Of a stretch of DNA of 64,000 bases, positions 1-64,000 are shown one piece after another (the stretch's first letter is position 1; each line of letters opens with the position of its first letter). The position numbers and the translations under genes were made by a program. The notes under the pieces were generated by a model that saw only the letters and a program-made list of their open reading frames with translations, had not been told where the DNA came from and did no database searches. The stretch is taken from positions 20,905,501 to 20,969,500 of the forward strand of contig CM038912.1 in the NCBI GenBank assembly GCA_021904315.1, written 5' to 3'. The stretch is from Sphagnum magellanicum (lineage: Eukaryota > Streptophyta > Sphagnopsida > Sphagnales > Sphagnaceae).

Positions 1-1367
1 CCAAGATAAGGAGAGCCGGCAAATGGAGGAGAACTGCAAGTTCTGACATGATGAAGATCATGGTCTCACATTGCATCAGCAGAAGGAAGACTGGTGCAAG
101 AAGCAACAGTAGCTGGACTGGCAGCTGCATCATCAGTGAGAGAATGCTCAAAAGACTCATATGATGCACAAGAGAGAGAATGTCCAGAGTCAAGGAGCCT
201 GTTGCAGAATGAAGTTGCTGCTACATTGCGGAAGCAGGTGCTTGCTGCTGTTTGTGTTGTACTCAGAAGATCAACATGTTGAGGGATAGTTGTTGCAGCA
301 TAATCTCTATCTGAAGAAACAGACGATGGATCCGAACCGTGGGTGTTTCGCATAATGAATTGCTGCCATTCGGTCCTTGAAGAATACTCATGGGCGACCA
401 CAGATCTGCATGCACCCCTGCTGCTGCTGTTGGAGTTTGCCCATCATCTGCATCAAGCCATACACCCTCAGATCCTGCACTCTCTAAGCTTCCAAGAATG
501 CTTGAACCTGGATTTCCCCGCACCCATCTAGTCCTCGATGTCTGCAAATGCTTTGGAGCTTGAGTCCTTGAAGCTAATGAGCTCAACAGCTGCAATCATT
601 TTTTTTTAGCAACTGGTGACTTCGAAGACTTGCGATTGGTTTTGGTTTCTGTTGTTGGTGTTTGCGGGCGTTGTCAATGCTGCAGCTGATCTGCAACTGC
701 AAAGGAGCAGCTATTTTGGTAGTAACCTAGAAGAGGACCGCTCATGGAGGCGTACTTGTTATCGGTGCGTTGTTGTTGGTGTTGCTCTACGGCGCAGTCT
801 TCGACGAGCTCCAGTTGCCCGTAGAAGATTGTGGAGAGGGATCTCTGTGGACCCGCTAAGAGACGAGGAGGGAGCTGAAGATTCGTCTTTGTCGACTGCA
901 TGTGTGATCTGAAGAATAGAGCGTTATGAAGCTCAGGAGAGTGTGCAGCGACAATGGGAGCAGAATTACTACACTCAGCAAAAGCTGGACCGGCAGAAGG
1001 TACCTTCAACGTCTCTGTTTCCTATCTGCATTTTGACCTGAACACAAAGTTCCCAACTCCAGCAGTTTTGGGAGCCGGAGCCACACTAGTATTGGTCTCA
1101 GGCGCACCATTTGTTTGGAATGGTTGAGTACCCGAGTACCTTGGATCTTCTGCAGCAGGCTGCACATAATTTCCACCTCCAACACCGCCTTGCTGCTGCT
1201 ACTGATAATCCATCTTCAATTCCGTACTTCCATTCCGTACTTCCTGCACTCTTCCGCCAACTTGGTTGCCATTTCTAGTTGCTTCATACTGGTGCTCACC
1301 ATCCCTTCCACTCCCCTCGTCACATCTCGTTGGAAATGCTTGCCAGCTCTTGTTGATGCGTACAAGA
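1..1367. other. GC-rich, exon-like DNA of unknown origin
   Basis: This stretch is clearly richer in GC than the AT-rich DNA that starts at about 3.35 kb. It contains many CAG/CTG and GCA/TGC words. On the minus strand several open stretches have a natural protein composition. The clearest lies at about 1,030-1,200 (Gly-, Gln-, Pro- and Asn-rich, with the reading VGGGNYVQPAAEDPRYSG) and another at 674-1,009, but they are separated by stops and frame changes and none starts or ends like a complete gene. I do not recognise a family. It could be exons and introns of a gene running off the left edge, or a gene fragment carried with the neighbouring transposon. Support for coding is by eye only. 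Confidence 0.3.
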
Positions 1368-1390
1368 CCTAAACCCTAAACCCTAAACCC
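1368..1390. repeat. Short interstitial telomere-type repeat (CCCTAAA)
   Basis: About three consecutive copies of the plant telomere unit CCCTAAA. In plants such short runs occur as interstitial telomeric repeats or as telo-box motifs in promoters. Here the run lies about 160 bp upstream of the transposase start codon, so either reading is possible. Shorter telo-box-like words occur near 31,075 and 54,243, at equivalent places in the two copies of the large duplication. Confidence 0.6.
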
Positions 1391-1497
1391 TCCTTTCCTT
1401 GTCTTCAATCCTTCTTCCTTCACCTCCTGTTACTCCACTTTCTGTTGCTTTCTTTCCCTCCTTGATATGCTCTGGAATTCCAGATCACTACCCACTC

Positions 1498-1535
1498 AGC
1501 ATCTACCAATACATGCTGAATCATTGGTAGATGCT
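1498..1535. repeat. Perfect 13-bp inverted repeat at the transposase start
   Basis: Two 13-base arms, 1,498-1,510 and 1,523-1,535, are exact reverse complements separated by 12 bases. The right arm overlaps the first possible ATG of the transposase at 1,531. It could form a hairpin in the leader of the transcript or be a protein-binding dyad. It is not the terminal repeat of the element, since it does not match the right end at about 3,290-3,343. Confidence 0.55.
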
Positions 1536-3252
1536 TGATTCGGCTGCAATGTCGAAGAAACCGAACGGGAAATGCCTCAATGAGTTCCAGAGATGTGAGA
1601 TCATAGCGAAGCTGAGCAAGACGGATGCTGCCAGTAAAAGGGCTATAGCGCGCGAGTACGATGTTAGTGAAGGAGCTATCAGAAAGGTGTGGGACAAGCG
1701 GGAGAAAATCCTAGAGCGATCTGCCTTAATGTCTGATGAAGCTAAAGAGAAGACTTTTCGATCCTCTGTTGGTCGTTTCACCGAGCTTGAAGACATGCTT
1801 TACATCTGGATTGACAGCATGCGTCGTGCCAATCTTCCTGTTCCGCCATCTCTTGCCATCGTCAAAGCAAAAAGTATTACATCGAGTTTATCAATTCCGG
1901 AAACGGACTTCAAGGCATCCTGGCAATGGCTACGTCGATTCAGAGTGCGCTGAGGGTTGCAAAAGATGATGCTTCACGGAGAGGGAGCTGAAGTCAACAA
2001 ATCTGATCTTGGATTATTGGCAGCTTTAGACGACCTCTATGCGATTATTGCCCAATATGATCCTGAAAATGTCTACAATATGGACGAGACCGGCCTGTTT
2101 TTTCACCTACTACCGAGATACAGTCTTCTAATGCCAAATGAGGACATATCAACCACTAGAGGGAAGAAAAAATCCAAAGATCGGGTTTCTCTTATCGTGT
2201 GCGCCAACGCTGTGGGAAGTCACAAAATTCCTTACGCATTGATCGGCAAACCGAAAGCACCTGCCTGTATCAAGCACCGCCGATGGCCTGTTCCATATTT
2301 CATTCAAGCTAAAGCTTGGATGGATGCGGAAACGTGTTGGAAGTGGTTCAACGAAGTGTTTATTCCAGAAGTGAAAAAACGAACCGGACGTCAGGTTCTT
2401 TTGCTGTTGGACAATGCCCCTGGACACTTTGAGGCTTTTGAACGCGACAATGTTAGGATTGTCTTCTTTCCCCCAAATTGCACAAGTTGGAAACAACCCT
2501 GCGATATGGGCATAATCGCAGCTCTGAAGAAGAGGTTCAAATATCTCTACCTCAAGGATGTTCTTGACTTCTATGAATTGGATGAGGAGGCGAAACTTCG
2601 AAAGAAAATGCAAGGGCAAAGATTACGACGCGATGCTGCTGGAGTTGCATATGGAAATCTAGCTCACCTGCTCGATGCTACGAATTATGTCAAAGAAGCT
2701 TGGCAATCCGTGTCACCAAACTCTATCAAAAATGCATTTATCAAGGCGAAAATAATGACATTAGAAGCCGATCAGGAAACAGTGAACGAGATCGAGGATT
2801 TTGTGACCAAAGTTACACAAGCTATCGCAGCTTTAAATCTTTCTGTTGGGCAAGACGAGCTTGAAGAATTTGTTCATGTCGACGATGAAAATAGTGAAGA
2901 ATTCGCAACTGCAGTTTTGGAAGACGTTGAAGAGCTTTTGGGGACGATGAAGATTGCTGAAGAAAATTTGGACAATGACAATGATGATGATATTCTTACC
3001 TCTCAAGCATCAAGTTCGGGTTTAGGAAACACCGTTGTATTTAAGGGATTCGAGTCACTTTACAAGCAAGTTGTTGATATAGAGGATCAATTGCTCTGCT
3101 CTGAAGTTCAAGAAGAGGCTGAGGAAACATTCGATGATCTTAGAAAGTTGTTTGAATCGTTTCAAAGTAAGGTCCGGGCTATCACCTTGAAAGCCAAAGG
3201 TAAGAGTCTTCAAAACTTGCGCCAAATGACAATCCATGACATGTTGAACTAA
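1531..3252 (+). pseudogene. Tigger/pogo-type DDD transposase with one in-frame stop
   Basis: A 574-codon frame reads as a Tc1/mariner-superfamily transposase of the pogo/Tigger (jerky-like) group. Residues about 20-65 form a psq/CENP-B-type helix-turn-helix, starting FQRCEIIAKLSK. Residues about 85-140 form the second CENPB-type DNA-binding domain, ending in WQWLRRFRVR. The DDE domain shows NMDETGLFF (Asp 185), LLLLDNAPGH (Asp 294) and SWKQPCDMGI (Asp 325), the expected catalytic triad with about 30 residues between the last two. The C-terminal tail is acidic. Family members usually begin near the second ATG at 1,549 (MSKKPNGKC). The only visible lesion is TGA at 1,951-1,953 (codon 141), at the join of the DNA-binding and catalytic halves. 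Relatives have Arg there, so CGA to TGA is the simplest explanation. Otherwise the frame looks whole, implying recent loss. Confidence 0.93.
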
Positions 3253-3345
3253 ATAAATTTGAACCCTATTTTTTCGGGAAAATAATGCATACTTTACCGG
3301 GATGCGTACTTAAACGGGTGCGTACTTAGGCGGGAGGCTACTGTA
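3253..3345 (+). mobile_element. Right end of the Tigger/pogo element
   Basis: Just after the transposase stop lie two related direct repeats (GATGCGTACTTAAACGG and GGTGCGTACTTAGGCGG, about 3,300-3,333), then GGAGGCTACTG followed by TA at 3,344-3,345. Ends reading ACTG next to a TA target dinucleotide are typical of Tigger elements. The flanking DNA becomes strongly AT-rich right after this point, which supports a true element boundary. I could not find the matching left inverted repeat in 1-1,530, so the left end is lost, diverged or outside the window. Confidence 0.6.
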
Positions 3346-6300
3346 CTTAACTCTGAAATGTCTATTGGAACTAACAGAATGGCTAACTTAAGGTGTTATC
3401 ATGAGTTTTTTGTACAATTTCATAGAGACATACATATGTCGTCTTTTCATTTGTGTAAGGTAAATTCTAAAAAGTTATACATTTCATTAACAAAAAATGG
3501 GTATGTTGCAAGAATAGAGTAGTTGCCATTGATCCTGACTTAATGTTATTGTGTGAATGAGGACAACATTTGAAGTTAGGTTGGAATGGAATCTCAAAGC
3601 TTCAATGCAAGATCATGGAGGACTAACCACAAATGTACAATAATTGAAAAGAGAGGCATAATTGTGTATTCCCTTTAGTTTCTTAATAAACAATATCAAC
3701 ACCTATTTGTCATTCTGAAATAACTTAAGGTGCCTAAAACAAATTTTTAAAAATTAAGCTTTAATAGTTTTGAAACTAAGTATGCAACCATTTTTCACCA
3801 TAAAATTTGGCATTGACAAGAATCAGGTTATGATCTCAATGATTACTCTAGCAGTTGACATCCCTAAAGAATAACCTATTCCTTCTAGGTATTTTATTTG
3901 TTTCAGGATTTGATGTTATGTTAATGAATTTGCCAATTCAAAAATTTGTAGTGGCATTCATTCCAAATTTATTATGAATTTTTTATTTTTGGGTTCTTTT
4001 ATGTTGGATGTGGCATATTTTAGAGAAATGTTTTGATCATAAAAAATAATGTGTGGCGTTAATGTGGTATTAAGGAATTTGTTTATTTCAAAAATTTGTG
4101 TGTGTATATTTTTAAATACTAATTATTGATTTTTTTTTTGGGGATTTTAACCCTAATCCCTGGTGGCCACTAGGCATCTACTTTTCTCTTTCAAGGTATG
4201 AGTAATAACTTTGGATCCATAGACATTATTGCAATTGATGAATTGGCACATGTTGTGCCTAATTTTTTAATTTAGCAAATACAATTAAATTTGTTTCTTA
4301 TGAATAAAAGTACAATGTGACTTCCAACCTTGATAATGAATAACCTATAATTTTCACTTGGTGGGCACCATGCAGTTTAATACTCTTTTCATCATATGAA
4401 TATATTCATTTTGAAACTAACATATTATATTTGTTATTTGCTTCATTTCCTTTAATGTATTAAAAACAATGATTGAAAATGTTGTAAAAAAAAATTGGTA
4501 TGAATTCTTTTGAGACTCAATGTATACATGGATGCAAGATTGGTGTTTTTATTTGAATGTAGAGTTACATTTCTCAAATATGGTGGCCACCAAGTGGACT
4601 TCATACCATCCACCAAGTTGGGTAAAGTCCTAAATTAATTAAATATGTATTCTTTTTCGTTCTTCTAGCATTTCAAAAATATGTTTTGCATAATTTTTGG
4701 AGTTGTAAAAGTAACAAAAAGTATCCCCAACATATTTATCAATTTTATTGTCTTGATTCACTTTTAATAATCAAAGCACACTTCATGGGGATGAAAAGCT
4801 CTATAAAACATTTAACATCTCAATATTGATGGCACCACATCAAATGTTTGGTACTTTTAAAGCAACTTTGAATACTTTGAATGTTTACTTTTCAAAAGTC
4901 CACATCAACAAAGGTCCAAATTCATTGGCATCTAAGTACCTTTTTAAAACATAAATTTTAAACTTTAAATTTGGGAATTAATGTTAATGATAGTCTAGAA
5001 AGAATGTACCCAAAAAAATCATATTATCAACTAGTATCAATGTATTTTTTACTCATTTTGTGACAAGACCAAGTTATTTCTACACTAAAACATTCACTTT
5101 ATTGGTATAATTTATCTTGCCTTCAGCTTGTAGCCAAATCTAGCTAAATCTTCTTATGGTTAATTGCCTTTTTAGGTGCAAAATCAAAAAATTGAAAAAA
5201 AAATAGTATTATTAATGTTGGTTCATAATTGCAAGGTACATTTTCTTATAAAATCAACTGGTGTTAGTTAGGTTATTAATATCAATATCAATATCATAAA
5301 AATTGGGTGCCAAATAAGTCATTAGTATTTGTTGGGTAGTAACAACCAATTATTCATAAAAGGTAGATTATCAATAATTGATTCATAATCATTGATATTT
5401 TGCCCATTACTTCTTAATTATATATTTTTTGAATATTTATTTATTTAATCATAGATCAAAAATATGTTCAACCCTTTAGGATTAATAACCTACTTAAATG
5501 ATAACTAGGCCATTCAAGTAAGTTATTAAAATTCAAATTTTCAATATCAAATGATGAGGGCATTAACTAGTTATCAAAAAATCAATAATCACTTAGTAGG
5601 TTATCAACCAACACTACTACATATGGCCAATGTGGAAAAACAGCCAAAAAGTTGGCAATACATTGTTTAAAAATGAATGATGTTTAATGATCACCAACAA
5701 TTTTTTAAATATTTGAATTTAACCAATCCCCTATGGGTGCAAGTAAAGTAAAATAGACAACTCATGGCTCCTTGTTTAAAAAATTACATGTAGCCATGAA
5801 AAAAATTTAATGTATTGAAAGTAGAACTAAGTAGAATTTTTAAAAATGTTTCTACTTGCACAAAATGTCCAATCTTACAAAATGGGCTACATGTAGATGA
5901 AATATTAATTTTTAAAAAATTTCAAATAGTGGAGCTCTAAAAGATACTTATGTATTATCAAATTATGGATGTTATAATTATAATATATCAAATTATTAAT
6001 ATGAAGTAGGTTTGAACACCATTTTGACCTAGTTAGTTTCAAATGTACTTTCAACCTACTTTTACGATACCAATGTTATTCAAACTTTGTATTCAAGTTC
6101 CAATAAATTAAATGCAAAGACATATTGTTTTATAATTCTACTTCAAAATATTTTTGAATCTACTTTTGCGTCCATATCAAAAATTGTTTCATTTTTTGAT
6201 TTTGAAAAGACTACTTTTCTTATCTATTTTACCTTATTTACACCCCTACCTTAAGACTTAAACTCCTATTTGAAAGTTTGATAAAAATGGGATTTTCTAC

Positions 6301-8283
6301 ATAATTCATCCAATTATGAGTTTAACAATTAAGGTTTCACATAGGAAGGTGTCAAAAGCCACACATGTTGTCATAGATTAGCTCTTAGATCCAAATTGGA
6401 TATGCCAAATTGTTCCACCTTAAGGTTTAAGGTTTTCCTATTTGGCCGATTTCCATTGTTGGTTTTATTGGATCTTCAATGTTAACTAGGAAGAGCTCAC
6501 CATCAATTTTGTTTATCTATGTGCCCCTTTCATTATCTCTTTCTAATATGTACTTTGGCAAGTTGTTGCCATCAAGTTTTGTTGCTTCTATTCATGATGC
6601 CCAAGGGGGGAGTTACTACTAGTAATGAGCTACAATAAACACCATTCCAAAAATGCTGCAACTTTTGATCTTTTTGGTGGGTGAAAGCATGTTAAAGTAG
6701 AGAATTAAATGTTCTTGATTGACAATGGAATAAAAAATGAGATAATTTTTTACCAAAACATTAGAAAATGGATTCAAATTTTATTTAAATTGTATTTTGA
6801 AACCGTGATGCTTTCCATTGGGTTTATATTAATTGAATACAAAATTTCAAAAACTTTGGAAAAATAAAAGTAGGGAACATGTACTTTTGAATTTGACTGG
6901 TCAATATGGCATTTAAAATTATTTTTTCATTAGAAAATTTAATGAAATAGATTTGTGTGAAGTTATAACATAAAGATCATTGTATATTCAAAGGAAGGAA
7001 AATAAATAAATTTTATTTTCTCCTTCATAGAATATATTTGATACATACTTGAAACAAATGTTACATTGCAAAAAGTAGGCTTCAAAAGCTACTTACCTAT
7101 ACAAAAGTCTACTTGGAACCTACTTTTACAATGTGAAATTTAAAAATTAATTCATGATAGTGGAGAAATATCTTGTTTTTTATCATCTAAGTAAAAATAT
7201 CAAATGTATAATATTTTAAAAATGGGTTTTGGCTTACTTATTATTACCTTGATAAGTAAACTACTAAGGTAATTGAATTGTACACTTTACTATGCTTTCA
7301 CCAAGGTTTTTTAACTTCTCTAATGTTGAGTCCTTGTATATTGTTGCATAACGAACATGTGATTAAGTTTTATAATTGAATGTCAATTATCGTTGAACAT
7401 TGAAGCATTGTGTAACTCACAAGTTGTAACAACATTTTGGTTGTTTTGATATTGGTGGTAATCCCACCTTCAACCAATTACAACTTGACAAAGGGAATTG
7501 GGATTTTGTTTTGGAGAACAAAAGTTGGATTGTGATATTTCAAGTTGAAGTCTTGATTTGATACTTGATTTGGACCTTAGTACTAACTTGCAACATCTTT
7601 GGATGTTGGGTTTATTGTGTATGAAAATTTGGATTATCTTTGGTTTTGGAAGCCCACCATGGCATTGCCCACTTTGAAAAGCAAGCTCTAGAGTCTAGAA
7701 CATGGAATTGAAACTTAGTTTTGGCCCTTTAGGATGCTCAACTTTGGAGTCACAACTGTTTCATTTAGGTTTTAATGGTCTATAATTACTATGGATAAAG
7801 TAAGCACACAAAACTTAAAAGGGCCTCTTGTTTGAACACTTCATGATGTGTTGATTTCAAGCATTTCACGACTCACATTGATTTTGTGCATTTCGTGATT
7901 GTCATTGATTTTTGATTTGCGCATCTCAAGTTTTTGGTATAATTGGTTGTGATTTCCTCTCACTAATAGTGATGAAATGTTGATGATTTTGGCTATTGGT
8001 AATTCATGATCTTCTTTGTTGATTGCATAACCTTTACTCTTGAGTTTAAAGAAGTTGGCTTTGTCACCTATCCTCACCATGTCACCATTAAATTTGTCAA
8101 AAAAATTCAAGGATAATTGTTTCAAAATATTTTATCTTAGTTCATGTCTTCACCCCTGGTCCTAGCTCTAACCAAAGTCATAAAGATGATCTTGATTGTG
8201 TCAATGTTGATATAATCCACGCAGAAGTTGAATTAGAAAACAACAATTAATAAAAGAAATTGTATGAAATTAATTATTGCTTC
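3346..8283. other. AT-rich intergenic DNA without recognisable genes
   Basis: About 4.9 kb of AT-rich sequence with only short open frames. I checked both strands for family signatures and found none. There are homopolymer A and T runs, and the word GGTGGCCAC recurs near 4,160 and 4,580. It may be decayed transposon sequence, but nothing I can see proves this. Confidence 0.6.
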
Positions 8284-8590
8284 AAAAATGCATGGGCTAC
8301 AAAGTTACTTTAGGTAGAATCAACGGTGGGTGTTGATGGGAAGTTGCATAAGATGAAATGCAAAGTGTGCAACAAGATTGAAGTGCATATCATTAAGCTT
8401 TTGGCATTGAAATTAGAACTTTTGTGGAAGTATGCTAGCCAAATAAAGGTAGCTATTGTAATTCTTAGTGTGGTAGTAATAGGGGACTACTATTTTTTGA
8501 AAACAAACCCACAAGTATTTAATGATTGCTTGTATGTGTCAAGGGCTAGGGATTATGTGGTGCAATAAATAATTGCAATATTCTTAATGT
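8284..8590 (+). pseudogene. hAT-type transposase relic, N-terminal block
   Basis: The + strand reads VGVDGKLHKMKCKVCNKIE and continues to CLYVSRARDYVVQ before a stop at about 8,566. This matches my memory of the BED-like N-terminal zinc-binding region of a large plant hAT-like transposase family (VDGK..KM.CKVC..IE, then a segment ending YVSR). The second half of the expected zinc ligands is not obvious. Two later blocks of the same protein lie at about 10.4-11.4 and 14.5-14.9 kb on the same strand and in the correct order, so all three look like one element broken by later DNA. The identification rests on remembered family motifs, not on a search. Confidence 0.6.
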
Positions 8591-10380
8591 GGTAGTAATA
8601 TGTATAGGTAGGTAAGTAAGTAGGTAAATAGGCAAGTAGGTTGGCTAGGTGTTATGGTAGGTTTGTAAAGTAAATAGTTATGTTTTAGGTAAATAGGGTG
8701 GGTGAATGGGTAGGTAGGTAGGATGATAGGGTAGGTATATTAAACCTACCTAACTAATTTAGAACTAGGCCTTCAAGCAATTATTTATAACTTGTTAAAC
8801 TTAACTTGGTGACTTAACTTAACCTATTAAAGGTCCAAGCATGGTAAAGTATGCCAAAAAAGTAGTTCTAAGAAAATTTCATTTAAAAAACAATCTCTTT
8901 TCAACATTAACATTAAAAAAGATATGAAAAACCTATTTAAATTGCATTTTGAAATCATAGAGCACTTCATTGAGTTTATTATAAAATTTACATAAAGTTT
9001 GAAGAATTTTTATATAAGAAAAATGGATGAAAAATATGTTTTAAATTGGTTGGTTTTTCAAAATTTTCAAAATTATTTTAAAACTTTGATAGATTATGAC
9101 TAAATAATGAAAAGTTGAAACCATATCCATATACACTAAGTCTTCATCAACTTGAAAGTATAATAATTCTAATTGACATTGTACTTTCATGTACTTGTAA
9201 CTCAATTTTGCAGAATTGTGACATGTACTTTCTATATTTGCATTTCAAAAAAATGTACTTAAATGCATATTAAAACATTTGTTTCTTCAATATTATGCAA
9301 TGAAGTCAAAGAACTTATAATTGTTGATCATTGACTTAAATAATATTTATGGATTCAATAAATTAAAATATACTTTATGGATACTTTCTAAAAACACAAC
9401 AAGTGTTTCTGGCTAACATACTTTACAATGCTATGCCCTTAACCCAACTATTTTTTTAGGCTAGTTATGTTATTTATAACCTAATTTGAAAAGCTTTGGC
9501 CAAAGCTACTTACTTAAATTAACGCTATTTATTTAGCCTATTGCACCCAAGCCAATGTGACTTGTTCTGAAACCTAAGCTACCCATTTAGTTTTACCTAG
9601 ATTAATTAGGTTTTGTTAAGTAGATAATATGAACATAAACTAACCTAATGACCATGTTAAACTTTCATTAAATAATTTAAGCTTAAAAAGTAAGCTAAGT
9701 GGCAAAATCAATATGACCAATTTGATTAAGTGTCAAATCAATATGGATGCAATCACACAAACATGAATCACAACAAGTGTAACTTTGCTTAATTTTTCAC
9801 ATTTAGAAGTGATATTTTAATTTGGTGTTGAAAATGTAAGATTTTTAAAAATTTTGAAGTTCCTAATATATCTTTGAAACATGTGAATTAATTTGAAAAT
9901 ATTTAATGAATAAAAAGTTCCCAAAAACATTCATTAATCATTATAACACTTGTTTTTAAACACAAAAAGGACTTGTAAATGGGTTTCAAAATTTTTGAAA
10001 ATATTTATTGGAATATTTTATATAAACCTTGATTTAATAATATAAAAAAACATTTCAAGATTTTTAGAGATTATTTTGAACTCTTGTGAAAATATTCTAA
10101 AAAATATTCTCCCAAAAATAATCCCCTAAGTAGGCAAGTGTGGCTATTATTCATTGGCACCTATATGGCCAATTTGATTAAGCCTTAGCCATTCAATATG
10201 GCTTATTTAATTAAGCCATGGTCATTTTGATGACATTTGTCCTTTTTTATTAAATGTATGTAATAAAAAAAATCACATTAGTTAAAAAAACCAACCAAAA
10301 GAACCATGTGTTTTTCATGCCCCATGCTTCTAGTCAAAATAAATAACCTTTCTAATTAATGTAAACACTTTCATCAAGTT
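8591..10380. other. AT-rich DNA between two blocks of the hAT relic
   Basis: This segment separates the N-terminal and middle blocks of the hAT relic. Apart from the TAGG-rich patch at its left edge I see no coding or element signature. Its length, about 1.8 kb, is more than the missing protein segment would need, so it probably includes inserted DNA. Confidence 0.45.
8597..8745. repeat. TAGG/TAAG degenerate tetranucleotide array
   Basis: A run of GTAGGTAGG and related words (GTAAGTAGGTAAATAGG) about 150 bp long, ending with the complementary ACCTACCTAACT. The same kind of array, with both orientations facing each other, occurs inside the three CACTA-type elements of this window at about 13.61-13.80, 29.76-29.89 and 42.64-42.86 kb. 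This copy may therefore mark a fourth, badly decayed element, but no CACTA terminus was found nearby. Confidence 0.6.
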
Positions 10381-11420
10381 GGATTTTTTGAAAAATTGGG
10401 ATTTTTTATAATGCATTTAAACATTATAATGATTGTGCTAATTGGGATATTATTGAAAACATGCATCATGTTGTATTGATTGCCACTAAGAATTAAATTT
10501 TGGCTTCAAGTTTTCTTTCATTTTTTTCATATGAAACAACTACAATCCATTTATATTTGGTGGTAGCTTGGCAACATGTGCTTATATTATTCACATTTGA
10601 GCAATTAGTTGAAGGTGGGATTGCCATTAATATCAAAGCTATGATTTTTTTTGCTTTAATGAAGTTTTGTGGTTTGTTTGAAAATTAGATTTTAAAACAT
10701 TTGATGTTTCTAAAAACTAATGGTGCTTCAAGATTTCAAGGAGTCAAATATGGAAATATTGTTGTAATGAAGACTATACAAACACCTTACCCCATTGAGA
10801 TCCATTATATGCCACACAAAACTAACCTTGTAATTCAAAATTGTTCCATAAATCCTATGGTTTCCAAATTAAAGGATCTCCTTCAAACATTATATGAGCA
10901 TTTTTCTAGTTCCCCAAAATACCATTTTGAATTCACCAAGCTTGCTAAGATTGTAAAAATTAAATGAATTTAAAGATTTTTCAAAATGTGAATACAAGAT
11001 GGATCAACATGTTTCAACCTTGAAGCATGTTGGGAAAAAATACAAGACTTCAATTGCTAAGATGTAGATGATTATAATTCAATGGAGTTAACCAAGGACA
11101 ATTTATTAATTTTATGTGACATTGATATAGTCTTGGACTTGTCATGTATTTTTCCCATGCCATAATTTTTCAACACCTTAATGACATTTGCTCAAATCAG
11201 AGATGTGTTTGTTTGCGACTACATTACTACTTGTTAAAATCTACTAGGTAGACCTATACAAAATGTATGGAGATTTAAACACTTCTTTCTAAGTTACAAA
11301 TTTTTCAGAGTTTATTGACGTGGTTACAAACACATCTTGTAGGCTAGTTCAAATGGAATTTGATGAGCCAATGTGTTTACTTTGAATTAAATACTATTGT
11401 CCTTTTGAAGTCCTTTTGTC
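10381..11420 (+). pseudogene. hAT-type transposase relic, middle (catalytic) block
   Basis: Read on the + strand this block gives WDIIENMHHVV, ASSFLSFFSYETTTIH, HVLILFTFEQLVEGG, ALMKFCGLFEN, then ASRFQGVKYGN, YMPHKTNLVIQ, PMVSKLKDLLQTLYEHFSSS and FEFTKLAKIV. These are ordered landmarks of the RNase H-like core in plant hAT-like proteins, where relatives have CMAHRTNLVVQ and SPKRHLEFTKLAEIV. A frame change near 10,965 is followed by NLKIFQNVNTRWINM, and further on by LLCDIDIVLDL and RDVFVCDY. Several in-frame stops interrupt it, some of them where a C-to-T change from Gln or Arg is likely. It is a dead copy with no capacity for a full protein. The middle-to-C-terminal part of the protein is missing or unreadable after about 11,420. 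Confidence 0.75.
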
Positions 11421-13203
11421 AAAAAAACATTTTTTTCCTTAAAAGTAATTTTTGAATGAAATTTTTTGCAACTTGTTATTTATCATATTGGGAATTGCCC
11501 CAATATGTCATATGTTTTGTGTTAATCATTTTTGAATAAATATGAATTTTGTTAAATTTTGCATTTTATTTAAAAACATGATTAGAATTTCAAATCACAC
11601 ACACCCAAATTTAGTCATTTTAAGATTTAATTTCTTGTTTTATAAACTATAATTTTTTAAAACACCACATACATTGCACCACATTTGCATGTCACAAAGG
11701 ATTGATGAACTTTAAATAGACCTTCAATTTTGGAAAACAAAAAAATTGATTTTTTCGAAACCTTTTAATGCTTTTAAAACATGTCTCATAATCCCCCAAT
11801 ATTAATTTTTTGAAAATTAAAGAATTTTTACTATGAAAATTAAAGGTCCTTTTATGGAAGTAGTGGTGTTGAATGAAATTACTACTTGAGTCCTTTGCTC
11901 AAACCAAAATCAAAATTCAAACATGTAATGATTATATTTAGACTTCATAACATCCATTTTAGTGGGTGAAAACACACTTAAGGAAGACCAAAATTGTTGT
12001 CAAATTTTTCTATTTTTTAAGGGTCCCATGTTTGAATTTCAACCATGTCATTATTATGAAGGATTTTCACAATATTTTCACATCTTATGGTAGGTCAAAA
12101 CCCAAATAAGTCAAATTCCAAACAAACTACATTTTTTAATCTAATATGATGTGATGTTAGAAGATATTTGTTAAAAAAAAAACATCACATCGTACAAAAA
12201 AATGCATATATATTTTTTAAATGATTAAAGTGATTTTTAGTCTCTATGAAATTTGTAATATATATTAAACATTGTGATTCCATATGATTGGAATAAGTTT
12301 GTGAACTATGGAAAAAGTTTGATAATTATCATATCACAAATGCGTGATTTTGGAGGTGATGACCATAAGTATGTGGTAAATTAACATTCTAGCAAAATAT
12401 CATTTTAAAATGGAAGATGACAAGATATGTGAGGTGGGCCATTTTTAAAATTTTCATTTCAAACATTTTTTGGTTGACTAATTCAAACTCAAACCTAATG
12501 TAATCCAAAAACAAAAACATGTTTTATTATATTGTATATGCCATAAATATATCCATTATTCCTTGAATTTAGTCTTTTCAAATTTATTTCCTTTTTTCAA
12601 ATAGTATTGGATGTCATTAAATTTATGAAAATCAAAATATCAAGCCCAAACATCAAAAATGAAACCCAAAATTAAATGCAACACGTTTTGCAAAAATATA
12701 CTTTTCATACATGTCATGAAAGTGCACAAAGTGACCCCCCGTAATGTGTTTTCACCTTAGTAATCAAACACAACTTTCTATGATCAACATGTTATTAAAA
12801 TGGCAACACATAAACATATATAAAAATAAATTGCAAAAGACTGACCTTTTGACATAGATTTTGACTCATTTGAATTCATTTCAACCTTGTAGGATTATGC
12901 TAAATTGGATAGCTAACTTAAATGATGGCATAAAACATTTGGCTTTTTGAATTATGTTAAATCCCACATGGTTCATTATGTTGATCCTTTGACTATCATC
13001 AATTCTCGACTTATTCATGAGGGTTGGAAGCACCTATTTTAATTATGAAGGTCCAATGCATTACTGCATGTGATCATTGGTTAAAGTTTCAAGACCATGA
13101 ATAGATGAATGTTCTTAAGGTCATTTACTTGCAATACTAGTTACAACTTGATTGTGAATCCACTTTTACAACTCATTTGAACTTGTCAAATGACATTATT
13201 ATA
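11421..13203. other. AT-rich DNA inside the split hAT relic
   Basis: About 1.8 kb of AT-rich sequence between the middle block of the hAT relic and the inserted CACTA relic. Some of it may be decayed transposase coding sequence, but I cannot recognise it. A small inverted repeat (GATGTGATGTT facing AACATCACATC) lies at about 12,148-12,190 and could form a hairpin. Nothing else stands out. Confidence 0.45.
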
Positions 13204-14440
13204 CATTAGAAGAAATCAAGGTTTTTACAACTAATTTTTAGTCATAGACGACATTTGTAACTATATTTCCTTTAGTTGTGTTAAAAAAGTTGCAAACAAC
13301 ATTAATTGCAAACAACAACCATTCATAGATGGAAATAATAGTCAACAAAATACATGTTCATTTGTTGACCCATCGTATATGTAATATCATTTCAAACTAG
13401 TTTGCAACTAATTTAGTCAATCTTGTGCTCTTATGATATGTCGCCACATGTCACTAATTTAATATATTTTGAAATCATTATTTTTTTTATGAAATTTTAA
13501 AAAATCTAAAATGTCCAATTTTTATGTTGGGATTATTTTAGATTATGACATGTGGCATAAGCAAAATATGCCACATGGCATATTAATTAGAATTTTCCAT
13601 AATAAATTTAAGTAGGTAGGTATGTAAGTAGGTTGAACTAGGTAGGTATGTAGGTAAGTAGGTCGAACTAGGTAGGTATGTAGGTAAGTAGGTCGAACTA
13701 GGTAGGTAAGTAGGACCTACCTACCTATCTACTTAATCTAAACACCTACCTACCTACTTAAGCTAAAAATCTATTTAAGTAGGTAGATAGGTAAATAGCC
13801 AGGTGGATAAGGTGTTTAAGGAAGTAGGGTAGTTAAAGGGTAGGTACATAATTTTTATTTTTTTTGAATTTTGGGTTAAGCCTTTTAATTGGTTCATCCT
13901 GTATGGACCATATTTTGAACATGAAAATGTGAAGCAAAGACCTTCCTTATATACTTCTCGAAATGAGAATGGAAGAAAAACCTTAATATGGGATAAATTT
14001 TGAACATGGAGTTTAGTTGCAATTTTTTTTGTGACTAGAGAGTTTAGATGCAAACTACTTATAACTAGAAGGTTCATTCCATATCTTTTATCTTTATTTT
14101 TATTTTTAAAAATTATACAATTCAATAGGTAAGTGATTAACTAACTAACTAGTTTTTTAACTAATGGAAAACTAATTAACTATTAATATAACTAATCAAT
14201 AATTAACCAATTAATTAAAATACTATTAAATACCAATATCAAATATTTAGAATAATTATATATGTGTTATTAATTAATTAAATATTTAATAATGAATAAT
14301 TAATATTAAAAAAAATTTAATGTAATTAGTAACCACCTTAGAGTAGCTACTTTATTATAGTTATTTCAATTATTTTTTCATTTGGTACAGGGAATATTAA
14401 ATAAAATAATAAATAACTAAAAATAATTTTACATTTCGTT
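13204..14440 (-). mobile_element. Decayed, truncated CACTA element in reverse orientation
   Basis: The left edge CATTAGAAGAAATC at 13,204 is a one-base variant of the CACTA terminus CACTAGAAGAAA found at the right end of the element at 40,050-43,261. The following sequence repeats the layout of those elements read from their right end: subterminal words related to TTGCAACTAAA and GCGACTA, a GCCACATGTCAC-type stretch, the TAGG/ACCT palindromic array (13,610-13,790), the ATGGGATAAA/AGTTGCAA segment (about 13,990-14,070) and then an AT-rich core. No second terminus is visible, and hAT coding sequence resumes at 14,494, so the inner end lies at about 14,430-14,490 and is approximate. The element sits inside the hAT relic, so it inserted after that element. 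No transposase is visible. Confidence 0.6.
13610..13800. repeat. TAGG / CCTA palindromic array in the CACTA relic
   Basis: GTAGGTAGGTATGTAGGTAA-type repeats, including a partly regular unit of about 40 bp ending GTCGAACTA, pass into the complementary ACCTACCTACTTAA repeats and back again. The opposite orientations can pair, so the stretch could extrude as hairpins. It is a shared internal feature of this CACTA family. Confidence 0.7.
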
Positions 14441-14493
14441 CATGGGTTTCTTAGCCATTTTTAAGGGATATTATGGGTCTATAGGCATTTCTT

Positions 14494-14865
14494 TTCAAGT
14501 TGACCATGGAAATTCAAGCTCCTAAGGTCATGGAAGAGCCTAGAGATGAGAATCCAATTAGTAAATTGTGGTGACAACTTGTCACAAACAATTTGATGTT
14601 GGATTGACATCTTTTTGAGTTCATGAAGCTTGTTCAATTAGCAATTGTCCAAGTCATTGGTAGTGTTGAAGATGAGATAACCTTTTCCACATTGCCCTCT
14701 ATGAAGTCCAAGCTTTGGAATTGGTCGATAGAACATCTAAACATTGCTATCAGTAAGTTTATTCAAGGTTTTTTTTTGCTAAAGAGATTTTTGCTCTCAA
14801 AATTGCTATTGCAACTTGGAATGATAGCACCGAGGTTAAAATTGGAATGAATGCATAATTGTTGA
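14494..14865 (+). pseudogene. hAT-type transposase relic, C-terminal dimerisation block
   Basis: One frame reads FKLTMEIQAPKVMEEP, then DENPISKLW, then EFMKLVQLAIVQVIGSVEDE followed by FSTLPSMKSKLWN and FIQGFFLLKRF. This is the hAT C-terminal (dimerisation) signature; relatives have QVxGSVEDERTFSTLxFMKSKLRNRL. Two TGA codons interrupt it, at 14,572 and about 14,609, both in places where CGA (Arg) is plausible, so they look like C-to-T decay. The block follows the middle block in the right order and on the same strand. The gap of about 3 kb between them contains the CACTA relic. Confidence 0.8.
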
Positions 14866-15559
14866 AAGTTGTAGTTGTAATTTGTTTTTTGTTTGTTGAA
14901 GTTGGTTCTTTTGTTTTAACTTGTGCATGTTGGTGCTAGGTGTGTTCCATTTTTGTTATGACAAATGGAGGTTTTTTCAATGTATATTGAACATGATTAG
15001 CTATGCTTTTATAAGGTGCAAGTTTTTTTTTCATAGTATCTACTATCATAGGCATATTGTGTTTGAATTTTGATATATGCTTTTAGTAATTAGTATTATG
15101 TAAACTATTTCTATGATATTAACTTATCAATTGCTATAGATACCTTGTGCTACAATGGCTAGGGTCCTTGTGATTGAGGTTCAAATCCCCCACAATGTAG
15201 TTAAAATTTAGTAATTATATTCAAAATTTTCCCTATTTGCAAATGTTGCATGTTGGAAGCCTGAACAAATGTATAAGCCTGGAACCTACTTTCATCCACT
15301 AAAATGTGTATTTAAGAGCTACAAGTTGCCTCTATCAATTCAAAACTCTTCGCCAAATTTTTTATTTTTTCTATTGCAGCATAGCCACATGCATCACATT
15401 GTTTTTCCAGCAAATAACCATGTGCACTTTGCCTCCACACCTACCCTTGCCACTTGTGCTACAATTTAAAAATATAAAAAGAAATCATGCTAATCACAAG
15501 TAGACGGTCCTTAGAATCGAAATCCAAGAGGCATTGGCTAGGGAATAATCAAAATTTAG
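14866..15559. other. AT-rich DNA after the hAT relic
   Basis: No gene is visible. The only feature is the tRNA-promoter-like patch listed at about 15,140-15,200. I could not find a terminal inverted repeat for the hAT element here. Confidence 0.5.
15140..15200 (+). repeat. Possible SINE head with tRNA-type B box
   Basis: GCTACAATGGCTAGGGTCC is followed after a short spacer by AGGTTCAAATCCC (15,177-15,189), which fits the RNA polymerase III B box GGTTCRANNCC. The preceding words could be a weak A box. No tRNA cloverleaf can be drawn, so a tRNA-derived SINE is more likely than a tRNA gene. No target duplication was established. Confidence 0.35.
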
Positions 15560-15579
15560 TGTACAGTAAAAGCCCCATG

Positions 15580-16640
15580 GTGGGGACATTCCCAAAATAG
15601 GGGCTTACGATGAGGTGATATTAAAGTCTGGCTCAGCGTTTTTTTTACTGGCTAAATTTCGGTAGTTGGTGGCAAGAAAAATGGGGTGCAAATTGCCATT
15701 TAAAAACTAAAGGTTCTTGCAACACACTACAACATATGGGGATTCAATAAACTTTTACTTTTCTCCATAACATCTAGCCAGATTTGGCAGAGGCCTCTTG
15801 TGGAGGGTCGCAAGTTCACCTACCCAGTGTTTCTTTTCGACCAGAAAAATATGATTCCAATCTATAAAAAAGGTTTCTTATGGGGGCAAAAAAACCCTAA
15901 ATCGCCATTTTTTAAAGGAAAAAAATTCTGAATATCCAGATTTTTATGATAAGTTCCAGTTTAGTCAAGAATATAGAAAGGTGCTTTTTTTCCTACTTTC
16001 AGATATAGTCTGTAGCCCAATTTGGCTAATTTTCTTTCTGGATGTGCGCCACTTTAACTACAGCACAAAATCCTTAAAAGAAACAGTGCACTGACCTCAT
16101 GCAATTAAAAAAAACAAACCACCCTGGTCTGCCTGTTATGTGGTCCCACAAGTTGGGAATGTACACGGCACACGTGGGCTTTACCCATCATAAAGCACCA
16201 AGAGAACATACTAGGAAAGCAGCCGTGTTCTATGTAGATAAATACATTAGGAAATTTGTTGGAGTGCTTGACGTAACACAAGGGTCATTTGATATATCCA
16301 CAAGTCATCATCACACATGAGCCGCTAAGGATAAACTCTTGTGCTATTTCCGTACAGCACCTTGACAAGTCATCGTCACATATGGGCGGCTAAGGATAAA
16401 CTCTTGTACTATTACCGTACAGCTCCTTGACCTGATCCGCAAAAATTATATTATGTGAAAAATGCTGAAATTTTCTAAAACATACTTCTCTCAAAGAGCA
16501 AATTTCGGGGAAGGAAAATAAAGAATCTCTTGGAACTTTCGAAGGGCATGGGCAAAGGATCGTCACTTGACCCTTTGTCAGCCACTATATTATCCCTGAG
16601 CCTTGTTGGCAAGGAGTTGGATTGTAATTAGGTTATGACA
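15580..16640 (-). repeat. Inverted copy of the hevein-gene upstream block
   Basis: Read on the minus strand, this block follows the sequence upstream of the hevein genes. It starts with TCATAACCTAATTACAATCC and CTCCTTGCCAACAAGGCT (as at 17,435 and about 46,395). It then continues through GATTCTTTATTTTCCTTC and a TTGCTCTTTGAGA-type word (as at 20,430-20,470), TAGCCGCCCATATG (as at 20,574) and ATATCACCTCATC (near-match at 20,861). No hevein coding sequence follows below 15,580. It is either an interspersed repeat that the genes also carry or the remains of a third, inverted copy of the locus. The part that lies contiguously here is split in the upstream region of the first gene. Confidence 0.6.
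16302..16431. repeat. Tandem duplication of 65 bp (2 copies)
   Basis: Positions 16,302-16,366 and 16,367-16,431 are two head-to-tail copies of a 65-bp unit that begins AAGTCATC and ends CTTGAC, with only a few differences. The unit contains the GCCGCCCATATG-type word of the upstream block. The other copies of the block, at 20.5 and 46.5 kb, have a single unit. Confidence 0.85.
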
Positions 16641-17434
16641 CTCTGGAAGACATTATATGTATATGGTGTGTAATTTTTTACTATTGATTCAAATTTTTCT
16701 ATTCCATTTGATGGTTGTTGGGCTTTACTCTAGGTAAGGCCCTCAAAATGGGGCATTACTGAAATTCAAGCTTGTTCCAAGCTGTCACTTTGGGTGACGG
16801 GCGGAATTTTGTTCTCAGAGGGCTTTCCTACTTGTGAGTGTGGTCTTGGTCTGAATATTGGTTTGGTATTTTGAAAAAATTCATATAAGCTTCATGCTGG
16901 TATTGGGTCCTTTTAAAAGTTGAATATGACTTCTTTTGTTTTATCCGGGAACATACCAGATGACCTAATTAGCAAGCTGTTGATAATATCCCCAAGTCAT
17001 GCCCAATAATAAGAGATACAACAGCAATTTCACCTACTCTCCAATGGGTCTGAACCCGAGACCTTTGTGGTACCAAACAAAGCATCACAGACACGCTGGC
17101 CCTGCCAATAGATATAAGATGTCCATTTACCTACTGTGTCCACACTCTGAACACCAAAACAATCCGTTCCAACCTTAACAGTCTAAACACTTTCACCAAA
17201 GAAACTGCTTCAGCTAATGTGAAGCTGATTCTAATGAGGTAAAACTTTCAAAAGTTGGATCCAATGTGATAGTCCCTGTCCATGGGGGCAGGGCCCAAAA
17301 AAGATAATACAATTGAACCATCATCACCCTTGACAACATTCTGATTTTGACAGGATTCCTAGGCAGAACTGGACCTTGTCAACCCATTCCTTAGTCCAAA
17401 TATAAAATGTTATCTTCTCCCCCCCTCCCCCCAT
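16641..17434. other. Spacer between two inverted upstream-block copies
   Basis: About 0.8 kb of mixed composition flanked by opposite-facing copies of the same sequence of about 90 bp (16,547-16,639 minus, 17,435-17,530 plus). On the minus strand at 17,045-17,056 the word GGGTTCAGACCC resembles a polymerase III B box, so a SINE remnant is possible. A run of C occurs at 17,421-17,432. No coding sequence is recognised. Confidence 0.4.
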
Positions 17435-17530
17435 TCATAACCAAATTACAATCCCACTCCTTGCCAACAAGGCTGTAGGATTTAATGGCTGACAAAGGAA
17501 TCAAGTAATGATCACTTTATTTTCTTTCCC
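17435..17530 (+). repeat. Upstream block of gene 1, distal part
   Basis: The segment from TCATAACCAAATTACAATCC to AATCAAGTAATGATCAC matches the start of the upstream block in front of gene 2 (about 46,395-46,480) and, inverted, 16,547-16,639. In gene 1 the matching sequence stops here and resumes only at about 20,405, so about 2.9 kb of other DNA separates the two parts. Confidence 0.65.
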
Positions 17531-20404
17531 TTTCTCAGCCCTGATCTCAGTTTTTGTTTTGGAATTTTTTTTTCTCTCCGCCCCACATCCAGTTTTTTTT
17601 TCATTTTGAAACTTACCCCCCACCCACATACTCTCACCTACAAACCCTTCACCTTCCTACATACTAGCCCTCTAGGTACGTACTTATCTGGCCTCACCTA
17701 TTTGGTTGCACCTACCTACATGGCTGCTGCTCCAATAGACCTTGCAACTGCCAAAAAAGAAGAAATAAAAATGAAGGTAGTGCATAGAGCTTCTACTTAT
17801 CACTTATGCAATAGTTAAAGGCATGATTAAAATATTTGTCATTACTCATACAAGGGTATTGCAAATACGAATTGGCTTGAGCAAATATAAATTGGCTTGA
17901 ACAAATATGTTGTGAGATGTTTTGAAGGTATTGCACGAAATTATAAAAATTTAAATCACGTGAAATACCCCATAAGGGTATTGCATTAAGTTGTCAAAGG
18001 ATGTTAATTTTTACTATAAGAGGGGTATTGCACACCCGGCTCTGATGTCGAAAGAATATGGAACTTTGCTTCAGCTCTGGTGCAATTAATGCATGTGTAT
18101 TCAATTTAATTAAATAATTAGGTCTAGATTTAGTAATTTAATTTTTAAATTTTAATAATATACTTTAAACAATGTGGATTTGATTCATAAATATTATGTT
18201 CATATAATTATTTATGTTATTTAATACTATGGTCAACATGAGAGTATTACACACAATGATAAAGGTTGGGAGGATTAAAATAAAAATATTTTTTATACAC
18301 CATGGTTAGAAACATTGGTGTATGAAGGTATTGTTAACTAAGAAATTCAAATTCAAATCCCAAACAAGTAGGTTCTTGCACAAAATGTTTTTTGGAAAAA
18401 ACCTCATCAACCCTCTTGGGAACATGGGGAAAGTTTGAAAAAGAAATAGTTAAATTGATCAACTTGAGAAGGAACAAAAAATACAACTAATTGTAATTGC
18501 TCATTTATAGTGTTTGGCTTGAAACATTTTTTCATGAATCAAATTTCCAAAATTTATCCATCGTCCCACTTCTGTCAAGAAGTTGTTGACACTGTTTTTC
18601 TCCTTAAGTTCATCCATTGTCTCATTTCCCCCAGAAACAGAAATGAAAACAATTTCTTTCTTTGAGTTCATCCATCAAGCCATTTCTCTAGATGTTTATT
18701 CATTGTCCAACTTTCCAAAAAATATAAAAGTATTATACACAAGTTGGAAACTAAATAAAATTCCAAGTGAAGATGAATAAGTGATAAAATGGTTTTTTTC
18801 TTATTTGAATTTCAATCCTTTGATTTAGGGGATTAATCTTAAAGGAGTATATTGCAATAATGGATTTGTTTTAATTACTATTTTTTTGGTGTGGCCAATT
18901 TTTTCATCCTAGTGACCTCAAAAATTAAAAGAAGAAGATTGTCACAAAATCCATGTAGTTGCAATCTTCACCATATTTCAACTACATTTATAGTTTGGGG
19001 CAATTTTTTTCTAGTTTTCTACTATTTAGACACTTTTTAAAAACCTATCATCAATTAATGCTAAATCTTTCTTGGGATGCTCACTAATGGTGCTACCTCA
19101 TAAAAAGTGAAAAAGAAAAAACAATTAGATTACACAATCTTCAACAAAATGTATTCCATTTTACAAACATCATAATACCTTGGCAGCTTCGACACAAATT
19201 ATATATATATTACAAATGTTGAAATTCTCAAAAATTATGTTTTTCAAAGAACAAATTTGTGAGATTCAAGTTGATCCTCTAAACATAGATGCCATTGGTT
19301 CATTTGTTGCATAATGCACTAATCAAACAATTGTCACCGAAACTATCCCATCCATGATTAGTGGAGGTTGAGTATTTTTCAACCTTGTGCAAGGTGCGAT
19401 TCTAATTAATTTAATAACAACCAACAAATTCAACAACCATAACAAAAAAAAACTATCCATCACAATCCTAAACACAATAAAGTGTAAGGTTTAGTTGTCC
19501 AATTTAGGGTTTATAATTGAGAAAGACAATATAAGTAGAGGAGAAGGTTGAAAAACAAAATAAACACAAAAAATCAACAAAATAAGACACAACAAAAAAC
19601 CAAAATAATAAAACCACAAACAAAAATAAAAACAGAATATTTAATTAAAAAAATTCATATATAACCTAAAAGCACACACAAAAGAAAGAAAAAACACAAA
19701 AAATGAAAAAAAATAGAAAATCCGAAAAAAAGGAAAAAACCCAGAAAATAATAATGAAAAAAAACCAAATAAAAAAAGAAGAAAAAAATGAAAAAGAAAC
19801 CAAAGGTTTAGTGTGGAGGTAATAACTTCATCATGTTGACATTGATTTCCTCTCTACTACTTGCCAAGTCCACACACATTTGCTCGCTTCTCCCCACTAT
19901 CCCTCACCCATACAATTCACGCTTTTATAAATTAAGAACCTTTGTTGTTTGAGCTCTTCTTCCTTCACAACCTACCAACATTAAATAAACACTATGCAAC
20001 CTAACAAGGTCTTGTTGTGGTAGAGCTTCTCCTCCTTCACACATACACATGCAGAGCAAACGTAAACAAACAAACAAAGAAAACATATAAAAAGAGAAAT
20101 AGGAAAAAGTAAACTAAAATAATGATAACACATGAAAATGAAAAAAATGAAAAAAAAAAAAAAAAATAGAGAAAGGAAGAAAACAAGAAAGTGAGAAAGA
20201 AAATGACGAGTGTGAAAGGGGAAGCAGGAAGAACGAGGGAGGTAGGGGGTGTGGGAAAAGAAAAAAACTAATTGTTGGGGTCAGGGGGCACAGGGAAAAA
20301 AACGCAACTTCAGGGGGGACTTGTCCCGAGGTTAGGTAGGGTTTCATCCCGTCCAAAAAATCTCTACACAGGATTTTTTGGATGGTGCGCTGGGTCACTC
20401 AGGC
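17531..20404. other. About 2.9 kb of AT-rich DNA splitting the upstream block of gene 1
   Basis: Mostly AT-rich, with low-complexity A-rich and purine-rich tracts at about 19,440-20,260 (many AAAACCAAAA and GAAAAAGAA words). No reliable gene: the open frames here are low-complexity. Because both other copies of the upstream block run straight through this point, this stretch looks inserted, but I could not define terminal repeats or a target duplication. The right end, at about 20,270-20,400, is richer in GC. Confidence 0.45.
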
Positions 20405-21898
20405 CAATCAGTTGCCCATGCAGGTCAAAAGATTCTTCATTTTCCTTCACCAAAACTCGTTCTTTGAGAAAAGTGTTTTTTTGAGAATTTCAGCATTATA
20501 TTAATAATAATATAATTTGTGAAGAAGCTGCCAAGCTACTTCTGTCATGCATGGAGCACAACAGTTTATCTGTAGCCGCCCATATGTCATGATGATTTGT
20601 GGATAACAAAGGACGCTCGTGCTCAGTGAAGCACTCCAAGAATTTTCTTAGAGTTTTGGTTTTGCTCTTGTGTTTACATTTGCTTGGACATGCCTTGTAC
20701 TTATTGTGGATGGATTTTCATCCTTGTTTATATACAAGATTTTCATTGTTTCCTGGTGGTAAATTGTAATGTTCACTGCATATTTTATGATAGGTAATTT
20801 ACCCCACGTGTTGGATACATCCCCTAATTGGGGGGCCAGATAGCAGCTAGCCAGAGTCTCCTATCACCTCATCCAGAGCCTATTACTAAATCTGGAGACT
20901 TGAGATTTTTTTCCTTCAAAATCTGGGGAATTTGGGCCATTTTCTTCATGCAAATAATCCTTGTACAGCTCAAAATCATATTTTTCAGGTTGAAATTTTT
21001 GCAATAAAAACTTGTTGGTCAAAAAGTAAACCATTTGTCCAAAATGGAGAAAACCTGTGAAAAACTGCAGCAAAATCGAAACCTGTGTTAATATGTGGTT
21101 AGTTCTATTTTTTATAAAAAATCTAGAAAATATTTCGAAAATCTGTAGAAAAGGAAGGAAAAATTGAGACAGAATAATCCATTAAAATTTTGGAGAAAGA
21201 AATTTCACACAAATTTGCCCAAAATAAAAAGAAGTCACTGGGTCACATAAGCAGACAAAAATAGAGCTTTAGAACAGCCCATAAGCTGACAACGAAAACT
21301 AAAATATATATATATTTAAAAAATTATATGTTGCCAGATCGACATGGCAATGGCATGGCCTTTTTCGATACACTAATTTCCTTAATTTTGCACGTACGTG
21401 CAATGCTCTCAGTTTGCCTTGGCTACTAGGGTGGCTATATACGCGTACATGCCGCACAAATGCAGTACAGCTTGTGTACTTATTCTTGACTGTCAAAATT
21501 TTGAACTGTTCTAAATGGGGCTGCTGTGTGTGGGTCCTAGGACAGTGATTTTTTTCCTCGAGAAAATTTTTATCGCCAAAATTTCTACTATTTTTAAAGA
21601 CTGGCTACATTGACAAAGGGAAAAAAAGAGGGGGCCTTTCATTTGAAATCGCCTAAAAGAAAGAGAGATGTTTTTTTGGAGGGTGTCGCCACATTTATGG
21701 CTACTCGCTGCAGTTTTAAGAGTTCAGTGAAATAATGTCACTAACCAACCTGACGAAATCTGTCTGAACCTGCCTTGGGATGCTCGCCAACTGGGCCCGT
21801 CAAGAAATTGGAAAAAAAAACACTAATTTGGGACCTCTATTGTTAAAAACATTAAACATTTCGACAAAATCTGTTGATTGCTTCTAGAGATGGGTAGG
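20405..21898 (+). promoter_or_regulatory. Upstream region of hevein-like gene 1
   Basis: The proximal upstream block of the first gene. It shares with the upstream region of gene 2 (46,395-47,273) TAGCCGCCCATATG/CGGCCGCTCATTTG-type words, a CACGTG G-box core (20,805-20,810; gene 2 has one at 46,488), CCTATTACTAA followed by AAATCTGG, and AGAAGTCACTGGGT (about 21,230). Similarity to gene 2 is only moderate here, in contrast to the near-identity beyond exon 2. The word matches are seen directly; any role in transcription is inferred from position. Confidence 0.5.
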
Positions 21899-21905
21899 TA
21901 TAAAG
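21899..21905 (+). promoter_or_regulatory. TATA box of hevein-like gene 1
   Basis: TATAAAG followed by CAACAGCCCACTCACTC. The equivalent place in gene 2 has the same TATAAAGCAACA. Transcription would start about 25-35 bp downstream, at around 21,930, giving a leader of roughly 170 bases before the ATG at 22,101. Confidence 0.75.
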
Positions 21906-22100
21906 CAACAGCCCACTCACTCACAACTCAATCTTCACTCCTCTGATCGCTCAAGAATTCGGCTCTTGTGGGTTTTCTTGCTCGCTCAGGCTAGATCTGG
22001 AGTTTGATTTTTGGATCTCCAAATCGTCTCAGGCCTGAACAGCTCGTGATTTTGTGCATCTAGTGTTGTTTTTGTGCGAATCTGCATATTGCAACTGGGG

Positions 22101-23204
22101 ATGGGGAACATGAAGACTCAGATTGTGTTGATGGCTTTTGTTGTGCTCTCGAGTGCAGTAACGTTCGCTGTGGCAATTCAATGCAGTCGTAGCCAACCAT
22201 GTAGCGATGGCCTGTGTTGTAGCCAGTTTGGCTTCTGCGGATGCACTGATGCTTACTGTGGGAATGGATGTCAGAATCATTGCGGCAACTGTGGCGGCGG
22301 CGGCCAGATCACCGGCCAAGCGACTTTTTACACTGTTTACGTTCGTAAGAACCTTGAAACCTGCTGGTCTAATTTGTCATATTGTTACACCCTAACTGAT
22401 AATCAATTTGACCTAGAGCCCCATTAGACAGCTATGTGTTTGAGACTGCGCAAATTATACGACTCATGTCCAACATGAGCTAGATTTGAGAACGCAACGA
22501 GGCATAGCCACGAAGCACACTTGCGGTATTCTGAATTCCAGTAATCATTCTATCGGTCTTTGGACTTCCTTAATCTTATTCTTTTGGGGTGAGTTAATCG
22601 TGCAGCCTCAGCGTGCTATGGCTTTGACCAGAGCCCATTTCCGCCAGGCCCACTGATCGCAGCGGCAAGCCCCGATCTCTTTAACAATAAGGCAATATGC
22701 GGCTCTTTCTATGACATCACATGCAAGGGTGCGGCTTCCGGCGGTAGCAATCCCTGCACCGGTAATCCAACAGTGAGGGTGAAGGTTGTGGACTTGTGCC
22801 CAGGGTGCCATCAAAACAGCTTCGATCTCTCACAGCAAGCATTTGCCAAGATCGCAAACCTTAATGCCGGTCGTCTGACCATTAGCGCCCGAAAGTACGT
22901 ATTTCCTATTCTTCTATCGCTAATTAAGAAGACCATATTATTTTGCCTAATACACGACTCTAGATTATTGGGAATCTCGGTAATCTGGATATGGACCGTA
23001 TAAGCTCTATAATGATTCTCATTACGACCAACTGTGAACACTTTGGTGGCACAATCATGTTCTCACAAACACCGTGCTCGATCGATGATCTTCTTTCGTG
23101 CTTGCAGGGTATCAGGCATTGGGGAGGAGCTGGAAGCTGCCGAAATTGTGCAAGTCGTGGAACCTCCGCGGGACACCATCAGTAACTGTACTACTCATGT
23201 GTAA
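22101..23204 (+). CDS. Hevein-like / PNP (EG45)-like barrel protein, gene 1 (one hevein domain)
   Basis: Three exons, 22,101-22,344, 22,606-22,894 and 23,108-23,204, join to 209 residues. Introns are GTAAGA...TGCAG and GTACGT...TGCAG. Residues 1-25 are a signal peptide (hydrophobic LMAFVVLSSAVTFAVA). Residues 28-64 are a chitin-binding type 1 (hevein) domain with [15 protein letters not shown] and ten cysteines, two more than classic hevein. After a Gly linker, residues 73-178 form a double-psi beta-barrel of the plant natriuretic peptide/EG45 type ([41 protein letters not shown]). No expansin C-terminal domain follows. The tail is [17 protein letters not shown] and ends CTTHV. The product should be secreted and bind chitin-like glycans, probably in defence or the cell wall; that role is inferred from the families. 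The exon 3 frame was chosen because most of its differences from gene 2 are then silent. The start is the ATG shared with gene 2 (MGN/MGK). Confidence 0.88.
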
Positions 23205-23550
23205 GCATATGAGTGTTGCGTGTTTTCTTTCAGACTGTAGACAACTGGCGCGCCCATCCAGGACACACTCAAGAGTATATATACATATATATCCATCCAC
23301 TCAGTACTGCAGGTAGTGCAGAGACGAAGTGCTAGCACCAGTCGACGACTCGTTGACACACAGCCCGATGATCAGAAATACTACTGCATCATATAATCAA
23401 TGGGACCTGCAGGTAGCGGATCAAGCGCCTGCAAGTGTCCTACTACAGACCCGAGGGGATCATATTGCAGTTCCGAAAAATCTGACTATACTCTACAATA
23501 AATATATTATCATGGCGCTCATGTAAATCTTCAAAAGACAAGCAATAAAT
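23205..23550 (+). terminator. 3' untranslated region and poly(A) signals of gene 1
   Basis: Downstream of the stop the sequence stays nearly identical to the matching part of gene 2. AATAAA occurs at 23,497-23,502 and 23,544-23,549; either could direct polyadenylation. The equivalent signals for gene 2 are at 49,108 and 49,155. Confidence 0.55.
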
Positions 23551-26500
23551 GTTGTTTACATTGACTTAGAATACAAAAAAGCATGATTCTACTTCGATTC
23601 ATGTCCTACTCCTGAGTCCTTCCATGATCAGTGTGACACACGAGATAATTCCAGGCTCTCTGGAAATAAAATTGATCGTGGCGCCCATATTTGTGGTGGT
23701 GGGTATATTACGGAAATGTCAGGCGAAAGCAGTTGTCAACCCTAGCAAAATACCCTATGAAATCCCCTGTAAAACCAACTGTCATGACATAGGAATTGCC
23801 CTTGAAGTCCCCTGTGAAGTGCACTCTGGGAACACATTTCCCTGTCTCACCGCAATTTTGTGGGAATTGTGTTTGAGACTAGTTTTGGGAGGGGACTATT
23901 ATACCTCCTTCCTCTACATAGAGAAATGCTCAAATGTTTCTTGTGAGCCTTCATTTAGTAGCTAGATTGCCATTAATTTGGAGTCTTTTACATAAACAGT
24001 AAAGAAAGGTACCTAGATCTGATTGTCTTGAATTTAACTCGTGATTTCTTTGCAAATTAATGTGGTAATATTTGAAGAGAAAGTAGGCAATTAATTTTAA
24101 GAAGTTCCAAGCAATCTGTAAAATTAGTTTTTGGGACACTGTCAGAAAACCCAAGAGAATTTCAGTATGTAATGTTTCAGAAATGATTTTACGCCTCAAC
24201 AATAACAGACTTGATTCGGTTGGAAGACGAGGAAAAACAAGACAAGAGCTTTCAAAATTGAAATCAAGGAGCAAGAACTTGACCTTGAACTTAACCCTTA
24301 AATGTGAGGAAGTACAAATTTGGTCTGTTGCTCCCTCATTACTCTTATATGGGTGCAATGGTTTCAAAATTTCATGCACATGGGTTGTACCTCTCATGTC
24401 ATTGAGTGTGGTGCACCCTTTCGATGGTAGTTTCTTGTCTTTGGCTGCCTTGTGAGCTGCCCAGCATGATTGGAAGCTTTGGGCAGCGTTGTGTAATCTT
24501 GGCATAAAGTTAGTGAGAAGTTTTACCGCCCAATGTTTTTAACATTTTGAAAATAAGAACTCAATCGAAGGATGGAGTGCCTAGTTTTGGGATAGGAGTG
24601 GAGGTTGGGAGCAGTTGTAAACTGTCCAAATTTCCTGTTTGCCATAAAAATGATGAATTATGACTTACATTGAATGGACAATCCATTTATATTTCATTTC
24701 AACTCTTTTTTGGGCAATTTTTTTTCCATATGATTCATATAGATGTCTTTTATTTATCATCAATTTATTTTTTTATACAGCAAATGGAGCACATCTTAGT
24801 CCAAGTATTCAAAAACTTGCAATTTTGAAAAGTACCCAAAACTAAAAAGCTTAAACCTCCAATGGTGACAATTTTCCATTTAAATCATCCAAATCTTTTT
24901 TTTTTAAAATCAATACATCCAGTTTCTGAATCAAAATTTTTTTTTCCAAAGTTTTGCATGTCTTTTAGCACATTTGTGTGAACTAGTCCTTTTATTGGAT
25001 TGGGACTGTTTTGGTCAAATGTTAGTTAAGGGTTAAATTATTAAACTAGTTTTTGTTTGTGGGATAAATTATTAAATGTCTTTTTGAAAGCCAACAAGGG
25101 CAAATGTGGGCAACAATCGAAATTTATTATGAATGCGAATGAAGAATTGAAGTTGTTTTAAACAAGGCAAATCCAAGAATTTAGATCTTATCATATGCAC
25201 AATTGCTTCAAACGATTTGCCTTCAATAGTCAGTAACACAAGTTCATCATTGATTACAATGGAACCATAAAAAAGCTTAATCTTTGAACTATTGATTTTG
25301 AATGATAAACATTACAAGGTTCAAATTTTTTAAGGTGTATCAAAATTTTGTCATAGTTTCACGTTTTTTTGTTGTTTTTTTTAGTCATTTTTTAGCATGT
25401 AAAGACACAATTATGGATGATTATGATGAAATTTAATATTGTAATGGTTTAAAATATAGTCTTTTAAAAAATTTTGACAACTTTTGATTCATTACTTTTT
25501 GTGGGGATCAAAATATAAAGTAAAAAAAGATTGTAGTAAGGACTAGGTTCTTTTTGTCCTATGCGGTACACCTTAAAGGATTTTCACCCTATAATGAACA
25601 CCACCCATTGGAGAAATGATGACATTTGCTCCATGACAATTGCCAAATACTTTTTAAAATGGAGGCGCAATAAGGCTAACTATGGATAACACCCTGGTCA
25701 CTTTAAAATTATAAAAAAAAATGTTAAAACAAAAAGGTAAATGAAAATGAACATAAACAAAGAAAAAATGTGGAAAAAGGTATATCGATCAAAAAAAATT
25801 AAAATCATGCACACACATACACATAATACATAAACAAAAAGAATGAAATGCATAAGAAGTGCCTAATAAAAAATGTTGTGAAAAATGTAATAATTTAAAT
25901 AATTAATACCAAGAACGAAAAGACAAAGAACAAGATTAAAAGGTCATTTAAGCACACAAAAAAAATTATATCCCTTCTTTCAAACCATATATCTTTTTCA
26001 TTTCATTTTTTTTTGAGTGATTTAAAAAGCTATGGGTGTGAAATTTGAAGCTTTAAAAATGATCTTTCAAATGCAAAAACATTAGATCAATGTATGTACA
26101 TCTTAAACTTTAAACATAAACTGTTTTTTTGTGCTTAAACTTTACATTCACGTCTTTCATTTCCATAAGCCATATCTTGTTCATTTAAAAACCAATTTTA
26201 GTGATTTTTATGACATTAGATGCGCCAAAGAAGGGTTTACAAAATGTTTTCAATGTTCAAAAGTCATGGACCAATGTGGAAAAAATTATAAAACTTTATT
26301 TACAAAGGTTTTTCATATGCTTGTCTACCTTACCATATTAAAATTACAATATGTTTTTCTTTGAACAAACGTACTCCAAATATTTTATCTTATATTTTTT
26401 ACCCAAAAATGAATTCCAAAACTAAATAAAGACTAAATCTTCACTTTTAATAACAACATTATAGTCTATGTTTAATATGCAATGGAACATGGATTTTTTT

Positions 26501-27448
26501 TTTAAAAAAAATTTAGTAAAGAAAAATCATCTCAATGAAGTTTCATTTTCTACAGGCCATTATAATGGAAAAAATTATGTGGCCATTCAGTCCTCCCTTT
26601 TTCAAGGAGAGAAGAATCAAATGGTTGTTTATGTTTGTTTTTTTGGCATTAGATTAGGGTGGCCATTTGATTTTCCTTTATGCCAATGCAAATAAAAAAC
26701 AATAATTTGAATTTTTTTTTGTAGATGAGAATCAAGTGGCTTGATTCTCATATTCCTTTGGGAAGAGGAGAATTGGGTAGGCACTTGATTCTCTTGATTG
26801 TTCGACAAAAGAAAAAAAAAAAAAAACTTGAATTTTTTTTTTGTAAAAGAAAATTAGGTGGTTGTTTGTTTCTCATGTTCTTTTAAAAAGAAGAAAATTG
26901 GGTGGCTGTTTGATTCTCATGTTCCTTTAGGCAAAGAAAATGAAGCAACCACTTGATTCTCCTTAGGAAAAAAAATAAAGCAACCATTCGATTTTCTTCA
27001 ACATTCAAAACCAAAATTTTGAAAAGTTATTTTTCATTATGTTATTTTTGTATTTTTCATTATCTCTTCTAATATAGTTAATCATAAGATGAACATTTGG
27101 TTTTGTTTGATGTTTTTAATGTAAATTTGAAAAAAATTTTGAATTATGCAAAAGATAGGACAATAATTTACGTCTTTTAATACAAGTTGAAAATTTGATA
27201 ATTTGTTGTGTAACTGAAGAAATCAAGTTTAATTAACTTCATCAACAACCTTTGTTAAAATTGTGTAACATTGTGTTTTCAAATATCAATATCTTTTTGA
27301 TGGTGTTGTCACATTTTTTATTGAAACCATAACACATTGGCCTTCATTGTACACTTCAAAAAATTGTTCATATTCTATTTTTAAATTATTACCAAGAGCA
27401 AGAATGTTTTCGTCAAATTCACCTTTTCCATCCACAATCAACAATTTT
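23551..27448. other. Duplicated intergenic DNA after gene 1
   Basis: The part up to about 24,500 is more balanced in composition and very well conserved between the copies (matching about 49,160-50,130), yet I recognise no family in either strand. From 24.6 kb it is AT-rich. At about 26,560-26,990 a degenerate repeat with words such as GGGTGGCTGTTTGATTCTCATG recurs several times. No gene is supported. Confidence 0.5.
26560..26990. repeat. Degenerate repeats (GGTGGNNNTTTGATTCTC words), copy A
   Basis: Five or more imperfect units of about 50-80 bp contain AAGAGGAGAATTGGGT, GGTGGCTGTTTGATTCTCATG and a T-rich spacer. The matching array in copy B is at about 52,650-53,080. It looks like an old minisatellite; no coding meaning is evident. 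Confidence 0.5.
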
Positions 27449-27799
27449 CACTAGTAGAAATCAGCCAAAATGTAACCACTCCATTTACGACTACATGCAA
27501 CTTGTAGTCGTTTGCGACTGGATTTGGGAACATTTGCAACTACAAAACCAAATTTCAACTATTTTGGTCATTCTCACAACTATGATGCAACTATTAAAAT
27601 TTTCATCCTATTGATTGGATCGATTTTACATTCATTTTCATCCATTAATAGGTTGATATGTCCCATTAGTCGAAGTAGTCACCAAATTAGTTGCATCCTA
27701 AAGGTATTCTATAATGACATACGGGTGTATTTTAATGTATGTACTAAAATTATATATATGCATACGTATGTATATTGTTCATATAATGAATCTCAAAAT

Positions 27800-28440
27800 T
27801 AATATTTGAACTTTGGATTTTTAATTCAAATCTGAAAATTGATATTTCAACTATGAAAACTACTATTTTAGTTTTTTAAAACAATATTAGAATTTGAAAC
27901 TTGATATTTGAATTTGAAAATTGTTATTTCAATTGTTTAAAAGATTATTTGAATTTCAAATTTTTGATTTGAATATGATATTTTCAATTTAAATTCAAAA
28001 AGGCTTCTTTGATCTAAAAATTGATATTTCAATTCTAAATTCATGTTTTCAAATCCAAAAATTAGTATTTCAATTCAGAAGGTTATTAATTGATTATAAA
28101 ACTGGACATTTTAATTTTGAATATTTTTTTATGAATATGGAAATTTATATTTCAATTTCGAGAAAATTTCATTTAACTTTTCAATAATCATTTGATTTGA
28201 ACCTGAAATTTCAATTCCAAATTATTATTTGGGATTTTCAAAATTAATCCTTCTAGTCTGAAAATTATTAATTAAGTCTAAAAATGGACATTCCAATTTG
28301 AATATTGTTATTTGAATCTGAAAATTTACATTTCAATTCTGGAAACTGTTATTTAAATTCAAAAAACTTATTTGATTTAGAAATTGATATTTGAATTCTA
28401 AATTATTATTTTCGAATCTAGAAATTAGTATTTCAACTCA
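27800..28440. repeat. Degenerate short tandem repeats inside CACTA element 1
   Basis: Units of roughly 30-35 bp built on words like GAAAATTGATATTTCAATTC and its variants follow one another for about 640 bp. The same array, longer, occurs at 40,430-41,430 in CACTA element 2, so it belongs to the element family and not to the insertion site. Confidence 0.65.
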
Positions 28441-29455
28441 AAAACTAAATTAGAATGACAGGAAAAATAATTATATATTTACTAAAATAATTACTAAAAG
28501 TTTAATATAATACTATATTATCATTAAATTCTTTTCAAATGACATAATAATATGTAACAAAAAATAGCTAACCTACACTAGCTACAAATTACATTATTAT
28601 TATTATTATTAGTAATAAATTATGAAGTATTACTATATTATAATAATTACCAGAAAATATTAACATATAGTTTTAAGTTTGTATATTTCAATTTTATAAT
28701 TAATATTTATTCATTATTCAGTATTCAATTATTATGATCAATTACTATATATAGTTTTTATTTTCAATTTTAATATTATATAATAATTATTGTAGTAGTT
28801 AGAATGGAAATCTAATAAATTAATATACAAATGCAGAAATTATTTTCGAAGGAAAATGTTTCTTGTTAAAAATAAAAAATATTTATTATAATAATTCATA
28901 AATATCTATAATGAATAAAGTAATAATATGAATAATAATAATGAAAATAATAATGGGAATAATTGTAATAAAATAGTTAGCCTAAGCTAGGTTTTAATTA
29001 TATTATTAGATTAAAAAAACTACTACTTAATTTATATAATCATTAATTATTAATTAATGAGTATTTCAGTTATTATGTTAATTTATTTGGTTATGAAATA
29101 ATAAATGATTAATTATTAATAATTAGCTAATTATTTGAATATTAGCCAATTATTAGTTAATGAAATTGGTTGATAAATCATTATAGTTCATATATAATGA
29201 AAATTAAATAATATTATTGTTTATATAGCTAATAAATTAAGTAATATTTAGTAATAAATAATTAAATAATTAATACAGTAATCATAATATATTGATGATT
29301 ATTATTATAAATAATTAATTAGTTGGATAATTTATAAAGTGAATTAGTTAATATCTAATTTAGTTGTTAAATAATTAATTAACTAGCTTATTAATTTATT
29401 TTTCTATTTTTTGTTCATTAAATAATTAGCTAATTAGTTGTCACTTACCACTTAA

Positions 29456-29615
29456 TTATATACTTTTCAAAATGAGGATGAAAGCCAAAACATATGGGAT
29501 AAACTTTTTAGTTGCAAGTCATTTGCGACTAAAAATGTTTAGTCGCAAATGACTTGCAACTAAAAAGTTTATCCCATATGTTTTGGCTTTCATCCTCATT
29601 TTGAAAAGTATATAA
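29456..29615. repeat. Near-perfect 160-bp palindrome in CACTA element 1
   Basis: Arms of 80 bp (29,456-29,535 and 29,536-29,615) are reverse complements, apart from one mismatch close to the centre. Each arm contains the element's own TTTAGTCGCAAATGACTTGC motif and the ATCCCATATGTTTTGGC stretch. CACTA element 2 has only the right-arm version (about 42,460-42,522), so the palindrome arose by a local inverted duplication in this copy. A transcript would form a long hairpin. Confidence 0.9.
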
Positions 29616-29759
29616 ACAAGGTGTTTTGTCTTTATATTTTCATATTTAAAAATATGGACATATGGGATGAGCCAATGAAAAAGACTTAACCCAAAATAAA
29701 ATATAGATATTCATGTATTTACACTTAACTACATACTTCCCTAACTTACCTACTTACTT

Positions 29760-29890
29760 TTCTACCTACATACCTACCTAAGTAGGTATTTGGCCTAGGT
29801 AGGTAAATAGGTCCTATCTAGATAGGTGTTTAGCCTATATGGGTAGGTAGGTATATAGGTAGGTAGGTACTTAGTTCAACCTACATACCT
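29760..29890. repeat. ACCTACC / TAGGTAGG array in CACTA element 1
   Basis: ACCTACATACCTACCTAAG passes directly into the complementary GTAGGTATTTGGCCTAGG and alternates again to about 29,890. It is the same internal palindromic tetranucleotide array as in the other CACTA copies of this window. Confidence 0.7.
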
Positions 29891-30287
29891 AAATATTGAT
29901 TTAAATTGAATTTGGACAAATTCAATTAATATTCCACGTGTCACAATTTAAACCATCTAAACATAAAAATTAAACATCTTGGATTATTTCAAAAAAATGA
30001 AAATTAATTAATTATTAAAAGTTGGGACACGTGGCAACACATAAATTGTTCCCATTGTTCACCAAAAAAGTCGCATCCTAGTTGTAAATGACAATACGTA
30101 TATGACAAGTCAAAGGATGAAGGCGTATTTTGTTGACTTTTTCCTTCATCCAAAATTCGTTGTCGTTTGCGACTAGTGTCCTATGCGACTTGTCCAACGC
30201 GACTATTAAGATTTTAGTTGCAAATGTCACTTGTAACTAAAACTTAGTCGCATGGACCAGTTGTAAAATGGCCATTTTCTATTAGTG

Positions 30288-33036
30288 TTTCTTTCATCTT
30301 TGTTATCCTTTACTCCCTTTACACCAATGACAATGATAACAATGGTAGTAAACTTTCAACTTTAAATAGAACTTTTGAATTCTCTAATGGAATCCATGAG
30401 GAAAAACATGGGAACTAACTTAGGTTGGAATGTAAGAATTGATGACACAATGGTTGTTAGTTCAATTGAAATGACAACATGCATGTCACCTTTTTCAAAA
30501 CCCCTATTGGATTTTGATTCAATGCCAAAATTTTCCACCCTAAAAAACATCCCTTTTTGCCAATGCTACTCATACATTTTTATATGAAGTGATTTCACCC
30601 TCAAAGTGATTATGGTTAGAATGGCCCTGTTCAACAAATCATAATGCAAATATGTATAACTTGGATCTTTCGTGCCCCTATTTACAATTTGATCAAAGTT
30701 GGTATACCTATTGAACACCTTTGCCTCAAATGCATCATTGCTAATTCCAAAATCCAAATCATCTAGTGCAACAACTAATCTAATTGTTTTCACTATAACA
30801 ACAACCATTGTACCAAAAAAAAAAAGAAAAAAAGAAAACCTACCAAAATGAATTTGACAACAAACAAATGAAATAACATTTGACAAAACCAATTGTTGCA
30901 AAAGCACACATTTGGTGCAAAACATACATTTGCAAAAACACACACTTGGAAAGGAAGCAAAAAACCTAATCAACCAATTGTGAAAGTTTAAACCAAACAC
31001 ACTATTCCTACTATGAGAGAAAAAAAACAACAAACATATATTGTTGAATTTATATGGGACAAAAAACCTAACGTAAACCCTAAACCTTTTTCTATTATGT
31101 ATTAACTATGGTAGATTTCAACTTAATAATAACAGTTCATAATGGTTTGGTGATTAAATTACAGTCTAATAATGAATAAGACATCAATATCCTTGGCATC
31201 TTATGAATTTTATTATATGCTTGAACCTTCAATATTTCAACTTGCATTTGAAAGCTAATACATAGACCTTAAAATTTTTTCCACTATTTAACCATTATTT
31301 TCATTTTCACTCAAATGTATTATTATTATTTGTTAAACATCAACTTTTTTATCATGCACATCAAAAATTTAGACACAAAAAAGTTAAAATTGATTTTTTC
31401 CCCATTTTTTGGTTAGATGTGTTAAGTCTTTGGTTTTAAACAAGATATATATATTTTTTTTTGTTAAATTTTCAAAATTAAATTTTTGTGTTGAAAATTT
31501 TCCATGCCCAAAAAAATGACATGGATTTTTATAAAATATTTGCTAAAGAAAAAATCTTCATTAAGCCACCATATTATGGAAAAAAAAAAAAAAAAGAGAG
31601 AAAAAAATATCCACACCCTTTCTCCAACCACCCATCCCACATCACCAAAGAAAGAATTCCTTAAAAAACCAAAAAACAAACCCCAACCTTCCACCTCGAA
31701 AAAAAATCAAACTTCTCTCTCCCATGCCATCCAAGAAAGTTGCCTTGGGATAGTTCCCATCCCCCAAAAAAAAGTCTCTTTTCCCAATCCACCCAAAGAA
31801 ACTCCTTTGAAAAGGAGTGTAATTACCCCATCATCCCCTCACCCAAAAAAATCTTTAAAAAGATAAAAATAGAATTGTAACTCCTCATCCCCTTCTCTTA
31901 AAGCTCCACTTACAATTTGTAATTCTTTCAATCCAATTGAATAATTCACTTCTTATATCCACTGAAACCCATAATAAGAAACAAACCTGGGAGAAAAGGA
32001 AAAAAAAAATTTAACCCCTTTGCTCTCCCTAAATTTTCACCTATAAACCTCACTGTAACCCCCACCTAACTCCAAAAAGAATTATAGACAGAAACCTATG
32101 ACCTTATCCATTCAGCCAACTTTTGATTCTCCAGCCCCTATACCCGCTCATGCCAATAAAACCAATTTCCAGCCAATCCCCTATACCATTGGCTCCATTC
32201 ACACAATGCCTCTGGATGACAGAGCTGGCAAAGAAACATGGAGTGATGGTAGGGCGTAGTTGGATTTCAAGGTGAATGAGGGTTAGGAGAACCACAGCAA
32301 GATGCTAGAAATGACTTGCCTTCATCTTCTCAATTGCGCGCTTGATCTCTGCAACAGTTAGGCACTTCCACCATGAGTAGCCACGGGAGCGTTGTAGTGT
32401 GTGTCTGCAGCTTCACTGTCTCATCAAGTACATCCCAATCAAGCCCACCATACTCCAGTAGCTACAATGGCAGATGAATGAAACCAACTCCCAGGTCATA
32501 TCTGTGGTGGGTTCATGCCTCAGATCAAGAAAACCAACCAACATATTTGTTTAAATCAATGAGCAACAAATTGCACAAATGATGCAGTGATTGCAGTACC
32601 GCAGTCGGAAAAGTGGGTTCTTACTAGAAGATCTCAATAAAGTTATCTGTGAAGTCATGCTCTCTTTCACCCCCCATCCCCTCTTTCAGTGGTATCCACA
32701 AAGTAATGAGATTATATTAAATCTCAGTATGAAATGCTGAAACTCAGCATTTATTGCTCAACGTTTGAGAGTAATTATAGTAATTGTACAGGTAGGAGCA
32801 GTGAAAATATATGTAGCAGCAGTGGAGGCGCTCGGGAAAAAGGAAAGAGGGGATGAAACTCAGTTTACCACCAAAATTGGTGGAAAAACTAGTTTGGGTC
32901 CCAGTTATTTCATTTTGTAAAATTCCATTCCCAATTACACATTTGATGCCCTATTTTGTCGAAACTGGCCGTTCTCGACCCCTAATCGCCTGACTTTACA
33001 TATAACTTTAATATGATGCCATACTCTTTCAACTAG
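30288..33036. other. Duplicated intergenic DNA between inserted elements, copy A
   Basis: AT-rich to about 32 kb, then more balanced. At about 31,560-31,860 low-complexity Lys/Pro/Ser-rich readings come from A- and C-rich DNA and are not a gene. At 32,310-32,470 the minus strand has exon-like readings (see the separate entry). The matching sequence in copy B is 53,532-56,253. Confidence 0.45.
32310..32470 (-). other. Exon-like block of unknown origin, copy A
   Basis: On the minus strand one frame reads LLEYGGLDWDVLDETVKLQ and a neighbouring frame reads WWKCLTVAEIKRAIEKMK, both of natural protein composition in GC-balanced DNA. They are in different frames, so at best this is one exon boundary or a broken exon. 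The same block is at about 55,539-55,690 in copy B with few changes. I do not recognise the family. Confidence 0.3.
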
Positions 33037-33288
33037 TTGGTCCCGTCTGGGACCTGGAGTGGAGGTAGGCCTAGCGCCCAATATTATGAAAGGTATCAAT
33101 ATTTTTACTGCCGATGTAATTAAGGATTTTTCATATAATTATGACAAAATAATTCAAATGCTGTGAAAGAAAGGCAACAAGAAACAAAAAATCTTTACTT
33201 TGAAAGTGTTTGAAATGATGCCACATGGCACTCTGAATTTTTTGGGGCATTTTTTAAAAGTAGTTGCAGGTTGATGGATCCAAAAGAC

Positions 33289-33410
33289 CTGCTCTGCATC
33301 GGCATAGCCTCGGAGTTTTGCAATCACATGGAGTCCCAGAGCCCTTGCTTTGGCACCACTTGCTAGGACCAGGCCAGCAGCCCCATCACTGCCCATCCCA
33401 AGAACAAGAT
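33289..33410 (-). pseudogene. Acetyl-CoA acetyltransferase (thiolase) exon fragment
   Basis: The minus strand reads SDGAAGLVLASGAKARALG followed by LHVIAKLRGYADAEQ. This matches the conserved thiolase segment of acetyl-CoA C-acetyltransferase (plant AACT), where relatives have SDGAAALVLVSGEKALxLGLxVIAKIRGYADAAQ. The enzyme joins two acetyl-CoA molecules at the start of the mevalonate pathway. Right after DAEQ comes GT, at the place where an exon could end, and similarity stops. The upstream exon boundary is unclear, at about 33,405-33,415. Only this one exon is present, with no catalytic cysteine or histidine parts, so it cannot make an enzyme. It lies next to the PGAP1-like fragment in the same orientation. 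Confidence 0.8.
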
Positions 33411-33649
33411 TCCAAAGGATCAACTAATTTAGGGATGCAGAAGCTCCAATTCTGGAAATTTGAATCCCAGCACCTCAACATCAGCACCCCATGTGACAAT
33501 GGTGGACTAACAACAAATTGAGCTGCCCAGGAGAAGGAAAATACTGGGTCCATCTCATGACCTGCCCACAAAAACTGCTCAACTTAAATTAGAGAACAGA
33601 AAGTCTAAATGTGTATTCTTCCATAAGAAAATCTGTTCCCTCCTGTACC

Positions 33650-34985
33650 AATCCTGCTTCAAGAGGTGTGAAGGAGGAATGCTGATAGTATTTGCCATCC
33701 AGTGGCACTCCATTGTAGACCCTGTCCGACTCTGCAGCTATCAAGCGCATCTGCAGAGCACAAAGTCATGTCAAAAGGCTTTCCCAAAACAAATCAAGGG
33801 ACTAAACCCAAAGCAAACATATGAAAGCAAAACAGAGCAGCTGAGGATTACAGAAATACACTGACAAGCATTCCCAATCTAATCATGCAATAAGCATCTT
33901 CTAGGGTTTAGGACCCTGTACATGGCTAAGCCATTCCTAGCTCCTGAGATCAGCATCTTCTAGGCTGATCAATTTAAGATCCTCTCCATGGCTAAGTCAT
34001 TCATAGCTCCTGAGATCAGCATTTGAGAATTTTCTTGTATCTATTTCTCAAATTGATCAGCCTGGCTACTGCCATTAGCAATAACAATGGAACAAACTCC
34101 TGTCTTTTGCAGAAAGATATCAAAACCCTATGTCCCTGTTTCTTGGAAAATCTACTTCAGCACTGTAAAGCTCTCATGGTGAACAGCAAGCTCACTTTCT
34201 AATGTGACCAGAAATTGAGGAAGGAGGAGCAAGCTGGTTTCTTCTTTTTTTAAAACTATGCTATTGTGTTAATATTTGATTGGCATCAGGATTGTTCATG
34301 TGCTGCAAGAACTCCACATAGATTTCAGGGTTCTACATCAGAACACACATCACCATGAAGACTGAGGAAGGCCGAGAAATCTGGTTTTTTCTTCTTTTTT
34401 ATGCTTCAGTTCCTGAGCAAGAACTCGACATAGAGTTTTAGGGTTTTAGATCAAAACACACATCACAATGAAGACTGATCATCTGAATGAAGAGGAGTAA
34501 ATAAAAAGGCTGGCCTTGCCATGTGATGGACAAATTCATGCAGCACAGGAACAATCCTAATGCCAATCAAATATCCTGTTAGAAACAGCAAGAAGAAAAA
34601 AAATTAGCAGCCAATCACCAAGCTGAGAAATATTCTTCTTTCGGTTTGAATTTATGCAGAAATTGATATCAATGGGCTTACTTGTTTGTAGGAGCCTCCG
34701 TTGCCTGGAATGAAGAGGACAGGGACACCCAAAAGCTTGACAAGATGTAGCTCGTAGTCAATCTTCTTCCAACCCTCGTGATAGAGATAAAGACCATACT
34801 TCTCTTTGGAGGAGGAGGAGGATGCAATAGTGGCGGGAGTCGGGAAATGGAATATGAGTCGGGTACATATATGTCGTGACGCATCCATTCAGCAAGGGCT
34901 TGTACAACTTATCGTAGCAAGAAAAACTAAAGCCAAGGACTAAATCTTCTGCTGTTGTCGCCGCCGTTGCGATAACATGGTAACG
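33650..34985 (-). pseudogene. PGAP1-like GPI inositol-deacylase fragment (two exons and intron)
   Basis: On the minus strand a first exon (about 34,985-34,682) reads FSCYDKLYKPLLNGCVTTYM, then YPTHIPFP and, after a one-base shift, KYGLYLYHEGWKKIDYELHL and VPVLFIPGNGGSYKQ. It ends at a GTAAGC donor. A second exon from 33,750, preceded by TCTGCAG, reads MRLIAAESDRVYNGVPLDG and KYYQHSSFTP. This is the N-terminal part of the PGAP1 family (relatives have VPVLFIPGNGGSYKQ, then VRSLAAESDRAY), an ER membrane lipase that removes the inositol acyl chain from GPI anchors. The nucleophile-serine region and membrane segments are absent. Keeping the intron shows capture at DNA level. The frame shift in exon 1 and the abrupt ends make it a pseudogene fragment. 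Confidence 0.88.
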
Positions 34986-35114
34986 ATTGCGATCGAGCTT
35001 GCATATAATTATGGACTGTGAAAAAAAATCTTTACTTTGAAGGTATTAAAAATGATGCCACGTGGCGCCCTGAAAATTTAGATTGCGTTTTGAGGCCTCA
35101 GGCCTACCTCCACT

Positions 35115-37200
35115 AAATATCCATGGTTTGGAAGTTGGATTGTTTCTTACAGTGAGCAGCTGATTATGGAATAATTAAATTGCCCCTCAATTTCTTAGTA
35201 TTCCATGAGAAAATTTAGCCACATAACAAAATTGAAAAAAAAAAAAACACTGACTGGAACTCGCCAAAAACCCATCAAGTGGATGCGTAGACCCAACATT
35301 ACATGTGGGTGTCCTTAAGATCAAACAAAAAAAATTCCCAAATAAATTCAGCACAGCTAAAGTGACAATATGACCCTATTACCAAACATAACTATGTGAA
35401 CACCGATCAAATTCATTCATGTCAGTTCTTAAACCAAGAGACAAATACCCACCAGTTATCAGTTATATATCCACTTGTGGATTCTCAAAGTATTCAAAGA
35501 ACTGACATTGGATATGACCATAGCTCTCAAAAGATTTTCTTAGAACAACAGTCAGAGAATCTGCCAAGGAATCACCAGTTCTTTCTGGATTCTTTCATGA
35601 AGATCATCAGTTCTTTGAGATTTTCTAAATAACAAGGACCCGTGGTTCTTTGATTTTGATTTTCCAAAGAACTGGAACTAGCCATTCTGTAATTCTGGAA
35701 TATTTAAAGAACTGGAACTAGCAGTTCTTTAAAAATTCAAAGGATCCTACAACACTAATCAGAAGTCTCCTAATAACTTTTCCTCAATTTCTCATTTTGG
35801 AACATAATATTTACCCCTAACTGCTCAGGTTCTTCAAAATGTCTGAGCATAATAGTCAACTATTGAACATTCCGTAATACGTGATTCATTGCATGGTTAC
35901 TAGCAGTCAGAAATCTATAATCAGGTTGGCCTTGGATTAAAAGGAATTGATTATCGACCTCTATTTGGCTGCACACCAACATAGCCTATGTGCAGGGCGC
36001 AATTTGAATATCCTCCATCATAAAAAAAAGTTAAAGCTTGTCCTGAACTCAGCACTCCAGTAAGACAAGAAACAGTACCCACCATTAGCCACAAAGTGCA
36101 AGCTGCCTCTATTTTGAGGCGCATTGTCGTGGCATGTGAGGGTTCTTCTAGGCTCACTATGCTTTGAGGTTTCCTTCCCTTTCCCTCTCTGATACGATGA
36201 TTGCCACCAGTGGGTGCTCTGGAACATAATTTGTTCATTTGCCCCCTTATGACCCACTTTGGGTTTGTGCTCTCTTGGCTGGGACTGGAGTCCTCTCTTT
36301 TGTCTTTCATTTCCCCCCTTGGCTGGGTGCTTTGTTTAATGAAGTTTACTGGGGTTTCATCATTAGCCTCCTTAATGAAATTTAGCGCAGCAAGAACTTC
36401 TTTTGCATTTGATTTTTATATTTTTAACAAAACATCATCAAACCTACACACAACCATGTGAGGCATTACACTGTCACTGGGCCAGCGAGTGTTACAGGGT
36501 ATTCAATGTCCTTTGAACCAGACACGTGGTGCTATCGAACATACAATAATGTGTCTGACAATTTACCTATTTACACGTAACCCATTTCATCACAATGTCG
36601 CAATGCATGTCCTTTTTAGGTGCAACGTTACAATGCATGTCCTTTTTAGGTGCATGGTTTGACCAGTGTTGGAGTGTTGGTCTGGTACAAACTATCAAGT
36701 TTTTAAAAATGTTTTACCAACATGGTCCTGGTATTGAACCCTATGTAATAAATTTCATATCAGCCTGGTGCTGGTGGTGTGTCCTTTTAAAAACTGGTTA
36801 CCTATGCTTGTAAGGCTTTATTTATCTATTTACTTATTTGTAAGGCCCAACCAAGAGCCTATCCCTCATGTGTGATGCCTGGTCAATACCACATGATACT
36901 TGTGCTCAAAATTTTGACCATTTCATAGCCAAAATGTAAGGTCTGCTTGTGGTAAGTAGACGTCACTCACGCTCCAACAAGTCTTGCCAACTTGTGGAGC
37001 TTCTCTCCTGCAAATATATGTACCTTGCACATATTGCATACAGTGTAGACTTGTGTGGAATGTGCCATTGACCCAAGTGTTGTCACCCACTAATTTCTCT
37101 TTAGAAATGATTCTTAAAATTACATGTATCTTGTACCATAGGTCTAAAATTTATAAAATTGCCTCAAGAAATCCCACTCATTGAGGGCTTTCCAACAGTA
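35115..37200. other. GC-balanced duplicated DNA, copy A
   Basis: Matches about 56,258-58,410 in copy B. It holds the AAAGAACTG dyad cluster listed separately. A minus-strand open frame at 35,951-36,310 partly survives in copy B (57,445-57,708), but I recognise no family and do not call it a gene. At 36,600-36,650 a 26-bp unit containing GCATGTCCTTTTTAGGTGCA is present twice in copy A and once in copy B. Confidence 0.4.
35423..35733. repeat. Cluster of AAAGAACTG / CAGTTCTTT dyads, copy A
   Basis: AAAGAACTG occurs at 35,496, 35,666 and 35,706, and its complement CAGTTCTTT at 35,576, 35,608 and 35,722, with near-matches at 35,423 and 35,644. The last pair forms a perfect 12-bp inverted repeat, 35,703-35,714 against 35,722-35,733, with a 7-base loop. 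The cluster is retained in copy B at about 56,663-56,900. It could be a multi-site protein-binding region or part of a foldback element. Confidence 0.75.
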
Positions 37201-40049
37201 CCAGGGGCACACCCCAATTTGTCCAAAATTCTAAAATTTATTTTTGTTTAATTTTCTTTGACAAATTATCCAATATTTGATCACTCGCGTACCTTGATGC
37301 AATGGGGGCACCATTGTTTAGGAGATCTCAAGTGACAAACAAAACAAACAAACAACCTAAATAGAGAGACAGTGTGGCTTCTGATGTTGGCTGAATGGTG
37401 AACTTGTTACCCAATTAATCTGAACATTATTCATGATTCAATATTTCCCACACCTTAAGTCAAAACACTACAAAACCATCTTCTCACCAAGCAATTTCAA
37501 ACAATACCAAAAGTGCACCCCGATATCCTTCTTTAACATAAACAAACTACCTTCTTTAATAGATAGATTACAACCATTAATATATAGAAACTAAAGGGAA
37601 AAGAATTGAAGAAAAAGGAAATTGCAATGAGGAGATGAGGATTTATTTTTATTAATTTAAATTTTCTAATGTAGCAACCTTAGTGATCATCCAAAAAAGG
37701 ATTTAAAAATAATTGGCAACACAATTGTAGAAAATTGTATAAAGTTGTGTTGTTTTTCAAAATTTCTGATGTAGACAACATGATAATCATCTAGAAATTG
37801 TTGTTGCCAAATTTGCCAATAAACAAAGTATAAAAGCTTTTTTTTAAATGAGATCCATGCACATTATTCTTCATTACTTAATACAACCTATTATGGAATT
37901 TGGTGTGTGAATTTTTTTTTGAAATCTAAGGATTTATTCCATTTTTTCCATGAGAATTTGTGTATAGATCAAAATCACAGTTTTTAGGTTCAAAGTTGGA
38001 AAAACCAATTCACCAATAAGAAAACCAATTAGTCCAACCAATAGAAATATTCCCCAAAAATAAAAACTTGTGTATTATTTGTAATCTGAAAAATAAAATT
38101 CCTAAAATGTTTGCAAATCTTTTTCCAAAAACTTGAAAATCTTCATGAAAATATTACTTTGCAATTTTTGAAGAAAAAACTTTGTGAAGATTTGTTACAA
38201 AAAATATTGGACATGACTTAGGAAGAAAAGAAGTTAAAGCTGTAGAATTAGAATTTGGAAACTTATAAAAAAATTGAATTTTTTCCTTAAAAAATCATGG
38301 AATCTACAACTAAAAAGGTGTTGAATTTTTGGGTTCAATGTTTGCAAAAAAATCACCACAAAAATGAAAATAATTGAAGCCAATAACATGAGGAAAAAAT
38401 TGAAAGTGGTAGAATGACTTGTCAACTGGCAAGGATTTTTTAAATTTTCAATAAGAATTATTATAATATATGTCACCAAATCCACATTAAAAAATGGCCA
38501 TATTCTTTAGTGATACATTAATTTCCTTACTAACTTTATGTTCTCAATTTGATTGCTAGGTTACCAATTTCAATTGTAAGAATCTAGTGCAACTTGTATA
38601 TTTATTCTTGGTTGTTGAATTTTAGAACATTCAAAATGGAAATGCTAGGCCCTTAGTTTGTTGGAAAAACACATTTTGATAAAAAAAAAATTAGATTTTT
38701 TTAATGGTATGATTAATATTTTGACATAAATTTTTAATTAATTTTTGGTGGTAGAATTGAATATTTCAACAAAAAATGTCAATTGTAATTAAGTGGTGGG
38801 TACAATTTAAAATTGGAGTGCCTTAATCCCATTTGGTAACATTCATTTTTCAACTTTCTAGCTTGACAAATTTGCTCTATTTTTGCCCAAACTCATAGGA
38901 TTTTTTTTCTCATGGAAGTTATAACATTAAGATTTTTTATTTTTTATCCCTATAAATTTTCAAGCTTGATTAGCTTGTGTTTTTCTACATTTAGTGTAGG
39001 TGGTGTATCTAAATCATAAATTGCAAAGATGATGGGGGAAATGAAGATTTAACTTAAAATTGTGTTTATGAATATAATTGTTGCAAATTCATATGTTTTG
39101 AAATTTTAAATCTCCCTTTTGTTATAATTAAATCAAAAGACAAAATTTAGGAAATCAATTGAGGAAATGTACCGTAGACAAGGAGGATGCAATAAGGGAT
39201 GCTTGGATTTTAACTTAAATTGTTTATATTCATCTAGCAAAAGGTCTCAAAATTTGTGAAGCACAAGGGCTAACTAACCAATCTCATTGTGTTCATTCTA
39301 CCAAAACTTGTAAACATTGTACACTCAACACAATTACAATGTAAGCCACATTTGGAATTCATATGAAATTGGAAATTCACATGGGAGAAGACAATTCAGT
39401 GTAAGAGTTTTGGCAAAATGAGATTCACAATTGGGTTTACCACATCATCCCCAAGACCAAAAAATGATTGAATAAGAATTGTGGTGTTATTATAGTTTGA
39501 GGGTTTCAATAGCCTTTTACATATTAACGCATGGAAAACTACATGATGACCACATCAAAAATTACAAATTACATGTAATGTAAAAGAAGGCATGGACATT
39601 GACCTCTTTTAATTTCTACCATATATATATTTTTAAAGATTTTAAAAGGTCGATTCCAAATGATATCTTTCACCCCATCATCACTTATTAATTCTAAATG
39701 GGCATGGTCACGATGTGTTACATTAGAAGCAATAAAGTAAGCCAACAATTTGGATTAAATATGAAGTTTAGAACCACAATATAATGATCCAAAGGTGCCC
39801 CTTTGGATGAATATTTAATTTGTGTTTATTTTCAAAATATTCCTCAAAACATCTTTAAATTCGTTTTATATTATCATGTTAAGGTTTGTATTGAAAAGTT
39901 GCAAAAAGATGTCATCTTCAAATCTTTTCAAGACATTGTAATAAATGTTTTTCTTTTTAAAAATTGCTCAAAGGATTATAATTACAACTATTTTTTAAAA
40001 AAATTGGGTGTTTTTTATTCACTAGGGTGATTTCAAATTTATTCACATG
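37201..40049. other. AT-rich duplicated DNA, copy A
   Basis: No gene seen. It corresponds to about 58,411-61,315 in copy B. Copy B has about 50 extra bases near 58,510-58,560 that repeat the local phrase TCATTGAGGGCTTT, which copy A has only once at about 37,178. Confidence 0.55.
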
Positions 40050-40429
40050 CACTAGTAGAAATCAGCCAAAATGTAACTAGTCAATTTATGACTACATGCG
40101 ACTTATAGTCGTTTGCGACTAGATTTGAGAATATTTGCAACTACAAGACCAACTTTCAACTATTTTGGTCATTTTCACAACTATGATGCAACTATTAAAA
40201 ATTTCATCCTATTGGTTACATCAATTTTACATTTATTTTCATCCATTATTTTCATTTCATCCATTAATAGGTTGATATGTCCCATTAGTCACAATAGTCA
40301 CCAAATTAGTTGCATCCTAAAGGTATTCTACAATGACATACGGGTATATTTTAATGTATGTACTAAAATTATATATATATATATGCATACATATGTATAT
40401 TGTTCATATAATGAATCGCAAAATTAATA

Positions 40430-41430
40430 TTTGAACTTTGAATTTTTTTATTCAAATATGAATATTGATATTTCAATTATGAAAAAATGTTATTTTAACT
40501 TTTTAAAAATTTTATTAAATTTGAAACTTGATATTTGAATCTGAAAATTGTTATTTCAATTGTTTAAAACATTATTTGAATTTGAAAATTTTGATTGAAT
40601 ATGATATTTTCAATTCAAAAAGACTGATTTGATCTAAAAATTGATTTTGAATTTTAAATTAATATTTTCGAATCCAAAAATTAGTATTTCAATTCAGAAA
40701 ATTATAATTGATCATAAAAATGGATTCATTTGAATATTCCATTTAATTTTGAGTATTTCTATGTGAATATGAAATTTATATTTCAGCTATGAAAATTTTT
40801 CATTTATATTTTAAATAATCATTTAATTCGAACCTGAAATTTAGATTTTCAAAATTAATACTTCAAGTCTGAAAATTAGTAATTGAGTCTAAAATTGGAC
40901 ATTTCAATTTTGAATATTGTTATTTGAATATGAAAATTAACATTTCAATTCTGAAATTTTTTATTTAAATTCAAAAAACCTTTTTGATCTAAAAACTGAT
41001 ATTTGAATTCTAAATTATTATTATTGAATCTAAAAATTATTATTTAAATTTAAAAAACTTTATTGACTCTAAAAATTGGCAAGTTGATTTTAAATATTTT
41101 TATTTCGACTTGAAATTTGATATTTGAATTTTGAAGTTTAAAATTTAAATTTTAAGAAATTATTTGACTTGAAAGTTGAAATTGGAATTCCATATTATTA
41201 TTTTGGATTCTCAGAATTAATATTTCAATTCAGAAAATTATTAATTAAGTCTTCAAATGCAAATTTTAATTTTGAATATTATTATTTGAATCTGAAAATT
41301 AACATTTCAATTCTGAAATTTCTTATTTAACTTCTAAAAAATTCTAAAAACCGATATTTGAATTCTGAATTACTATTTTGGAATCTTAAATTTATATTTT
41401 AATTCAAAAAATTATTGATTGAATTTCAAG
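40430..41430. repeat. Degenerate short tandem repeats inside CACTA element 2
   Basis: About 1 kb of imperfect units of roughly 30-35 bp with words such as GAAAATTGTTATTTCAATT. It is homologous to the array at 27,800-28,440 but longer, so the number of units varies between copies. Confidence 0.65.
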
Positions 41431-41432
41431 GG

Positions 41433-41447
41433 TTTTTTCTACTAGTG
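41433..41447 (-). other. Internal CACTA-type terminus
   Basis: TTTTTTCTACTAGTG is the exact reverse complement of the element's left terminus CACTAGTAGAAA plus three A. With the left end at 40,050 it would delimit a shorter unit of about 1.4 kb. CACTA element 1 has nothing like it at the matching place. The flank to the right (CTA) does not match the ATG target duplication, so the 3.2 kb unit inserted as a whole. Confidence 0.7.
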
Positions 41448-42639
41448 CTATCCATAATAAATCACTTTTATAAATAATTATAAATGATTATGTTTATTAA
41501 ATCTAAGTGACACTAAATAATTATTGTTATGACATAGATTTGTATATTATATAACTTATATTATTATATTAGAAGAAATTAATTAAATAAATTAATGTGA
41601 CATTACTTTAAAATCATTGTAATTACTTCATATAAGAATTAATTAGTATGTGCATAATTATTTTCTAATCGAACATAATTATTCACACTCTTTAATTTAT
41701 AACTTCAAACCTGAATTAAAAATTTGGAAAAAATTATAATGTAGTTGGAATAATTATTTTACTGATATTAATTTCACGAATTATTATACAATAATATTAT
41801 CTTAAAAAATTCTGTGATTAATCATCTATGATAAATATTTTATAGTAATTTTATAGTAATTATGAAAATTAATGTTATGTTTAACAAAATATTGTATTTA
41901 TAATTAATAATTACCAAGAGAAAAAAATTATTTGACCTATAATAATTTTTACAAAAATAAGTGTTATTATACAATAAATAATGTAATTAGTTGAATAATA
42001 ATTCTTCAAAATTTTGTGTAAGAATTTACTTCCTAATAAAAAAATTTAATTCATTATATATAATTTTAAAATAAATATTTAAAATATTTAATTTTAAATT
42101 ATAACCATTAAATTTATTTCATATTAATTATATTATATATAGTTCGATCAGATTCTGAAAAGTAATTAAATATTTTAAAATATTTTATTATTTATGAATT
42201 ATGTATTAATAACTTGTGAGTAACTAGATAGTTAGTTTGTCAAATATGAAGAAGGTATTACTTATTTAAGTAATTGATAATGAATACTGAATATTTGTCG
42301 TGTATAGTTTATAATTTAAATATATATAAATTTCATCATTATGAAATAAATGATTATTTAATTATCTAGTACTTGAATTGTTTAAAAATCTAAAAACCCT
42401 AGAAAATAAGGGATGAAGAAAGCTTTGGAATTACAACTTAGTTTGTAAAGAAGTTGCAACTTCAAAACTTATCCCATATTGTTTGTTCTCCATTCCTATT
42501 TTGAACACTATATAAACAAAGGGGTGTGCCTATGCAATTTCACATTAAGAAGTTTGTGCACATGGGATGAGCTAATCAAAAGGCTCAACCCAAAACAAAA
42601 AAACAAATAATGCACAATTCTTAAGTACATACTTCCCCA

Positions 42640-42860
42640 ACCTACTTATCTATCTAGCTAGGTAGGTACTTAGTTTGACCTACCCATTTAGGTCAGCTTA
42701 TGTACCTACCTATTTAAGTACCTACTTATATGAGTAGGTATTTAGCCTAGGAAGGTAGAACCTACCTATTTATTACTTTACCTAGGTAGGTAGGTAGGTA
42801 GGTAGGTGAGGATTGTAGGCACCTATTTATGTACCTACCTAGGTACCTACCAACCTAATA
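42640..42860. repeat. ACCTACC / TAGGTAGG array in CACTA element 2
   Basis: Alternating blocks of CCTACTTA/CTACCTAT words and GTAGGTAGGTAGGTAGG, the latter five or more units long at about 42,782-42,808, able to pair with each other. It equals the array in CACTA element 1 in position and type. Confidence 0.7.
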
Positions 42861-43264
42861 TTAATATTTTTATTAAATTATTTTTTAATGCCACGTGGCA
42901 TATTTACATTGGGCCACGTGCCATAATATAAGATCATCCAAGTCTTTGAATTGAACGTTTTAGATTATTTCAAAATAATAATAATAATAATATAAATAAT
43001 CATATATTAAAACACGTGGCAGCACATGATTTGCCTTGAATTGTGACCAAAATAATCGCATATTAGTCGCATGTGACAATACGTATATAATGGAGTCAAA
43101 GGATGAAATGTATTTGTTGACTTTATACTCTTTGTCATTTGCGACTAGTTTTCACATGCGACTTGTCTTAGGCGACTAAAAGGATTTTAGTTGCAAAATG
43201 TCTCTTGCGACTAAAATTTAGTCGCAAAGAGCAGTCGAAAATACATGTTTTTCTTCTAGTGATG

Positions 43265-46142
43265 TTCATATTATTTACTATGAATGTTGTTATGGGTGCA
43301 TTTTTATTAAATTGAACCAAGTATCACATAATAAAATATTTACCTTTTTGTTTCAACTTGTAAATTAAATTGGTGTTGAATTTTGTGAATGAACTTTCAC
43401 AATGTTTTTTTTAATGTACTAATGAAAACATTTGGAAAAGTTTGAAATGAATCTAATCAATATGGAATACCCAAAAGCATATTCAAATGTTTGCAATGCT
43501 TGCTTTTACTACTTAATGGATTATTTGAAATCCTCAAAAAATAAAATTCAATGACATATTTATGGGAATTTTGTAAAATACACTATTACATAATAATATA
43601 AGGTAATATTTTCTTAAGTCATATGTATTAAAAAAAACCAATTGACATGTAAATTGTGATTGTAAAAATATTTTCCCTAAATGACCAATCATATTTGACC
43701 ATATCATTTTGATTAAACTACCCACCTTTTATAAGGATTTGGTCAAGTGAGCACTTTTGGCCTATTGTAACTAAAATGCACCTTTATATAAATAAATCCA
43801 AAATTTCAACACCAACTTAAATTTTCACTTTAAAATATGAAATATTTTAGGTAGTGTTTTCAACTATTTTGATCCATATTAAGATGACTTCACTTGAGCA
43901 CATCATGCTTTCACACAATTTCCATGTTCTACAACCCCTAGATGTTTTGTTCTTTAAACATTTCAAAATATAACATTTAGAAAAGATATAAATATAGGGC
44001 TATGGTTAGGAATGATTATAGTGAACCAAATAAGATCACACTAATTGAGCACTAAACATTAAGCAAATCTTTCCAACAATCATTGTCTAAACAAAAGATC
44101 AAGTGAAGACTAAAATAAATTATATAATTGAAATCCCAAGTTAATAATAATTTTTTTCTAAAAGAGGGACAAATCATAATAGATGGTGCAGTTACGTTAG
44201 GAGGAATATTTTTATAATAGAATTTTTTATTTTTTGTCATGTATTTGATTAAATGTCACATTGACCAAGTAACCAAAAAAATTGTCATTTTTTTCAATTG
44301 AACAAGCCAAAAGACACATGTAATTTTAACAACCATGGATCTTTAGTCAAATTGATCAAATTCATAATGAAATGGACAAGATAATAAAATTAAACGTGTT
44401 TTTAAAACCATGAATTCTTGTAATGTTAAGCTACCATTTACCTACCCACTACTTAATTACATGTACCTTTTTATGACCTATCGTCACCTATATTTATTAC
44501 CTACCACAAAAACAATATTTTTGAAGATAATTACAAAAATGATTTCAAATATTTCATGAGCCAAACCATTCATTGGTTTGTTAATCAAATGGTCCATTAC
44601 TCAATGAATCAAAATGACTAATCAAATGGTTCCTTGTTTTATTAGTCAAAATGACCACTTAGTTACAATAAACATACCAAAGTCAATATGTACAAAATGA
44701 CAAGATGGTCTTTTGATGGATATCCAACTTGTGTCTTTTAAAACCAAATTATTTGATCAAAATTAAACCATGATTTTTCCTAATGATAACAATCAAATTA
44801 AGACTACAAATTTGGTGAATTGTTGCTGATGATATGGAGTAGCCAAAACATCAATATTATGTGGACATGCCAAAGAGCCTTAAATGCCACAAAAGTGAAA
44901 GGATTGAAGTCATAGTTAAAAGTCTAATAGAAAACCTAGATGACCTTACTTTTGAATCAAAAGAAAATATCTAAAATTTATAGGTTTGATCCATAAAAAC
45001 ATTGTCATTCACAAACAAATATGTTGCTACATTTGCCAACAACGAGATTTTTTTAATAATAACATCAAAATAGAATTTCGATAATAAGCTACCATCAAAT
45101 GAAGAATTTTAAAAAAAATTATGCATTGAAATTTTCCCAACACAATTTTTTTGATTTTTATTATTTATGGTCCATTTATATTGAAATATTTAACCTTTCA
45201 CATGGAGTTTTGAACCAATCCCCTACATAATGAATATTTACAAAATAACCTATTGTACTTTTGACTAAATGTATGTAAAAAAATTATAATATTTATAATC
45301 TAATAAATATTTAAAATGTAAGAATTTTAATTCATGTAAGATGTGAAAATTTCAAATGTCAAAGGCGAGCCACATTTGACCTAACCATGGTTTTACTCCA
45401 TATAGGAAGAACATTCGAACATTACTAAGGGAAGAATTCAAAAAGAAAAAAAGAACACAACCCAAACATGATTGGTGGGGGGACCATAAAAGAGAAGATG
45501 ATGAATGGGAAGAAGACAAACATGACAAGGAGCGGTGACAAATATAAAAACAATGAATTAGAAAGAGAATATGATGATAAGATGATAAGGGAACAAAGAA
45601 TATTAAAAAGAACATAACATAGTTTGGGGGGGGGGGGGGGGGCGGGGAGGAGGGGAGAGTACAAAGGACATCGAGTTGATAAATAAGAAGATAGTGAATA
45701 CGACAAGCAAAATACTAAAAAAAGAAGAGAAATATTACTAAAAAACACGAAAACTTACAATGCTATGGAAGCTCCAAACCCCTACACCACAAACTAGGAA
45801 AATGAAGACAATTAAAAAGGTAGGAGCTCCATCAATAGGGGGGAAAAACATGAACACAAGTTGGGAGGACCATCACTACACTATAATGAACATGACCTGA
45901 ACATTGTGCACAAGATCAAGAGGGGATAGCATGACAATGAATAAAACTACTAGGGGGAGGAGCAAGAGAGTGAACAAATTATGCCATTATGTAGGAGTGA
46001 GAGCACTACCATAAGAATTCAAAATCCTAGCACATGTGTGAGAGGCTTGAAGTTTTATTCAATTTTAAATGATTTATTTCAAAATTAGACAATCTCTTTA
46101 AATTAACAAAAACAAAAGCCCTCAAGGATTTCACATCTAAAG
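43265..46142. other. AT-rich duplicated DNA at the end of copy A
   Basis: No gene seen. It matches 61,316 to the window end. From about 45,400 the composition becomes purine-rich on the + strand (GAAGAA, GGGGAGGAG, AAGAAGAC words); open minus-strand frames here are Ser/Leu/Phe-rich shadows of that purine bias. Homology with copy B can be followed to 46,082, where the window ends in copy B. Confidence 0.55.
45626..45660 (+). repeat. G-run (17 consecutive G) with further GGGG blocks
   Basis: Seventeen G in a row at 45,626-45,642, then CGGGGAGGAGGGG. The equivalent site in copy B (about 63,566-63,580) has a shorter GGGGGGGGTGGGG. Such tracts can form G-quadruplexes and change length readily. 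Confidence 0.85.
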
Positions 46143-46330
46143 GTAGGTGCGGTTCAGTGATGGAAGCTCTCCTTTTTCTTTATGAGGTCTTGGGTTCAAA
46201 TCCAATGATCTTGATAACTGGGCTTTTTTAATGAGGATTGATCAACTTGATAATCAATGATTTTTTAATTTAAAGCAATGTGAAACCTGAGGCGGATATT
46301 AAAAAAGTTAACTTTAAAAAAAAAAGATGC
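46143..46330 (+). repeat. Possible tRNA-derived SINE at the duplication junction
   Basis: GTGCGGTTCAGTGATGGAAGC resembles a polymerase III A box region and GGGTTCAAATCC (46,192-46,203) a B box, spaced about 40 bp apart as in tRNA-derived SINEs. An A-rich stretch ends the patch at about 46,310-46,330. It does not fold as a tRNA. It lies between the end of traceable copy A homology and the upstream block of gene 2. Confidence 0.45.
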
Positions 46331-46394
46331 TAGGCTTTAGGGGCTTGAAACTGATGGTTCTCCCGAAAAAAAACGAAGAGTGAAAACCGACCAA

Positions 46395-47273
46395 CATCCC
46401 TCATAACCTAATTGCAATGCAACTCCTTAATTAGGCTATGGGATGATTTAATGGATGACAGAGGGATTAAGTAATGATCCTCCGTTGCACGTGCTACTAA
46501 AATAATGCTTTGTAGGACAAGCGTTTCTCGGCCGCTCATTTGTGATGACGAATTGTCGACGTCAAATGACGCTTGTGGTGCGTCAATCGGTCTGAGATAT
46601 TTTCCTACTGTATTTGAAAAGCACCTTTCCTAGTGATTTTGTTCTCCTTTGTGCTTCACCATCCATGTGGGGGACGTTCCCCAATTGCCAGCGCAGACTC
46701 TGCTATTGCCACCTCTAAGCTTCCAATCGGTACTTGAACCTATTACTAACTAAATCTGGCGACGTGGAATTTTTTTCTCGAAATATTAATTTCCTTTCTA
46801 GAAAAAAATGTGAAATATTGAAAAAAACAGCACGTGAATTTGGGACAGAATATATATATATATAAGTTTCGGAGGTTGAAAATCTGCAAAACAATTCCCC
46901 AAAATAAAAGAAGTCACTGGGTGACACGAGCAGACAAAATTAAAGCTTCAGAAGCACCCATCATGCAGCTGACAAGGATGAGCAAAATTATATATATATT
47001 TAAAAATATTATATGTTGCCAAATCCACATTGCAAAGGGATGTTCTTTTGTGATACCCTCATCTCCTTAGGGTTGCAAGTGGCTTGTTTGCTATGCTCGC
47101 AGTTTGACTACTCGACTAGGTTAGTTCTCAACGTGTACCTCGTATATAATTTATTCTTGAGTGTCAAAATTTTGAAATGTTCAAAGGAGTCTGTGGGACA
47201 TAGATCATCCATTATTGAAACAAAATTTAAATATTTAAACAGGATCTGCTAATTGTTAGTGATGCGTCACGGG
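46395..47273 (+). promoter_or_regulatory. Upstream region of hevein-like gene 2
   Basis: It begins with CTCATAACCTAATTGCAATG and TTAATGGATGACAGAGGG, in common with the distal upstream part of gene 1 (17,435), and continues without the 2.9 kb interruption into CGGCCGCTCATTTGTGATGA. Possible binding words are CACGTG (46,488), GACGTC followed by TGACG (about 46,559-46,573) and a TGCGTCAC word just before the TATA box. TGACG and GTCAA words are typical of as-1 and W-box sites in plant defence promoters; any such control here is inference. Confidence 0.5.
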
Positions 47274-47280
47274 TATAAAG
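47274..47280 (+). promoter_or_regulatory. TATA box of hevein-like gene 2
   Basis: TATAAAG followed by CAACA, identical to the gene 1 box and about 196 bp upstream of the ATG at 47,470. The expected transcription start is near 47,305-47,310. Confidence 0.75.
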
Positions 47281-47469
47281 CAACAAAGCCTACTCACTCT
47301 CAACTCATTCTTTACCTCTCAAGAAGTTTGCTCTTGTGGGGATTTGTTCTTGGTTGAGGCTAGATCTGGAGTTCGATTTTTGGATGTCCAGAATTCCTGA
47401 GGCCTGATCAGCTCGTGTTTTTGTGCATCCAGTGTTGTTGTTTTTGTTTGAATCTCCCTGTTGCAGCTC

Positions 47470-48818
47470 ATGGGGATGGGGAAGATGAAGGCTCAGCTTT
47501 TGTTGATGACTTTTGTTGTGGTCTCGAGTGCAGTAGCATTCGCAGTGGCTCAGGACTGCAGTGGTAGCAATCCGTGTCCCGATGGCCAGTGTTGTAGCCA
47601 GTTTGGGTTCTGCGGATGCACTGATGCTTTCTGTGGGAGTGGATGTCAGAGTCAATGTGGCAACTGTGGCGGTGGAGGAGCACCAGGGGAGTGTAGCGCT
47701 AGCAATCCGTGTCCTGGTGGCGAGTGTTGTAGCCAGTTTGGGTTCTGCGGATGCACTGATGCTTTCTGTGGGAGCGGATGTCAGGGTCAGTGTGGCAACT
47801 GTGGCGGCGGCGGAGGAGGCGGCCAGTTCACTGGCCAAGCAACTTTTTACACTGTATACGTTCGTAAGCACCTTTGAACCTGCTGTTCTTTGTAGCCTGC
47901 AACGCGCTCTCGCGGTGCTGATCGAAAACACATCCAGTTAATCTTCTAGTCTTCAATTTGAAACTTCTGCAATATTATTACAGCCTAACTAATAATAATT
48001 TTGAAGTAGAATCCCATTAGACTATGTGTTTGGGACTGCGGAAATATAACTCATGTCCAACATGACCTAGATTTGAGCACGCCACGAGGCACAGCCACGA
48101 AGCATACTTACGGTATACTAAATTCCAGTAATTATGATATCGGTCGTTGGACTTCCTTAATCTTATTCTTTTGGGGTGAGTTAATCATGCAGCCTCAAAG
48201 TGCTTTGGCTTTGACCAGAGCCCATTTCCGCCAGGCCCACTGATTGCAGCGGCAAGCCCTGATCTCTATGGCAATGGGGAAATATGCGGCTCTTCCTACG
48301 CCATCACGTGCACGGGTGCGGCGTCCGGCGGTAGCAATCCCTGCACCGGTAATCCAACGGTGACAGTGAAGGTTGTGGACAAGTGCGGAGGGTGCAATCA
48401 AAACAGCTTCGATCTCTCACAGCAAGCATTTGCCAAGATCGCAAACCTTAATGCCGGTCGTCTGACCATTAGCGCCCAAAAGTACGTATTTCCTATTCTT
48501 CTATCGCTAATTAAGAAGACCATATTACTTTGCTTAATACACGACTCTAGATTATTGGGAATCTCGGTAATCTGGATATGGACCGTATAAGCTCTGTCAT
48601 GATTCTCATTACGACCAACTGTGAACACTTTGGTGGCACAATCATGATCTATCAGCTCCTGACCTTGATCATGTTCTCACAAACACCGTGCTCGATCGAT
48701 GATCTTCTTTCGTGCTTGCAGGGTATCAGGCATTGGGGAGGAGCTGGAACCTGCCGAAATTGTGCAAGTCGTGGAACCTCCACGGGACACGATCAGTAAT
48801 TGTACTACTCATGTGTAA
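47470..48818 (+). CDS. Hevein-like / PNP (EG45)-like barrel protein, gene 2 (two hevein domains)
   Basis: Exons 47,470-47,863, 48,193-48,481 and 48,722-48,818 give 259 residues, with the same intron phases as gene 1. A signal peptide of about 27 residues ([20 protein letters not shown]) precedes two hevein domains, residues 30-66 and 75-111. Each has ten cysteines and the core [15 protein letters not shown], and they are joined by a GGGGAPGE linker. A Gly-rich hinge leads to the double-psi barrel at about 123-228 ([33 protein letters not shown]). The two hevein segments are almost identical in DNA, so the domain doubled recently or was lost from gene 1. The second half of exon 2 onward is nearly identical to gene 1, but the first half is not, which marks it as a likely recombinant. 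The first ATG is used; a second, at 47,476, matches the gene 1 start. Predicted role as for gene 1: secreted, glycan-binding, probably defence-related. Confidence 0.88.
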
Positions 48819-49160
48819 ACATATGAGTGTTGCGTGTTTTCTTTCAGACTGTAGACAACTGGCGCGCCCATCCAGGACACACTCAAGAGTATATATACAT
48901 ATATATGCATCCACTCAGTACTGCAGGTAGTGCAGAGACGAAGTGCTAGCACCAGTCGACAACTCGTTGACACACAGCCCGATGATCAGAAATACTGCAT
49001 CGTATAATCAATGGGACCTGCAGGTAGCGGATCAAGCGCCTGCAAGTGTCCTACTACAGACCCGAGGGGATCATATTGCAGTTCCGAAAAATCTGACTAT
49101 AATCTACAATAAATATATTATCATGGCGCTCATGTAAATCTTCAAAAGACAAGCAATAAA
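48819..49160 (+). terminator. 3' untranslated region and poly(A) signals of gene 2
   Basis: AATAAA at 49,108-49,113 and 49,155-49,160, in sequence almost identical to that behind gene 1. Confidence 0.55.
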
Positions 49161-52100
49161 TTTTGTTTACATTGACTTAGAATACAAAAAAGCATGATTC
49201 TACTTCGATTCATGTCCTACTCCTGAGTCCTTCCATGATCAGTGTGACACACGAGATAATTCCAGGCTCTCTGGAAGTAAAATTGATCGTGGCGCCCATA
49301 TTTGTGGTGGTGGGTATATTGCGGAAATGTCAGGCGAAAGCAGTTGTCAACCCTAGCAAAAGACCCTATGAAATCCCCTGTAAAACCAACTGTCATGACA
49401 TAGGAATTGCCCTTGAAGTCCCCTGTGAAGTTCCCTGTGAAGTGCACTCTGGGAACACATTTCCCTGTCACACTGCAATTTTGTGGGAATTGTGTTTGAG
49501 ACTAGTTTTGGGAGGGGACTATTATACCTCCTTCCTCTACATAGAGAAATGCTCAAATGTTTCTTGTGAGCCTTCATTTAGTAGCTGGACTAGATTGCCA
49601 TTAATTTGGAGTCTTTTAGATAAACAGTAAAGAAAGGTACCTAGATCTGGTTGTCTTGAATTGAACTCGTGATTTCTTTGCAAATTAATGTGGTAATACT
49701 TGAAGAGAAAGTAGGCAATTAAGTTTAAGAAGTTCCAAGCAATCTGTAAAATTAGTTTTTGGGACACTGTCAGAAAACCCAAGAGAATTTCAGTATGTAA
49801 TGTTTCAGAAATGATTTTACGCCTCAATAATAAAAGACTTGATTCGGTTGGAAGACGAGGAAAAACAAGACAAGAGCTTTCAAATTTGAAGTCAAGGAGC
49901 AAGAACTTGACCTTGAACTTAACCCTTAAATGTCGTCAGGAAGTACAAATTTGGTCTGTTGCTCCCTCATTACTCTTATATGGGTGCAATGGTTTCAAAA
50001 TTTCATGCACATGGGTTGTACCTCTCATGTCATTGAGTGTGGTCCACCCTTTCGATGGTAGTTTCTTGTCTTTGGCTGCCTTGTGAGCTGCCGAGCTGCC
50101 CAGCATGATTGGAAGCTTTGGGCAGCGTTGTGTAATGTTGGCATAAAGTTAATGAGAAGTTTTACTGCCCAATGTTTTTAACATTTTGAAAATAAGAACT
50201 CAATCGAAGGATGGAGTGCCTAGTTTTGGGATAGGAGTGGAGGTTGGGAGCAGTTGTAAACTGTCCAAATTTCCTGTTTGCCCTAAAAATGATGAATTAT
50301 GATGATTTTTTTAAGACTTACATTGAATGGACAATCCATTTATATTTCATTTCCACTCTTTTTTTGGCAATTTTTTTCCCACATGATTCATGTAGATGTC
50401 TTTTATTTATCATCAATTTAATTTTTTATATAGCAAATGGAGCACATCTTAGTCCAAGTATTCAAAAACTTGCAGTTTTGAAAACTACCCAAAACTAAAA
50501 AGCTTAAACCTCCAATGGTGACAATTTTCCGTTTAAATCATCCAAATCTTTTTTTAAAAAAATCAATACATCCAGTTTCTGAATCAAATTTTTTTTTTCC
50601 AAGGTTTTGCATGTCTTTTAGCACATTTGGGCGAACTAGTCCTTTTATGGGATTGGGACTGCTTTGGTCAAATGTTAGTTAAGGGTTAATATAGAACATA
50701 TTAAATTTTTAGCTATTGTGGAACATTTGGAAGGAGTGGAATATAATCCTAAGGTTGTTATGTGCTAATGAAATTGTATATAGCATAAAGCCTTTTAGAT
50801 GGTGCTTCACTGAGATTGTGAAAAAAAAATATGCCAACAAAGATATAGCTCAATTTGGCAAAGGTCAATGTTAAATAACCTCCTATATGGTCCAAAACTC
50901 ATGATACATGAGTCTCTAAATCAAAATGATTATACAAGAAGGGCTATTTAAACCAAGATTTTGATATAAAAAAATTTCACATATAAAAAATGTTCGTTTA
51001 TTAAAAATAATTTTTTAAAAATCACATAAAAACTATCAACAACCTTAATGTTTAAAAGGGTTTTTATTTAGAATTTGACTTTGATTAAACTTGGGTTTCA
51101 CATTATCAATAAGAATAATTGTAACAATTAAATGCTCACCTTTCAAATTAGTTTTTGCTTATGGGATAAATTATTAGATGTCTTCTTGAAAGCCAACAAG
51201 GGCAAATGTGGGTAACAATTGAAATTTATTATGAATGTGAATGAAGAATTGAACTTGTTTTAAACAAGGCAAATCTAAGAATTTAGATTCTGTCATATGC
51301 ACAATTGTTTCAAATGATTTTCTCTCAATAGTTAATAACACAAGTTCATCATTGATTGCAATGAAACCTGAAAAAAACTTAATTTCTGAACTATTGATTT
51401 TGAATGATAAACATTACAAGGTTCAAATTTTTAAAGATGTACCAAAATTTTGTCATAGTGTCATGTTTTTAAAATATATATATTTAATCATTTTTTACCA
51501 TGTAAAGACACATTTATGGATGATTATGATGAAATTTAAAATTGTAATGGTTTAAAATATATTCTTTCTAAATTTTTTGACAACTTTTGATTCATTATTT
51601 TTTATGGGGATCAAAATGTAAAATAAAAAAGGATTGTAATAAAAACTAGGTCCTTTTTGTCTTATGTGATACACCTTAAAGGATTTTCACCATATAATGA
51701 ACACCACCTATTGGAAAAATGATGACATTCATTCCATGACAATTGCCAGATACTTTTTGAAATGGGGGCGCAATAGAGCTAACTATGGATAACACCCTAG
51801 TCACCTAAAAAATAAAAAGGTAAATGAAAATGAATATGAACAAAAAAAAAAAAGTGGAAGAAAGGTAGATTAATCAAAAAATAATTAAAATCATGCACAC
51901 ACATACACATAATATATAAACAAAAAGAATGAAATGCATAAGAAACGCCTAATAAAAGATGTTGTGAAAAATGTAATAATTTAAATAACTAATACTTAGA
52001 AAGAAAAGACAAAGAACAAGATAAAAAGGTCATTTAAGACAAAAAAAAACCATTATACCCCCTTCTTTTAAACCATACATCTCTTTGATTTCTTTTTTTT

Positions 52101-53528
52101 TGATTGATTAAAAAAGTTATGGGTGTGAAATTTGAAATTTTAAAAAATGATCTTTTAAATGCAAAAGCATTAGATCAATGTATATACATCTTAAGCTTTA
52201 CATTAATTTTTTTTTTGTGCTTAAACTTTACATTCACCCTTTCATTTCCATAAGCCATATTTTGTTCATTTAAAAACCAATTTTAGTGATTTTTATGACA
52301 TTAAATGCGCCAAAGAAAGGGTTACAAATTTTTTTCAATGTTCAAAGGTCATGGACCAATGTGGAGGAAATTATAAAACTTTATTTACAAAGGTTTTTCA
52401 TATGCTTGTCTACCTTACCATATTAAAATTATAATATAATCTTCTTTGAACAAATGTACGCCAAATATTTTATCTTATATTTTTTACCCAAAAATGAATT
52501 CCAAAACTAAATAATGACCAAATCTTCATTCTTAATAATAACATTCTACTTTATGTTTAATATGCAATGGAACATGGTTTTTTTTTTAAAAAAATAATTT
52601 TAGTTAAAAAAAATCATCTCAATGTAATTTTATTTTCAATAGTCCATTCTAATGGAAAAAATTATGTGGCCATTCAGTCCTCCCCTCTTCAAGGAGAGAA
52701 GAATCAAGTGGTCGTTTATGCTTTCTTTTTTTGCATTAGATTTATTTTAGGGTGGCCATTTGATTCTCCTTAATTTGGGCAATTGTTTTTAAAAATTGAA
52801 TTTTTTTTTGTAGATGAGAATCAAGCGGCTTAATTCTGATGTTCCTTTAAGAAGAGGAGAATTGGGTAGCCCTTTGATTCTCTTGAATGTTGGGCAAAAG
52901 AATAAAAAAAACTTGAAAAAAATATTTGTAAAGGAAAATTGGGTGGTTGTTTGTTTTTCATGTTCTTTTAAAAAGAAAAAAATTGGGTGGCTATTTGATT
53001 TTCCTGTTCTTTTAGGCAAAAAGAATGAAACAACCACTTGATTTTCCTTAGGAAAAAAAATTAAGCAACTAGTCGATTTTCTTCAACATTCAATTCCAAA
53101 ATTTTGAAAAGTTATTTTTCATTATGTTATTTTTGTATGTTTCATTATCTTTTCTAATATAGTTGATCATAAGATGAACATTTGGTTTTGTTTGATATTT
53201 TTAATATAAATTTGAAAAAAAAAATGATTTATGCAAAGGATAAGACAAAAGTTTACATCTTTTAATGCAAGTTGAACATTTGATAATTTGTTGTGTGATT
53301 GAAGAAAACAAGTTCAACTAACTTCATGAACAACTTTTGTTAAAATTGTGTAACATTGTGCCTTCAAATATCAATGTCCTTTTGATGTTGTTATCACACT
53401 TTTGATTGAGACCATAACACATTGGCCTTCATTGTACATTTCAAAAACTTGTTCATATTCTATCTAAAATTATTACCAAGAATAAGAATGTTTTGATCAA
53501 ATTCACCTTTTCCATACACAATCAACAA
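49161..53528. other. Duplicated intergenic DNA after gene 2
   Basis: The equivalent of 23,551-27,445. No gene seen. It contains the copy B version of the degenerate GGTGGNNNTTTGATTCTC repeat at about 52,650-53,080. The B-only segment at 50,690-51,148 is AT-rich with no recognisable ends. Confidence 0.5.
50690..51148. other. Copy B-only segment of about 0.46 kb
   Basis: Sequence present here is missing between AAGGGTTAA and AGTTTTTG in copy A (about 25,036-25,048). It is AT-rich, has no coding signature, and shows no clear inverted repeats or target duplication, so deletion from copy A is as likely as insertion into B. Confidence 0.6.
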
Positions 53529-53531
53529 TTT

Positions 53532-56253
53532 ATTTTCATCTTCGTTATCATTTACTCCTTTTACACCAATGATGATGGTAACAATGGTAACAAACTTTTA
53601 ATTTAAAATAAAACTTCTGAATTCTTTAATGGAATCCATGTGGAAAAACATGGGAACAAACTTGGGTTGGAATGTAGGAATTGATGACACAATGGTTGTT
53701 GGTTCAATTGAAATGACAACATGCATATCACATTTTTCAAAACCCTTATTAAATTTTGATTCAATGCAAAAAATTTCCACCCTCAAAAGCATCCTTTTTT
53801 GCAAATGCTATTCATACATTTTTATATGAAGTGATTTCACCCTCAAAGTGATTATGGTTAGAGTTGCCTTTTTCAACAATTCATAATGCAAATATGTATA
53901 GCCTAGATCTTCCATGCTCCTCTTTATAATTGATCAAAGGTGTTATATCTCTCGAACACCTTTGCTTCAAATGCAACATCTCTAATTTTAAAATCGAAAT
54001 CATCTAATGCAACAACTAATTTAACTTTTTCACTAGAACAATAACCATTGTAAAAAAATAATAATAATAAAGAAAAAGACACCTACCGAAATGAATTTGA
54101 CAACAAACAAATGAAGTAACATTTGGTAAAAAACTTAATTAACAAATTATGAAAGTTTAAACCAAGCACACAATTCCTACTATGAGGAAAGAAAACAACA
54201 AACATATATTGTTATATTTATACGGGACAAAAGACCTAACTTAAACCCTAAACCTAACCTTAAACATTTTTCTATTTTGTATTAACTATGGTAGATTTCA
54301 ACTTAATAATAAAAGTTTACATTCATGATTTGGTGATTAAATTATAGTTTAATAATGAACAATACATCAATACCTTTGGCATCTTATGAATTTTAATTAT
54401 GCACCTCATGTTTGCGTTTGAACCTTTAATATTTCAACCCACATTTGAAAACTAATACATAAACCTTGAACTTTTCTACACTATTTCACCATTATTTTCA
54501 TTTTCATTCTAATATATAATTATTATTTGCTAACCATCAACTTTTTTATTCTGCACATAAAAAATTTAAACACAAAAAAGTTAAAATTGATTTTTTTTCC
54601 ATTTTTTGGTTATATGTATTAAGTCTTTGGTTTTAAACAAGATATTGTTTTTTTTCTTTGTTAAATTTTCAAAATAAAATTTTTGTGTTGAAATTTATCT
54701 ATTCCCAAAAAATGACATGGATTTTTACAAAATATTTGCTAAAAAAAAATCTTCATTAAGTCACCATATTATGGGGAAAAAAAAGGGGGAAAAAAAAACC
54801 CACCCCCTGTCTCCAACCACCCATCTCACATCACCAAAGAAAGAATTCCCTAAAAAATCAAAAAAGAAAAAAAAAGAAAAAAAAGAAAAAAAGAAACCCC
54901 AACCTTCGTACCTTGAAAAACAATCAAACTTCTCTCTCCCATGCCATCCAAGAGACAACCCCTTGGGATAGTCCCCATCCCCCAAAAAAATTCCCATTTC
55001 GCAATCCACCCAAAAAAGCTCCTTTCAAAAGGAATGGAATTACCCCATCCTCTCCTCACCCAAAAAAATCTTTTAAAAAATAAAAATAAAATCAAAGCTC
55101 CTCATCCCCTTTTCTTAAAGCTCCACTTACAATTTGTAATTCTTTCAATCCAATTGAATTATCCACTTCTTATACCCATTGAAACCCATAATAAGAAATA
55201 AACCTGGGAGAAAAAGAAAAAATAAATAAAATTAAACCCCTTTGGTCTCCCTAAATTTTCACCTGTAAACCTCACTGTAACCCCAACCTAACTTCCAAAA
55301 AAACTTTACATGTAAACCTATAACCTTATCCATTCAGCCAACTTTTGATTCTCCAGCCCTTATACCCACTCATGCCAATAAAACCAATTTTCAGCCAATC
55401 CCCAATACAATTGGCTCCATTCCCACAATGCCTCTGGAGGACAGAGCCAGCAAAGAAACATGGAGTGATGGTGGGGCGTAGTTGGATTTCAAGGTGAATG
55501 AGGATTATGAGAACCACAGCAAGATGCTAGAAATGACTTGCCTTCATCTTCTCAATTGCGCGCTTGATCTCTGCAACAGTTAGGCACTTCCACCATGAGT
55601 AGCCACAGGAGCGTTGTAGTGTGTGTCTGCAGCTTCACTGCCTCATCAAGTACATCCCAATCAAGCCCACCATACTCCAGTAGCTACAATGGCAGATGAA
55701 TGAAACCAACTCCCAGGTCATATCTGTGGTGGGTTCATGCCTCAGATCAAGAAAACCGACCAACATATTTGTTTAAATCAATGAGCAACAAATTGCACAA
55801 ATGATGCAGTGATTGCAGTACCGCAGTCGGAAAAGTGGGTTCTTAGTGGAAGATCTCATTAAAGTTATCTGTAAAGTCATCCTCTCTTTCACCCCCCATC
55901 CCCTCTTTGAGTGGTATCCACAAAGTAATGAGATTATATTAAATCTCAGTATGAAATGCTGAAACTCAGCATTTAATGCTCAACGTTTGAGAGTAATCAT
56001 AATAAATGTACAGGTAGGAGCGGTGAAAATATATGTAGCAGCAGTGGAGACGCTTGGAAAAAAGGAAAGAGGGGATGAAACTCAGGTTACCACCAAAATT
56101 GGTGGAAAAACTAGTTTGGGTCCTAGTTATTTCATTTTGTAAAATTCCATTCCCAATTGCACATTTGATGCCCTATTTTGTCGAAACTGGCCGTTCTTGA
56201 CCCCTAATCGCCTGACTTTAGGGATAACTTTAATATGATACCATACTCTTTCA
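53532..56253. other. Copy B equivalent of 30.3-33.0 kb
   Basis: AT-rich, then balanced composition; the exon-like minus-strand block recurs at about 55,539-55,690. No gene is supported. Confidence 0.45.
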
Positions 56254-56257
56254 AAGA

Positions 56258-59200
56258 TCCATGGTTTGGAAGTCGGATGGCTTCTTACAGTGTGTCATAG
56301 GGCGTAGCTGCCATAGCCAGCAGCTGATTATGGAATAATTAAATTGCCCCTCAATCTCTTAGTATTCCATGAGAAAATTTAGCCACAAAACAAAATTGAG
56401 AAAAAAAAAACACTGACTGGAACTCGCCAAAAACCCATCAAGTGGATGCGTAGACCCAAAATTACATGTGGGTGTCCTTAAGATCAAACAATAAAAATTC
56501 CCAAATAAATTCAGCACAGCTAAAGTGACAATATGACCCTATTACCAAACATAACTATGTGTACACAGATCAAATTCATTCATGTCAGTCAATTCTTAAA
56601 CCAAGAGACAAATACCCACCAGTTATCAGTTATATATCCACTTGTGGATTCTCAAAGTATTCAAAGAACTGACATTGGATATGACCATAGCTCTCAAAAG
56701 ATTTTCTTAGAACAACAGTCAAAGAATCTGCCAAAGAATCACCAGTTCTTTCTGGATTCTTTCATGAAGATCATCAGTTCTTTGAGATTTTCTAAATAAC
56801 AAGAACCCGTGGTTCTTTGATTTTGATTTTCCAAAGAACTGGAACTAGCCATTCTGTAATGTGGAATATTTAAAGAACTGGAACTAGCAGTTCTTTAAAA
56901 ATTCAAAGGATCCTACAACACTAATCAGAAGTCTCCTAATAACTTTTCCTCAATTTCTCATTTTGGAACATAATATTTACCCCTAACTGCTCAGGTTCTT
57001 CAAAATGTCTGAGCATAATAGTCAACTATTGAACATTCGGTAATAAGTGATTCATTGCAAGGTTACTAGCAGTCAGAAATCTATAATCAGGTTTGCCTTG
57101 TATTTGAAGATGATTATTACCTCTATTTGTCTACCTGCCTGCGTAGCTTGTCAAAAATCTATCATCAGATTTGCCTTGGATTAAAAGGAAATTTGATTAT
57201 CGACCTCTATTTGGCTGCACACCAACATAGCCTATGTGCAGGGCGCAATGGATATCCTCCATCATAAAAAAAGTTAAAGCTTGTCCTGAACTCAGCACTC
57301 CAGTAAGACAAGAAACAGTACCTACCATTAGTCACAAAGTGCAAGCTGCCTCTATTTTGAGGCACATTGTTGTCACATGTGAGGGTTCTTCTATGCTCAT
57401 TATGCTTTCAGGTTTCTCTTCCCTTTCCCTCTCTGATATGATTGTCACCACCAGTGGGAGCTCTGGAACATAATTTGCTCATTTGCCCCCTTATGACCCA
57501 CTTTGTGTTTGTGCTCTTTTGGCTGGGACTGGGGTCCTCTCTTTTGTCCTTCATTTCCCCCTTGGCTGGTGCTTTGTTTAATGAAGTTTACTGGGGTTTC
57601 ATCATTAGCCTCCTTAATGAAATTTACCACAGCAAGAACTTCTTTTGCATTTGATTTTTGTATTTTTAGCAAAATATCATCAAACCTACACACAACCATG
57701 CGAGGCATTACACTGTCACTGGGCCAGTGAGTGTCACAGGGTATTCAATGTCCTTTGAACCAGACTTGTGGTGCTATCGAACATAGAATAATGTGTCTGA
57801 CAATTTAACTATTTACACATAATCCATTTCATCACAATGTCACAATGCATGTCGTTTTAGATGCATGGTTCAACCAGTATTGGAGTGTTGGTCTGATATG
57901 AACTATCAAGTTTTAAACTACCAGCATGGTCCTGGTAATGAACCCTATTTTTAAAAATTCATATCAGCCTGGTGCTGGTGGTGTGTCCTTTTAAACAATG
58001 GTTACCCATGCTTGTAAGGCTTTATTTATCTATTTATTTATTTGTACAGCCCAACCAAGAGCTTATCCCTACCCCTCATGTGTGATGCCTGGTCAATACC
58101 ACATGATACTTGTGCTCAAAATTTTGACCATTTCATGGCCAAAATGTAAGGTCTCCTTGTAGTAAGTAGACATCGCACACACTCCAACAAGTCTTGCCAA
58201 CTTGTGGAGCTTCTCTCATGCAAATGTATGTACCTTGCACATATTGCATACAGTGTAGACTTGTGCGGAATGTGCCATTGACCCAAGTTTGTCACCCCAC
58301 TAATTTCTCTTTAGAAATGATTCTTAACATTACAAATATGTTGCACCATAGGTCTAGAATTTAGAAAATTGCCTCAAGAAATCCCACTCATTGAGGGCTT
58401 TCCAATAGTAGCAAAGGCACACCCCAATTTGTATAAAATTCTAAAATTTACTTTTGTTTAATTTTCTTTGGCACATTATTCAATATTTGATCACTCTCAC
58501 ACCTTGATGCACCTTGATACATCCTACTCATTGAGGGCTTTTAAATGACACCAAGTGCGCAATGGGGGCAACATTGTTTAGGAGATCTAAGTGACAAACA
58601 AAACAAACAAACAACCTACATAGAGAGAGAGTGTGGCTTCTGATGTTGGCTGAATGGTGAACTTGTTACCTAATTCATCTGAACATTATTCATGATTCAA
58701 TATTTCCCACACCTTAAGTCAAAACATTACAAAACCACCTTCTCAGCAAGCACTTTCAAACAATACCAAAAGCGCACCCCAATATCCTTCTTTAACATAA
58801 ACAAACTACCTTCTTTAATAAATAGATTATAACCATTAAAATATAGAAACTAAAGGGAAAAGAATTGAAGAAAAAGGAAATTGCAATGAGGAGATGAGGA
58901 TTTATTTTTATTAGTTTCAATTTTCTAATGTAACAACCTTAGTGATCATCCAAAAAAGGATTTAAAAATAATTCGCAACACAATTCTAGAAATTTGTATA
59001 AAGTTGTGTTGTTTTTCAATTCTTTTGATGGAGAGGAAATGATAATCATCTAGAAATTGTTGTTGCCAAATTTGGCTATAAACAAAGTATAAAAGCTTCT
59101 TTTAAAACAAGATCCATGCACATTATTCTTCATTATCTAATACAACCTATTATGAAATTTGGTGTATGGAATTATTTTTTTGAAATCTAGGGAATTTTCC

Positions 59201-61312
59201 CATTTTTTCCATGAGAATTCATGTATAGATCAAAATCACAATTTTTAGGTTGAAAGTTGAAAAACCAATTCACCAAAAAGAAAATCATTTAGTCCAACCA
59301 ATAGAAATATTCCTCCAAAATAAAAACTTGTGTATGATTTGTAATCTGAAAAATAAAATTCCTAAAATGTTTTCAATTTTTTTTCCAAAAACTTGAAAAT
59401 TTTCATGAAAATATTCCTTTGCAATTTTTGAAGGCAAAACTTTGTGAAGATTTGTTACAAAAAATATTGGACATGACTCAGGAAAAAAAGAAGTTATAGC
59501 TGTAGAATCAGAATTTAAAAACTTATTAAAAAATCGGAGTTTTTTCCTCAAAAAATCATGGAATCTACAACAAAAAAGACGTTGCCTTTTTCATTTTTGG
59601 GTTGAATGTTTGCAAAAAAATCACCACAAAAATGAAAGTAATTGAAGCCAATAACATGAGGAAAAAAATGAAAGTGGTAGAATGACTTATCAACTAACAA
59701 GGATTTTTTTAATTTTAAATTAAAATTATTATAATATATGTTACCAAATCCACATTAAAAAATGGCCATATTCTTTTGTGATACATTAATTTCGTTACCA
59801 ACCTTATGTTCTCAAATTGATTGCTAGGTTACCAATTTCTATTGTAAGAATTTAGTGCAACTTGTATATTTATTTTTGGTTGTTGAAATTTTAGAATATT
59901 CAAAATGGAAATGCGAGACCCTTAGTTTGTCCCCCAAAAAAAAATTGATAAAAAATTTAGATGTTTTTACTGGTATGATTAATATTTTGACATAAATTTT
60001 CAATTAATTTTTGGTGGTAGAATTGAATATTTCAACAAAAAATGTCAATTGTAACTAAGTGGTGGGTAAAATTTTAAATTGGAGTGCCCTAATCCCATTT
60101 GGTAACATTCATTTTTCAACTTTCTAGCTTGACAAATTTGCTCTATTTTTGCCCAATCTCATAGGATTTTGTTTCTCATGGAAGTTATAACATTAAAAGT
60201 TTTTATTTTTTATCCCTATAATTTTTCAAGCTTGATTAGCTTGTGTTTTTCTACAATCAAGGTAGGTGGTGTATCTAAATCATAAATTGCAAAGATAATG
60301 GGAAAATGAAGATTTAAATTAAGATTGTGTTGATGAATATAATTGTTGCAAATTCATATGTTTTGAAATCTTAAACCTCCTTTTTTTTATCATTTGATTA
60401 CAAGACACAATTTAGGAAATCAACTAAGGAGATGTACCATAGACAAGGAGGATGCAATAGTGGATGCTTGGATTTTAACAAATTGTTCATATTCATCTAG
60501 CAAAAGGTCTCAAAATTTCTAAAGCACAAGGGGTAACTAATCAATCTCATTGTGTTCATTCTACCAAAACTTGTAAACATTGTACATTCAACACAATTAC
60601 AAAGTAAGTCACATTTAGAATTCATATGAAATTGGAAATTCACATGCAAGAAGACAATTTAGTGTAGGAGTTTTGGCAAAATGAGGTTCACAACTGGGTT
60701 CACTACATCATCGCCAAGACCAAGGAATGATTGACTAAGAATTATGGTGTTATTATAGTTTGAAGGTTTTAATAGCCTTTTACATATTAATGCGTGGAAA
60801 ACTACATGATGACCACATCAAAAATTACAAATTATATGTAATGTAAAAGAAGGCATGGACATTGACCTCTTTTAAAATCTACCAAAAGATTTTCATTTTT
60901 ATTTTTAAAAGGTTGATTTCAAATGATATCTTTCACCCAATCATCATTTACTTATTCTAAATGGGCATGGTCACAATGTGTTACATTAGAAATAATAGAG
61001 TAAACCAACAATTTGGATTAAATATGAAGTTTGAAACCACAATATAATGAGCCAAAGGTGCCCCTTTAAGTGACTATTTAATTTGTGTTTATATTCTCAA
61101 AATATTCCTCAAAATATCTTTAAATTCATTTTATATTATCATGTTAAGGTTTGTATTGAAAAGTTGCAAAAAAATGTCATCTTCAAATCTTTTCAAGACA
61201 TTGTAATAAGTGTTTTTCTTCTTTAAAATTGCTCAAAGGATTATAAATTACAACTATTTTAAAAAAAAGTTTGGTATTTTTAATTCATTATGTTGATTTC
61301 AAATTTATTCAC
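56258..61312. other. Copy B equivalent of 35.1-40.0 kb
   Basis: It includes the retained AAAGAACTG/CAGTTCTTT cluster (56,663-56,900) and the minus-strand open frame at 57,445-57,708 that I could not assign. The rest, from about 58.4 kb, is AT-rich without genes. Confidence 0.45.
57074..57200. repeat. Diverged local tandem repeat in copy B
   Basis: The phrase around CTATAATCAGGTTTGCCTTG recurs as CTATCATCAGATTTGCCTTG about 85 bp later. Copy A has only one such unit (about 35,912). The two units differ enough to suggest an old repeat that copy A lost, more than a new duplication. Confidence 0.5.
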
Positions 61313-61315
61313 ATG

Positions 61316-64000
61316 TTCCTATTATTTATTATGAATGTTGTTATGGGTGCATTTTTATTAAATTGAGCCAAGTATCACATAACAAAGTTTTTTTTTTGGT
61401 TTCAACTTGTAAATTAAATTGGTGTTGAACTTTCACAATGTTCTTTTTAATGTATTAATGAAAACATTGGAAAACTTTGAAATGAATCTAATCAATATGG
61501 AATACCCAAAAGCATGTTCAAATGTGTGCAATGCTTGCTTTTATTATTTAATAGATTCTTTGAAATCCATCAAATAAAAATTCAATGACATATTTATGGG
61601 AATTTTGTAAAATACACTATTACATAATAATATAAGGTAATATTTTCTTAAGTCATATGTATTAAAAATGAATCAATTGACATGTAAATCATGATTTTAA
61701 AAATATTTTCCCTAAATGACCAATCATTTTTTACCATATCATTTTCATTAAACTACCCACCTTTTATAAGGATTTGGTCAAGTGGGCACTTTTGGCTTGT
61801 TTTAATTAAAATGCACCCTTATATAAATAAATCCAAAATTTCAACACCAACTTAAATTTTCAATTTAAAATATGAAATATATTAGGTAGTGGTTTCAACT
61901 ACTTTGGTCTATATTAACATGACTTCATTTGAACACATCATGCTTTCACACAATTTCCATGTTCTACAATCCCTAAATGTTTTGTTCTTCAAACCTTTCA
62001 AAATATAACATTTAGAAAAAAAAAAAAAATAGGGTTATGGTTAGGAATGATTATAATGAACCAAATAAGATCACACTAATTGGGCACTAGATATTAAGTA
62101 AATCTTTGAAACAATCATTGTCTAAACAAAACATCAAGTGAAAACTAAAATAAATTATACAACTCTAATATTTTTATAATAGAAATTTTCATTTTTTGTC
62201 ATGTATTTGATTAAAATGTCACATTGACCAAGTAACCGAAAAAAATGTCATTTTATTCAATTGAACAAGCCAAAAGACACATGTAATTATAACAAACATG
62301 GATCTTTAGTCAAATTGATCAAATTCATAACCAAATGGACAAGATAATCAAGTTAAATATCTTTTTTAAACCATGAATTCTTGTAATGTTAAGCTACTAT
62401 TTACTTACCTACTACATAAATACATGTACCTTTTTAATGACCTATTGCCACCTATATTTACCTACCACAAAAACAATATTTTTGAAAATAATTAAAAAAA
62501 TGATTACAAATATTTTATGAGCCAAACCATTCATTGGTTTGCTATACAAATGGTCCATTACTTGACTAATCAAATGGTTCCTTGTTTTGTTAGTCAAAAT
62601 GACCACTTAGTCACAATAAACATGTCAAAGTCAATATGTATAAAATGATAATAAGGTCTTTTGATGGATATCCAAATTGTGTCTTTTAAAACCAAATTCT
62701 TTGATCAAAATTAAACCATGATTTTTCCTAATGATAACAATCATAACTAAGACTACAAAATTTGGTGAATTGTTGCTAATGACTTAGAGTAGCCAAAACA
62801 TCAATATTATGTGGACATGCCAAAGAGCCTTAAAGCCACAAAAGTGAAAGGATTGAAGTCAGTTAAAAGTCTAATAGAAAACCTAGATGACCCTATTTTT
62901 GAATCAAAGGAAAATATCTAAAATTTTATAGGTTTGATCCATAAAAGCATTGTCATTCACAAAAAAATTATGTTGCTACATTTACCAACAATGAAATTTT
63001 TTTATAATAACATCAAAAGAGAATTTCGATAATAAGTTACCATCAAATGAAATTTTAAAAATAAATTATGCATTGAAATCTTCCCAACACAATTTTTTGG
63101 ATTTTTATTATTTAAAATGCTATGAATTTATTCTATTTTTTTATTATTTATGGTCCATTTCATATTGAAATATTTAACCTTTCACATGGAGTTTTGAACC
63201 AATCCCTTGTATAATGATATTTATAAAATAATCTATGTACTTTTGATTAAATGCATAAAAGAGAATTATAATATTTATAATCTAATAATTATTAAAAGTG
63301 CAAGAATCTTAATGTGTAAGATGTGGACTTTTCAAATGTCAAAGGTGAGTCACTTTTGACCTAACCATGGTTTTACTCCAAATAGGAAGAACATTCGAAC
63401 ACCACTAAGGGAAGAATCAAAAAAAAAACACACACACACACACACAACACAAACATGACAAGGAGTGGTGACAAAGAAGAAATCAACGAATTATAAGAAG
63501 AATATGAAGATAAGATGATAAGGGAACAAAAAAGAAGATAATATTATAAAAAAACATAACATAGTGGGGGGGGTGGGGAGTACAAAGGACATCAAGATGA
63601 CAAATAATAAGATAGTGAACACAGCAAGCAAAATACTAGAAAAGAGAAGAGAAATACTATAAAAAAACATGAAAACTTATAATGCTATAGAAGCTCCAAA
63701 CCCCTACACCACAAACCAGGAAAATGAAGACAATTAAAAAGGTAGCAGCTCCATCAATAAGGGGGAAGAACATGAACACAAGGGAGGACCGTCAATACAC
63801 TATAATGAACATGAAGTGAACATTGTGCACAAGATCAAAAGGGGGTAGCAGGAGAATGAATAAAACTACTAAGGGGAGGAGCATGAAAGTGAACAAATGT
63901 GCCATTATGTAGGAGCAAGAGCACTACCATAAGAATTCAAAATCCTAGCACATGTGTGAGAGGCTTGAAGTTTCATTCAATTTAAAATGATTTATTTCAA
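61316..64000. other. AT-rich end of copy B
   Basis: Matches 43,265-46,082. No gene seen. A short CA-repeat (ACACACACAC, about 63,428-63,445) and a shortened G-run (about 63,566) lie near the end. Confidence 0.55.

Follow-up and report, generated by a model that had tools for sequence, protein, structure and literature searches.

Unequal crossing-over is an ordinary and already well-known source of chimeric genes. Chimeras formed in this manner between tandem paralogues occur in the maize Rp1-type resistance clusters; in these clusters, as at human CYP21A1P/CYP21A2, a hybrid is made of the halves of two neighbours, and the interval between them is gained or lost. Chimeric genes of the human pair are described in PMC3161346. 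The locus presented here differs from both systems in that the duplication product, not the deletion product, is found in a reference genome, and in that the genes are hevein-EG45 genes of a moss. With respect to architecture, these genes can be compared with PR-4 class I and pro-hevein, in which a hevein domain is combined with a Barwin domain. The moss proteins share with this class a predicted secreted hevein domain that is followed by a double-psi beta-barrel. In contrast to PR-4 class I, the barrel is of the DPBB_1 type (PF03330), no match to Barwin (PF00967) was detected in gene 2 (E up to 1) or in gene 1 (E up to 0.001), and two hevein domains are encoded by gene 2. In the open-licence literature searched, no match was found for a hevein-EG45/expansin-barrel fusion architecture or for hevein together with unequal crossing in moss, and the available part of a lectin-evolution survey that includes Sphagnum fallax (PMC6362431) does not mention a hevein-barrel fusion.

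The window, a stretch of 64,000 nucleotides of Sphagnum magellanicum DNA, lies on contig C6 of the genome searched (438,994,042 bases in 31 contigs). Two genes of this type are located in the window and a third is located to its right. A mosaic gene, a colinear duplication with both ends inside a gene, and the third gene are present in the assembly. The array, which reads A, B/A, B, is very probably the product of unequal crossing-over between older paralogues, with gene 2 as the B/A joint gene.

Gene structures and predicted proteins

The genes, regions, unit copies, tracts and inserts mapped below all lie on the forward strand. Gene 1 (A) comprises three exons. Exon 1 (22,101-22,344) encodes a signal-like start and one hevein domain (PF00187 in the protein), exon 2 (22,606-22,894) encodes an EG45/expansin-like double-psi beta-barrel (Pfam PF03330) and contains an identity step at 22,809/22,810, and exon 3 is located at 23,108-23,204. 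Exon 1 of gene 2 (the B/A chimera; 47,470-47,863) encodes a signal-like start and two hevein domains and is B-derived; its nearest relative is gene 3, as compared up to 47,831, past which gene 3 has a deletion. Exon 2 (48,193-48,481) is unlike gene 1 up to 48,396 and gene-1-like from there, and exon 3 (48,722-48,818) is A-derived. The splice sites of both genes were read from the sequence by eye, and the joined frames were checked as open: the joined exons give a 209-aa protein with no internal stop for gene 1 and a 259-aa protein for gene 2.

A hydrophobic, signal-like start is common to the two proteins. Both domains exceed the curated Pfam cut-offs (27.8 bits for PF00187 and 28.8 bits for PF03330), with 30.0 and 57.6 bits in gene 1 and 52.1 and 54.9 bits in gene 2, and both products are predicted secreted hevein-domain and DPBB_1 proteins. 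Gene 1 has one hevein domain, and genes 2 and 3 have two each; the domain of gene 1 is identical to the two of gene 2 at 26 and 25 of 35 positions, which is a near-equal match to each. Among solved relatives identified by sequence, the first part of the gene 1 protein is matched by hevein-type lectins (wheat-germ lectin and the lectin-C/lectin-D chains, presumably from pokeweed), and the second part is matched more weakly by expansin-type chains. By sequence, the hevein part is that of a putative chitin-binding lectin of the hevein type.

The promoter of gene 1 contains a dispersed repeat of ~290 bp (21,541-21,830), ~70 bp upstream of the TATAAA at 21,899, which is absent at this position in genes 2 and 3. 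A related, inverted copy is located just downstream of gene 3 (window-scale 67,553-67,815), and many further genomic matches were found among the 40 of 987 candidates scored.

Relatives of both domains were also observed elsewhere in the genome. The hevein search gave at least 17 matches from 20 scored candidates, some of which are second domains of one gene, and the barrel search gave at least 4 matches from 12 scored candidates. Two-hevein genes at 20.590 and 20.619 Mb of C6 belong to a tandem duplication of ~28 kb. Their promoter, 5' UTR and hevein exon are homologous to those of the present genes at about 73-78%; in contrast, no barrel exon match was found in them, and a by-eye reading shows a hydrophobic C-terminal tail past QATHYMTH. 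Matches at 20.733 and 20.802 Mb were considered as more genes and rejected as flank-like remnants, with no hevein or barrel exon in tblastn at E up to 1 and one 6-residue exon-3 match at E 0.097. On contig C17, two adjoining plain genes at 6.081-6.091 Mb have a signal peptide and no hevein domain, and we take them to encode EG45-like/plant natriuretic peptide-like proteins. They share with the present genes the barrel (56% and 53% identity) and, as read by eye, a probable intron behind the EATYYT/QATFYT motif, whereas their signal peptide stands directly ahead of the barrel and the hevein domain is absent (also read by eye). Since these plain barrel genes lack the hevein domain and probably have an intron behind the same motif, the C6 lineage is likely to have acquired the hevein part by insertion between signal peptide and barrel.

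The identity step and the nearest relative of gene 2

The first-pass annotation had proposed that the leaders, exon 1, intron 1 and the first ~200 bp of exon 2 are diverged between genes 1 and 2. The alignment of all three genes confirms this for the regions upstream, for exon 1 and intron 1, and for 204 bp of exon 2. The two genes differ by 26.4% in the promoter (91/345), 22.1% in the proximal promoter and 5' UTR (53/240), 13.5% in exon 1 (33/244) and 12.3% in exon 2 before the step (25/204), and by only 1.2% in exon 2 after the step (1/85) and 1.9% in intron 2 (4/213). Leaders and introns are not unrelated: they are homologous, and for the most part they can be aligned at ~70-90%. The A upstream region, promoter and 5' half (20,910-22,809) have old paralogous counterparts at about 46.8-48.4 kb and at 65.7-66.9 kb. 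The last difference ahead of the step is at 22,809/48,396. Comparison of identity along the copies, which the annotation had suggested as a check, shows that the difference falls sharply at 22,809/22,810, as located both by an unsupervised segmentation with no prior positions and by a scan statistic. The scan placed the lowest-divergence tract at 22,810-24,712 (37/1,900 sites, 1.95%) with a likelihood ratio of 64.2, compared with a permutation maximum of 9.7 (0/300 as extreme).

A further upstream block and a third hevein gene had been predicted a few hundred bases beyond 64,000. The gene exists but at a greater distance: its ATG is at window-scale 66,530, 2.5 kb right of the window end. The upstream block does recur there, at 65,462-65,658 and 65,872-66,894. 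Self-comparison including the right flank showed that 45,513-46,577 carries on at 63,446-64,488, where a 974-bp insert follows, that 46,576-46,769 matches 65,462-65,658 (85% identical), and that 46,820-47,834 matches 65,872-66,894 (94.6% identical). The 3' part of gene 3 is 80-84% identical to genes 1 and 2.

The nearest relative of gene 2 switches once, inside the gene. In the 5' part (21,100-22,344), 182 of 227 informative sites pair genes 2 and 3, with 30 pairing genes 1 and 2 and 15 pairing genes 1 and 3. Conversely, 82 of 93 sites in the 3' part (22,810-23,420) pair genes 1 and 2, with 8 pairing genes 2 and 3 and 3 pairing genes 1 and 3. Sites that differ in all three genes number 8 and 2 in the respective parts, and the switch between the two main site classes has a Fisher P of about 1e-38. 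With the C6 genes at 20.590 and 20.619 Mb included as outgroups, the tree of the 5' part places genes 2 and 3 together (support 97/98). The 3' grouping was derived solely from distances among the three genes, with no outgroup; outside exon 2, genes 1 and 2 are 2-4% apart, compared with 13-19% to gene 3. Gene 2 is chimeric, as the annotation had proposed, with a 5' half that groups with gene 3 and a 3' half that groups with gene 1.

Gene 3 itself (window-scale 66,530-66,904) encodes 124 aa that comprise a signal-like start and two hevein domains but lack the barrel, and its TATA-like box is TATAAC in place of TATAAA. On the gene 2 scale, it has deletions of 316 bp (47,832-48,147) and 230 bp (48,201-48,430), each with about 3 bp of matching sequence at the joint (by-eye reading), and its frame stops six codons past the glycine linker. 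Gene 3 is nearly all deleted across 22,345-22,809, where the 53 aligned sites include one that pairs genes 2 and 3, none that pairs genes 1 and 2, and two that pair genes 1 and 3. The first site at which genes 1 and 2 agree against gene 3 is 22,853/48,440. Because of this deletion, the joint can be placed between 47,827 and 48,440 but not pinned to one position.

The duplicated unit and its uneven divergence

Copy 1 of the duplicated unit (22,810-48,397) comprises the A 3' half, about 24 kb of intergenic DNA and the B 5' half, as defined by a colinear BLAST chain. Copy 2 (48,398-64,000) is cut by the window end and runs on to the ATG of gene 3. The region 22.8-48.4 kb is colinear with 48.4-67 kb, and the breaks correspond to inserts and to the part that gene 3 has lost. 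The interval between the parental breakpoints is therefore tandemly duplicated with its joint at homologous positions, and the second parental gene, gene 3, sits beyond the duplicate. On either side of the joint A and B are homologous, as far as about 20.9 kb upstream and, in patches, as far as about 24.06 kb downstream (versus 67.4-69.05 kb). No further copy of the unit was found up to window-scale 110,000 (46 kb rightward) among self-matches over 150 bp. Both unit ends lie within A/B homology, which favours a crossover, since any other block duplication would need ends that fall by chance at homologous points.

Three segments of 2.1-3.2 kb are present in copy 1 only. Two are related inserts whose ends we take to be CACTA-like. 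The first (27,448-30,291) has an empty site at 53,531/53,534, and the second (40,050-43,261) has a 3-bp target duplication, ATG, and an empty site at about 61,313; these empty sites in copy 2 indicate that both inserts postdate the duplication. The third segment (33,033-35,154; 2.1 kb) is either an insert or a loss from copy 2, where 64 bp are unaligned. The clean empty sites also bear on the origin of the array as an assembly artefact, in which two haplotypes or alleles would have been placed in tandem. Such an error is the least probable of the explanations considered: the 130 kb examined contain no N bases, divergence between the copies is about 2-14% per 500 bp, and a haplotig error is not expected to place a joint inside paralogous exons with halves from different genes. 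Moreover, the source is a moss, whose plant body is haploid.

A degenerate relic of the hevein-gene upstream and 5' UTR region (37,887-39,082; 61-65% identity) lies in the duplicated unit, in a block common to copy 2. A search of the duplicated interior for hevein/EG45 coding remnants (tblastn, E up to 10) gave chance-like matches only. Left of the unit, transposase-like frames were observed at 1,531-3,252, with HTH_Tnp_Tc5 and CENP-B_N at 1,531-1,953 and DDE_1 at 1,957-3,252.

Near-identity had been expected for the remainder of the window, which proved incorrect. The copies differ by 2.15% at 22,810-24,902 (45/2,090 sites; segmentation and scan), and beyond 24,902 by 10.93% at 24,903-32,100 (462/4,227) and 8.65% at 36,121-46,769 (621/7,179), in addition to the inserts. 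Between these segments, 32,101-36,120 is a second stretch of low divergence (2.95%, 54/1,831), which is broken by the 2.1 kb present in copy 1 only. A single event would be expected, although not strictly required, to leave a unit of uniform age; instead, the segments range from 2% to 11%. One clock-like event is consequently insufficient, and later conversion or differences in rate are needed.

The divergence is low at both unit ends, namely at 22.8-24.9 kb between genes 1 and 2 and at 47,281-47,834 between genes 2 and 3 (2.9%, 16/554, compared with 6.1% at 46,820-47,280 and 12.6% at 45,513-46,577). Low ends would be expected if no crossover had occurred and gene 2, as one of three old genes, had become a mosaic through two conversions, 5' from gene 3 and 3' from gene 1. 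However, conversion duplicates no interval, and here ~24 kb between the genes are duplicated colinearly, so conversion alone is not enough. In addition, most of the interior differs by 8.7-10.9%, less than the 16-29% of A/B noncoding DNA (a range that leaves out 22,420-22,605, whose origin is in question), and the duplication accordingly seems to be more recent than A and B. Conversion without crossover is accordingly very improbable.

Regional mutation rates, with faster change in methylated, AT-rich intergenic DNA, might instead make one recent duplication look mosaic. The interior blocks are GC-poorer (0.25-0.40) with a larger excess in transitions, and a segmentation by transversions alone marks neither the 22,810 nor the 24,902 edge, as such rates would predict. 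Conversely, block transversions keep the contrast (27/2,223 in 22,810-25,036 versus 96/2,372 in 25,043-27,447), and CpG sites account for the smaller share of transitions in every interior block. These two counts make methylation-driven decay insufficient as a cause, even though the transversion segmentation misses the edges. Regional rates are also opposed by a control, another tandem duplication of 28 kb at 20.58-20.64 Mb. Its divergence is nearly uniform, 4.54% across 22,774 of 25,582 sites, aside from one faster kilobase (13.07%) and the last part (5.56%), and most of its kilobases fall within 3-7%. Its best low segment, of 400 bp, has a likelihood ratio of 16.4 versus 11.6 in permutations, far weaker than the 64.2 observed here. 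Its gene (58/838 sites differ) is not slower than its flanks, and a generally slow gene region was rejected as the cause of the low tract for this reason. We consider an explanation by regional rates improbable. Constraint from an open frame on the minus strand (23,951-24,505) was likewise rejected as a cause of low divergence at 23.9-24.5 kb, since the frame has no Pfam match.

Because the control shows no comparable contrast, later gene conversion between neighbours is the somewhat favoured account of the uneven divergence; position 22,810 would then be a conversion edge, and the crossover would lie elsewhere in the same paralogous interval. The segment 22,810-24,902 itself is probably either a gene-conversion tract or a directly crossed-over segment.

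A specific variant, which is compatible with the crossover view, places the older crossover in intron 1, at or before about 22,420, and treats 22,810 as the point where a later conversion tract begins on the left, its right end lying near 24.9 kb. Between genes 1 and 2, 22,420-22,809 is 10.94% diverged, which equals the 10.93% of the interior at 24,903-32,100, with the 2.15% tract between them. Intron 1 after 22,420 is less diverged between genes 1 and 2 (17/180) than intron 2 between genes 1 and 3 (37/208; P=0.019), with P=0.051 for the comparison with genes 2 and 3. The tract also enters dispersed-repeat DNA, where 6/400 sites differ at 24.3-24.7 kb, such that its right edge ignores the genic boundary, and the uniformity of the control points in the same direction. 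However, the 12.3% of exon 2 before the step also fits A/B coding divergence (13.5% in exon 1; 13.8% in exon 3 between genes 1 and 3), and the sequence of gene 3 is gone for most of the deciding stretch. We give this variant an even chance. The repeat DNA at ~24.28-25.04 kb accounts for many of at least 57 genomic matches (40 of 139 candidates scored).

Proposed history and biological setting

The preferred reading, unequal crossing-over, can be set out as follows. A (gene 1) and B (gene 3) would have been two old tandem paralogues, each of which then encoded a predicted secreted hevein-EG45 protein. A crossover between them while misaligned, within the intron 1/exon 2 region and presumably by non-allelic homologous recombination (NAHR), would have yielded the retained product, in which an interval of roughly 25 kb, from the A 3' half through the B 5' half, is duplicated. 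Later conversion may have homogenised 22.8-24.9 kb between genes 1 and 2 and about 46.8-47.8 kb between genes 2 and 3. After the duplication, copy 1 gained its two CACTA-like inserts. Two deletions removed the greater part of intron 1 and of exon 2 from gene 3. The mechanism first suggested for this locus, unequal recombination in exon 2, is supported by the mosaic and by the third gene; what one recent crossover leaves unexplained is the contrast between 2% and 8.7-10.9% within the unit. It is possible that the step at 22,810 was left by conversion at a later date, in which case the original crossover took place at another point of this paralogous interval.

A broader role can be suggested tentatively, and we regard it as possible rather than likely: the C6 cluster could be an active generator, in which old hevein-EG45 paralogues repeatedly cross over or convert and the barrel half is recurrently lost (in gene 3 and, separately, in the pair at 20.59/20.62 Mb), leaving two-hevein proteins. 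Fusion, chimera and truncation would then be alternative products of one recombining array under pathogen-driven selection.

The assembly does contain a chimeric gene, and the mechanism and the prediction hold, the latter made from raw sequence and borne out beyond the window end. In its completeness the case is unusual: the two parental genes, the hybrid and the two copies of the interval remain in a single array. Its crossover, set beside a tract that was probably homogenised later, offers a usable natural case in which crossover and gene conversion can be told apart, at a probable defence-gene cluster of a moss.
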